The notes below the pieces were generated by a model that saw nothing but the letters and a program-made list of their open reading frames with translations, made no database searches and was not told the DNA's origin. Position numbers and translations under genes: made by a program. Below, one piece after another: positions 1 through 48,151 of a stretch of 48,151 nucleotides of DNA. The DNA lies in assembly GCA_021731295.1 (NCBI GenBank), contig JAKFXQ010000006.1, positions 1 through 48,151 on the forward strand, in the 5' to 3' direction. The first letter of the stretch is position 1; every line of letters begins with the position of its first letter. The stretch comes from Patescibacteria group bacterium. GTDB lineage: Bacteria > Patescibacteriota > Minisyncoccia > Phycocordibacterales > UBA2100.

Positions 1-4
1 GGAT

Positions 5-319
5 ATGGCCCTACTCAGCCCCCTTCTCGTTGTGCTCATCGGAATCTCTGCCTTTGGCCTAGGACGACTTTCCGCCTTGGAAGATGCGCGCCCTAGTCTC
101 CATCTCACAGCGGCTGGTCTGTCCGACGGCATACCCATGATAGCTGGCGGGATGGTCGTCGCCTCGCGTACTGGCTCTAGCTACCATTTCCCGTGGTGTT
201 CAGGTGCGGAAACTATTAAGGATGCCAATCGCATCTGGTTTCGTGATGAAGCGCTTGCACAGAAGGCGGGCTACGAGCCGGCAGGGAACTGCAACGGACT
301 CTCGGGCGCCGGGCGTTGA
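5..319 (+). CDS. Small membrane-anchored protein with Ada-like metal-binding/sunset-like C-terminal motif
   Basis: ORF with N-terminal hydrophobic helix and VASRTGSSYHFPWCSGAETIKDANRIWFRDEALAQKAGYEPAGNCNGL, resembling Ada-type zinc-binding modules seen in CPR proteins; starts very near the window edge. Confidence 0.6.
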   Translation: MALLSPLLVVLIGISAFGLGRLSALEDARPSLHLTAAGLSDGIPMIAGGMVVASRTGSSYHFPWCSGAETIKDANRIWFRDEALAQKAGYEPAGNCNGLSGAGR

Positions 320-387
320 CCAGAGAGTATTTTAATGTTCTAGTCGCTCCGGCCAACATCGGCCGTTTTGACTGGAGAGGGAAACCG

Positions 388-675
388 ATGGACCTGATAG
401 AAGGACTCTGTATGGCTGCTGCCGCGTGGCTCGGGGACGTCTGCGAGCCGCAGCAAAGGCACCTCGTGCGTCCAGCGCCCGTAATCGAGCGTGCGCAACG
501 TGCCCCACTGGATACGGGGTGCCCCACAGGCACGTACGCTGACGGACCATACGTCTGCAAGTTGAAGCGCCCAGAAAATGCGTCCGTTCGCGAGTGCATC
601 GTGACGGACAACTGGAAGCCCATTCGGTCGAAAGACCGCGGATTGCAGATTGAGTATCGTGAGTGCAAGAAGTAA
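388..675 (+). CDS. Hypothetical protein
   Basis: ORF 316-675; internal ATG at 388 preceded by purine-rich gagaggg; followed by a strong hairpin terminator. Start uncertain. Confidence 0.4.
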   Translation: MDLIEGLCMAAAAWLGDVCEPQQRHLVRPAPVIERAQRAPLDTGCPTGTYADGPYVCKLKRPENASVRECIVTDNWKPIRSKDRGLQIEYRECKK

Positions 676-685
676 GCGCTCGTAT

Positions 686-718
686 GCGCCCCCGCCGGAT
701 TATTCCGGACGGGGGCGC
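686..718 (+). terminator. Intrinsic terminator-like hairpin
   Basis: GCGCCCCCGcCGGA-ttat-TCCGgaCGGGGGCGC followed by tt, just downstream of the ORF ending at 675. Confidence 0.65.
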
Positions 719-747
719 TTCGTATCGCGATAGGGTAGAATAGCCGA

Positions 748-1341
748 ATGCTTGTTATTGATGTTGAAGCTTCGGGCACCGAAGCACATAAACACTCTAT
801 TGTTTCCGTGGGAGCTTTAGATTTGGCGAACCCAACAGATCGCTTCTATGAAGAATGTCGCGTGTGGGACGGGGCACATATTATGGACGACGCGCTCAAA
901 GTGAACGGCTTTACCAAGGAGCAGATAACCGACCCGAAGAAGCAAAGCGAGGCTGACTTAGTGCACGCGTTTCTCCTGTGGAGTGAAAAGATTCCAGACC
1001 GAACGCTCGCAGGACAGAACGTCTCATTTGATAGAGATTTTGTGAAGTACGCGTGTCAGCGAGCAGGGCACACAGACTGGCCCTTTGCCTATCGCACAAT
1101 AGATACGCACACGCTCTGCTGGATGCACATGATTCATCGTGGACTCCAGCCGCCCGTAGACCCGCGGCATCGTCGCTCGGCGCTCGACTTAGACGCGGTC
1201 TTAAACTACTGCGGCATTCCCGAGGAACCGAATCCTCACAATGCGCTCACCGGCGCACTCTCGCACGCAGAAGTCGTTTCTCGTCTCCTCTATGGCCGCA
1301 AGCTTCTCCCAGAGTTTGAACAATATGCCATACCCTGGTAA
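748..1341 (+). CDS. 3'-5' exonuclease, DEDDh/DnaQ-like
   Basis: MLVIDVEASGTEAHKHSIVSVGAL (Exo I), NVSFDRDFV (Exo II), HNALTGALSHAEVVSRLL (HxxxxxD, Exo III). Confidence 0.8.
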   Translation: MLVIDVEASGTEAHKHSIVSVGALDLANPTDRFYEECRVWDGAHIMDDALKVNGFTKEQITDPKKQSEADLVHAFLLWSEKIPDRTLAGQNVSFDRDFVKYACQRAGHTDWPFAYRTIDTHTLCWMHMIHRGLQPPVDPRHRRSALDLDAVLNYCGIPEEPNPHNALTGALSHAEVVSRLLYGRKLLPEFEQYAIPW

Positions 1342-2086
1342 CGACACGTCGTGGGGTTCTGTTGCGGAGTGGTACGCAGGGCATCTTGAAGGAGGCGATA
1401 CGTATCATGCGAAAGTGGTCTTGCCGCATGTGCTGCGCGTTTTGAAAGGAGGGCAAGGGATGCGCGTACTCGATCTCGCGTGTGGCGAAGGAGTGATGAC
1501 GCGGGCACTCGTGGAAACTGGCGCAGACGTTGTTGGCACGGATGTCGCTCCTGAACTTATCGTCCGAGCCACCGCAAAGGGAAGTGGCACCTACCATGTC
1601 GCGTCGGCGGACGCGCTCTCATTTGCCACAGACGGTGAGTTTGATGCAGTCGTCTGTGTGCTTGCGCTTCAGAATATTGAACGGCCGGAAAAAGTCGTGG
1701 ACGAAGTCGCGCGCGTACTGAAACCGGGCGGACGATTTGTTATCGTCTTGAATCATCCCATTCTGCGCATTCCGAAGCGATCGTCGTGGGAGTTTGACCA
1801 GCGCGTCGGACTGCAGTATCGCCGTCTCGATGGCTACTACATGCCAAGCAAAGAACGCATGCTCGCCCATCCGTCGCAGGGGGAGAAGGGAGGCTATACA
1901 TGGTCGTTCCATCGGCCACTGGAAGTGTACGCAAAACTTCTATTCAATCGCGGATTCGTCATGACGGCACTTGAAGAGTGGCTGTCGCATAAAACAAGCG
2001 AGAAGGGTCCGCGCAAGGCCGCAGAGGACAGGGCGCGCAAAGAATTTCCCATGTTCATGATGCTGGAGGCGCGTCGAGAGGCATAG
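1325..2086 (+). CDS. Class I SAM-dependent methyltransferase
   Basis: MRVLDLACGEGVMTRALVETGADVVGTDVAPELI motif I/II and ARVLKPGGRFVIVLNHP; start set to ATG 1325, overlapping the upstream exonuclease by 17 nt. Confidence 0.85.
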   Translation: MPYPGNDTSWGSVAEWYAGHLEGGDTYHAKVVLPHVLRVLKGGQGMRVLDLACGEGVMTRALVETGADVVGTDVAPELIVRATAKGSGTYHVASADALSFATDGEFDAVVCVLALQNIERPEKVVDEVARVLKPGGRFVIVLNHPILRIPKRSSWEFDQRVGLQYRRLDGYYMPSKERMLAHPSQGEKGGYTWSFHRPLEVYAKLLFNRGFVMTALEEWLSHKTSEKGPRKAAEDRARKEFPMFMMLEARREA

Positions 2087-2147
2087 CTGCGCGTATTTTT
2101 CTTCCGTGGTAGCGTGAGGGCTGGTTCCTTTGAGGAGGAGGTGTCCT

Positions 2148-2558
2148 ATGCGGACTAACGCGTTTCTTCTGTTTCTTGCTGCAATGACGATACCGTCTGC
2201 GGCACGTCAGGCGCCAGAAGAACCCATGCGAGGGATTTTCTGTTACGAGCGAGACATTGCGGAGCACATCGCAGCACGGTTGCGCAGTAGGCCCGGTGTG
2301 CGCGGCCACGAGCGAGCGCGGGTGATGATGAGTATCCACAATGGACGACGCAAAATTCCGTCGTTCATTCATTGGCGCAGTGAAGGTCCCACGATGCGAC
2401 CGACGTGTTCATGCGAATCCAAGCATGTACGGGCCGTCTCGCAAGCCGCGGCGAACCATGTCGTTACGGTCGAAGAGGAAGTCTACATTCCGGTGCTCGA
2501 CTTCCGCGTGCCGATTGAACAGTTCCTCGTACATCGCTCGGCGTCCGTGTGCCAATAA
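2148..2558 (+). CDS. Hypothetical exported protein
   Basis: Strong SD (gaggaggag) before ATG 2148, signal-peptide-like N-terminus MRTNAFLLFLAAMTIPSAA, downstream terminator. Confidence 0.6.
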   Translation: MRTNAFLLFLAAMTIPSAARQAPEEPMRGIFCYERDIAEHIAARLRSRPGVRGHERARVMMSIHNGRRKIPSFIHWRSEGPTMRPTCSCESKHVRAVSQAAANHVVTVEEEVYIPVLDFRVPIEQFLVHRSASVCQ

Positions 2559-2575
2559 GCGAAGATGAAATAGGT

Positions 2576-2599
2576 AAGGCCCGCCCTCGTGCGGGCCTT
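2576..2599 (+). terminator. Intrinsic terminator-like hairpin
   Basis: AAGGCCCGC-cctcgt-GCGGGCCTT perfect stem. Confidence 0.65.
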
Positions 2600-2631
2600 G
2601 TCGTATTGTGAGGGAAGACTATAGTGCCCGT

Positions 2632-3375
2632 ATGTGGCCTCTATTTCCGCTTATCGCGGTAACCGTCGCGCTACTGGTTATTATTCTTAGGCAGGTTAAC
2701 CAGTATGAACGCGGTCTTTTATTCACGATGGGTCGATTCTCGCGAATCATCGAACCAGGATGGCGCATCGTCATTCCAGTGTTTCAGTCTTTGACCAAGG
2801 TGGATATGCGCGTCAAAGCGGTGGACGTACCGGAACAGAAAGCAATCACCAAAGACAACATCTCCGTCGGCGTGAACGCCGTCATCTACTATCGGGTCAA
2901 CGATGCGTCGAAGGCGATTCTCGAAGTTGAAAACTTTATCTGGGCCATGAGCCAGCTTGCGCAGACAACGATGCGTAATGCGGTCGGTGAAGTAGAGCTC
3001 GACGACCTGCTCTCTCAGCGCGACAAGATTTCCGCTCGCATCCAGGGTGTCGTCGATGCCGCGTCAGACCCATGGGGAATCAAGGTCTCGAACGTTGAAC
3101 TCAAAGACATTGCCCTGCCCGCAGATATGGAGCGCACGATTGCAAAGCAAGCGGAAGCCGAACGCGAAAAGCGCGCCGTCATCATTCGTGCAGAAGGGGA
3201 GGTGGTAGCAGCAGAGAACATGGCCAAGGCCGCGACCATGCTTGCGGCGGCTCCCGGGGCGCTTCATTTGCGCACACTGCAGTCCATCAACGACATAAGT
3301 TCGGATCAGTCCAACACAATTGTCTTTGCGATGCCGCTCGAAGTTTTGCGCGCGCTCGACAAGTTGGGGAAGTAG
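2632..3375 (+). CDS. SPFH/Band 7 (slipin/stomatin-like) membrane protein
   Basis: N-terminal TM then VNQYERGLLFTMGRFSRIIEPGWRIVIPVFQSLTKVDMRVKAVDVPEQKAITKDNISVGVNAVIYYRV. Confidence 0.9.
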   Translation: MWPLFPLIAVTVALLVIILRQVNQYERGLLFTMGRFSRIIEPGWRIVIPVFQSLTKVDMRVKAVDVPEQKAITKDNISVGVNAVIYYRVNDASKAILEVENFIWAMSQLAQTTMRNAVGEVELDDLLSQRDKISARIQGVVDAASDPWGIKVSNVELKDIALPADMERTIAKQAEAEREKRAVIIRAEGEVVAAENMAKAATMLAAAPGALHLRTLQSINDISSDQSNTIVFAMPLEVLRALDKLGK

Positions 3376-3399
3376 ATTCGATTGTGCACGTTTGAGTCA

Positions 3400-3418
3400 G
3401 ACCGCCGTGTAGGCGGTC
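3400..3418 (+). terminator. Intrinsic terminator
   Basis: GACCGCC-gtgta-GGCGGTC followed by tttctc. Confidence 0.7.
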
Positions 3419-3516
3419 TTTCTCTAGGGCAGGCGAGAATACAGCATGTCGCACAATATATCTTTTGCGACACTTAGGCAGAGGGAGAACTGGGGGACCG
3501 GCCGTATACTGAGCCG

Positions 3517-4182
3517 ATGTCCACGTCCTACGCAGCGCGCGTTCGCTCCGTCCTCTCCCCTGATGAGCGTCGGCTTTTTCGCTCGCTTAATTCTCCGGAA
3601 CGTATCCAGGACTTCCTCGATTCTGTGCCGACAAATTTTGAATTATCTGGTGAGACAAATTATTCGCCGCGCTCGCTCATCCGTACGAATCTCGCGCACT
3701 GTTTTGAGGCGGCAGTTTTTGCTGCGGCCGTTTTGGCGTTCCACGGACACAAGCCGCTGCTTATGGACTTCGCGACAGGTTTAGATGATGAGGACCACAC
3801 CGTCGCATTGTTCATACGTGATGGTTTGTACGGCGCGATAAGCAAAACGAATCATGCGGTCGTAAAGTATCGCGATGCGATATACAGGACGCCGCGAGAA
3901 CTGGCGATGAGTTACGCGCACGAGTACTATTTGTACGACGGGCGTAAATCCCTGCGCGCGTACTCAGCGCCATTCAATCTGTCTAGGTTCCCGCCAGAAA
4001 AATGGATTACATCGGGGGAGTCGCTTAACGGGCTTATGACTTCCCTTTCTCAATCTCGGTATTTCGAGATTGCACCGGCGCGTGCGATACGACGCGTACG
4101 AAAAGCCAGTGCAATTGAACTCAAGGCACTAACGCTTACGGAATGGAAGGATCCGCGACCTAGAGATAGTCGAGCGGGTTGA
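3517..4182 (+). CDS. Hypothetical protein, possible transglutaminase-like cysteine protease fold
   Basis: LIRTNLAHCFEAAVFAAAVLAFHGHKPLLMDF ... DDEDHTVALF ... KYRDAIYRTPREL has Cys...His...Asp order and spacing of transglutaminase-like enzymes. Confidence 0.55.
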   Translation: MSTSYAARVRSVLSPDERRLFRSLNSPERIQDFLDSVPTNFELSGETNYSPRSLIRTNLAHCFEAAVFAAAVLAFHGHKPLLMDFATGLDDEDHTVALFIRDGLYGAISKTNHAVVKYRDAIYRTPRELAMSYAHEYYLYDGRKSLRAYSAPFNLSRFPPEKWITSGESLNGLMTSLSQSRYFEIAPARAIRRVRKASAIELKALTLTEWKDPRPRDSRAG

Positions 4183-5434
4183 GATACGCGCCAAGTGGCG
4201 AAACTGGAATTTCAGCGTTTGCGCACGGTGTCACGCGACCCGTAGATTCGCCCAACTTCATGACGCGCACGCCATTCGATGCGTAAACGGAAAAATGGAG
4301 ATGCGGGCCGGTCGAATAGCCCGTATTTCCGGAGTATCCGAGAATTTGTCCAGTCTTCACTTCGTCACCACGCGAGACATTACTCTGCGATAGGTGCGCA
4401 TACAGGCTCGAGAGGCCGTTTGAATGTTTGACCAGTACCCAGCGACCGTAGGAGTAACAGCCACGTATTGAATCCGTATTACCAGAGCCTTCGACCGTAC
4501 CGGAAAGCGCAGCCTTAACGGGCGTGCCAATGGCGGCGCGGAAATCTACCCCGTTGTGGCCCTTGCCACTGTACGCGCCCGATTTTGCAAATTCAGTGTT
4601 ACCAAAGTACTGCGTTATTTTTACCGCATCGAGTGGCCAACGAAGAATGCCTTTTCCAGCGGGCGGCAATCGGGACGGGTCCAGTGTGTATTCAAGTCGC
4701 GATTCCAATTCATTAAGCGTCTGCTCGAACACCTGACGCGCCGCCTGTTTATCCGCCAAGAGCTTCTGATACGAGGACTCCTGATTCTTTGTCTGCGTGA
4801 GTAGTGCGGCCTGCTCGCGCCGGTTAATTTCCAGTGATGTCTGCTGACCAACGAGCTTTTGCCGCTCCCCTTCCAATTCCTTTTGTTTTTTCACAGAGGC
4901 ATCTCTGTCAACAGTCAGTTCTTCCTTTATTGCCGTAACCTCAACGATATGTTCGGAGACAGCGTCCTGAAATCGTTTGACAGTCTCCACCTCATCCCAG
5001 ATACGCGAGATAGACCCACTGCCTAAAATATGCTCGGCGAGTGTTATCTCATCCGCTTCACGGAGTCGGTTTATCGCGGCAGCTATCGCTTGGTTGTCTT
5101 TCTCGATGGTTACTTGTTTGTCAGAAATGGAACCATCTAGTGTCTGAATCTGTAGTAAGAGGCTTTCTATAGAATTCTTCGTGACGCTGATTTTCGCGTT
5201 CAACTGTTTACGCTGAAGATCGAGCGTATTTAATGTACTTTGCAGCGTCTGCTTCTTCGAACCGATATCCGTAAGCTGGCGCTCGTACTGTTCGATTTCC
5301 GCGTTCAACTTGTCGATTTCGGCGGCGTGCGAGGAAATCTGCTCGCGCAGTTCATCGGCCGACTGGCCCGTTGCTACCAGCGGTAGCAGACCCAGGATGC
5401 AGACGATACAGAGCACGCTCGGGATACGAGACAT
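4160..5434 (-). CDS. EnvC-like coiled-coil M23 peptidase (murein hydrolase/activator)
   Basis: Signal peptide, long coiled coil, then GHNGVDFRAAIGTPVKAALSGTVEG ... YAHLSQSNVSRGDEVKTGQILGYSGNTGYSTGPHLHFSVY. Confidence 0.9.
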   Translation of the reverse strand: MSRIPSVLCIVCILGLLPLVATGQSADELREQISSHAAEIDKLNAEIEQYERQLTDIGSKKQTLQSTLNTLDLQRKQLNAKISVTKNSIESLLLQIQTLDGSISDKQVTIEKDNQAIAAAINRLREADEITLAEHILGSGSISRIWDEVETVKRFQDAVSEHIVEVTAIKEELTVDRDASVKKQKELEGERQKLVGQQTSLEINRREQAALLTQTKNQESSYQKLLADKQAARQVFEQTLNELESRLEYTLDPSRLPPAGKGILRWPLDAVKITQYFGNTEFAKSGAYSGKGHNGVDFRAAIGTPVKAALSGTVEGSGNTDSIRGCYSYGRWVLVKHSNGLSSLYAHLSQSNVSRGDEVKTGQILGYSGNTGYSTGPHLHFSVYASNGVRVMKLGESTGRVTPCANAEIPVSPLGAYLNPLDYL

Positions 5435-5438
5435 ACAC

Positions 5439-6761
5439 CTATGGCAAGAGCTCCATGGCTTTAGTGACGCGTGAGAGTGTCTCAGCCTTACCGATGAGTG
5501 CCGCTATGGTGAATGGATCAGGCGAACGGTCTCGCCCGGAGAGGGAGTAGCGCAGTGGCCACAGAACGGCCCCTCTCCCCTTTTCTGTCGCATAGTCCCA
5601 CAGAGCATTTTTCACGTCGTCCGCAACGAAGTGCTCCGGGAGCGCGTCAATCGCTTTCGCGGCAACCGTGAGGTGCTCGCGTGCACTCGCGGCGTCGGAC
5701 TTCTTATCCGGTATACGGCCCGCATCGAGCGTTGGTGGTGCGAAAAAGAAGTCGAGCTCACCGGCTGCTATCGTTGCATCGAGGTCTCCCCAGAGAGAGA
5801 TGCGTTCTTTGATGATAGGGAGGAGTGTACGAATCAGTGACTCGGGCCACTCAGGGTGCGCTCTGTGTACTCGCTCGAGCACATTTCGAAGATACTCCTC
5901 TTCAGGCACGCGCACCAAATATTCGCGATTGAACCACGTCAGTTTGGTCTCGTCGAAAACTGCCCCAGCATGATGGACGCGGTCCAAGTCAAATGCAGTG
6001 ACGAGTTGAGGGAGCGAGAAGATTTCTTGCTCCGTCCCAGGATTCCACCCCAAGAGCGCGAGATAATTAATCATCGCTTCAGGGATGAATCCGCGGTCAC
6101 GATATACCGTAACGCTCGCGCCGTGCTTTCGCTTTGAGAGCTTGGAACGATCTGGCGCTAGAATTAGGGGCAAATGACCGTAGGCCGGTCGCGGCATGCC
6201 GAGGGCCTCTTGAATGAGAATCTGTCGCGGGGTATTCGAAATGTGTTCCTCCGCGCGCAAAACGTGCGTGACGCCTGCGTCGCCGTCATCTGCCACGACG
6301 GCAAAATGATAGAGCGGGTCGCTTAACGAACGTGCAATCACGAAGTCGCCAAGTTCTGTTGTATCGAAGGTGACATCACCCCGAATCAGGTCCGTAAACG
6401 TTACGCTCGTCCCTGGATTGCGCAGACGAACTACTTCTACCGTTCGCGACGCGTCATCTTTGGCCGGCTCTTTCGATACATATGCCTTGTCGCGGTTCAC
6501 TAAATCCGTGAGGAGTGCGCGGTGACGCTCTAAATGTTCCGACTGAATATAGCGTTTGTCCGGAAGGATGCCGCACCACTCGAAATCACGCCAAATAGCA
6601 TCAACCCACTCCGGACGATTGCGCTCCTTGTCGGTGTCCTCGATGCGCACGAAATAGGTGCCTCCATGATGCTTTGCATAGAGATAATTGAACAGCGCTG
6701 TTCGGACAGTCCCGATGTGCATCTCCCCTGTGGGGCTTGGCGCAATGCGAGTAACGACCAT
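5439..6761 (-). CDS. gltX: Glutamate--tRNA ligase
   Basis: MVVTRIAPSPTGEMHIGTVRTALFNYLYAKHHGGTYFVRIEDTD; KLSKRKHG motif. Confidence 0.96.
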   Translation of the reverse strand: MVVTRIAPSPTGEMHIGTVRTALFNYLYAKHHGGTYFVRIEDTDKERNRPEWVDAIWRDFEWCGILPDKRYIQSEHLERHRALLTDLVNRDKAYVSKEPAKDDASRTVEVVRLRNPGTSVTFTDLIRGDVTFDTTELGDFVIARSLSDPLYHFAVVADDGDAGVTHVLRAEEHISNTPRQILIQEALGMPRPAYGHLPLILAPDRSKLSKRKHGASVTVYRDRGFIPEAMINYLALLGWNPGTEQEIFSLPQLVTAFDLDRVHHAGAVFDETKLTWFNREYLVRVPEEEYLRNVLERVHRAHPEWPESLIRTLLPIIKERISLWGDLDATIAAGELDFFFAPPTLDAGRIPDKKSDAASAREHLTVAAKAIDALPEHFVADDVKNALWDYATEKGRGAVLWPLRYSLSGRDRSPDPFTIAALIGKAETLSRVTKAMELLP

Positions 6762-6762
6762 A

Positions 6763-7902
6763 TTACTTTGGCTCGTGCTCGAGTCCTGTTTCGAGAAGTA
6801 TGAGTGCGGCTTTGCGCGCTGCATCTTGCGCCGAGAACTTGTGTGCAGACTCGGCCATCTTTGCGCGCATCTCCGGCGCGTTAATCAGGCGATCAATCTC
6901 TGCCGAGAGCACGTGCGGCGAGAGGTTGTGCTGTTCAATAACGAGACACGCGCCACGTCGCATATAGGAAAATGCGTTCTCAGTTTGGTCGTGTGAGACG
7001 TCGAGTGGAATGGGAATGAGAATGGCTGGTATCCCCCACGACGCGACTTCAAAGATGGTGCCGGAACCTGCGCGTGCTACGACGACCTCACTGATGCCCG
7101 CAGACATGCGCAGTGCCAACGTATTCAAGAGACCGAATACACGGTAGCGGTTCTCATTCGGGTGGTCGTGAAGAATTTCCTTCGATATACCTTTGACTTC
7201 ATCAAGATTAGCAGCGCCTGTTTGGTGAATGATGTTGTATCGAGACACGAGGTCCTTCAGCGCATCAAGCACGGTGTTGTTGAGCACTTGTGCCCCTTGA
7301 GAACCGCCCATAAAGAAGATGGTAGGCACAGTCTGATCCAACTTGAGATACTCATGACCGCCCTCCTTTGCTGGCATTCGGATCTCTTCGCGAATAGGAT
7401 GCCCTATGGTCGCAATTTTCTCACGATACTTTTCTGGCAGTTTTGCTGCTGCGTCCGGATGAGCGACACCAATCCACTTGGCAAACTTCGCCGACCAACG
7501 CGTGACGCGTCCGGGCTCGGCATCGGCGTCGTAGATGATGACAGGAATGGCGAGTATCCGCGCGGCATAGAGTGTTGGAAACGCTGCATAGCCGCCCGTC
7601 GAAAAAACGACATCAGGATAGATGTTAAACAGCTGGACTATGGACTGCAGAATCCCCCACCCTGTTCGAATGAAGTTAAGTGGGTTTGGAATACCATGCC
7701 GAGACAACTTTCCAGCCGGACTTGACCGATACTCTATATCATGTTCTGCGAGAGTTGCGGGGTCAAAGGGCTTGGGCCCAACGTAAAACAGCTGCGGCTC
7801 TACCAGGTGCTTTTCCTCTGAAAGGCGCTCAATAGCCTCTGCAATGGCGATTATGGGGTAGAAATGACCTCCGGTACCCCCACCCGTGAAAACGATGCGC
7901 AT
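6763..7902 (-). CDS. murG: UDP-GlcNAc:undecaprenyl-PP-MurNAc-pentapeptide GlcNAc transferase
   Basis: MRIVFTGGGTGGHFYPIIAIAEAI and GGSQGAQVLNN, RAGSGTIFEVASWGIPAILIPIP. Confidence 0.95.
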   Translation of the reverse strand: MRIVFTGGGTGGHFYPIIAIAEAIERLSEEKHLVEPQLFYVGPKPFDPATLAEHDIEYRSSPAGKLSRHGIPNPLNFIRTGWGILQSIVQLFNIYPDVVFSTGGYAAFPTLYAARILAIPVIIYDADAEPGRVTRWSAKFAKWIGVAHPDAAAKLPEKYREKIATIGHPIREEIRMPAKEGGHEYLKLDQTVPTIFFMGGSQGAQVLNNTVLDALKDLVSRYNIIHQTGAANLDEVKGISKEILHDHPNENRYRVFGLLNTLALRMSAGISEVVVARAGSGTIFEVASWGIPAILIPIPLDVSHDQTENAFSYMRRGACLVIEQHNLSPHVLSAEIDRLINAPEMRAKMAESAHKFSAQDAARKAALILLETGLEHEPK

Positions 7903-7918
7903 GGGGGCATTTTAGCAA

Positions 7919-9013
7919 CTATTTGCTCGCCCGCGAGATGTTCAGGAGAATACCTGCCGCGCCGAGCGACATGAGGATGGCACTACCTCCCTGACTCATG
8001 AAGGTAAGCGGTATGCCAGTAAGCGGCGCGAGGCCCACCATGGCTGCGATATTAATGAACGCCTCCGCGACGAGATAACTAGCGAGGCCGACCGCGGTGA
8101 GTGCACCGAACATATCTGGTGCGCGGGCCGCGACTTGAAAGCCGCGCAACACGAAGACCAAGAAGAGTCCGATAATAGAGATCGAGCCCACGAAGCCGGT
8201 CTCTTCTGCGGCAACGGCAAAAATAGAATCTCCCATCGGTTCTGGCAGGTAGGTGAACTTCTGAACACCTTGACCAAAGCCGCGACCGAAGAGGCCACCG
8301 GAACCGATGGCAATAAATGATTGCTGAATCTGGTAGCCCTCACCTTGCGGATTGTCTTCAGGATTCATGAATGTCGTGAGGCGGTCTAACACGTGCGGGC
8401 GCGCAAAAGCGACAGTGGCGAGAAGTACGAGCCCGAGTAGTCCAAAGAGTGCCACGTCGCGCAGTCGTGCACCTGCCGCGATAAATACGGAAAATGCCGC
8501 GACGACAATAATACCGAGGGTACCGATGTCTGGCTGTAACAACAGAATGAGCGTAGGAGCGGCGATGATGCCCGCAAACGCGGCAGGTCCACGCCATGTA
8601 CGTACGTCGTCGCGCAGTGTTGAGAATATCGCCGCACTAATAAGCACGACGGCAATCTTTAGCGTCTCTGATGGCTGAAATGAGAAACCAAAAAAGTCTA
8701 TCCAGCTGGTGCTGCCATGGAGGGTAACGCCGATGTGCGGCACGAAGACGAGACACGTGAATAGGAGCGATGCCGCGAAAAGGTGCGGCGCCCAATATCG
8801 CCAGACTCGATAGTCGATCATGTAGGCCGCGGAAAGAGCGATGAGACCGAGTCCGACACCGAGGACTAGATGATTGAACACGACGGAGGACGTGTGCGTT
8901 GCTCCGCGAGCCAGGAGTCCAAAGGCAGCGGAGGTAAATATGGCACCACCGCCCACAAGGAGTAGTGCAAGTGTCCCCAAGAGGATTTTGTCCACGTGCT
9001 TTCCCCTTCCCAT
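7919..9013 (-). CDS. ftsW: FtsW/RodA/SpoVE family lipid II polymerase
   Basis: Polytopic protein; HIGVTLHGSTSWIDFFGFSFQPSETLKIAVVLISAAI, FAVAAEETGFVG, GLAPLTGIPLTFMSQGGSAILMSLGAAGILLNIS. Confidence 0.92.
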   Translation of the reverse strand: MGRGKHVDKILLGTLALLLVGGGAIFTSAAFGLLARGATHTSSVVFNHLVLGVGLGLIALSAAYMIDYRVWRYWAPHLFAASLLFTCLVFVPHIGVTLHGSTSWIDFFGFSFQPSETLKIAVVLISAAIFSTLRDDVRTWRGPAAFAGIIAAPTLILLLQPDIGTLGIIVVAAFSVFIAAGARLRDVALFGLLGLVLLATVAFARPHVLDRLTTFMNPEDNPQGEGYQIQQSFIAIGSGGLFGRGFGQGVQKFTYLPEPMGDSIFAVAAEETGFVGSISIIGLFLVFVLRGFQVAARAPDMFGALTAVGLASYLVAEAFINIAAMVGLAPLTGIPLTFMSQGGSAILMSLGAAGILLNISRASK

Positions 9014-9017
9014 ACGG

Positions 9018-10079
9018 TTACAGCGCCGAGAGCGCGAATATGACCCCGAGAAACGCGAAGACAATGGAGAGTACCCAATAGCGCATGACGACCTTGTAGC
9101 CCGGCCATCCTATTGCCTCGAAGTGATGATGTAATGGTGCGACACGAAGTAGTTTCTTACCGAGGTAGCGTTTCGAGAGCACCTGCGCGACGTTTGAGAA
9201 GACAGTAATGATAAGTAGGGCTCCGATTATTGGGAACGCCGCAATACCATAGCCGCCACCGAGCGAGTCCGTCATGAACACAATGACGGCAAGACACAGA
9301 GTGAGCGCCATTGTTCCCGTGTCGCTCATATAGAACCGTGCGGGCGGAATGTTAAACCAGAGAAACGCGAGAATGCCGCCGACGAGTGCGGCACAGAGTG
9401 CCGCGATGTCTATTTGGTTCTGGACGTAAGCAATGAGCGCATAGCTCGCAAAAATTGACATAAAGACGCCGCCTGAAAGCCCGTCGATGCCATCGATGAC
9501 ACCGGAGGCGAAGAGGCCGAGCGACACCGCGATAAAGAATGGCACGATGAAAAAGCCCAGCGTAATCGGGTCGCCAAACGGAACGTTCACGGTCGTTACT
9601 TCGAGCTTATCAAAGAACCACCAGCCGATGATGCCCGAGAGTACGATGACGAGGCCGAGACGAAGCGACAGCGGCAGGCCTTCACCGCCCGGCTTGATAA
9701 CCAGTAGGTCGTCGAGGAGACCTGCCAGAGCACCTATCAAGAGTGCGGCGAGCGGAACCCATGTTTGATTGCGGCTGAGAAAATTGAGCGATGCGAGCGC
9801 CGTGTCTGCGAACATATCAGCGAGTAGCGCAAAGAGAACGATGGTGATTGCGGCGCTTGCCCAGATAATGATGCCGCCCATGCGCGGAGCGCGCACTTCG
9901 GAATCGCTGTGCAAGCGATTGAACTCTTGCGCTTGTGAGCCATCCAGCGCCGTCTTACCTGCTCGTTTTTTCCACGCGCGATATGAGTACAGATAATGAG
10001 AGACGACAGGCGTTATCGCCATGCCAATTACGAAGGCCGCAAGTGCAGGTAAAAGAACCTGGATTGCTTCCGGTACCAT
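9018..10079 (-). CDS. mraY: Phospho-N-acetylmuramoyl-pentapeptide transferase
   Basis: VRAPRMGGIIIW, GVIDGIDGLSGG, FNIPPARFYMSDTGTMAL, HHHFEAIGWPGYKVVMRYWVLSIVFAFLGV. Confidence 0.95.
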   Translation of the reverse strand: MVPEAIQVLLPALAAFVIGMAITPVVSHYLYSYRAWKKRAGKTALDGSQAQEFNRLHSDSEVRAPRMGGIIIWASAAITIVLFALLADMFADTALASLNFLSRNQTWVPLAALLIGALAGLLDDLLVIKPGGEGLPLSLRLGLVIVLSGIIGWWFFDKLEVTTVNVPFGDPITLGFFIVPFFIAVSLGLFASGVIDGIDGLSGGVFMSIFASYALIAYVQNQIDIAALCAALVGGILAFLWFNIPPARFYMSDTGTMALTLCLAVIVFMTDSLGGGYGIAAFPIIGALLIITVFSNVAQVLSKRYLGKKLLRVAPLHHHFEAIGWPGYKVVMRYWVLSIVFAFLGVIFALSAL

Positions 10080-10095
10080 GGCGGTAAGTATACCC

Positions 10096-11031
10096 CTACT
10101 TCGAGGGGCTTATGTAGCGGATGAGCGCGCGGACATCGGAAAAGCGAGCCTCCCGGGTCGAACCGAGAACGACGATGGCGACCGGACGTGCGGGGCCCAT
10201 TTCGAACAGGACAGCGAGCGTGCCTCCCGCAAGATCAGTAAAACCTGTCTTCCCGAAAATGAGACCGGGAATGTCTGGAATTGCGTCGTTGGTGTTCTTC
10301 GCATACAGCGTTTCTGCGTTCAGTGGTTTGTACTCCCCTGTTGGGTTGAGCGTGCCACTAAAGAGCTCCGTTTTACCGTAGAGGTAGCGTAAAAAGTGTG
10401 CGAGGTCGCGTGCGGAACTCATCGCACTCGCCTGCGTCTCGCTTACGTCGAGTCCGGATGCATTCAGAAAATAGGTGCGCTCTAGACCCAGTTCTCGCGC
10501 CAGCTGGTTCATACGCTCTATCGCAGGACGCTCGGCACCGTTTCTGAATCGCGGTGAGGCCGCTTCCGCGAGGGCTTCAGCACCGACATTAGACGATACG
10601 ATGAGCGTGTAGTCAGCAAGATCGCGCATGAGCCACTCTTCCCCTTCTCCCAATCCGCCTTCCCCGCGCATCACGGCGTCGAGAGAGACGCGAACGACCG
10701 ATTCAGGCGACAGTGCTTCGTACGCAGTGGCGACGGTGAACAACTTTGTTATGGACGCGATTGGCAATTGAGCATCTGCATTCTTTGCATACAAAATCTC
10801 GCCAGTTGCGACATCCAGCACGTAGGCGCTTATCGCGGTGAGTTGTGGTTCTGCCCGCGCTGCAGCGGCCGGAAGTGCCTCGGGCGGAGCCACAGCCTGA
10901 GTTGTGTGCGCTAGAAAGGTTGCGCAGCCAAACAGAGCGAGGACAAGGGCTCCCTGTACGAGACGGAAACGGTGCTCGCTAGGCGGCTGCGTGAGAGCTT
11001 GTTGCGGCGCTGGAATCTGGTTCTCCTCCAT
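10096..11031 (-). CDS. D-alanyl-D-alanine carboxypeptidase (peptidase S11)
   Basis: LPIASITKLFTVATAYEAL (SxxK), SSNVGAEALAE (SxN), FGKTGFTDLAGGTL (KTG). Confidence 0.9.
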   Translation of the reverse strand: MEENQIPAPQQALTQPPSEHRFRLVQGALVLALFGCATFLAHTTQAVAPPEALPAAAARAEPQLTAISAYVLDVATGEILYAKNADAQLPIASITKLFTVATAYEALSPESVVRVSLDAVMRGEGGLGEGEEWLMRDLADYTLIVSSNVGAEALAEAASPRFRNGAERPAIERMNQLARELGLERTYFLNASGLDVSETQASAMSSARDLAHFLRYLYGKTELFSGTLNPTGEYKPLNAETLYAKNTNDAIPDIPGLIFGKTGFTDLAGGTLAVLFEMGPARPVAIVVLGSTREARFSDVRALIRYISPSK

Positions 11032-11575
11032 GACTGGTTTCGGCGCCCGCTTTAAAGGCAGCCAATTCGCCGGAAAGTGTAGCATATTCGGGCAGTTTCT
11101 GCGCGTTCTCGACCCCCAGATAGGCCAAGAGTTCGATGGTTGCGCGATACAGGTATTCTCGGCCGTCTGTAGGATTTCCCGTACGTTCTACGAGCCCGCG
11201 AGAAAGGAGAGTGCGCAGAGTCGACGATGAATTTACGCCGCGAATGTAATCTATCTGTCCCCGAGTTTGTGGCCCTTCATAGAGCAACACGGAGAGTACT
11301 TCGAGGCCGGCGTCTCCAATGTCGCGGGCATCCTCTTTCCCTAAAATGTCGGCGACAGCGGCACGACTCTCTGGCGAGACCGCCAGGGCAACCTCTGTTT
11401 CGCTGCGCATCACAGTGAGACCGCGTCCGTGTCCCTGTGTCTCGAGAACACTTATGGCGGCGCGTACCTCATCCTCCGTGGTCTCCGTCAATGACGCCAG
11501 TTTCTTAAACGTCAGTGAACCAGCCTCTGCAAAGAGAAGACCTTCGATAATTCGTGCGAGTGTTGCAGCGTCCAT
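10979..11575 (-). CDS. scpB: Segregation and condensation protein B
   Basis: IIEGLLFAEAGSLTFKKLA ... LEVLSVLLYEGPQTRGQIDYIRGVNSSSTLRTLLSRGLVERTG; adjacent to scpA. Confidence 0.92.
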   Translation of the reverse strand: MDAATLARIIEGLLFAEAGSLTFKKLASLTETTEDEVRAAISVLETQGHGRGLTVMRSETEVALAVSPESRAAVADILGKEDARDIGDAGLEVLSVLLYEGPQTRGQIDYIRGVNSSSTLRTLLSRGLVERTGNPTDGREYLYRATIELLAYLGVENAQKLPEYATLSGELAAFKAGAETSHGGEPDSSAATSSHAAA

Positions 11576-11577
11576 AC

Positions 11578-12312
11578 TTAGTAGCGTGGTGTCGTTATTG
11601 TTTCGCTTTCAATAAGAATATCACTGAAGAGTCGGTCCTGTGTTACCGAGAGCGATCCATGGCGTACCAACTCCAGTATTGCGAGAAAGTGCACTATGGC
11701 TTCGTGTTTGCCTGCAGAGCGGGTAAGCTCGCTCCATCGTGTCCGAATTCCCTGCCGCACGCGCTCACTGATGTTCTTAACCACGTCCTCGAGCGCAAGC
11801 ACGGGCGCCACGGTGGCCTCCGTAATCTTTTCAGGCGTCGGGAGTGACGCGACGAGTTTTTGCGCGGCTTTTACTATGAGCGAAATAGAGGTCTCGCCCG
11901 GATTAAAGGCGACCTTCTCCCTTCCCTGCTGTTCAAGCGACGGAGAACGTCGTTGGAGAATCAGCGGTGCCTTGCCCCAGAGAGCGCGCAGTCCTTTGGC
12001 GGCTGCACGAATCTTTGCATAGTGTGCGAGCCTGCGTTCCAGTTCTTCAATTGAAAGCGTCTCGTCATCGGAGAGTGAAACGGTCGGCAAAAGCGCACGC
12101 GATTTTATCAACAACAGCGTCGACGCTATGAGGATGAATTGCGATGTTTCAGCGAGCGGCAGCTCCGGCAATTTTTCCACGTAGGAAAGGTAGGCGTCGC
12201 ACACCTCCGCGAGCGACACTTGCGACACTGACAACTTGCGCCCCTCAATGAGATTGAGAAGCGTGTCTAAGGGCCCGTCGAAATCACTCGACTGATAGGT
12301 AAATGCGTTCAC
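11578..12312 (-). CDS. scpA: Segregation and condensation protein A
   Basis: YQSSDFDGPLDTLLNLIEGRKLSVSQVSLAEVCDAYLSYVE; GTG start. Confidence 0.92.
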   Translation of the reverse strand: MNAFTYQSSDFDGPLDTLLNLIEGRKLSVSQVSLAEVCDAYLSYVEKLPELPLAETSQFILIASTLLLIKSRALLPTVSLSDDETLSIEELERRLAHYAKIRAAAKGLRALWGKAPLILQRRSPSLEQQGREKVAFNPGETSISLIVKAAQKLVASLPTPEKITEATVAPVLALEDVVKNISERVRQGIRTRWSELTRSAGKHEAIVHFLAILELVRHGSLSVTQDRLFSDILIESETITTPRY

Positions 12313-12331
12313 GCACCAATCCTAGCACGGG

Positions 12332-13735
12332 CTACTGTTGTGGCTTCTTTGGTGGCCGGATGGAAATACCAAGTTCGATGAGCTGTTTCTCCGTTAGTGG
12401 TTTCGGCGCCTTCATGACCGCTGTCTGGCCGCCGCGAGTCATAGGGAATGCCTGAACTTCGCGCAAGTACGATTCACCGGTGAGGTTCATGAGATTTCGC
12501 TCCACACCGAGTGCGATGCCGCCGTGCGGCGGGGTGCCGTATTTGAATGCTTCCAACATGTGCCCAATGCGCTCCTCGGTTTCCTCTGCGGAGTACCCCA
12601 TGACCTTGTAGACTGCTTTGAGTATTTCCGGCTTATGCGCGCGGATAGAACCACCACCACTTTCATAGCCATTGCAGACGATGTCGTACTGCGTCGTAAG
12701 TATGTCCCCGATGTTCTTGCCCTCCATAAGCCAGTCAATATGTTCGGGAACTGGCATAGAAAAAGGATTGTGCGTGAAGGTCCAACCTCCCTCGTCAGTT
12801 TTTTCAAAGAATGGAAACTTGTACACCCATGCGTACGCAAGCACGCCCTCCGCCTTTTCCTCGTCTGTTCGTAGGTCAAATTTGTCAGCCCCGAACTGTT
12901 CCATGGCCTCCGCGTACGTGAATCGAGGGAACGGCTTTTGCTTGATGGTTTTTCCCATGGCCTCGGCGACAGTGATAAGCATGGCCTCGACCATGTTCAT
13001 GACGTCCTCCTGCTCGACGAAAGACATTTCGATGTCCACCTGTGTGTGTTCGAAGCCGCGATCTGCGCGCAGGTCCTCGTCGCGCACGGCACGCGCGAGC
13101 TGGAAGTACCGTTCCATCCCTCCGACCATCAAGAGTTGCTTGTATTGCTGTGGCGACTGCGGCAAGGCATAGAATTTTCCTGGGTGTAATCGCGCAGGCA
13201 CGACGAAGTCGCGAGAACCTTCCGGCGTTGATTCCGTGAGGAGTGGCGTTTCTATTTCGGTGAATTTCTGTGCGAAAAGAAATTCACGAGCGCGGCGGAC
13301 AAATTCACTGCGCATGCGGATATTTCGCTGCATCCGCTCACTGCGAAGGTCGAGATAGCGGTACTGCAAGCGTGTCTCTTCGCCGACCATCGCGGTATCT
13401 TCCATAAGCTCGAATGGGACAGGTTCTGCGGCCCCGAGGACCTCCAGTGATTCGATAACCATCTCAATGTCGCCATTTGGTTTGTCCTTGTCGACGTTCT
13501 TCTCCGGACGTTGATTGATGCTCCCCATCACGCGCACGGCGGATTCACGCCCCGTCTGTTTGGCAAGCTCGAGTACTGGAGACTTCGGGAGGACGACGGT
13601 CTGCACAGTGCCGGTCATGTCGCGGATGTCGAAAAAGACCATCTTGCCCTGATCGCGGACAACGGATATCCAGCCGCAGATTGACACACTCTTCCCCACG
13701 TGGTCATGCAACTCACCAATGTATATACGCTCCAT
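12332..13735 (-). CDS. aspS: Aspartate--tRNA ligase
   Basis: RYLDLRSERMQRNIRMRSEFVRRAREFL, FYALPQSPQQYKQLLMVGGMERYFQLARAVRDEDLRADRGFEHTQVDIEMSF; short form without a full bacterial GAD domain. Confidence 0.93.
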   Translation of the reverse strand: MERIYIGELHDHVGKSVSICGWISVVRDQGKMVFFDIRDMTGTVQTVVLPKSPVLELAKQTGRESAVRVMGSINQRPEKNVDKDKPNGDIEMVIESLEVLGAAEPVPFELMEDTAMVGEETRLQYRYLDLRSERMQRNIRMRSEFVRRAREFLFAQKFTEIETPLLTESTPEGSRDFVVPARLHPGKFYALPQSPQQYKQLLMVGGMERYFQLARAVRDEDLRADRGFEHTQVDIEMSFVEQEDVMNMVEAMLITVAEAMGKTIKQKPFPRFTYAEAMEQFGADKFDLRTDEEKAEGVLAYAWVYKFPFFEKTDEGGWTFTHNPFSMPVPEHIDWLMEGKNIGDILTTQYDIVCNGYESGGGSIRAHKPEILKAVYKVMGYSAEETEERIGHMLEAFKYGTPPHGGIALGVERNLMNLTGESYLREVQAFPMTRGGQTAVMKAPKPLTEKQLIELGISIRPPKKPQQ

Positions 13736-13769
13736 AAGGCAGAACTATACCTGAACGTGGACGAGGCTG

Positions 13770-14204
13770 CTATGCCTCGGTGTTCCGTGACATCTCGGAA
13801 AATGTGCTTCCCTTTCGCATGGCTTCTAGTCCCGTGCGGACTGAGGGGACCATGTTTTCCGGCAGTGAATCGAGGGGAAACCAGCGGATATCGTCGCACT
13901 TATCTGGTTCAAGATTCTGCGGCTCGCCAGACCACTTGGCTGTGAAGAAGAGGTCAATGTATAAATGATAGCGATACATTGTGTGCACAAGGGAAAGCGT
14001 GTTCGCGTCGAGTTCCACGCCTATTTCTTCACGCGCTTCGCGACAGACGGCCTCCGTTGCTGTCTCGTCTGATTCTAGATGCCCAGCTGGCAGGCTGTAC
14101 TTACCATCCATCCAGCCGGTATTAAAGCGTCGCGAGAGCAGCACCTCGTTCTCCCTAAGCAGAATGGCGTAGACGGCACAGCGCAACGTGAATCTATCAG
14201 CCAT
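13770..14204 (-). CDS. NUDIX hydrolase
   Basis: Nudix box GHLESDETATEAVCREAREEIGV. Confidence 0.92.
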   Translation of the reverse strand: MADRFTLRCAVYAILLRENEVLLSRRFNTGWMDGKYSLPAGHLESDETATEAVCREAREEIGVELDANTLSLVHTMYRYHLYIDLFFTAKWSGEPQNLEPDKCDDIRWFPLDSLPENMVPSVRTGLEAMRKGSTFSEMSRNTEA

Positions 14205-14207
14205 GCA

Positions 14208-14474
14208 CTATTCAATACTCAAAATCTGCAGTCCATGATCGCGTATCTCGTCTATCGTCCACCAGAGCTCATCAATGTTGAAATGACGAACGTCGGTAAT
14301 CTTCTTCTCGATAGTGCGCCCCGTGTACGCGTTGTTTGCGCGGTCGTACTCACGCAAGAGCAACACGTCCCCTATCTGAGCCTCGAAATCACCCAGACGC
14401 AACTCGAACTTCTTAGCGCCGGAGGCGACCGCATCATAAAATGCCGGGTCAATCTTCTTTTCGATTGTTTTCAT
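14208..14474 (-). CDS. ASCH/PUA-like (DUF3850-like) RNA-binding domain protein
   Basis: KTIEKKIDPAFYDAVASGAKKFELRLGDFEAQIGDVLLLREYD..YTGRTIEKKITDV. Confidence 0.75.
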   Translation of the reverse strand: MKTIEKKIDPAFYDAVASGAKKFELRLGDFEAQIGDVLLLREYDRANNAYTGRTIEKKITDVRHFNIDELWWTIDEIRDHGLQILSIE

Positions 14475-14478
14475 GGGC

Positions 14479-15414
14479 TTAGAGTAACACGCCGACGTGA
14501 CGTCTAACGTCTGCCATTTTCGCCGCCGCACGCTCACGTGCTTTTGCAGAACCTTCGTTCAGTACGCGAATGACGTCTGCATCAGAGATAGCGTCGCGTA
14601 CCTGACGCATGGGACTAATAAGCGCCTCAATGTCTTCAATGAGCGCGTCCTTAAGCGCCTTGTACTTGCCCTTGTTTGCTTTGTAGAGCTCGCCCAATGA
14701 TTGGCGATCACGGAAGTGCTGGTGTATGGCGTATACGTTTTCCGGAGATTCTCCACTGGAATCGGTCACGATGGACATCACGGCCTTCGCAATGTCATCT
14801 TTCGTGCCAAAGAGCGGAATGGTGTTCTTGTAGCTCTTACTCATCTTCTTGCCATCGGTGCCGGGCAATGTAGCGACATCTTCATTTATCCGTTCTTTCG
14901 GTTCCTTAAAGGTCTCTCCAAACGTGTTGTTGAACTTTGCAGCGGCTTCGCGCGCGTACTCGACGTGCTGGCGCTGGTCAGCGCCGACGGGGACGATGTC
15001 TGTGTCATAGAGCAATATATCGGCTGCCATGAGCATCGGGTAGTTGAAGAGGCCGGCATTCGCCTCTAATCCCTTCGCGAGCTTGTCCTTGTACGCGTGC
15101 GAGAGTTCAAGAAACGGCACCGTGACGAGGCATTCAAAGATCCACGTAAGTTCCGTGTGCTCGGGTACTTGGGATTGCTGGAAAACGATTGTCTTGCGCG
15201 TATCAAGTCCGGCGGCGAGATAGTCCTTCGTAGCGTCGATAATGTTCTGGCGCAAGTTTCCCGAATCCTTGAGTGTCGTCAGTGCGTGATAGTCAGCGAC
15301 CATGAGCATGCCGTCATGACTCTTGAGCATGTCGATGGCTGGTTTCAGTGCGCCAAAATAGTTTCCGATGTGCAGCGTTCCGGAAGGTTGGAGGCCAGTG
15401 AATATGCGTTCCAT
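14479..15414 (-). CDS. trpS: Tryptophan--tRNA ligase
   Basis: MERIFTGLQPSGTLHIGNYFGALKP, VPVGADQRQHVEYAREAA, GTDGKKMSKSYKN. Confidence 0.96.
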   Translation of the reverse strand: MERIFTGLQPSGTLHIGNYFGALKPAIDMLKSHDGMLMVADYHALTTLKDSGNLRQNIIDATKDYLAAGLDTRKTIVFQQSQVPEHTELTWIFECLVTVPFLELSHAYKDKLAKGLEANAGLFNYPMLMAADILLYDTDIVPVGADQRQHVEYAREAAAKFNNTFGETFKEPKERINEDVATLPGTDGKKMSKSYKNTIPLFGTKDDIAKAVMSIVTDSSGESPENVYAIHQHFRDRQSLGELYKANKGKYKALKDALIEDIEALISPMRQVRDAISDADVIRVLNEGSAKARERAAAKMADVRRHVGVLL

Positions 15415-15434
15415 AGCGAGATTCTAGCAGAGAC

Positions 15435-16175
15435 TCACTCAGCGAGCGACACGGGATGCTGGCGCGCCCACGCAGAGAGAACAATGCCCGCGGAAACGGA
15501 CGCGTTCAGCGACTCGCACCGTGGGTGCATTGGAATGCGCAGCAAGATGTCGCAGTGCTCGCGCGTTTTCTCTCGTAACCCATGACCCTCGCTTCCGATA
15601 ACAAAGACCGCTGGCGCATCAAACTTTTCTGTATAGACATCTGTCTTCCCTTCTGCCGCGAGTCCGTACGCCCAAAAGCCGCGCTTCTTTAAATCCAATA
15701 TCGTTTGGTTTTCATTTACGATGGAGACGAGCGGCACGGAAAAAATCATTCCGGCAGACGCCTTTGCGACGGTGCCCGTGACGGGCGATTGGTTGTGTGT
15801 GGGGATGAGTACGGCGGAAGCACCAAATGCTGCGGCGGAGCGGATGATTGCGCCGACGTTATGGGGGTCGGTTATCTCATTAAGGAGGACGAGGGATGTA
15901 TCCTTCTGCGCGGTGAACGTAGCCATGAATGTTGCGTAGTCTTGCACGAGTCCGGCGAGCGAGACTTTGGCCACGACACCTTGGTGCACGGCGCCTTCTA
16001 ACTCGCGCATAAACTGATTGTTCGGAAAGGGCTCGCGTCGCACGTTCATGCGCTGTGCCAAAGGGCGGAATTCAGGCTCCACAGACGGTGCCAGGTAGAG
16101 CGTGTGAATGCGCTCCGGATTAAGCCGGAGGAGTTCCCTGACAGGATTACGGCCGTAGACGTATGTTTCTTTCAT
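15435..16175 (-). CDS. rlmB: 23S rRNA 2'-O-ribose methyltransferase RlmB-like (SpoU family)
   Basis: MKETYVYGRNPVRELL, LLNEITDPHNVGAIIRSAAAFGASAVLIP, FVIGSEGHGLREKTREHCDILLRIPMHPRCESLNASVSAGIVL. Confidence 0.9.
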   Translation of the reverse strand: MKETYVYGRNPVRELLRLNPERIHTLYLAPSVEPEFRPLAQRMNVRREPFPNNQFMRELEGAVHQGVVAKVSLAGLVQDYATFMATFTAQKDTSLVLLNEITDPHNVGAIIRSAAAFGASAVLIPTHNQSPVTGTVAKASAGMIFSVPLVSIVNENQTILDLKKRGFWAYGLAAEGKTDVYTEKFDAPAVFVIGSEGHGLREKTREHCDILLRIPMHPRCESLNASVSAGIVLSAWARQHPVSLAE

Positions 16176-16189
16176 AAGCTTGCGCTAAC

Positions 16190-16500
16190 CCCTAGGGCTG
16201 TTAGCCTTGAGGTATTAGCAACTAACGAAAGCACCATACCACGAAAGCGAACAATAGCGAGATAAGCGTGTGGCCCCACCCTCTCTTATGAGAGGCGGGA
16301 TACGAGGCAAGGGGCTCTGTGTAAGCCATGAGCAGACAGAGCAATCGGACCTCTACGAGAGTAGAGAGTATCTGCGGGAACCCTTCGGCCCTCCTCGGCC
16401 GAGATGCACTCCGGAAAATAGCATTGGAAACGGTGCGGATAAATGGAGTGCGGAGGAGTCGCTTTCTAACCACTACTGCGGTTTAGAAAGATAACGATAC
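16190..16500 (+). ncRNA. Unidentified structured non-coding region upstream of glmS (long 5' leader or independent small RNA)
   Basis: No convincing CDS; dense stems: CCTCTC-ttat-GAGAGG, GCTCTGT..ACAGAGC, CTCTAC-gaga-GTAGAG, GGCC-ctcctc-GGCC, GCACTCC..GGAGTGC, CTTTCTAAcc..ggTTTAGAAAG. Confidence 0.45.
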
Positions 16501-16505
16501 ACACT

Positions 16506-18266
16506 ATGTGTGGCATTTTTGGGTATGTTGGCGGCGAGCGCGATGCGCGCGATGCCGTATTGGAAGGATTACAACAACTAGATTATCGAGGGTACGACAG
16601 TTGGGGCATTGCGACGTACGACGGCACGCTGCATACAGACAAGAAAGTGGGCGCTGTACCGCGGACGATGGCGCGACTTCCCGGACACACGGGCATCGGA
16701 CACACGCGGTGGGCGACACATGGTTCGGTAACCGATGTGAATGCGCATCCACACGCGGCCTCTGATGGCTCGTTCGTGCTCGCACACAACGGGATTGTCG
16801 AGAACGCGGACGAGCTAAAGCGAACACTCTCGCGGGCCGGCTACGCATTCAATACCCAAACAGACACTGAGGCGATAGTGCGACTGGTCGAACTCAATGC
16901 GAAGAAGCATCCGCTCCCTGAAGCGGTCAGACTCGCATGTCGCGAGCTCACCGGCAGGAACACCATCATCGTATTGGCGAAGAACGGCACGGTGATTGCG
17001 GTAAAGAATGGATCACCCTTAGTGCTCGGTAGAGGCGCAGAGCGTGGCGTGCACTACATCTCGTCAGACGTACTCTCATTCTCCGCACATGTGCGCGAGG
17101 TCGCCGTACTGGAGAACGAACAGATGATAGTCCTCGAAGGGACGCGGGTCAGTGGCAAGACCCTGCAGGGTCGTACGTTCACGCCGCGATTCGAAAAGAA
17201 CGCGATTGTGGGAGCCAAGGTCAGTAAGGACGGCTTCCCGCACTTCATGCTGAAGGAGATACATGAGTCCGGCGCGGTCGTTCGTGCGGTGATGAAGTCA
17301 CCTCAAAAGCAACTTGGCGACGTTGCTCAGGTCATTCGTCGTGCGCGGCATGTGTACTGTATTGGTTCGGGTACGGCCGGGGCCGCTGCTGCGCAGATTG
17401 CGTACTATTTGCGCGTCTATGGCCGCATCAATGCCACGGAGCTTATCGGTGCGGAGGCCAGTGACCGACTCCCCTTCTTTACAAAGAGGGATGTCATTAT
17501 TGCACCATCGCAGAGCGGTGAGACCGCTGACGTTTTGGAAGTGCTGGAATACGCACAGGCGCGCGGTGCTACTATCGTCACGTATGTGAACATGCCTGGT
17601 AGTAGCATGTCACGACTTGCCGACCATAGCTTTATGGCGCAAGCGGGGCCGGAGATTTGTGTCATGTCGACGAAGATTTTCGTCTCACAACTTGCCTGGG
17701 GATATCTACTCGCAAAGACGGTCGGTGGAAAACGTAAGGCTGCGCTCTCTGCATTGCGTTCCCTTGCGAGAGCCTTAGACTCATTTCTGACAGACGCTTC
17801 GACGCGCAGACGTATTCGGGACGCAGCTATGTTGTTCTCAAAATCGAATCACCTGTTCCTCATCGGCAAAGGTCAGAACAAGCAAATCATTAAGGAGGGC
17901 ATGGTGAAAATTATAGAAGGAGCATATGTGCACGCGCATGGGATACCGGCGGGTGACCTCAAGCACTACGCAATAACGCTTATGGAGAAAGGGACACCGG
18001 TCATCGCGGTCGTCTCCAAAGACTCGCTCCAGAGCGATGTTCTAAACGCGATACACGAAGTGAAGGCGCGCGGTGCACGGGTGTTCGGCATAGCACCCTC
18101 GCCGTCGCCCCATTTCGACTCCTATCTTCCTACGCCGGAGTGTGGCGAGACGAGCGCCATCTTCAATGTCGTCCCACTCCAGCTACTTGCCTACGAGATG
18201 GCAGTCATGCGTGGTAACAACGTAGACAAGCCGCGCAACATCGCGAAAAGTGTAACGGTTAAGTGA
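16506..18266 (+). CDS. glmS: Glutamine--fructose-6-phosphate aminotransferase (isomerizing)
   Basis: MCGIFGYVGGERDARDAVLEGLQQLDYRGYDSWGIA (Cys nucleophile), GHTRWATHGSVTDVNAHPH, two SIS domains, C-terminal DKPRNIAKSVTVK. Confidence 0.96.
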   Translation: MCGIFGYVGGERDARDAVLEGLQQLDYRGYDSWGIATYDGTLHTDKKVGAVPRTMARLPGHTGIGHTRWATHGSVTDVNAHPHAASDGSFVLAHNGIVENADELKRTLSRAGYAFNTQTDTEAIVRLVELNAKKHPLPEAVRLACRELTGRNTIIVLAKNGTVIAVKNGSPLVLGRGAERGVHYISSDVLSFSAHVREVAVLENEQMIVLEGTRVSGKTLQGRTFTPRFEKNAIVGAKVSKDGFPHFMLKEIHESGAVVRAVMKSPQKQLGDVAQVIRRARHVYCIGSGTAGAAAAQIAYYLRVYGRINATELIGAEASDRLPFFTKRDVIIAPSQSGETADVLEVLEYAQARGATIVTYVNMPGSSMSRLADHSFMAQAGPEICVMSTKIFVSQLAWGYLLAKTVGGKRKAALSALRSLARALDSFLTDASTRRRIRDAAMLFSKSNHLFLIGKGQNKQIIKEGMVKIIEGAYVHAHGIPAGDLKHYAITLMEKGTPVIAVVSKDSLQSDVLNAIHEVKARGARVFGIAPSPSPHFDSYLPTPECGETSAIFNVVPLQLLAYEMAVMRGNNVDKPRNIAKSVTVK

Positions 18267-18267
18267 T

Positions 18268-18756
18268 ATGTCAGACTCGATGTCGACGCGTAACGTGAAG
18301 TCGGGACACTCGATAGTGCGTCGCCAGAACACTACGCTTCATGACGTACTGCTTGGCGATGATGTTCGCATCTATGAACGGGTCTCAATCAAGAAATCAG
18401 TAATAGGCTCGCGCGCTGTCATAAATGTTGGAACATATATCGAGAACGCAACAGTCGAAGCTGATGCGCTCGTGGGGCCAAACTGTACTGTCGTGGGTGT
18501 AACGCATGAACTCACTGTGCGTGGTGCGTTAGTAGCGGATAGCTGGTCGCGTGTGCACATAGGGAAAGGCGCGTTTATCGGCGCTGGAGTAATTGTGCTG
18601 CCTGGAAGACGTATTGGGGCTCACGCAGTTGTGGCAGCCGGTTGTAAAGTCACCAAGAATGTGCCGCCGTATCACATTGCGATAGAGCGCAACGGAACGT
18701 TCACGACAACATCTCTTAAGACGTGGCTGATGCGCTCAAGGGCCACTCCACGATGA
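18268..18756 (+). CDS. Left-handed beta-helix acyltransferase-like protein
   Basis: Hexapeptide-like repeats VLLGDDVRIYERVSIKKSVIGSRAVINVGTYIENATVEADALVGPNCTVV ... IGKGAFIGAGVIVLPGRRIGAHAVVAAGCKVTKNVPPYHIAIERNG. Confidence 0.85.
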   Translation: MSDSMSTRNVKSGHSIVRRQNTTLHDVLLGDDVRIYERVSIKKSVIGSRAVINVGTYIENATVEADALVGPNCTVVGVTHELTVRGALVADSWSRVHIGKGAFIGAGVIVLPGRRIGAHAVVAAGCKVTKNVPPYHIAIERNGTFTTTSLKTWLMRSRATPR

Positions 18757-20362
18757 AGCGCGAGCCAGCCCCTTTCCCCTCGGATTCGGCCCAGATACGG
18801 CCGCCATGCGCATCGACGACCTTCTTGGCGACAAAAAGACCGAAGCCTGTTGAGTCTACGTTCACCTTGATGGACTCTCTGCCATGACCACCCTCGGTAA
18901 AGAGAAGCCTCATGTCTTCGGGCGTGATGCCGACCCCGGTATCGACTACTTCGAGGCGCAGTGCCGTGTTGGTTCGCTGTAGCAGTACGGAGATAGAGCC
19001 AGAAGGCGTATAGCGAATGGAGTTATCAAGAATGTTACGGACTACGTGGCGCTCTATCTTCGCAACATCGCCGGTCATGACCTGCTCACCGTGTGGAGCT
19101 TCGAAAGTGATGGTGACGCCCTTAGCCGCCGCTCGCTCGCGAGCGGCGGCAACGACGCGCTCCACAACGGCGCCGAGGTCGAACGGCGCCTTGGTAAAGG
19201 TCATACTTCCCTTCTTAAAGTTCGCCGCATCGAGGATATCAATGACCGTGGTGACGCCGGTGCGCATCTTAGCGAGTGCCGTCTGTGAAAGTGTTCTAAT
19301 GCGCGGCGGTGGTTCGCCAAAGTCTCCTTCGACAATCGCCGCAAAGGCGTTTTGTCCGTCCGAGAGAAAACCCTTCACTTCGTGACTGATGAAGTGCAAG
19401 AGGGACTCCTGCTCCTTGTTTGCGGCTTCGAGCTCTTTCTCCTGGTGCTCGACTTGTGTACGTAGAGCGACCTCGCGCTGCACGCTGCGTACGAGCATGA
19501 TGCCGAAGAGCGATGCAGTGAGCAGAGTAAGGGCAACCAATATTTGGTTCACCGTCGAGCGAACGAAGAATAACTGCGCAGCTATAAGGAGCGCTAACGC
19601 AACGACGAGCACCTGCGCAGAAAGAATTTTAATATTGAAACCTTGGTAGTACGCTGTTACGTACGCCATAAACCCGATGAATACGGACATCGCGGCAATC
19701 CCGTACTGTGTCATCCCAAAATCCGGAATGTATCCAGCATCGACGAGGAATGTCGCGAGCACGCCGGTAACCATGAACGTTGAGATGAAAAGTGTTGTGC
19801 CGATGAACACCAGACTAGAAGCAACGGGCGAGAGCTTTCGGGCGGTTCGCACTGAGATATACATTAAGACAATCGCGAGGAGCCCGAGGCCGTAGTAGTA
19901 ATTCGTGAAAGCCACATTCTCGATGGCAATACAGTCCCGGAGATAGTACGCACTAATGTTATGCGCAGTTGGCGTAAGGAAAATAATCGGTGCAAGAGCG
20001 ACGCCCCAGATTACAATCATCCAGCGAGGCATCCACTCACTCGTCAGAAACGCGTGCACAAATGCATGCGTAAAGAAGAACATAAGAACCGTGAGAAGAC
20101 CAAGTATTGACCACGATGCCATGATGAATGCACTGGAACCAACGAGCACCCATTGCAAGAGGTCGATTGTAGAGTACACAGAAAAGATAATCGCAATGAC
20201 TGCGAGAAGTCGTGATGGTAAGCCGGGTGCTCGTAACATCACGAATGCAGCAAAGATAAGGGCAATTATTATCGGCGGGATGTGCGTGTAGAGCAGCAAG
20301 CCCTGGTCATCGAGGAAGAATTGAAAGCAGTAGGAGAGATTTTCGAGCGAGTTGTAGTTCAT
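18716..20362 (-). CDS. Membrane sensor histidine kinase
   Basis: About 7-9 TM N-terminus; H box LLHFISHEVKGFL; N box HVVRNILDNSIRYTPSGS; DTGVGITPEDM; GFGLFVAKKVVDAHGGRIWAESEGKGAGSRFIVEWPL. Confidence 0.93.
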   Translation of the reverse strand: MNYNSLENLSYCFQFFLDDQGLLLYTHIPPIIIALIFAAFVMLRAPGLPSRLLAVIAIIFSVYSTIDLLQWVLVGSSAFIMASWSILGLLTVLMFFFTHAFVHAFLTSEWMPRWMIVIWGVALAPIIFLTPTAHNISAYYLRDCIAIENVAFTNYYYGLGLLAIVLMYISVRTARKLSPVASSLVFIGTTLFISTFMVTGVLATFLVDAGYIPDFGMTQYGIAAMSVFIGFMAYVTAYYQGFNIKILSAQVLVVALALLIAAQLFFVRSTVNQILVALTLLTASLFGIMLVRSVQREVALRTQVEHQEKELEAANKEQESLLHFISHEVKGFLSDGQNAFAAIVEGDFGEPPPRIRTLSQTALAKMRTGVTTVIDILDAANFKKGSMTFTKAPFDLGAVVERVVAAARERAAAKGVTITFEAPHGEQVMTGDVAKIERHVVRNILDNSIRYTPSGSISVLLQRTNTALRLEVVDTGVGITPEDMRLLFTEGGHGRESIKVNVDSTGFGLFVAKKVVDAHGGRIWAESEGKGAGSRFIVEWPLSASATS

Positions 20363-21132
20363 GAGCGTAGGCAGTGTGGACGCACCTCCTCAGGATAAAA
20401 CCCCCAGTACGGATGGTCATCGGAGTCCGGCGGCTCGATGGGGACAATTAATGGCGCAATACCGAACTCCGCCTTGAGCGCGTCGAATGCGGGAAGCACG
20501 ATTTGCGAAGTGAACTGCGCCTCATGCTTCTCGGTTGTAAAATTTGCAAACAATACCGCGTCCACGAGAAAAAGGCCGAGATAGCGCATATATGGGTTTG
20601 TTGAAGAGAAACGCTTCGACTGAACGAACCACTCAGAAAAGTCCTCAATCGGCGGAACGGCCGCTCCAAGATGCGCGTGAAGGATGCGATGATGAAACTC
20701 GATAAACGGCTCTCCTTGTTGCGTCGTAATCTCGTTCATCGGCTTACCCTGAGCGGTTTGAAAATCAACAATAGATATAGACGATGTTACTTCCCTGCTC
20801 CCGGAGTTGGCGTCGACAAAAGCGAGCCGGCCGAGGCACCGCTTCATGTAATTGAGGTGCACAAACTTGTCGCTCCCGAACTCGTAGAACTGTGCCGGAT
20901 ACGGTGATTCCGCGAGAAGTCCAACCAGGCGGAGAGTCTCGAAATTTGGCGTGATTATCGACGGTGCAAAGACAGAACGAGGCCCGTCGCGGAGACTTGC
21001 GGGGAGTGGAGAACTTTGGAAATACGCTTGGACTCGGCCGAGGAGCGCTGCATCGGTTCTTCGTCGTGCAAGTTCATCAACGGCGTCGTGCAGAGGAAGA
21101 TAGAGACCGCTTACGATGTCGCGCACTGACAT
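20359..21132 (-). CDS. Conserved hypothetical protein, 4-nt ATGA overlap with the histidine kinase
   Basis: Complete 257-aa ORF with stop overlapping the start of the kinase gene; no family recognised. Confidence 0.75.
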   Translation of the reverse strand: MSVRDIVSGLYLPLHDAVDELARRRTDAALLGRVQAYFQSSPLPASLRDGPRSVFAPSIITPNFETLRLVGLLAESPYPAQFYEFGSDKFVHLNYMKRCLGRLAFVDANSGSREVTSSISIVDFQTAQGKPMNEITTQQGEPFIEFHHRILHAHLGAAVPPIEDFSEWFVQSKRFSSTNPYMRYLGLFLVDAVLFANFTTEKHEAQFTSQIVLPAFDALKAEFGIAPLIVPIEPPDSDDHPYWGFYPEEVRPHCLRS

Positions 21133-21141
21133 ACGAGATAG

Positions 21142-21471
21142 TCAGTTGCTCGTGCCCGTACTCAGGCAACTATCTAATTCAGGATCGCAGTACTCTATCC
21201 AGCACGTTGCAGTCGATTCGCAGACAAGTGGCGGACAATCGCCGCCCCATCCGTCGCATACCGGTGCAGCATGCGCTTTGACGTGTGCGTACGCAAACCG
21301 CTCCGGGTATTCCTCGCCATCGCCCATGAAGCATGAATCCGAGTCAGGGCTGCACTCGATAGCGGTAAATATCCAGTAATCGCCCGAGACGGCGTATCGA
21401 ACAACTGAAGCTGCTCCGGATGTGATGCACGCAATGACCAGAACTGCCACCAGTGTGCGTGGGTCACTCAT
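21142..21471 (-). CDS. Small membrane-anchored/exported Cys-rich protein
   Basis: N-terminal hydrophobic segment LVAVLVIACITSGAASVV, then Cys-rich tail ECSPDSDSCFMGDG...CDGWGGDCPPLVCESTATCWIEYCDPELDSC. Confidence 0.6.
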   Translation of the reverse strand: MSDPRTLVAVLVIACITSGAASVVRYAVSGDYWIFTAIECSPDSDSCFMGDGEEYPERFAYAHVKAHAAPVCDGWGGDCPPLVCESTATCWIEYCDPELDSCLSTGTSN

Positions 21472-21499
21472 ACTGTCAGGCTACCATGCGCAGCGCTGG

Positions 21500-22084
21500 T
21501 CATCGATGCGTAGTGTGGATGAAGCGGTATCGCATGAGAGGCCAGCACACGGCGGCAAAGATGAGCACGGCATAGATAGGATATCCAGAAATCGCGATAC
21601 TCCAATCATCGATAGCGAGTAGATTTACTACGCTCGCGAATAACGCCATGCCCCATGCAGTGAGGTCTTCGGACTCAGGATCGATAATCGATTTGTGAAC
21701 AGTCGGTACTGCAGCGAAAATATCGGTAAGCATGCTGATGGACAATGCGATGAGCGGAGAACTAAAGATGAAAAGTGCGGCCACGCCACTCAGCGCGCCA
21801 ACTAAGCAGTACTGATCTAGGCGACTGTCCCAGCCGCCGACGCCGTAGCGTAGCGACATGAGGAATATGACGAAAGAGCCAACAAACATGGCGAGCGGTG
21901 ACCAAATCGTTTCGTCGCCTCCGGCTGCACGATAGCTCGCCAGAAGCGCGAAGCTCAAGAGTGCCCATACAAACCAACTGCCGCGGTGTGGCTTGGTTTT
22001 GCCATGCAGTATGGCAACGACGTAGGGCACGAAGGCAAGAATATGAATGATTCCTGCAATCTCACCAATGAGTGCGTGTGGCAT
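21500..22084 (-). CDS. Polytopic membrane protein, PQ-loop/SWEET-like (inferred)
   Basis: Two similar halves: GEIAGIIHILAFVPYVVAILHGKTKPHRGSWFVWALLSFALLASY and SMLTDIFAAVPTVHKSIIDPESEDLTAWGMALFASVVNLLAI. Confidence 0.65.
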   Translation of the reverse strand: MPHALIGEIAGIIHILAFVPYVVAILHGKTKPHRGSWFVWALLSFALLASYRAAGGDETIWSPLAMFVGSFVIFLMSLRYGVGGWDSRLDQYCLVGALSGVAALFIFSSPLIALSISMLTDIFAAVPTVHKSIIDPESEDLTAWGMALFASVVNLLAIDDWSIAISGYPIYAVLIFAAVCWPLMRYRFIHTTHR

Positions 22085-22085
22085 A

Positions 22086-22580
22086 TCACATCCTCGCAAA
22101 AGCAAAGAGTGCGAGTATCGACATCACCCACCAGAAGCGGAAACCCTCGGCAAATGCGGCGGTTATCGTCCCACCAAACTGGAACCACGTGACGAGCGCC
22201 GGCGTTGACACCCAGACGAGCATCAGGAGACACGTTGTTCCTAGTCCCGCCATAATTGCCTGGAGCGGCGTCGTCATATGCAGTATATCGCTCGAAATCA
22301 TCTTGAAGAGAAACGCGAGAATGCCAAACATGACGGCGAGCATGGCGCGTTCATAACCCGTGCCATCGAGCGGCATGCCGGAAAGAAAGGCTGCGTTCTT
22401 GGCAAATGCGACAACGACGGGAGCAAACAGTGCAGCCAAGCCGATGGAAATCACCTGTGAGGAACCGGCGTAGAGTGCGAGGAGTGTTAGCGCAATAAGG
22501 AGACCGACGCCAATCATGACATCAGTAGAAAGTGACCCTGTAAAGGTCGCAACGTCCAACGTTGAAGAGCCTATCATCAC
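22086..22580 (-). CDS. Polytopic membrane protein, hypothetical
   Basis: Hydrophobic 164-aa ORF, closely followed by the next membrane protein gene; start GTG 22580 or ATG 22577. Confidence 0.65.
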   Translation of the reverse strand: MMIGSSTLDVATFTGSLSTDVMIGVGLLIALTLLALYAGSSQVISIGLAALFAPVVVAFAKNAAFLSGMPLDGTGYERAMLAVMFGILAFLFKMISSDILHMTTPLQAIMAGLGTTCLLMLVWVSTPALVTWFQFGGTITAAFAEGFRFWWVMSILALFAFARM

Positions 22581-22607
22581 GTCAATCCTAGCACGGCTAA
22601 GCTCTAG

Positions 22608-23669
22608 CTAGAGCCCCTCTGCCTGCAGTCCGTGGATGAGTTTCTTGGCTTCCTTAGTGAGTTTCTTCGGGAGCTCAACGGTAATGCGTACCAGCAAATC
22701 ACCGCGTCCGCCACGCATGGGAACGCCTTTGCCGCGCACCCGCAAGACCGAGCCATGCTCAACGCCGGCGGGAATCGAAAGGTCCACAGGACCATCGAGC
22801 GAGTCCACTGTCTTTTCAATTCCCAAGAGCGCGTCAGTCAGTTTGATACTCATGTTCATCACCAGATTGGCTCCGTCGCGCGTAAATGCGCGGTCCTCCT
22901 TTACGTGAATCTTGACGTACAAATCGCCTGAAGGACCGCCCTGCATCGCCTCGCCGCGCCCTGGCATGCGAATCATTTCACCGTCCTCCATGCCGGAAGG
23001 AATGGTTACATGTATTTCCTCTTCCTGTTTGCGAACGCCTGCACCGCGGCAACTGCCACACGGGTCCTTGGGTACTTCTCCCCTGCCGTTACAGGTCGGG
23101 CACGTGCGCGCTGACGTGAAGCTGCCAAAGAATGAGTTACGCGTTTCCTGAATCTGACCCTTTCCATTACACGCTTGGCATGTCACGAGACTGCTGCCCG
23201 TTTTTGTGCCGGAGCCTTGGCACGTATCGCACGAGCCCATCTTGGAGACGAGGACACGTCGCTCGGTACCGAAGATGGATTCCTTAAACGGAATTTCAAG
23301 GTCAATGGAGATGTCGCGTCCGCGGCGCGCACGACGCGCACCGCCACCGAAGAACTCACCGAAGATGTCTCCGATGTCGAATTCAACGCCTCCCCCGTTC
23401 TCGAAACCACGAAAAGCATCCGAAAATCCGGAGAAGTCGAAGCCGCCTGCGCCACTGGTACCACTGAATGTGCGTCCATACGTGTCGTACTCAGCGCGCT
23501 TCTTCTTGTCGGAGAGTACCGCGTACGCCTCGCTGACTTCTTTGAATTTCGCTTCATCGCCACCCTTCTTATCAGGGTGGAACTTATGCGCCAGCGCGCG
23601 AAACGCTTTTTTGATTTCGTCCTCTGATGCCCCTTTCGCGACACCGAGTATCTCGTAGTAGTTCTTCAT
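22608..23669 (-). CDS. dnaJ: Molecular chaperone DnaJ
   Basis: J domain [32 protein letters not shown]; four CxxCxGxG repeats. Confidence 0.96.
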
Positions 23670-23721
23670 CATGCGCATTATAGGTGCGACGTACGCCTGC
23701 GCAAGCAGTGGCGTTTATGCG

Positions 23722-25578
23722 CTACTTTTGCGTTTCATCTGCGCCTTCAGAAGATTCTTTCGGCGCATCAGCGCTCGCATTCTTTTGCATCGCCTCGTAG
23801 ATGCCGCTCATGGATTTCGAGAGCTTTTCAGCTGCGGCTGTAATTGCTGCCGGGTCCGAGCCTGTGCGCGCAGTTTTGAGCGCAGCGATGTCGGCCTCGA
23901 TATCATTTTTCACTGCTTCGCCAACTTTGTCGCCGTGTTCTTTGACGGCTTTTTCCGCCGCGTAGACGGCACTGTCTGCAAGATTCTGTGCCTCTACGAG
24001 CTCCTTTTTCTTCTTATCGCTTTCGGCATTTGCATCAGCGTCTGCACGCATCTTCTCCACTTCAGCATCGGTGAGCCCACTGCGTGCCTCTATGCGGATA
24101 GATTGCTCCTTACCAGTCGTTTTCTCCTTGGCTTTAACCGAGAGGATTCCATTTGCATCTATGTCGAACGTTACTTCAACTTGCGGTGTTCCGCGCGGAG
24201 CCGGTGGAATCCCATCAAGGTTAAAGCGGCCGAGTGACTTGTTGTCAGCCGCCATAGGGCGCTCTCCTTGGACGACATGAATCTCTACCGAAGGTTGATT
24301 GTCTGATGCTGTCGAGAACACTTGAGACTTGGAGGTTGGAATCGTTGTGTTTCGCTCGATGAGCTTTGTAGCAACGCCGCCCATCGTCTCAATACCGAAC
24401 GAGAGCGGAATAACGTCGAGGAGTAGCACGTCTTTGACGTCGCCTTGCAGAATGCCGCCCTGAATAGCCGCGCCAATCGCGACAACTTCGTCCGGATTCA
24501 CTCCCATGTGCGGCTTGCGATTAAAGTACGTCTCAACTGCCTTCTGAATCGCTGGCATACGGGTCTGGCCGCCGACGAGAATAACCTCATTGATGTCGCC
24601 GGTCTTGAATGGCGAGGCATCCATGGCGCGCTTCGTAATGGTCATCGCGCGCTCAATAAACTCGTCAGACAGTTCTTCGAGCTTTGCGCGCGTGAGCTTG
24701 AGCAACAGGTGTCGCGGGCCCGAGCTATCTGATGTGATGAATGGAATATTTATCTCAGACTCTACAGCGCTGGAGAGCTCAATTTTTGCCTTTTCCGCCG
24801 CCTCATCCAGTCGCTGACGAGCCAAGGCGTCATTGCGAACATCGATGCCGCTTTCCTTCCTGAACTCATCCGCAATCCAATTCATTATTTTCTGGTCGAG
24901 ATCCTTACCACCCAAGTGCGCATCGCCGTCGGTGGAGCGGACTTCAATCACGTCATCGCCAACTTCCAATACAGAAATGTCGAACGTGCCTCCACCGAAG
25001 TCAAAGACCACAATCTTTTCGTCCTTCTTCTTGTTGAAGCCGTAGGCAAGTGCTGCCGCCGTTGGTTCATTAATGATGCGCTTGACGTCGAGTCCGGCAA
25101 TCTTGCCCGCATCTCGTGTCGCCTGACGCTGTGCGTCATTAAAGTACGCAGGAACGGTGATGACTGCTTCAGTAATGGTTTCTCCAATCTTAGCCTCCGC
25201 GTCTGCGCGAAGCTTCTGCAGAATCATCGCCGAGATTTCTTCTGGGCGATACCACTTGTCGCCCATCTGGACTTCGATGCCGCCGCTTTCGCTCTTGCGC
25301 ATCTCAAATGGAACTGCGGACTTGTCTTTCTGAACCGCCGCTTCGTCGAACGTGTGACCGATGAAGCGCTTTATTTGATAGACGGTGTTCTTAGGATTGG
25401 TGACACCCTGTCGCTTCGCGAGCATGCCCACCAACCGCTCGCCGGTTTTAGAGAGTGCGACGATGGATGGGGTTGTGCGTGTTCCTTCAGCGTTCTCTAT
25501 GATGTCAGGTTCACCGCTCTTAACAATCGCTATCGCGGAGTTGGTCGTGCCGAGGTCAATGCCAAGAATTTTACTCAT
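23722..25578 (-). CDS. dnaK: Molecular chaperone DnaK
   Basis: [81 protein letters not shown]. Confidence 0.98.
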
Positions 25579-25646
25579 AGGATTGAATTAAGAATGATAA
25601 TTACGTGCGATGCAGTGCAAGTTATAGACCATCATCCAGAGTACTG

Positions 25647-26201
25647 TCAAGTTTTAGAAGCGCTAAGGATGACGTGTGCCGGTCGAATGACGCGTTCTCC
25701 GCGCTTCCAGCCGCGCCGCGCGACTCGGATGACGGTGTGTTCAGGCTCGTCAGCCTCCACTTCTTGGAGAATTTCATGGAGCGCCGGGTCGTACGCATCC
25801 CCTGGAGCGCCGAAACAGCGTGCGCCTAGCTCTCCTAATGCGGACTCAAGTTGCTTCGCGATGCTTTCAACTCCCGTTCGCCATGTTGGCTCCACATTCG
25901 TCCATGCGTCACCCTGCATAGCCATATCAAAGCTGTCGAGGACGGGGACGATAGATTCTATTGCTCTATCCAAGGCAGATGTGGATGCGCGCGTTTGCGC
26001 TTCCGACCAATCTCGGCGCTCGTTTACCAAATCCGCTTTAGCGCGCTGCCATCCATCGAGGAACTGCTGTCGCTCGAGCTTTACTGCGGCCAACTCGTCG
26101 CGCAGTTTAGCGAGCTTTTGTTTCAATGATGTGGCGGTGCCGAGCTCATCCTCCGACTCGAAGTCTACATCATCACGTATTTCATCAGGGAGATCGTTCA
26201 T
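25647..26201 (-). CDS. grpE: Nucleotide exchange factor GrpE
   Basis: Coiled coil then IVPVLDSFDMAMQGD ... FGAPGDAYDPALHEILQEVEADEPEHTVIRVARRGWKRGERVIRPAHVILS; adjacent to dnaK. Confidence 0.93.
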   Translation of the reverse strand: MNDLPDEIRDDVDFESEDELGTATSLKQKLAKLRDELAAVKLERQQFLDGWQRAKADLVNERRDWSEAQTRASTSALDRAIESIVPVLDSFDMAMQGDAWTNVEPTWRTGVESIAKQLESALGELGARCFGAPGDAYDPALHEILQEVEADEPEHTVIRVARRGWKRGERVIRPAHVILSASKT

Positions 26202-26238
26202 ACGGGGGCGAGTATATCACAACACGCCTATGAATGAG

Positions 26239-26262
26239 CAAGACCCCCTTTCGGGGGCCTTG
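26239..26262 (-). terminator. Hairpin downstream of rpsI
   Basis: CAAGGCCCCCGAAAGGGGGTCTTG on minus strand, just after the last ribosomal protein gene. Confidence 0.55.
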
Positions 26263-26275
26263 ATTCGGGTTCGTG

Positions 26276-26668
26276 TTAGCGCTTAGACCATTGTGGTGCA
26301 CGACGTGCAGCCTTGAGACCGAACTTCTTGCGCTCCTTCGCGCGAGGGTCGCGTTTGAGGAATCCTTTCTGCTTGAGGTCTTTACGGGTCTCTGCGTCGA
26401 TTTCGACGAGTGCGCGGGCGATGCCCATGCGCACGGCTTCAACCTGTGCCTTGTGACCACCTCCCTTTACGACCGCGGAAACAGCGTAGCCACCAGCGAT
26501 GGACTTAAGGGGTGCGAGAGCGTCGTCTACCATGGTCGGCAGTGGAAAATATTCGTGACCCTGCTTGCCGTTGACGACAAGTGCTGTGGTCTTTGCGTTC
26601 TGCACGCGGACACGCGCGCTCGCGGTCTTTCGGCGCCCTACTGCTTCAGTGTATCTCGTGTCAGCCAT
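26276..26668 (-). CDS. rpsI: 30S ribosomal protein S9
   Basis: RYTEAVGRRKTASARVRVQ ... GGGHKAQVEAVRMGIARALVEIDAETRKDLKQKGFLKRDPRAKERKKFGLKAARRAPQWSKR. Confidence 0.97.
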   Translation of the reverse strand: MADTRYTEAVGRRKTASARVRVQNAKTTALVVNGKQGHEYFPLPTMVDDALAPLKSIAGGYAVSAVVKGGGHKAQVEAVRMGIARALVEIDAETRKDLKQKGFLKRDPRAKERKKFGLKAARRAPQWSKR

Positions 26669-26672
26669 AGTA

Positions 26673-27029
26673 TTAATCGGTGATGGTAAGACGCTTCATG
26701 CGAGCGACGCGCATGGTGTTGCGCGGAAGCATGCGCTCGATTGCCTTCTGAAGTGCGGCCGCGTTTCCTTTGCGTGCAGTAAGTGACGAGAGTGTTTCGC
26801 GCTTCAAGCCTCCTGGGTAGCCCGAGTAGTTCGTATAGACTTTGTCGCGAAGCTTCTTGTCTGTCATGTGGAGCTTCGAGGCGTTTGTGATGTGCACGCG
26901 TTCAGAGCCACCGATGTGCGGTGTGTACGAGGCGCTCATCTTACCGATGAGTGCTTTTGCGGCGACGCTCGCGACGCGACCGAGCGTCTTCCCTCCAGCG
27001 TCTATGATGATTTCTTTAGAAGTAGCCAT
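26673..27029 (-). CDS. rplM: 50S ribosomal protein L13
   Basis: IIIDAGGKTLGRVASVAAKALIGK ... YSGYPGGLKRETLSSL ... AIERMLPRNTMRVARMKRLTI. Confidence 0.96.
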   Translation of the reverse strand: MATSKEIIIDAGGKTLGRVASVAAKALIGKMSASYTPHIGGSERVHITNASKLHMTDKKLRDKVYTNYSGYPGGLKRETLSSLTARKGNAAALQKAIERMLPRNTMRVARMKRLTITD

Positions 27030-27031
27030 AA

Positions 27032-27388
27032 TTATTTGACGAACTCGATGCGAGCGAACTCGGCGACACGCTTGCCGATACGTCCGAGCTTCACGATGCG
27101 TGTGTAGCCACCGGCGCGCTCGTTAAAGCGCGGGCCAATGGTGTCGTTGAGCTTGCGAACAGCCTCCGATTTTGTGCCGAGGCGAGCCTCGACGAAGCGG
27201 CGGGACTGCAGGGTGTTCTTCTTGCTTGCGGTTACGAGGCGCTCAACATACGGGCGAAGTTCCTTCGCCTTTGCCAAGGTGGTAGTGATGCCTTCCTCAA
27301 TAACCAACGACTGCGCGAGACCACGCAAAAGAGCCGTACGCTGGCGCGTCGTGCGTCCGAGAGTTCGCTTGTTGGTGTGGTGGCGCAT
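27032..27388 (-). CDS. rplQ: 50S ribosomal protein L17
   Basis: MRHHTNKRTLGRTTRQRTALLRGLAQSLVIEEGITTTLAKAKELRPYVERLVT. Confidence 0.97.
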   Translation of the reverse strand: MRHHTNKRTLGRTTRQRTALLRGLAQSLVIEEGITTTLAKAKELRPYVERLVTASKKNTLQSRRFVEARLGTKSEAVRKLNDTIGPRFNERAGGYTRIVKLGRIGKRVAEFARIEFVK

Positions 27389-27408
27389 ACGAGTCCCGAC
27401 ACCTTACT

Positions 27409-28377
27409 CTATTGGGAGCGGAGGGTCAAACCGAGGTTAGAAAGAGCGCGCTTGATGTCCTGCATACCCTTCTGTCCGAGTCCTTCAATGGCAAGGAGGT
27501 CCTCCTCACGCTTACGGACGAGGCCGCCGACAGTACGGATAGACGCGTTATCAAGTGCAGCCTCAACCCGTGGAGGCATCTTCAATTCGCTAATGCGAAC
27601 CTTCAGCACTTCAGCATCAGCGTGAGTACGGTCGTCGTGGCGCTCTTCAGACTCACTCTCCGGCGGCGCCTCGCGCTCCTCGTCTTCCTTCTTGAAGCCG
27701 ACAATCGCGCGGAGCTGGTGGATCATGGTTTCGATAGACGTCTCGAGTGCCTCACGCGGCGTGACAGAGCCATCGGTTTCAATGACGATGCGCAGGCGGT
27801 TGAAGTCAGTGCGATCACCAACGCGCATGTTCTCAACTTCGTAGTTCACGCGGCGAATCGGGCTGAAAATCGCATCAAGTGCGATGGTGCCGATGTCAAC
27901 GCGTTCTTTCTGGTGAGCCTCCTTTGGGACGTAGCCAAGGCCGCGCTCTGCGCGAATTTCCATTTCAAAATTGACCTTACCCGTGACTTCCGCAATGTGC
28001 TGTTCCGGATTGAGTACACGTACCTGACCTGGAAGCTTAAGGTCTGCAGCAGTAATGCTCTTTGGACCCTTCACATCAACGGTGATGGTCTGTGCCTCGT
28101 CGGTCGAGAGCTCGAGACGAACGCGGCGTAGGTTCAAAAGAATCGTGACGACATCTTCGCGCACACCCTCGATAGTGGAAAACTCGTGAGATACGCCCGG
28201 AATTTTCACATGCGTTATCGCTGCGCCCGGCAACGACGAGAGGATGATGCGGCGGAGCGAGTTACCAAGCGTGTACCCATATCCCGGGTACAAGCCGTCA
28301 ATTTCATATGCGCCGCTCGTCTCACCTTCAGAGACGATACGCGGCTTGGACGGGAGGGCGATGTGATAATCGAGCAT
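27409..28377 (-). CDS. rpoA: DNA-directed RNA polymerase subunit alpha
   Basis: YPGYGYTLGNSLRRIILSSLPGAAITHVKIPGVSHEFSTIEGVREDV; C-terminal alpha-CTD helix-hairpin-helix. Confidence 0.97.
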   Translation of the reverse strand: MLDYHIALPSKPRIVSEGETSGAYEIDGLYPGYGYTLGNSLRRIILSSLPGAAITHVKIPGVSHEFSTIEGVREDVVTILLNLRRVRLELSTDEAQTITVDVKGPKSITAADLKLPGQVRVLNPEQHIAEVTGKVNFEMEIRAERGLGYVPKEAHQKERVDIGTIALDAIFSPIRRVNYEVENMRVGDRTDFNRLRIVIETDGSVTPREALETSIETMIHQLRAIVGFKKEDEEREAPPESESEERHDDRTHADAEVLKVRISELKMPPRVEAALDNASIRTVGGLVRKREEDLLAIEGLGQKGMQDIKRALSNLGLTLRSQ

Positions 28378-28386
28378 GGTGCGCGG

Positions 28387-28401
28387 GCTTATTTAATAAG
28401 C
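28387..28401. repeat. Perfect inverted repeat GCTTATT-T-AATAAGC in the rpsD-rpoA spacer
   Basis: Direct reading of the spacer upstream of rpoA. Confidence 0.7.
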
Positions 28402-28426
28402 GAATAGATATGGTAAAGCGTAGTAG

Positions 28427-28454
28427 AAAAAGCGGCCTCAGCTGCCGTCGCCGC
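28427..28454 (-). terminator. Intercistronic terminator/attenuator-like hairpin between rpsD and rpoA
   Basis: Minus strand GCGGC-gacggcagctgag-GCCGC followed by TTTTT. Confidence 0.5.
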
Positions 28455-28462
28455 ATTATACA

Positions 28463-29059
28463 TTACCTGCTGTAAAACTCAAACACCGCCGGATAATCTA
28501 AGGCCTCTCCGACGATGTACTTGGGGGAACCCGTTACCTCTGCGGTGAGGAGACCGGTGTCTACCGCAATCCATTCTGCGGTACGGAACTGCGCGTCAGG
28601 CTTTGCAAGGTGGGCGAACAGCGCGCTCGCACGACTTCCTTCGCGCACAGAAAGCTTGTCGCCCTTCTTGAGGTGATGGGATGGAACGGTGGTACGGCGG
28701 CCGTTTACGAGGACATGGCCGTGAGAAACCATTTGGCGCGCGCCGCGGCGCGTTGGGGCGAAACCAGCGGCATACACTGCGCTGTCGAGGCGGGTTTCTA
28801 GTGCGTGATGCAAAGCTTCTGCTGGGTTCTTCTGATGGTAGGCCTTCTCCGCGTAGGAAGCGAGCTGACCCTCCGTGATGGAGTAGGTAAAACGGACGCG
28901 CTGCTTTTCAATAAGCTGGCGACCATAGTCGGAGAGCGGGCGGCCGCGCTTGACCTTCTTGCGCGCTTCAGAAAGTGCAAACTTCTGGGTCTGCGTCTTC
29001 TCGAAAATGCGAGCGCCGAGGCGTTTTGCAATCTTAAATTTGGATTTTATGGGAAGCAT
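28463..29059 (-). CDS. rpsD: 30S ribosomal protein S4
   Basis: EARKKVKRGRPLSDYGRQLIEKQRVRFTYSITEGQL; S4 domain LDSAVYAAGFAPTRRGARQMVSHGHVLVNGRRTTVPSHHLKKGD. Confidence 0.97.
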   Translation of the reverse strand: MLPIKSKFKIAKRLGARIFEKTQTQKFALSEARKKVKRGRPLSDYGRQLIEKQRVRFTYSITEGQLASYAEKAYHQKNPAEALHHALETRLDSAVYAAGFAPTRRGARQMVSHGHVLVNGRRTTVPSHHLKKGDKLSVREGSRASALFAHLAKPDAQFRTAEWIAVDTGLLTAEVTGSPKYIVGEALDYPAVFEFYSR

Positions 29060-29064
29060 ATGTG

Positions 29065-29499
29065 TTAGATGCGGCGAGGCTTACGAGGACGCGGACCATT
29101 GTGCGGGACAGGCGTGTCGTCTGCGATGCGAGTGATTTCAATTCCCTTTCCAGCAAATGCGCGCAATGCAGATTCGCGGCCGGCACCGACACCACGGATG
29201 ACGACATCCACATCCTTAACGCCAATCATGGTTGCCTTTTCTCCCACAATTTCGCCTACCTTTGCAGCAGCGAATGGGGTGCCCTTCTTAGCACCGGCAA
29301 AGCCGAGTGAACCGGAGGATGACCAGGTAATTGCGTTACCGCTCTTATCGGCCAAAAGGACTTTCGTGTTGTTGTAGGTAGCCTGAATATAAAGCGTACC
29401 GGATGCAATGTTCTTCTTGGCGACGCGCGCCAAAGAACGAGACTTTAGTCCCTGATCGACGGTACCTCCCGTCTTCCTGATGATGCGTTTCTTTCCCAT
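29065..29499 (-). CDS. rpsK: 30S ribosomal protein S11
   Basis: GTLYIQATYNNTKVLLADKSGNAITWSSSGSLGFAGAKKGTPFAAAK ... IADDTPVPHNGPRPRKPRRI. Confidence 0.97.
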   Translation of the reverse strand: MGKKRIIRKTGGTVDQGLKSRSLARVAKKNIASGTLYIQATYNNTKVLLADKSGNAITWSSSGSLGFAGAKKGTPFAAAKVGEIVGEKATMIGVKDVDVVIRGVGAGRESALRAFAGKGIEITRIADDTPVPHNGPRPRKPRRI

Positions 29500-29502
29500 A
29501 GA

Positions 29503-29883
29503 TTAGGTCTTTTCGAGCTTACGGCGACCAGAAGTCATAGTCTTGCGAACGTTGCCACGCACAGTGCGAGAGTTTGTCTTCGTGCCCTGTCCACGTGCAG
29601 GAAGCTTTTTCATGTGCCTCGAGCCGCGATAGGACTTGATGTCCTTCAGGCGACGAATGTGCGACGAAATCTGGCGGCGCAACTCACCCTCGATGCGGTA
29701 GCTCTCAATCTTCTCGCGAAGCGCAGTCTCCTGTGCGGAGGTGAGCTCTGCCGGCTTTGCGCCGTGCGGAATCTTGAGTTCGCTCAACACAGATTGCGCG
29801 CGCGGGCGTCCGACACCATACACTGCCGTGAGACCTATCTCAAGGCGCTTGTTGTCTGGGATGGTGATTCCTGAAATACGCAT
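29503..29883 (-). CDS. rpsM: 30S ribosomal protein S13
   Basis: MRISGITIPDNKRLEIGLTAVYGVGRPRAQSVLSEL ... GSRHMKKLPARGQGTKTNSRTVRG. Confidence 0.97.
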   Translation of the reverse strand: MRISGITIPDNKRLEIGLTAVYGVGRPRAQSVLSELKIPHGAKPAELTSAQETALREKIESYRIEGELRRQISSHIRRLKDIKSYRGSRHMKKLPARGQGTKTNSRTVRGNVRKTMTSGRRKLEKT

Positions 29884-29885
29884 AA

Positions 29886-29999
29886 TTATCCTTGGCGCTG
29901 TTTATGGCGTGGGTTTTTGCAAATGACACGAAGACTCCCGTTACGGCGGACGTGTCGGCACTGCATGCAAATTTTCTTAAGTGATGATTTAACCCTCAT
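29886..29999 (-). CDS. rpmJ: 50S ribosomal protein L36 (below the ORF-track size cutoff)
   Basis: Manual translation: [37 protein letters not shown], with CxxC..C..H zinc ribbon. Confidence 0.96.
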
Positions 30000-30199
30000 A
30001 CTCTTCGCGTAATCCGAGCGCGACCACCATAGGGGTCGAGCTGGAGTGTTACTTTGTCCCCCACCAGGACTTTAATCCTGTGCAGTCGCATCTTCCCGGC
30101 GAGATACGCCAGAATGAGTTGATCGCCGACCCGCACACGGAACAGTGTGTTCGGAAGCGCCTCCTCGACAATACCCTCTGCAATAGTCTCGTCCGTCAT
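29996..30199 (-). CDS. infA: Translation initiation factor IF-1
   Basis: [67 protein letters not shown]; stop overlaps rpmJ start by 4 nt (ATGA). Confidence 0.93.
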
Positions 30200-30321
30200 G
30201 ACCGTATCACGAAGGACATACCATTGAACTCGTGGCGCTGCCCGAAGTAGGCGGAAACCAAGACGAGTAGAGTACGATGCATAGTCTGCGGCGTGAACAT
30301 TAGCAGTTTGAGCGACGAGCG

Positions 30322-31635
30322 TCAAGGCGTCTCTGCTGGCTCCGCTATAGTGATGTTCAGCTTATCAGGGTTCGAAGGGAGGGTCGAGCTCCAGAAGGGG
30401 GCAATTTGAGCGTCTGCACGCTCAACCCCAGGAAACTGCGAAATTATAGGCTTGAAAGCGTCTTTATCCTTGCCCAACAGTGCTCCACGCAGCTCGTCAG
30501 TGTCCACATACCATATCAGTGTTGCTGCCCCTGCGATACTGAACTGGACGGGACCCTCATCCAGACTGCTCGGAGTCGACGAGGCCGGCGTAACGGCAAA
30601 TCCGGTACCGGGACGCAGGACAATTCGGCTCGAGCCCGCCTCGGCACTGACTGCCTGTGCGATAGACTCTGCAAAGGCATCCTTTATGAACACTGGCACC
30701 TTTGCCATCAGCTTCTCTCCGACGCGAGCTCCAGATGAGTCTGGAGCGCTCGGGAGGTGCTCGAACGTTACTTCGGCCAATGTTGGGAAGACAAAGACGT
30801 CGTCGCGGCCAGCTGCCGCTTCGGATACAAGACGCTCAGAAAGCTTCGTACGCAGTTGTGCTCTGGCCGCCTCAAGTGCGTCTGCGGCAACAGCCGGTCG
30901 CTCACCGACAAATCCCCCACTCATGCCCTGTGTCGCCTGACCGTACACGCCGTCGTACATTGCTTGGGTGCTCTTGAGTCCCGGAACTGTCAATTTTTCA
31001 ACAGGCCCGCTGTTGTACCCAGGGCCAGCAGCGTCTGCTATCACACTCACGGTCAGTGTTCCCGGACCAGATGCTGTTTTGCCCGGCACAACGATAGACG
31101 ATGGAATGCGGTAGATGAGTCCGTTAGGCGTCTCGAAACGTGTATTCTTGATGAGCCTGACGGGCGCGTCCGAGTATGAGTTGTAGACCGTAATTTCCCC
31201 CGTCGCCCGGTCCTCTACGCGCTCTACGCCCTGCGCGGGAACGACAACGGATTCCTCCAGAGTCACTGTCTGTACTGCGTACGTTAATCCGACGCCGGAA
31301 GGCATAGCACTGAAGAGGGCCGTGCTATCAAACGTTACGTTATGCACTCGCGGCGTCACCGTAACCGTAGATTTCGAAAAGAGGGCCAGAGCCAACAGCA
31401 CAAGGAGCGAGATGGATACAATTGCTGCGGCAATCCACAATGCCATAGACGTACGCCCGCGGGCGGGGCGGTGCTTTGCTGTTTCGCGAGGGTCGAGCGG
31501 TCGTGGTCCCGGTGTACGACGAGTAACCATCACATTTCTGATGGTGCGTTCTCCGTTATCGTGCGAATGAGCGCGTTCGCTCCTCGCATCCTCTTTATGT
31601 GCCTGCGAGAGGTCAACAAAAAAATCCTTGGCCAT
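30322..31635 (-). CDS. Single-TM envelope protein, baseplate-J-like family
   Basis: N-terminal cytosolic tail, one TM (MALWIAAAIVSISLLVLLALALF), then ATGEITVYNSYSDAPVRLIKNTRFETPNGLIYRIPSSIVVPG...VIADAAGPGYNSGPVEKLTVPGLK. Confidence 0.7.
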   Translation of the reverse strand: MAKDFFVDLSQAHKEDARSERAHSHDNGERTIRNVMVTRRTPGPRPLDPRETAKHRPARGRTSMALWIAAAIVSISLLVLLALALFSKSTVTVTPRVHNVTFDSTALFSAMPSGVGLTYAVQTVTLEESVVVPAQGVERVEDRATGEITVYNSYSDAPVRLIKNTRFETPNGLIYRIPSSIVVPGKTASGPGTLTVSVIADAAGPGYNSGPVEKLTVPGLKSTQAMYDGVYGQATQGMSGGFVGERPAVAADALEAARAQLRTKLSERLVSEAAAGRDDVFVFPTLAEVTFEHLPSAPDSSGARVGEKLMAKVPVFIKDAFAESIAQAVSAEAGSSRIVLRPGTGFAVTPASSTPSSLDEGPVQFSIAGAATLIWYVDTDELRGALLGKDKDAFKPIISQFPGVERADAQIAPFWSSTLPSNPDKLNITIAEPAETP

Positions 31636-31668
31636 ACCGCTCATGAGTGTACCACGAATGGGCCTGCA

Positions 31669-32814
31669 CTATGACGCGTTTGTGTACAACGACGTAGCAG
31701 CAATAGAGGTCTCCAGCCAGCCATCAACGTGAGCGTCATCCTGGATGACGCGACCGCGCACTGCTGCATGGAGCGGAGACACAGTGAGGGGCTGGGATGT
31801 CACGGTGAACTGTGCAAAATCGAGTCGCGAAAATACGTGTTCAAGCCACGGAGAGAGATCCGGCTGCGCTAAAATAAGACACGTGTTCGGAAGCCGGTAG
31901 ACACTCGAAAGTGTCGCGAAACCGTCGCCAAATGTTTTGACGAGCAGTGGTTCAACCGCGGCGAGTTTTGTCTTAATCTCCTCACATGCAGCAGTACTAC
32001 AGGAGTCCTTTGCCGCGAGACGAATGAGTGTGCGGGTCTCTTCTAGTGAGCCTGTGCCCGCGATTTTGGAGAGGACGCTGCCTGTTCCAATGGGCACTGT
32101 CGCATGCGCCGCAATTTCATCATCGCGCAGCGAAATGCAGTGGCTCTTCCCTTCCTCGATATCGATGACGAGGTGATACGGAGAGTCCGAAGCTTCGCGC
32201 AACAGATGCATAAGATCGCGTGCGAAACTGCGGTAGAGCGGTGTGTGCCCTGGTAGTGCGGTGTGTAAAGCCTCGTCAATTCGGCGCCTAGCGCTCTCGG
32301 TGATGCCGCTACGAAACACGGAGACGCCGAGCGACTCGCCAAGTTTTCCTACTGGCTTACCCGTCGGATACATATTTACGTGCACCCGAGTGACGAGGGA
32401 TTCAAGGACAGTGCGGTCGGACTTTGGAAGCAGTGCCACAGCCTGCTTGGCTGTCTCCGCGATGAGGCCATCAGTTACGATTTGCGGCTTAGGAAACGTG
32501 ACTGTCGCGTGCGCCGTGTCAGCCTCCGCAAAGGTCGGGCCAAAATGCACGTCAACGGTGCTTAACGGTGGGCGCTTTTGCGCGTGGTCCGACTTGCTGT
32601 AGCGCTCAAGAAAAGCAACGAGCACCTCCTGAAGCATTGATGCTGTTTGCTGCTCCAGTTGCTCTACGGTGCGCTCTGCCGTGGGCAATTCCTTCCGGTC
32701 AGAGAGCAGAACTTTTGGCTTGTCCTGCATGCAGACAGCGGCAACTGAAACAGCGCCGCCCTCGACGTGTACAAACAATACTGGTGGAGACGACTGCTTC
32801 CGAAAGAGCGCCAT
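31669..32814 (-). CDS. Divergent PilM/FtsA-like actin-fold protein
   Basis: Ordered ATPase-like segments LFVHVEGGAVSVAAV, HLVIDIEEGKSHCISLRDDEIAAHATVPIGTGSVLSKIA; located next to the baseplate-J-like gene. Confidence 0.55.
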   Translation of the reverse strand: MALFRKQSSPPVLFVHVEGGAVSVAAVCMQDKPKVLLSDRKELPTAERTVEQLEQQTASMLQEVLVAFLERYSKSDHAQKRPPLSTVDVHFGPTFAEADTAHATVTFPKPQIVTDGLIAETAKQAVALLPKSDRTVLESLVTRVHVNMYPTGKPVGKLGESLGVSVFRSGITESARRRIDEALHTALPGHTPLYRSFARDLMHLLREASDSPYHLVIDIEEGKSHCISLRDDEIAAHATVPIGTGSVLSKIAGTGSLEETRTLIRLAAKDSCSTAACEEIKTKLAAVEPLLVKTFGDGFATLSSVYRLPNTCLILAQPDLSPWLEHVFSRLDFAQFTVTSQPLTVSPLHAAVRGRVIQDDAHVDGWLETSIAATSLYTNAS

Positions 32815-32841
32815 CGTGCGGATTATAGCATCCGAAATCGG

Positions 32842-34746
32842 CTAGCTCAGCGTCGCCTTGATACGACGAATCCCCGCCGCGACAGCCTCTTCCTTCTGAA
32901 TGGAGAACGTGCCGAGTTCACCGGTGTTCTCGACATGTGGACCGCCGCAGAATTCTAAAGAGAATGAGCTCGTTAGGTCGCTCTTACCAGAAGCACCGAC
33001 GCCATAAACGGAAACCATGTCGGGATACTTGGCGTTAAACTCGTGCTCGGCACCGAGCGCTTCTGCGTCGACCTTAGGAATGATGACGTGCGCCACAGGA
33101 AGTCCTTCAGCAATCTTTTCATTGACGATGCGGCTCACTTCATGTAGTTCGTCCGCCGTCATCTTGCTGTGGTGAGAAAAGTCTATGCGCAAACGCTCCT
33201 GTGTGATGTTTGAGCCGCGTTGCTTCACGTGCGGACCGAGTACCAGCTGTAGCGCCTTAAGGAGGAGATGATGAGCCGTGTGTAGTCGAGTCGTCTTCTC
33301 CGAATGATCGGCGAGACCGCCTTTAAACTTTTGTTCTGCTCCTGCACGCGAGAGATCCTGATGTGACTTCATGCGTTCCTTAAAGTCATCTACATCGACA
33401 GGAATACCACGCGACGTTGCAATCTCCTGTGTCATTTCAAGCGGAAAGCCGTAGGTAGTGAAGAGTGTGTACGCAGTCTCACCTGAAATCGCAGTCTGCT
33501 CCTTGAGCACCTTTTCGAGCTCCTTTAGACCATTATCCAGTGTCCGCCAAAACTGCTGTTCCTCCTTCCATATTTCCCCGGTAACCGTCCGCCACACCTC
33601 GTCGCCGGAGAGTTCAGGGTACGCCTGTTTGTATTTTTCGATAAAGAGCGACGCGGCACGAACCAACATGCTGTTCTCTTCCTTGCTCTGCGCGATGCCG
33701 AGTGCGTGTGTGTGCTGCACTGCGCGACGTATGAGTCTGCGCAACACATATCCGCGGTCAGTGTTCCCTGGGCGCACGCCATCACAAATCATGAACGTGG
33801 ACGCACGCATATGATCAAGGACAATGCGGAATGAACGCTGAAACCGCGCATCATCGTATGCCTTGTCGGAAAACTTTTCGAGTAGCGCAATCACCTCGGT
33901 AAAGACATCGATGCGAAAGACATCGGGGTTCTTGTTGAACGCGGCGGCGATACGCTCCAGTCCCCCACCAAAATCTACATTCTGCTTTGGCAGCTGCGCG
34001 AACGAGCCGTCGTCTTTCTTTATGTATTGCATGAAGACGGAGTTTCCTATCTCGAGGAATCGTCCGCAGTCGCAGTTAGGGTGGCACTCTCTCCCCCATT
34101 TCGGATCGTGCGGTGTGCCAAAGTCATAAAACACTTCAGAGTCTGGACCTCCGATTTCGCCGATAGGCATGTTCTCGGGTACGCCTGCGCGACTCCACCA
34201 GTTCTTTTTCGCATCGTAATAAAAAATGCGACCGCCCTGCATGCCCTTTACGTACCCTTCTTCTTCAGACCCGATGAGCACATCAGTGGCCTCAATCCCC
34301 TTTTTAGCAAACTCCGCCTTCCAAATCGCAACGGAGTCCGTGTCTCGCGGAACAGCGTTCTTCTCGTCGCCGATGAATACGGTGACGTACAGCTTGTTTG
34401 GGTCGAGCCCAATGGTTTCGGTCAGAAACTGGAGGAACCATGGCAACTGCTCCTTCTTGAAGTAATCGCCGAGACTCCAGTTACCGAGCATTTCAAAGAA
34501 CGTTGTGTGTCGATTATCTCCGACCTCTTCGATGTCCATCGCGCGAAAACTTTTCTGAGAGTCAGTAAGACGCGCGCCGAGCGGGTGCTCCTTTCCTGCG
34601 AGATAGGGCACCAATGGCTGCATCCCGCTTCCGGTAAACAGCGTGGTCGGGTCGTTCTCGGGAACCAAAGGGGACGAGGGAATGACTGCGTGTCCCCGCT
34701 CGCGGAAGAACTCGAGGTATTTGGTACGAATGTCACTGATGGGCAT
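32842..34746 (-). CDS. alaS: Alanine--tRNA ligase, short form
   Basis: IRTKYLEFFRERGHAVIPSSPLVPENDPTTLFTGSGMQPLVPYLAGKEHPLGARLTDSQKSFR; editing domain ends at EFCGGPHVENTGELGTFSIQKEEAVAAGIRRIKATLS. Confidence 0.96.
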   Translation of the reverse strand: MPISDIRTKYLEFFRERGHAVIPSSPLVPENDPTTLFTGSGMQPLVPYLAGKEHPLGARLTDSQKSFRAMDIEEVGDNRHTTFFEMLGNWSLGDYFKKEQLPWFLQFLTETIGLDPNKLYVTVFIGDEKNAVPRDTDSVAIWKAEFAKKGIEATDVLIGSEEEGYVKGMQGGRIFYYDAKKNWWSRAGVPENMPIGEIGGPDSEVFYDFGTPHDPKWGRECHPNCDCGRFLEIGNSVFMQYIKKDDGSFAQLPKQNVDFGGGLERIAAAFNKNPDVFRIDVFTEVIALLEKFSDKAYDDARFQRSFRIVLDHMRASTFMICDGVRPGNTDRGYVLRRLIRRAVQHTHALGIAQSKEENSMLVRAASLFIEKYKQAYPELSGDEVWRTVTGEIWKEEQQFWRTLDNGLKELEKVLKEQTAISGETAYTLFTTYGFPLEMTQEIATSRGIPVDVDDFKERMKSHQDLSRAGAEQKFKGGLADHSEKTTRLHTAHHLLLKALQLVLGPHVKQRGSNITQERLRIDFSHHSKMTADELHEVSRIVNEKIAEGLPVAHVIIPKVDAEALGAEHEFNAKYPDMVSVYGVGASGKSDLTSSFSLEFCGGPHVENTGELGTFSIQKEEAVAAGIRRIKATLS

Positions 34747-34828
34747 AGGTGTCGAATGACTATAGCGCACCGCCGAATAAAGCGCGAGACTTGAATCTGG
34801 TACACTCGAACGGCGAGACAAGGAGGAA

Positions 34829-35017
34829 ATGATGCTTGTGTACGCACTCGTTTTCGCGAGTCTCGGCACGTTCATCGGTGTCTGGACATGGGTGGATCGT
34901 CGCCACTACGGCTACAGTGTCCTCGCGAGCATGCTGTGGGTCTTAGGCCTCGGTATCAGTATACCGTCGGCACTTCTGCTCATCATAATGGCATTCAGAT
35001 GGCTCACGGGCCTCTGA
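34829..35017 (+). CDS. Small two-TM membrane protein
   Basis: AGGAGG at 34821-34826, hydrophobic 62-aa ORF, terminator immediately downstream; ATG 34832 may be the true start. Confidence 0.65.
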   Translation: MMLVYALVFASLGTFIGVWTWVDRRHYGYSVLASMLWVLGLGISIPSALLLIIMAFRWLTGL

Positions 35018-35023
35018 CTTTCG

Positions 35024-35051
35024 GAAAGGCCGGCAGCGTTACCGGCCTTTC
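35024..35051. terminator. Bidirectional intrinsic terminator
   Basis: GAAAGGCCGG-cagcgtta-CCGGCCTTTC followed by tt; overlaps the stop end of the convergent oligopeptidase gene. Confidence 0.75.
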
Positions 35052-37084
35052 TTATGCGCTTCGGAGAGTGCGTTCAAGAGATATGCGTAATCATACGCCC
35101 GCTCTCGTATCCATTCGTAGCGTCCGCTTTTTCCACCGTGCCCAGCGTGATTCTCGATTTTTAGAAATAGCGGACCGCGGAACGTCGCGCGTTCCCGCAG
35201 GCGTGCAACCCATTTCGCCGCCTCCCAGTAGGGTGTGCGTATGTCGTGGAGAGATGCGCGCACGAGCAGCGACGGATACTCTGCCCTCAAAACATTCTCG
35301 TACGGAGACCAGCGCTTCAGGTATCGGTATTCGTCTGGTTTTCGAGGGTCACCAAGCTCATCGTAGTGCAACAGTGTGCCGCCAAGCGTGGTATCGAGCG
35401 AGCTCGTCACCACATCAGCATCCGGTACGTAACAGATGCCGCCCGCGGCAATATCGGGACGTAGGTTGAGAACGGCGCCGAGCGTCATACCGCCCGCGCT
35501 TCCGCCGGTGAGAAACAGCTGGGCGCGAGACGTGTATCGCTGTGCGACAAGATGGTCAGCAACGGCGATAACATCAAGATAGGTACGATGTTTGGTTTTG
35601 CGCACCGCAGATTTGTGCCAACCCCAGCCGAGCTCGCCGCCGCCGCGTGGATGCGCTATCGCGATACCCCACCCGCGTTCCAGGAGTGAGAGTCGCGAAA
35701 TCGAAAAGAAAGGGTCATTCGTGTAGCCGTATGAACCGTAGAAATCGAGCAGAAACGGGATTGGTTTTCCCTTGCGCGCATTTGGATACACGATAGATAC
35801 AGGCACACGAATGCCACCTGATTGAGCCCATTCTTGGCGCACTGCGTATTTGCTCGCGTTCCAGCGCGGAACCTTTTGCGTTTTTCGGACTACAAGTCGC
35901 TCCGTCCTTGGGTCAAAATCGTAGACGGTACGTGGGGCGATAAATGACTGGTACTGGAACTGGACGACCGGTGAATCAAACTCGAGCGACCCGTTGACGC
36001 TTATGGCGTGCGCGCTCTCCGGAAGCACGACGCGCTTTAATGCACGTGAGGCACCACGAGTAACATACAGCTCTTCCCCGCCGTTCTCGCGCCACGTAAC
36101 CGCAACGAAGTCCGTGAATGCATAGAAGCCGGTGAGGGAGCGTTTGGCGGAGTGTGGGAGCCATGTCTCCCAGGAACGGGCGCGCTCAGGATCCTTGGTC
36201 CGCTGTATCTTAAAGTTCACTGCGGCTTTATTGGTCATGATGTAGAAGAACTCACCCGCGTGTTCTGCCGAGTAACGTACGCGGCGTGTACGCTCGATAA
36301 GGCGTCGTGCAGGCGTGTGCGGCGCGTTTGCGGGGATGTACCAGCACTCTGAAGTGTCGAAATTACCCGCATGAATAAGCACGTACTTTCTATCAGCGCT
36401 CTCCGATATGGAAACCGCCCACTGCTTGTCTTTCTCGTCATACACAAGAGTGTCAGCGGCGAGCGCGGCGCCCAACTTGTGGCGCATAACCGTGCGGGGT
36501 GGAAACGGGTGAATCTCCTTCGCGTAGAACACGTGCTCGCTGTCTGCAGCCCACGCGCAGCCATCGGCGGAAGGTATGCGTTCGCTCAAAAGTTCGCCAG
36601 AGACTAGGTCTTTTACATAGAGCGTGTAGCGCTCGTCCCCCTTCGTGTCTACGGAGTAGGCAAGTTTCGTGTGATCGGGGCTCACTTCAAATGCGCCGAG
36701 TGAGAAGAACGTCTTACCCTTAGCGAGCGCGTTCTGGTCGAGAATGACCTGCTCTTTTCCCTTTACGCCGTACGTACGGCAATGGATTGGGTACTGGAAT
36801 CCCTTTTTGGTGCGGGTGTAGTAATAGAACGGACCGTGCTTTACGGGCACAGACCGATCGTCCTCAATCATGCGACTGCGAATCTCCCGATAGAGCTTAT
36901 CTTGCAGCGGTTTCGTTGGCGCCAGAGACTTATCTGCGTAGGCGTTTTCTGCGGCAACGTAGGCGAGAGTCTCTTTGCTGGCTTTCTGCAGCCAACTGTA
37001 TTCATCGCGCCGACGGTCCCCGTGCACGGTAAACGTGGCCGGGTGTCTGGCGGGTATTGGTGGCAGTAGGGAGCGTTTCGACAT
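35039..37084 (-). CDS. ptrB: Oligopeptidase B-like S9 family serine peptidase
   Basis: DEYSWLQKASKETLAYVAAENAYADK; FLTGGSAGGMTLGAVLNLRPDI (Ser), SLHDIRTPYWEAAKWVARLR (Asp), NHAGHGGKSGRYEWIRE (His). Confidence 0.92.
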   Translation of the reverse strand: MSKRSLLPPIPARHPATFTVHGDRRRDEYSWLQKASKETLAYVAAENAYADKSLAPTKPLQDKLYREIRSRMIEDDRSVPVKHGPFYYYTRTKKGFQYPIHCRTYGVKGKEQVILDQNALAKGKTFFSLGAFEVSPDHTKLAYSVDTKGDERYTLYVKDLVSGELLSERIPSADGCAWAADSEHVFYAKEIHPFPPRTVMRHKLGAALAADTLVYDEKDKQWAVSISESADRKYVLIHAGNFDTSECWYIPANAPHTPARRLIERTRRVRYSAEHAGEFFYIMTNKAAVNFKIQRTKDPERARSWETWLPHSAKRSLTGFYAFTDFVAVTWRENGGEELYVTRGASRALKRVVLPESAHAISVNGSLEFDSPVVQFQYQSFIAPRTVYDFDPRTERLVVRKTQKVPRWNASKYAVRQEWAQSGGIRVPVSIVYPNARKGKPIPFLLDFYGSYGYTNDPFFSISRLSLLERGWGIAIAHPRGGGELGWGWHKSAVRKTKHRTYLDVIAVADHLVAQRYTSRAQLFLTGGSAGGMTLGAVLNLRPDIAAGGICYVPDADVVTSSLDTTLGGTLLHYDELGDPRKPDEYRYLKRWSPYENVLRAEYPSLLVRASLHDIRTPYWEAAKWVARLRERATFRGPLFLKIENHAGHGGKSGRYEWIRERAYDYAYLLNALSEAHKKGR

Positions 37085-37137
37085 GGGCGCCACTCTACTC
37101 CTCTACCGAGGATTTGACAAAAGACCGTTGCGTGCCG

Positions 37138-37938
37138 TTATATGCCAAGCGTGCCCTGCCCGCCCGAATCAGAGCCGCGGCCGTAGCGCGACTGAAGCTT
37201 CTTCCCTACGGTCTCGCGGTAGGTACAGTAGTCACATGATGGCGCCCGCTCCGGTAGTTCATCACTGTCGAGACACGCTTTGATGTCCATGAGTGTTGGT
37301 TCAACCCACGCATCGTCCCCCGTGTGGGGCACCAGCGTGACTTCAAACTCGAGTACGCCATCAAACGCCTCTTTGTCTTTCCCGGCGTTCGCGTATACGA
37401 AATAGCCAGTGGATGACACCGTAAATCCATTCTGTCTGAACAGCCACTGGTAAATCTCCATCTGTTTTTTGTAGCCGTCGTGCCAGTCTTTATCGAGCGC
37501 TTCAATGCGCTCGTCTTTACTCGTGGATTTATAGTCAACGATTATGAGTTCTTCGCTTGGCGTGACCCAGACATCATCTATTGCTCCGGAAACAGTGAAT
37601 CCAGTCTCGCGGTGTCGATGCTCAATGCCTTTGAAGTTCTCACGCCATATATCCATTTGCGGATGCTGGAAAGGCACCGCGTCCACCCCGTACTGTTCCA
37701 TAATGGGGTGTTTTCGTGCAGCCGCTCGGTGTATGTCGAACTCTTTTTTGAGTAGCGCATCAACAGCCGAGTTCAAGTTAAACGGAAAACCTGGCGGTCG
37801 TGCCGTGCCGAGCTTGTTGTCTATGTAAAAGCAGCGGGCGCATTCAGTAAACAGACTAATTTTCGAGCGAGATAGCCTCCAACGGTCACCGCCATAGTTC
37901 CATCCTGGATTTCTATCGGGTTTGTAGTACTGCGACAT
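37138..37938 (-). CDS. PD-(D/E)XK nuclease superfamily (RecB-like) protein with Cys pairs
   Basis: SRSKISLFTECARCFYIDNKLG; VSGAIDDVWVTPSEELIIVDYKSTSKD (GxxD...D-YK); QMEIYQWLF; PSCDYCTYRE. Confidence 0.82.
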   Translation of the reverse strand: MSQYYKPDRNPGWNYGGDRWRLSRSKISLFTECARCFYIDNKLGTARPPGFPFNLNSAVDALLKKEFDIHRAAARKHPIMEQYGVDAVPFQHPQMDIWRENFKGIEHRHRETGFTVSGAIDDVWVTPSEELIIVDYKSTSKDERIEALDKDWHDGYKKQMEIYQWLFRQNGFTVSSTGYFVYANAGKDKEAFDGVLEFEVTLVPHTGDDAWVEPTLMDIKACLDSDELPERAPSCDYCTYRETVGKKLQSRYGRGSDSGGQGTLGI

Positions 37939-37962
37939 CGCGGCAGTATAGCATCCGCTCTT

Positions 37963-38448
37963 TTACTGATTGAGTTCGTCGCTGTGAGATTCCATCATTT
38001 CGTATCGACGCTTCAGCGCGTGCTCGATGTACCACATGATGAGGAAGATTGCCATCACGATGCAGGTCGCGAAAATAGCGATGGCAATGTGTCCGAGAGC
38101 GACCATGACGCCAATTGCGGCGGTAACCCATAATCCTGCAGCTGTCGTTACACCATGCAGAGAATGTCCCTGGAAGATAATAAGGCCCGCCCCGAGAAAG
38201 CCGATACCCTGAATGACAGCAGCAATGGTGCGAGCAGGGTCGAAGTTGACTATGCCGCGCAATGGCTCCGTCGCCATCATGCCGGCAATGACGAAGAGAC
38301 AGGCGCCAAGAGCGACGAGCCCAAACGTCCGAGAGCCTGCTGTCTGACGCGCAAAAATGGCGCGCTCGGTTCCCAAGAGAATGCCCAGGAATGCGGCCAA
38401 GCTAAGCTTGCCGAAGGCAATGAGCGTCGGATCAGTGAAGTCGAACAT
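37963..38448 (-). CDS. MgtC/SapB family membrane protein
   Basis: LSLAAFLGILLGTERAIFARQTAGSRTFGLVALGACLFVIAG ... VIQGIGFLGAGLIIFQGHSLHGVTTAAGLWVTAAIGVMVALG. Confidence 0.92.
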   Translation of the reverse strand: MFDFTDPTLIAFGKLSLAAFLGILLGTERAIFARQTAGSRTFGLVALGACLFVIAGMMATEPLRGIVNFDPARTIAAVIQGIGFLGAGLIIFQGHSLHGVTTAAGLWVTAAIGVMVALGHIAIAIFATCIVMAIFLIMWYIEHALKRRYEMMESHSDELNQ

Positions 38449-38450
38449 GT

Positions 38451-38978
38451 TTATCGGCCGTTCGGCGTAACGGGCGTAGTGGCGGTCATTGTAACGTGAT
38501 ACGGCTCATCTCCGGACATGACAGGTGTGTCACGTTTGCTGTCGAACTTCCCATCACCATCATCGGTAAACACGACGACAGCGTATTCGCTACCCGGCAC
38601 GGTAGCGCGCAAGAGATCCACAATGACATCATCAGAAGCCCCCGCCTCGCGACGAACGGCGCCGAGAATGTTTCCAATTTTTCCATCCGCGAAGTCGCGT
38701 ATTGCTATCCATGATGTTGCCGTCAACATTGCCTTCTCAACGATGACTGCGCGTCCCGCTGGCTGGTCATTTGCTGAAACACTCACGCCAGTTGGCGGAG
38801 CTGTTTTTACTACCGCCTCTGACGGTGCTTGCGGTTCTGGGTCCGTCGTGTCCGCGTCGAGCGATACGGGAATCATTGGCGATGCACTCATGCTCATCGC
38901 GAGCCACACAACGGCAGCGCCGACAACTACTCCTGGTAAGAAACCTGTTGCGGCTGTCTTCAGTTCATCGCTCGTCAT
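38451..38978 (-). CDS. Membrane-anchored protein with DUF7282-like extracellular domain
   Basis: TM anchor then VEKAMLTATSWIAIRDFADGKIGNILGAVRREAGASDDVIVDLLRATVPGSEYAVVVFTDDGDGKFDSKRDTPVMSGDEPYHVTMT. Confidence 0.7.
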   Translation of the reverse strand: MTSDELKTAATGFLPGVVVGAAVVWLAMSMSASPMIPVSLDADTTDPEPQAPSEAVVKTAPPTGVSVSANDQPAGRAVIVEKAMLTATSWIAIRDFADGKIGNILGAVRREAGASDDVIVDLLRATVPGSEYAVVVFTDDGDGKFDSKRDTPVMSGDEPYHVTMTATTPVTPNGR

Positions 38979-39033
38979 ACGGCGGTTATGGATTACAGGA
39001 TATACGGCAATTGTAGTCTCACCCTATACCCTG

Positions 39034-39873
39034 TCAACGCACTGATTCGGAAAACGGAGTACACAGACGTGTCGCCTCATCCATGACACGGTCGATATGG
39101 TGCGGACGCACTCCGGATTCATGTAACACGCCCGGTACGCGCACGTCACGGCAGAGGACAATGTTCTTCTCCAAGAGCGTTCGCTTCTCGCCGTCGGTAA
39201 GTGAAGTAAGGCAGGTCAAAGGATGCACCTTCGATTCCTCTATCATGTGCTGAAGACCCTTGTCACGCGGATAATCCCACGCGATAAGCGGCAAATTCGA
39301 ACATTGTGCATAGTGAATGGCATTGCGCGTGAAGCTGGTGTTGGTTACCAACCACCCCTCATCCACTCGGGAGTGCGGGTCCGGAGCCTTTTTCAGGTCT
39401 TCGTAGCGCGCAAATACGTAGAGCGCGTCCTTGATGTCGGTGCGGCCGCCAGGGTCATTATGAAACTTCGCTTCGACCCCGATACGTCTCCCGTCCTTTT
39501 CCGCGAGCACGTCTACCTCGTGTGGCGCGCATCGGCCATTCAGCGCTACACCGGTTCGAGTTTTCCAGCCTTGTGCCGAGAGCACGGACGCAAAAAAACG
39601 CTCAAACGGATATCCCGACGGGCCGAGCGCGAAGACTGCTCGCTTCATTGAGTACCGTGCGGCAACCGGCGTCTCATCGCCCTTTTTGAGGAGGTCAAAG
39701 GCGTGACGATAAATGTCCTCCGTAGTCATTCCTTCCTTGAGCTCATGAAGAATGTGAGTGACGATTTTCTGTCGAGCGTCGGCAGAGGCGCCGGCGCGAG
39801 AGAGGGACGCGTCGAGTTTGGATTCCTGGAAAGCTTCCAGTTCACCGTCTGCTTTGGTAACGAGCACGCTCAT
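39034..39873 (-). CDS. ATP-cone domain fused to restriction-endonuclease-like (PD-(D/E)XK/Mrr-type) domain
   Basis: MSVLVTKADGELEAFQESKLDASLSRAGAS (ATP-cone) then RTGVALNGRCAPHEVDVLAEKDGRRIGVEAKFHND (E..D..//EAK). Confidence 0.8.
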   Translation of the reverse strand: MSVLVTKADGELEAFQESKLDASLSRAGASADARQKIVTHILHELKEGMTTEDIYRHAFDLLKKGDETPVAARYSMKRAVFALGPSGYPFERFFASVLSAQGWKTRTGVALNGRCAPHEVDVLAEKDGRRIGVEAKFHNDPGGRTDIKDALYVFARYEDLKKAPDPHSRVDEGWLVTNTSFTRNAIHYAQCSNLPLIAWDYPRDKGLQHMIEESKVHPLTCLTSLTDGEKRTLLEKNIVLCRDVRVPGVLHESGVRPHHIDRVMDEATRLCTPFSESVR

Positions 39874-39877
39874 GTCG

Positions 39878-40279
39878 TTATTGTACACGGTGCTCGATGA
39901 CGTGAAGGTCGAGTGGGTCGCCGTCAAACGTTGCAATGAACTGGACATTCTCCGGCGCAAACGTAACGACGCGGAAGCGTTTCAATGCTCTCGTGCGGGG
40001 GCAGTCGCGGTACGGCTCCTGCCACGTCGTGAACTCGATGCGGTACGTGGAGGTCGCTGCTTCGAGCTCGACAACACGCGCGCCGAGCCCATGACATTCT
40101 GATGGAACCACGAGCGTTCCCGTGAGTGTATGCGTTGAGCCCTCAACAGCGTCGAAGGCGATGATGGTGTCGTCGAGCGGCCGCTGTACAGAAATACTGC
40201 CCAAAAAAAGCATAGAGGGGTACGCGATGACAACCGTCGCAGTCGCCATCCAAAGCGTCTGCCACCAGAATTCGTCCAT
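39878..40279 (-). CDS. Hypothetical single-TM protein
   Basis: Complete ORF with N-terminal TM and a well-formed TATACT-N6-ATG start. Confidence 0.6.
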   Translation of the reverse strand: MDEFWWQTLWMATATVVIAYPSMLFLGSISVQRPLDDTIIAFDAVEGSTHTLTGTLVVPSECHGLGARVVELEAATSTYRIEFTTWQEPYRDCPRTRALKRFRVVTFAPENVQFIATFDGDPLDLHVIEHRVQ

Positions 40280-40303
40280 CGCTACAGTATACGAGGAGAC
40301 CGC

Positions 40304-41335
40304 CTACGCGGAGCGGTTTTCAACAGAGATGATGCCGCTGCCAATTAGTTCGTTTCCGTTATATACGGCGCACGTTTGCCCTGGCACCGCGAGCGCGGGC
40401 TCCTCAAACTGCACGAGTGTACCGTCGCACTGCGCAGGCACTGTGTCCCCATGGTAGCGAAGCACTGCGTCGTAACGCCGGTCTGCTTCTGGCGCAGCAA
40501 ACCAGTGTGCATCGCGCAGCCGAACGCTCTGTACATACGCGTCACGCATGTCGGCAGATACAGTAATCGTGTTAGTGGTGACGTCGATACCCACCACGTA
40601 CAGCGGCGTTCTGCTCGCCGTCGAAAAACCATGACGCTGGCCGATGGTAAACAGGTGTGCACCGTCATGTGTCCCGATTACTGAACCACTTCTGTCCATG
40701 ACGCAGCCGGGGCGCGGCGGAATGTATCGCGAGAGAAACTCCGGCATCGAAATATCGCCAACGAAACAGAGACCCTGACTGTCGCGCTTCTGTGCGTTCG
40801 GTAGTCCGCGTCGCGCTGCTTCTGCGCGCACAGCCGATTTCTCCATATGGCCAATGGGAAACAGTGTCTGCCCAAGTGACTGTTCGGCAACTCTGGCGAG
40901 AAAGTAGGACTGGTCTTTGGACGAATCGTGCGCGCGAGTGATGCGCAGCGGATGTGAAGAGAGTTGTGCGTAGTGTCCCGTCGCAATCTTCTGCGCTCCA
41001 TTAGCACGTGCCCACGTAAGAAATGCATCGAACTTAATATGACGATTGCACAGAATGTCTGGATTCGGTGTCTCGCCCTGCGCATACCCCTGCAGCATGT
41101 CGGCTATAACAAGGCGCTCGTATTCCTCGGATAAATCGACCTCCGTAAAGGGAATGCCAAGACACGCCGCGACCCGCAGTGCATCCAAGCGGTCCTCGCG
41201 CCAGGTGCACTCAAGAAACTCAGGGCGCCAAATGCGAATGAAGCATCCGGTAACGTCGTGCCCCGCGTCCATGAGTAACGCAGCCGAAACGGCGCTATCC
41301 ACCCCGCCTGAAAGGCCCACAAAAACTCGTGACAT
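40304..41335 (-). CDS. mnmA: tRNA-specific 2-thiouridylase MnmA
   Basis: VFVGLSGGVDSAVSAALLMDAGHDVTGCFIR; ETPNPDILCNRHIKFDAFLTWA; GHYAQ; SQGLCFVGDISMPEFLSRYI. Confidence 0.96.
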   Translation of the reverse strand: MSRVFVGLSGGVDSAVSAALLMDAGHDVTGCFIRIWRPEFLECTWREDRLDALRVAACLGIPFTEVDLSEEYERLVIADMLQGYAQGETPNPDILCNRHIKFDAFLTWARANGAQKIATGHYAQLSSHPLRITRAHDSSKDQSYFLARVAEQSLGQTLFPIGHMEKSAVRAEAARRGLPNAQKRDSQGLCFVGDISMPEFLSRYIPPRPGCVMDRSGSVIGTHDGAHLFTIGQRHGFSTASRTPLYVVGIDVTTNTITVSADMRDAYVQSVRLRDAHWFAAPEADRRYDAVLRYHGDTVPAQCDGTLVQFEEPALAVPGQTCAVYNGNELIGSGIISVENRSA

Positions 41336-41372
41336 GCCTGTTTTTCGCCGTGATTGTCTCTTCTGTCAAGCG

Positions 41373-42416
41373 CTAATCGATATAGATTCGCTTCTTGGTG
41401 AGATGCTCTTCGTATGTTTTTGAGTAGTAGGTAACGCCTGCCCTATCCGCGAGGTAGAACAGGTTACCCTCGTCAATAGGTGTAACCGCTGCACGCAGAG
41501 ACGAGAGACCCGGATTCCCTATCGGCGTTGGTGGCAGCCCCTTGTGTACGTATGTGTTGTACGGGTCACTTTCGTCGCGCAAGTTTGCTCGGGTGAGTGT
41601 AAACGTTGAGCGACCGATAGAGTACAAAAACGCGGCATCCACCTGTAGCAAGATATCGTTATCTAATCTGCGCCACAAAACGCCTGCTATCATGCGCCGG
41701 TCTCGAAAGATACTCGCCTCCTTTTCAAGAATGGACGCGAGCGTTACAACCTCCGAGAGCGGGCGGCCGAAGGAAACGATGTCGCCCATAATAGTGCCGA
41801 CCTTATTGTCGAAATTCTGCCGCATCGCCAGAATGACGCTCTCCTCCGTTGCATTCGGCAGGAAGAAGTATGTATCAGGAAACAAGTACCCTTCATACGG
41901 CTGAGCCTTCTCGAAGAATCGCGCGGCGTCTATACGCGTGAGCTCTTCCGCCAAGAGTTCGCCTATCTCCAGCGTCGTGGCCCCCTCGGGAATTCGTATA
42001 CGCACGGGCTCCAGTCCGAACTGACCGCTCGTAACAGCATTCGCGATAGCGAATAGGGACTTGGGCTCGTCAAACTGGTAGTCACCGGCGCGCACGGTGT
42101 TTGCGCGGCCCAAGATGATGATTGCACTGCGTAATGCGAATGCGCTACGAACAACACGCTGGTCCTCGAGTTCCTGACTTAATGCATCAAGCGATAGTCC
42201 GGAAGAGATCGACACGAGTTCACCTGTCGGAAATAACTCGGGCGGACTAATGTAGCGAGAGAATCCGACATAGCCCGCGACCATGATAAGTATCAGAATG
42301 AGAAGGTTCCGACGATTTGTCGTCGCGTCCCATATCACCTCTTGGCGCGAAATCCACGCGCGCGCTTCGATGACGTAGGGACGTATTGTATGCATGAGGT
42401 GAGAGACGTGCTTCAT
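41373..42416 (-). CDS. mltG: Endolytic transglycosylase MltG (YceG family)
   Basis: YEGYLFPDTYFF, VVTLASILEKEASIFRDRRMIAGVLWRRLDNDILLQVDAAFLYSIG, YNTYVHKGLPPTPIGNPGLSSLRAAVTP. Confidence 0.94.
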   Translation of the reverse strand: MKHVSHLMHTIRPYVIEARAWISRQEVIWDATTNRRNLLILILIMVAGYVGFSRYISPPELFPTGELVSISSGLSLDALSQELEDQRVVRSAFALRSAIIILGRANTVRAGDYQFDEPKSLFAIANAVTSGQFGLEPVRIRIPEGATTLEIGELLAEELTRIDAARFFEKAQPYEGYLFPDTYFFLPNATEESVILAMRQNFDNKVGTIMGDIVSFGRPLSEVVTLASILEKEASIFRDRRMIAGVLWRRLDNDILLQVDAAFLYSIGRSTFTLTRANLRDESDPYNTYVHKGLPPTPIGNPGLSSLRAAVTPIDEGNLFYLADRAGVTYYSKTYEEHLTKKRIYID

Positions 42417-42417
42417 A

Positions 42418-43848
42418 CTACATTGGCAGATTCGGTGGCGGCTCGGATTTCGTTGATGGAATGCGCTGGAGGCCTGGGGATTTCACCGTTGCTCCCGGCG
42501 GGTGCCAAATAGAAGCGAGAGATTCCGCAGACATGATGTAATGTGGCGTTCTCCACGGAGGATAGAACCATGAGCGTCGGCGATACGCATCCAAGAAGCG
42601 CCGCGTGGTCATACGAAAGCGAATCCCCTGGAAATCCTGCCACGGATAGTCGAATGGACCGTGCCAGCGAGTCGGCTTGAGCCAGTTTGTGTTCTGATTC
42701 GCAAACGGCAAGAAGCAGTAGCGAATGTTACTGCGAATCTCGGGACGATACTCGTTGAGTTTTGCGAAGTAACAAAGCCGGATTCCCGTGAAGAAGAGCC
42801 GCTTACCCATGTGGCGTTGTATCGCAAGAATTTGCTCATTCTGGACCCATGTCGGTCGCGGGAAGCCGTACTTACGTTCATCATCATCTGGCGCATCCTC
42901 CTTCCCAGGGTTTAGCGATGCTGTGCGACGAATCTCGGCCACCTTCTCGTTGCACATTTGTAGGAACTTTCGTTCAGCGCTTCCCTTGCAGGAGGTGACA
43001 ATAATCTGTATCCATGCCTGCTCACTTCCCTTTAACGTACTCAAGATTTCAATAACCTGTGCCAGAGGGTCAACTTTGAACTCCTCCTTCGGGTCTTTAT
43101 CCAGCTCATAGTCGAGATATGTGCGAATGGGGAGCACGCCCGCTTTCTCATAGTCGAGCACGATGTCATTCGCGAACAGATCGTACTCATTAGGATCAAA
43201 CGTAAAGCGGGAGGCGTAATCTTCGACCTCTACAATCTCAACTTCTGGGTATTGTGCGTATATATGGGCTTCAAGCACGTCTTTCATACTGCGCCAGCAC
43301 CAGATGTAAAAGTGCACTTCCCCTCCGATAGAAGCAATCTCAAACGAGAAAAATGCGCGCATTTTTCCAAAATACCCGCGGTCTATAAAGGTTGTTTCTC
43401 CCCCCGACGTCCATATAGCCATGAATGCTGCCTCCATGGCGCGGGGAGATTTCGGCACCTCGCGCGGAATTCGCACCTCAAGAACCACAGTGTTTCTCGT
43501 CGCAATAAACACAGACCATGTGTACCACTGCCAAATGCGCACAAACATAACAGCACCCAAGACGGGTGCCCAAATTGGAAACGCGAGAATTATCCACGAG
43601 ATGGCTAGGGTGAAGAAATTCGGCACCATCGTAAGGACGACGGAGAGCATAACGAAATACATTGGGAACAGGACGAGTGGTCGCGAAAACCCCCAGTCGG
43701 CAACCCATGCAACGAACTTCGAAAGTGTAGAGAGGTGCTCCACCGCGTGCGGCACATGTAGTCCGCCAAAGGAAAAGATGTAGCCAAAAACGGATCCGAT
43801 ATCGGAACCTATTTGCCCAAACAGAGAGGGCTTCGGATCATCCGCCAT
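42418..43848 (-). CDS. Large CPR-type membrane protein resembling the N-terminal part of type IV secretion/conjugation-associated ATPases
   Basis: TM-rich N-terminus, KSPRAMEAAFMAIWTSGGETTF, C-terminal SLASIWHPPGATVKSPGLQRIPSTKSEPPPNLPM; no Walker A motif. Confidence 0.55.
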   Translation of the reverse strand: MADDPKPSLFGQIGSDIGSVFGYIFSFGGLHVPHAVEHLSTLSKFVAWVADWGFSRPLVLFPMYFVMLSVVLTMVPNFFTLAISWIILAFPIWAPVLGAVMFVRIWQWYTWSVFIATRNTVVLEVRIPREVPKSPRAMEAAFMAIWTSGGETTFIDRGYFGKMRAFFSFEIASIGGEVHFYIWCWRSMKDVLEAHIYAQYPEVEIVEVEDYASRFTFDPNEYDLFANDIVLDYEKAGVLPIRTYLDYELDKDPKEEFKVDPLAQVIEILSTLKGSEQAWIQIIVTSCKGSAERKFLQMCNEKVAEIRRTASLNPGKEDAPDDDERKYGFPRPTWVQNEQILAIQRHMGKRLFFTGIRLCYFAKLNEYRPEIRSNIRYCFLPFANQNTNWLKPTRWHGPFDYPWQDFQGIRFRMTTRRFLDAYRRRSWFYPPWRTPHYIMSAESLASIWHPPGATVKSPGLQRIPSTKSEPPPNLPM

Positions 43849-43908
43849 TCACGCATGATACCAAGCACATCGAGCGATGCGGCCTCGTATCAACATCGGG
43901 CGAAGTGG

Positions 43909-44925
43909 TTAGGAGAGCGCGTACTTTCCGTCTGACTGGCGAGTGAATGAACCACCTTGCAGATTGACGATGACCGTTGCGTCCTTTACGTAGCGTTCAC
44001 GCTTCACACGCTCGATGATGTCAGCACGAGCAAGTGGCCCATCTTTCTTCAGGATGTTCGCAATGACGTCACGGACGACGCCCGGCTGGTAGCCCCACTC
44101 CTTGAGTGCGTAGAGGCCACGACCAACGAGGACAAAGCGTTCGTCCTTGATGAGTTCGTTGTGCGTCGTTGCGGGGTGCGCCTCGCGTTCGAACAGCTTC
44201 TCGATGTTCTCCGCAACTTCAGTGAAATGCATTGGAGAGCCGTGTCGCTTGAGTGTAAGAAACGCGAAGTCACGAGTGTTCTTGATGTTGACGTGCGGAG
44301 AGTCCGCATGGCCCCACTCGCCGAGCGGATTGCGATCTACCTTCTTGGAGGTTCCCAACCAACGGCGCAACGTAACTTGGTCACGCTCTCGCACACCCTC
44401 GTTCTTGAGTGCGTCGGTAAACATTTCCATGAACTGCTCTTCAGGAGTCAGTTCGTTTGGGTCCATGGCGTCGTGCAGTGCGCGCAGTGCACGGGTTACC
44501 GAATCAGAAAGCGACTGGTCAACGTGCCAGCGTGCGTGGAAGTCGGCCTCCTCTTTGCGGAAGGTGAAATGATGACCGACGGTCAAGAGAAACAGTACGT
44601 GGTTACGGTCGGCGTCCGTCTTCGGCAAGGTCGCAAGAATATCGTGCTCAGCAGCAAGTGCGCCAATGTCGTTCATCGCGCTCTTGAGACGCTCCAGCGA
44701 CTCTGCGTGCTTCGTATAGGCGTCAGACTCGCGAATCAGCCCAAGCCCATGGCTCTCAATCTGGCGAATGCGTTCACGAGTAATGCCGTAATCTTGGCCT
44801 ATTGCCTCAAGAGTACGGCGCTCGCCCGTGCCGAGACCGAAACGGTGCAGGAGCACAGAACGCGAGCGTTCTGGCAACTGGGCAAGGAAGTCTTTCGTAA
44901 TAACTTTCGGCGAGAAGGTCAACAT
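43909..44925 (-). CDS. Sigma-70 region 4-like HTH fused to HARE-HTH domain protein
   Basis: LPERSRSVLLHRFGLGTGERRTLEAIGQDYGITRERIRQIESHGLGLI (region 4.2) and PMHFTEVAENIEKLFEREAHPATTHNELIKDERFVLVGRGLYALKEWGY (HARE-HTH). Confidence 0.85.
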   Translation of the reverse strand: MLTFSPKVITKDFLAQLPERSRSVLLHRFGLGTGERRTLEAIGQDYGITRERIRQIESHGLGLIRESDAYTKHAESLERLKSAMNDIGALAAEHDILATLPKTDADRNHVLFLLTVGHHFTFRKEEADFHARWHVDQSLSDSVTRALRALHDAMDPNELTPEEQFMEMFTDALKNEGVRERDQVTLRRWLGTSKKVDRNPLGEWGHADSPHVNIKNTRDFAFLTLKRHGSPMHFTEVAENIEKLFEREAHPATTHNELIKDERFVLVGRGLYALKEWGYQPGVVRDVIANILKKDGPLARADIIERVKRERYVKDATVIVNLQGGSFTRQSDGKYALS

Positions 44926-45075
44926 GATGATTTGACGGCCCGTGGCCTGTGTGGCGTACGTTGTATCAAATGGGCAGGGTGCTGTCAACAAACCCCGGGT
45001 CTATGCACAGGTTATCCGCTCTCGGGCACTTGCGGGCCCCAAACGGTATGCACGAGCGCTTGCTACAATCCGGCG

Positions 45076-46461
45076 ATGACCACGGCTCGCGTGCCGCCGC
45101 ATGACCTCGACATGGAACGAGCGCTCCTTGGTGCGCTTATGCTCGATCCGAGCGCCATTTACGAGGCCTCTGACATCGTTGTACCCGGTTCATTCTATGC
45201 ACCGAAACATCGCACCATTTTTGATGCAATGCTGTCTCTGTATCAGAAAAGCGAGCCGATTGATTTAGTAACTGTTTCGACGAAACTGAAGGAAAAGAAA
45301 ACGCTTCAGGATGTTGGTGGTGCTGCGTATCTGTCTGAACTTGTTTCGAGTGCCGCATCACCGGGGTCAGCGCGACACTATGCGCACACAGTGCAGGCGA
45401 AGTTTATTCTACGTTCCCTGATTGAAGCGGCGTCAAAAATTGGGGAACTTGGTTTCGAGGAGGCGCGAGACGTGGAGCAGGTATTGGATGAGGCGCAACA
45501 GATTGTCTACGCTGTATCTAATAAGACTTCGGGACGGGCCTTTAGTGCCATACGAGACGAGCTGACAGCTGCCTGGGAGCGTTTGGAGGCATTACAGAAC
45601 CATGACGACACTCTGCGTGGTGTTCCCACAGGCTTCCCTGCCCTGGATTCGCTGCTCTCGGGTCTTCAGAAGTCTGACCTTATCATTCTGGCAGCTCGCC
45701 CCTCCATGGGAAAGACGACGCTGGGGCTAGACATCGCGCGACAAGCCGCAATAAAGCACAAAGTACCCGTGGGGTTCTTTTCTCTGGAAATGAGCTCACA
45801 GCAGTTGGTTGATCGTATGCTCGCAGCACAGGCCGGCGTCAATTCCTGGAAGCTCCGCACCGGCAAAATTTCAAAGGATGATGACTTCGAGCGGCTCCAA
45901 CATGGGCTCGAGGAGTTGAGCGAGGCACCGATATACATTGACGACAAATCCTCTAACACCGTGCTCTCTATGCGGGCCATTGCGCGCCGTATGAAAAGCG
46001 AGAAAGGGCTGGGACTTATTGTCATCGACTACCTCCAGCTGATTCTGCCGACCATTCAGGGGGCAAATGTGTCCATGGTCCAGCAAGTGACGGAAATCTC
46101 GCGCGCACTCAAGGGTCTCGCACGTGATTTAGACGTGCCGGTCTTAGCACTCTCACAGCTGTCGCGTGCGGTCGAGCAACGCGGTGGACGCCCCCGCCTC
46201 TCGGACCTGCGAGACTCAGGTTCTATTGAGCAGGACGCAGACGTAGTCATGTTCATCCACCGCGAGGACATGATGGGTAATCGCACGGAGAATGAGAAGA
46301 ATAATGTCGCAGAGATACTTGTAGAAAAGCACCGTAACGGCCCCGTCGGCAAAATTGACCTTATTTTCGATGAGACAACGACAACGTTTAAGTCCCTTGA
46401 GAAGGCTAACTTCGGTGACTTCTCGCAGGCGCCCGTTTCCTCCGGCGGTGAGCCGTTTTGA
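45076..46461 (+). CDS. dnaB: Replicative DNA helicase DnaB
   Basis: PPHDLDMERALLGALMLDPSAI; LIILAARPSMGKTTLGLDIARQAA; VIDYLQLI; LSQLSRAVEQRGGRPRLSDLRDSGSIEQDADVVMFIHRE. Confidence 0.97.
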   Translation: MTTARVPPHDLDMERALLGALMLDPSAIYEASDIVVPGSFYAPKHRTIFDAMLSLYQKSEPIDLVTVSTKLKEKKTLQDVGGAAYLSELVSSAASPGSARHYAHTVQAKFILRSLIEAASKIGELGFEEARDVEQVLDEAQQIVYAVSNKTSGRAFSAIRDELTAAWERLEALQNHDDTLRGVPTGFPALDSLLSGLQKSDLIILAARPSMGKTTLGLDIARQAAIKHKVPVGFFSLEMSSQQLVDRMLAAQAGVNSWKLRTGKISKDDDFERLQHGLEELSEAPIYIDDKSSNTVLSMRAIARRMKSEKGLGLIVIDYLQLILPTIQGANVSMVQQVTEISRALKGLARDLDVPVLALSQLSRAVEQRGGRPRLSDLRDSGSIEQDADVVMFIHREDMMGNRTENEKNNVAEILVEKHRNGPVGKIDLIFDETTTTFKSLEKANFGDFSQAPVSSGGEPF

Positions 46462-46463
46462 CC

Positions 46464-47063
46464 ATGGGAGACCCAATATCGCTATTGTCAGAGCGCTTCG
46501 TTAAGTTTCCCGGTATTGGCCCACGCCAAGCGCAGCGCTTCGTACAGTTTCTATTACGCACGACGCCGAGCGCCCGTCGTGAGCTCGCTAATGCCATCCT
46601 AGCGCTCTCAGGCACGCACCGATGCGGACAGTGCATGCGCTATCACACCGGAGAAGAAGCGACGTGTGCCATATGCCTGCATCCGTCACGTGACGCAGCA
46701 CTACTCGCCGTTGTTGCTAGTGACACGGACTTAGACGCACTCGAAAAAAGCAGCGCCTACAAGGGTTATTACTTTGTCGTCGGCGGAACTATTTCGTTGG
46801 CAACGGAACGTGCGAGCGTGCTGCGTGAGAAGGAGTTGCTAAAGTATATCGCCGAACGAATAGACGCAGGACTAATCGAAGTCATTCTGGCGTTTCCAGC
46901 GAATCCAGAGGGCGACTACACCGGGAGTCAGCTCAAGGCCATCATCGGGGAGAAGTATCCCGGCATCCGCATTAGTAGTCTCGGCCGCGGACTCTCGACG
47001 GGGAGCGAGCTCGAGTACGCTGATCCAGACACACTGAAAAGCGCCTTCTCCGGAAGGCGCTAG
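46464..47063 (+). CDS. recR: Recombination protein RecR
   Basis: FVKFPGIGPRQAQRFVQFLL; CGQCMRYHTGEEATCAIC zinc finger; Toprim YYFVVGG...EVILAFPANPEGDYT. Confidence 0.95.
   Translation: MGDPISLLSERFVKFPGIGPRQAQRFVQFLLRTTPSARRELANAILALSGTHRCGQCMRYHTGEEATCAICLHPSRDAALLAVVASDTDLDALEKSSAYKGYYFVVGGTISLATERASVLREKELLKYIAERIDAGLIEVILAFPANPEGDYTGSQLKAIIGEKYPGIRISSLGRGLSTGSELEYADPDTLKSAFSGRR
47041..47060. terminator. Terminator hairpin inside the recR 3' end, probably for rplU
   Basis: GCGCCTT-ctccgg-AAGGCGC; on the minus strand followed by TTTTC immediately downstream of rplU. Confidence 0.65.
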
Positions 47064-47080
47064 TCAGGGTCTTGTTCGGG

Positions 47081-47392
47081 CTAGACCGAGAGAATCTTGA
47101 TTGTTGTCTGAGGCTGGCGGTGGCCGCGCTTCTTGAAGTAACGGCTCTTTGGGCGATAGCGAATGACGGTAACCTTATCGTCGCGGAAGTTCTCCACAAT
47201 CTCCGCGGTCACCTTGGCACCGGCGACCAGAGGAGCGCCGACGACTGTCTTTGAGCCGTCGTCAGTCAAAAGGACCGAGGTAAACTCGACCTTCTTCCCT
47301 TCGGCAGTGTCGAGCTTCTCAACAGTAAGGGTCGCCCCCTCTGTTGCGACGTACTGCTTGCCACCCGTCTCTATAATCGCAATTTTTGCCAT
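47081..47392 (-). CDS. rplU: 50S ribosomal protein L21
   Basis: AIIETGGKQYVATEGATLTVEKL ... KVTVIRYRPKSRYFKKRGHRQPQTTIKI. Confidence 0.96.
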   Translation of the reverse strand: MAKIAIIETGGKQYVATEGATLTVEKLDTAEGKKVEFTSVLLTDDGSKTVVGAPLVAGAKVTAEIVENFRDDKVTVIRYRPKSRYFKKRGHRQPQTTIKILSV

Positions 47393-47432
47393 AGTTCGCG
47401 GATTATAGCCGGATATCTGCCCTTGGCAAGCC

Positions 47433-48151
47433 CTATTCCTTGTCTTCCAATAGTGGTTTTTCGAGCGAGAGCCCGTCTAGTCCGATGGACTCACCCGTTA
47501 TACGCAGTACGTCCTTGTCTATCTTGGCCAGCTCCCTCGTGCCCGCGTTATAGTGATTTACCGTTGTGGAAAGCGAGGTCCCGAGCTTTCGATTGAACTC
47601 CTCATACGCCTTAAGATGGCGTCCCAGAGCCTCGACATTCTTGGCAATATCCTTAGCAGTCTCCTCGATTTTGAAGGCCTTAAAGCCGTACAAGACAGAC
47701 TGCAGGTAGGCCGCAAAGGTAGTTGGAGACACTATGATGACCTTCTTCTCGTTGTAAGCGTAGTCAATGAGGTTTCTCGTGTTCACCTTTACAGACCCCA
47801 CTTCGTTAACGAGCAAGTCGTAGTAAATTGCCTCGGCCGGAATGTACATGAACGCAAACGGCAGAGTGCCATCTTTTGGCCGCACGTACTTCGCGCACTC
47901 GTCTATACGCATTTTCAGGTCGTTTTTGAAAAGCTTCTCGAGCTCTGCGCGCTGAGCGTCGTCTACCGCGTTAACCAACCTTTGGTAGTTATCTAGTGAG
48001 AACTTGGCGTCGATAGGTATGATGCCTTCCTTGGTTTCAATGACCGCGTCCACTGTCTCTCCGCCCGGAAACTCGTGCTGCATGCGGTAGCTCCCGGGCG
48101 GCAGAATATTCCCCAAGATGAGTTCGAGCGACGCCTCCCCTAAGTTTCCAC
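47433..48151 (-). CDS. rmuC: DNA recombination protein RmuC family (partial, 5' end beyond window)
   Basis: Frame open to the window edge (GNLGEASLELILGNILPPGSYRMQHEFPGGETVDAVIETKEGIIPIDAKFSLDNYQRL); PFAFMYIPAEAIYYDLL; VIIVSPTTFAAYLQSVLYGFKA. Confidence 0.93.
   Translation of the reverse strand, partial: GNLGEASLELILGNILPPGSYRMQHEFPGGETVDAVIETKEGIIPIDAKFSLDNYQRLVNAVDDAQRAELEKLFKNDLKMRIDECAKYVRPKDGTLPFAFMYIPAEAIYYDLLVNEVGSVKVNTRNLIDYAYNEKKVIIVSPTTFAAYLQSVLYGFKAFKIEETAKDIAKNVEALGRHLKAYEEFNRKLGTSLSTTVNHYNAGTRELAKIDKDVLRITGESIGLDGLSLEKPLLEDKE

Follow-up and report, generated by a model that had tools for sequence, protein, structure and literature searches.

Predicted leaderless genes in a Kaiserbacteria relative whose encoded 16S rRNA lacks the anti-Shine–Dalgarno motif

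In an uncultured bacterium related to Candidatus Kaiserbacteria, many genes carry a −10-like hexamer, TANNNT, a few nucleotides ahead of the start codon. From their sequence, these boxed genes are very probably leaderless genes, which suits a lineage whose 16S rRNA is devoid of the anti-Shine–Dalgarno (aSD) sequence. Pervasive leaderless transcription had been proposed in a sequence-only reading of one 48,151-nucleotide stretch of this genome (the window), and the position of the boxes, their extended −10 form, their spacing, their genome-wide excess, and their phylogenetic footprint all fit that proposal. The excess of boxes over background corresponds to 33% of the genes with an upstream gap of >10 nt, that is, with room for a promoter, and to about 28% of all genes, which supports the view that predicted leaderless transcription is pervasive.

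All 16 hexamers listed in the sequence-only reading were found exactly at the positions given, 11 of them at gap 6 and five at gap 7, where the gap is the number of nucleotides between the hexamer and the start codon. The gap-6 boxes on the plus strand are TAGAAT at 736–741 (ATG 748, an exonuclease-domain gene), TATAGT at 2620–2625 (ATG 2632, a Band 7/SPFH gene), TATACT at 3505–3510 (ATG 3517), and TACAAT at 45064–45069 (ATG 45076, the replicative helicase gene dnaB). Those on the minus strand are TAAAAT at 7909–7914 (murG, ATG 7902), TAGGAT at 12319–12324 (scpA, GTG 12312), TAGAAT at 15421–15426 (trpS, ATG 15414), TATACT at 37945–37950 (ATG 37938, a PD-(D/E)XK nuclease), TACAAT at 39880–39885 (ATG 39873, an ATP-cone/Mrr-type protein), TATACT at 40286–40291 (ATG 40279), and TATCAT at 43855–43860 (ATG 43848). 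The gap-7 boxes, all on the minus strand, are TATACT at 10087–10092 (mraY, ATG 10079), TAGGAT at 22585–22590 (ATG 22577), TATAAT at 23677–23682 (dnaJ, ATG 23669; gap 4 to the adjacent ATG 23672), TATAAT at 32822–32827 (ATG 32814), and TAGAGT at 37092–37097 (ATG 37084, a prolyl oligopeptidase). A gene finder that used coding potential only, and was thus blind to upstream signals, placed the start at the same codon in 12 of the 16 boxed genes. For dnaJ its start was one codon off; the starts at 32814, 37084, and 39873 are less certain, the blind choice having fallen on another start of the same open reading frame (32730, 37027, and 39888, respectively).

Genome-wide statistics were based on blind starts of the same kind for 966 usable genes in the 998-kb genome (about 1 Mb), 728 of which have an upstream gap of >10 nt; the mean frequency at gaps 15 to 49 served as background. 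TANNNT stands at gap 6 in 173 of these 728 genes (23.8%, background 1.27%; binomial p ~ 5e-160) and at gap 7 in 7.8%. The fixed-distance −10 peak that the sequence-only reading had suggested looking for is thus clearly present, standing well above both background and internal ATGs, of which 0.4% in frame (n = 5354) and 0.4% out of frame (n = 7135) have the hexamer at gap 6. Without any gene calls, TGNTANNNT-N6-ATG occurs 104 times and the reversed pattern 15 times, and 86 of the 104 occurrences coincide with a predicted start. A mixture model assigned a box to 39% of the genes with a gap of >10 nt (25% at gap 6, 8% at gap 7, and 3% at gap 8), gaps of 5 or less being nearly absent; a model of this kind converged on plain composition when run on internal ATGs, and that run was left unused. 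Operon-internal genes, put forward earlier as a negative control, turned out to be positive themselves (8.3% at gap 6), and the richest class consists of genes lying 11 to 30 nt behind a codirectional gene (37%). Of all genes with room for a promoter, over half have neither a clear box nor a clear Shine–Dalgarno (SD) sequence.

In form and conservation, the box is supported as a putative extended −10 promoter (TGN-TANNNT) without a −35 element. Its logo reads T55 G73 N T A N N N T, followed by a G+C-rich 6-nt discriminator, and TG precedes the hexamer in 84 of the 173 gap-6 genes versus 31 of the 555 others. The remark that a −35 element is not obvious holds genome-wide, as TTGACA-like sequences are not enriched (23% vs 21%). 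Compared across orthologous starts from as many as 77 related loci, the box is conserved while its flanks drift (control positions, 0–5). A hexamer at gaps 6 to 8 was found in 44 of 53 orthologs of trpS (control positions, 2–4), 40 of 71 of murG (2–4), 36 of 77 of mraY (1–5), 22 of 71 of scpA (2–3), and 8 of 9 of dnaJ (at gap 6), as well as in 17 of 27 orthologs of the exonuclease-domain gene at 748 and 13 of 24 of the gene at 3517. Window genes without a box have orthologs that mostly lack one too, and 80 related loci show the same spacing profile, with 24.8% at gap 6.

RNA polymerase would use the extended −10 element and start transcription 7 nt past the box, with the start codon's A as the first base. 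A transcription start at this position would give an mRNA without a 5′ UTR, so that the ribosome would have to engage a 5′-terminal AUG; we infer that such AUGs are translated. Another reading accepts the boxes as promoters and places the transcription start a few bases up- or downstream, which would leave near-leaderless mRNAs with leaders of 1 to 5 nt. The box spacing is indeed imperfectly fixed, gaps 7 and 8 occurring besides gap 6, but the gap-6 peak is sharp and matches the usual distance from −10 to transcription start, and the near absence of gaps of 5 or less is expected if the start codon must stay untruncated. We regard this reading as unlikely.

Two further explanations do without a promoter, and we give both very little weight. 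TANNNT might be a translation-initiation signal in the mRNA, such as an A/U-rich element bound by S1. The genome and the class encode a four-domain S1-like protein, and in Bacteroidetes SD-less initiation is modulated by which nucleotides lie upstream (PMC6847099); against this stand the sequence-specific extended −10 form with TG at −15/−14, the fixed spacing, and a downstream region that is G+C-rich rather than A/U-rich, which together make the idea highly improbable. Slightly less probable still is that the pattern is artificial, arising from how start codons were chosen or from the A+T composition around them. The earlier reader may have chosen some starts by the box, and 3 of the 16 differ from the blind choice, yet blind starts still yield p ~ 5e-160, the gene-call-free counts are 104 versus 15, and orthologs keep the box at that distance only. 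Leaderless transcription from an extended −10 promoter hence remains our preferred explanation.

The SD helix is textbook bacterial translation. The tail of the genome's single 16S rRNA, GGAUUCAUUCCUAAC, has no CCUCC in the 13 nt after helix 45, and among about 77 usable tails from the order, both CCUCC and CUCC were found in 0 of 77; the change is from GGAUCACCUCC to, for example, GGAAUAUUUCAA. No CCTCC was present in the genomic sequence downstream of the 16S tail up to the processing stem. Duplex energies with the SD consensus average −3.2 kcal/mol for the order's tails versus −16.5 kcal/mol for the canonical tail. As encoded, the 16S rRNA of the order has lost the aSD, and the predicted tail no longer offers the usual partner for an SD, a feature missed in the sequence-only reading. 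Outside the class, most of the CPR sampled retain CACCUCC, and within the class the aSD is kept, degenerate, or lost, depending on the lineage. Era was not detected across the class. A hairpin involving the tail did no better than shuffled sequences in a thermodynamic test and was positive in a direct covariation test. We considered a replacement SD that would pair with the altered tail and rejected it, since UUGAA/GAAU-type words are not enriched before genes outside TAGAAT boxes.

The statement that boxed starts have no SD largely stands. A weak GGAG excess, of about 36 genes, remains in the genome. Scored at −15 to −8, the words GGAG, GAGG, and AGGA occur in 11.7% of genes (background 6.9%), compared with 57% of 42 E. 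coli genes. GGAG or GAGG is found at these positions in 0 of 173 gap-6 genes versus 71 of the other 555, a zero that is partly forced as the hexamer occupies −12 to −7. Pooled gene finding is a weak method across genomes of mixed G+C content, and comparisons between genome groups are therefore indicative only; with this reading, SD words reach 5.9% in the order pool (background 4.1%), with operon-internal genes at or below background. SD enrichment in the genome and the order is weak.

Class families that lost the aSD carry more leaderless signal per Mb than those that kept it (median 47 vs 32, p = 0.012). The signal is also present in aSD-bearing CPR, for which a pooled, indicative sample gives 14% at gap 6. 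Loss of the aSD is therefore associated with leaderlessness but not required for it, and the signal is no consequence of aSD loss alone. We also looked for a clear inverse relation between AGGAGG counts and aSD state and saw none; counts of AGGAGG-N4-8-ATG were no different in genomes that lost the aSD and in those that kept it, the reversed-pattern control being imperfect.

SD pairing would be unavailable after aSD loss, and leaderless mRNAs would need none. Some genes packed behind another gene appear to carry their own leaderless promoter; others would start without an SD directly at the upstream stop codon, probably through translational coupling and with a pyrimidine at −1, mostly U, which is the marked context of internal genes. 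Taken jointly, we lean toward the following picture: the whole order of Kaiserbacteria and relatives, and several sister lineages, would translate with aSD-less ribosomes; the conserved UUCAA/UUCC replacement tail would still form a hairpin by pairing to a GAA downstream; initiation would rely on leaderless mRNAs, coupling, and the −1 pyrimidine; and CPR would display intermediate steps in losing the SD mechanism.

As a rule, Actinobacteria and Deinococcus-Thermus have retained the anti-SD together with SD-led genes. "TA-led" leaderless genes are known in both groups, and CPR phyla are absent from the lineages listed with leaderless genes (Zheng et al. 2011, PMC3160421). The genes described here, defined from sequence as in that study, share with TA-led genes a TANNNT about 10 nt before the start, a G+C-rich genome, and a proportion of 20 to 46% of genes; unlike in those phyla, the TG of the extended −10 is prominent and few genes have an SD. 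The natural aSD losses reported so far come mainly from some flavobacteria, mycoplasmas, and insect symbionts. Bacteria described as lacking an anti-SD include Chryseobacterium, Elizabethkingia, Riemerella, Blattabacterium, Mycoplasma, Carsonella, and Hodgkinia, and we found no CPR group named in the text of that report (Amin et al. 2018, PMC6107228). As in those bacteria, CCUCC is missing after helix 45, a loss that there goes with loss of SD enrichment; unlike in those cases, the loss here is order-wide, comes with a conserved replacement tail, and extends to further families of the class. Flavobacterium johnsoniae (Bacteroidetes) retains the anti-SD, has mostly leadered mRNAs, and favours A at −3 (PMC6847099); hardly any SD and an influence of start-site context are shared, whereas the marked context here is the −1 pyrimidine of internal genes. 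Mammalian mitochondrial ribosomes also lack an anti-SD (PMC10582724). The present case resembles these organelles in combining predicted leaderless mRNA with an aSD-less small-subunit rRNA, and differs in having a bacterial genome of about 1000 genes, a bacterial IF3, and bacterial promoters. Mammalian mitochondrial mRNAs are leaderless or near-leaderless. In the literature consulted, we found no order-wide CPR case of leaderless genes together with aSD loss.

Here, a large environmental class has the aSD kept, eroding, or gone by order, with putative leaderless promoters commoner where it is gone, which makes the question of how a bacterium stops using SD accessible to comparative and experimental work. 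In these organisms, gene callers that expect an SD may put starts in the wrong place, and expression vectors built on the same assumption may fail; the leaderless boxes could be used to correct start annotation.

Contamination was considered as a source of the mixture of SD and leaderless genes and discarded: boxes are present on nearly all larger contigs, and the signal is therefore not contamination. The main doubtful contigs, C32, C33, and C35 (9.5–10.4 kb), have 0 boxes in 10, 4, and 6 genes, respectively. In the window, two plus-strand genes had been singled out as a contrasting class with a strong SD. The AGGAGG is present in both, a small open reading frame at 2148–2558 that has no Pfam family and was not called by the codon model, and a 62-aa open reading frame at 34829–35017; rather than an ordinary second class, they look like a small residue, perhaps partly foreign.

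The sequence-only reading had listed sixteen TANNNT hexamers in the window that end 6 or 7 nt before a start codon (here called gap 6 or gap 7), and took them as a sign of pervasive leaderless transcription, that is, of mRNAs whose 5′ end is the start codon itself. A direct check of the sequence found 16 of 16 hexamers in place, and 12 of the 16 starts were also picked by gene prediction from dicodon coding potential alone, in which start choice is blind to promoters and Shine–Dalgarno (SD) sequences. Across the contigs of the genome, which were put together from stretches (998 kb, 54.8% G+C), the proposed check for an excess of TANNNT at a fixed distance gave 23.8% at gap 6 and 7.8% at gap 7 among the 728 genes with more than 10 nt of upstream space, compared with a background of 1.3% at gaps 15–49 (p ~ 5e-160 for gap 6). 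Internal ATGs, used as a control, had the hexamer at gap 6 in 0.4% of cases. Counting without gene calling yielded 104 occurrences of TGNTANNNT-N6-ATG versus 15 of the reversed pattern; among these 104 sites, 86 coincide with a start predicted by the gene finder. The excess over background at gaps 5–8 amounts to 33% of genes with upstream room (28% of all genes); a mixture model gave 39% for the former group.

A search with MraY placed the lineage in Candidatus Kaiserbacteria/Paceibacterota (CPR) and retrieved 80 related loci, in which the peak likewise lies at gap 6 (24.8%). At orthologous starts, the hexamer is retained while the flanking sequence varies: it occurs at gaps 6–8 in 36 of 77 orthologs of mraY, 40 of 71 of murG, 22 of 71 of scpA, 44 of 53 of trpS, and 8 of 9 of dnaJ, compared with 0 to 5 orthologs at control distances for these genes. 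Orthologs of the box-less window genes at 5434 and 6761 mostly lack the box too. As a separate observation, the highest leaderless pattern count in our sample of the enclosing class was found in another genome, G482 (254 versus 22 for the control), from which no 16S tail was recovered.

Alignment of the gap-6 sites shows T (55%), G (73%), and any base, followed by TA, t/c/g, A, A/C, and T (the leading hexamers being TATACT, TAGAAT, TACAAT, and TACACT), then a G+C-rich stretch of six bases that leads up to the start codon. Because of this TGN extension of the TANNNT form, the element is, as judged from the alignment, an extended −10 promoter, and the usual distance between −10 box and start point would put the transcription start on the A of the start codon. 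TTGACA-like −35 matches in this genome are no more frequent upstream of the boxes than elsewhere, which bears out the earlier remark that a −35 element is not obvious. The original observation is real and, given the gap-6 excess and the conservation of the boxes at orthologous starts, leaderless transcription is the best interpretation of these sequence patterns.

The richest class comprises genes located 11–30 nt behind a co-directional neighbor (37% at gap 6). Genes abutting a neighbor, which had been suggested as a comparison group, do have the box less frequently, yet 8% carry it at gap 6; hence, short intergenic spacers would often be private leaderless promoters. In box-less abutting genes (co-directional, spacer ≤10 nt), position −1 is U in 68%, C in 23%, A in 4%, and G in 4%, a pyrimidine thus standing there in about 92% of these genes. 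SD words are below background in the box-less group, and there are 2 TAATG-type overlaps versus 37 junctions with one spacer base. Loci of the order show the same −1 bias (U 56%, C 28%). Such genes probably start by coupled initiation, for which the −1 pyrimidine preference could be a start-site signal.

The larger finding is the combination of the leaderless signal with clade-wide loss of the anti-Shine–Dalgarno (aSD) sequence from the 16S rRNA tail. The single 16S gene of the window's genome (G000:C3:9665–11123) has an intact helix 45 and the tail GGAUUCAUUCCUAAC in place of GGAUCACCUCCUUU. In the order (118 genomes), CCUCC is absent from all tails with the order-type helix 45, and a conserved consensus, GGA(A/U)UA(U/A)UUCAA, stands where the aSD was. 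Canonical tails occur as second or sole 16S tails in three order genomes (G096:C68, G111:C36, and G315:C6); these sit on an ordinary bacterial helix 45, G096 and G315 additionally possess an order-type tail, and the three contigs are probably contaminants in those assemblies. Within the class, the aSD was judged by eye to be kept in 40 genomes, degenerate in 28, and lost in 44. Among the matches listed for CPR outside the class, CACCUCC is retained in almost all, with occasional variants.

Throughout CPR, a GGAG downstream of the aSD core (CUCC) can form base pairs with it, and an altered core often comes with a matching change in its partner (UUCC/GGAA, CUCU/AGAG, etc.); in the order, UUCC is accompanied by GGAA and UUCA by UGAA. 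In covariation tests whose shuffles do not remove relatedness among tails, noncanonical CPR tails were paired in 14 of 51 cases (3.3 expected; maximum of 8 in 300 shuffles), order tails with C in 8 + 3 of 14 (2.3 expected), and order tails with A in 29 + 2 of 43 (21.5 expected). This covariation points to a conserved hairpin of the 16S precursor, which would sequester the aSD and whose arm may have been kept while the arm sequence drifted.

Averaged over families, the excess of the leaderless pattern was 47 per Mb in aSD-lost versus 32 per Mb in aSD-kept lineages (p = 0.012, deeper kinship being uncorrected), and AGGAGG-spacer-ATG is alike in frequency in aSD-lost and aSD-kept lineages of the class. 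Leaderlessness therefore predates aSD loss or extends beyond it, and it increases with that loss. Era, which binds GAUCACCUCC (PMC10582724), stayed below its cut-off in all 161 genomes of the class, whatever the tail state, consistent with its published loss in most CPR; such a loss would relax selection on the 16S tail. IF3 was found in 39 of 41 order genomes, there is an S1-like protein that contains several S1 domains, and bS21, a short divergent protein that is easily missed, was above the cut-off in only 3 of 41, including the window's genome. Leaderless genes are described in phyla other than CPR (PMC3160421), and natural aSD loss is known outside CPR (PMC6107228, PMC6107199); our search of the open-licence literature, which covered Patescibacteria, Parcubacteria, and Saccharibacteria as well as CPR at large, turned up neither feature in CPR, which is not proof that no such report exists.

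About 38 AGGAGG-led ORFs, mostly small, lie outside gene interiors in the window's genome; 20 of them, many small and several with signal-peptide-like starts, were not called by the codon model. Two of them, at 2148–2558 and 34829–35017 on the plus strand of the window, have a strong SD. A plasmid search with the ORF at 2148 gave no match, and the ORF at C31:2440 weakly matched Sinorhizobium hypothetical proteins (36% identity, E = 5e-4). These ORFs may be horizontally acquired genes that have kept donor-type SDs in an aSD-less genome.
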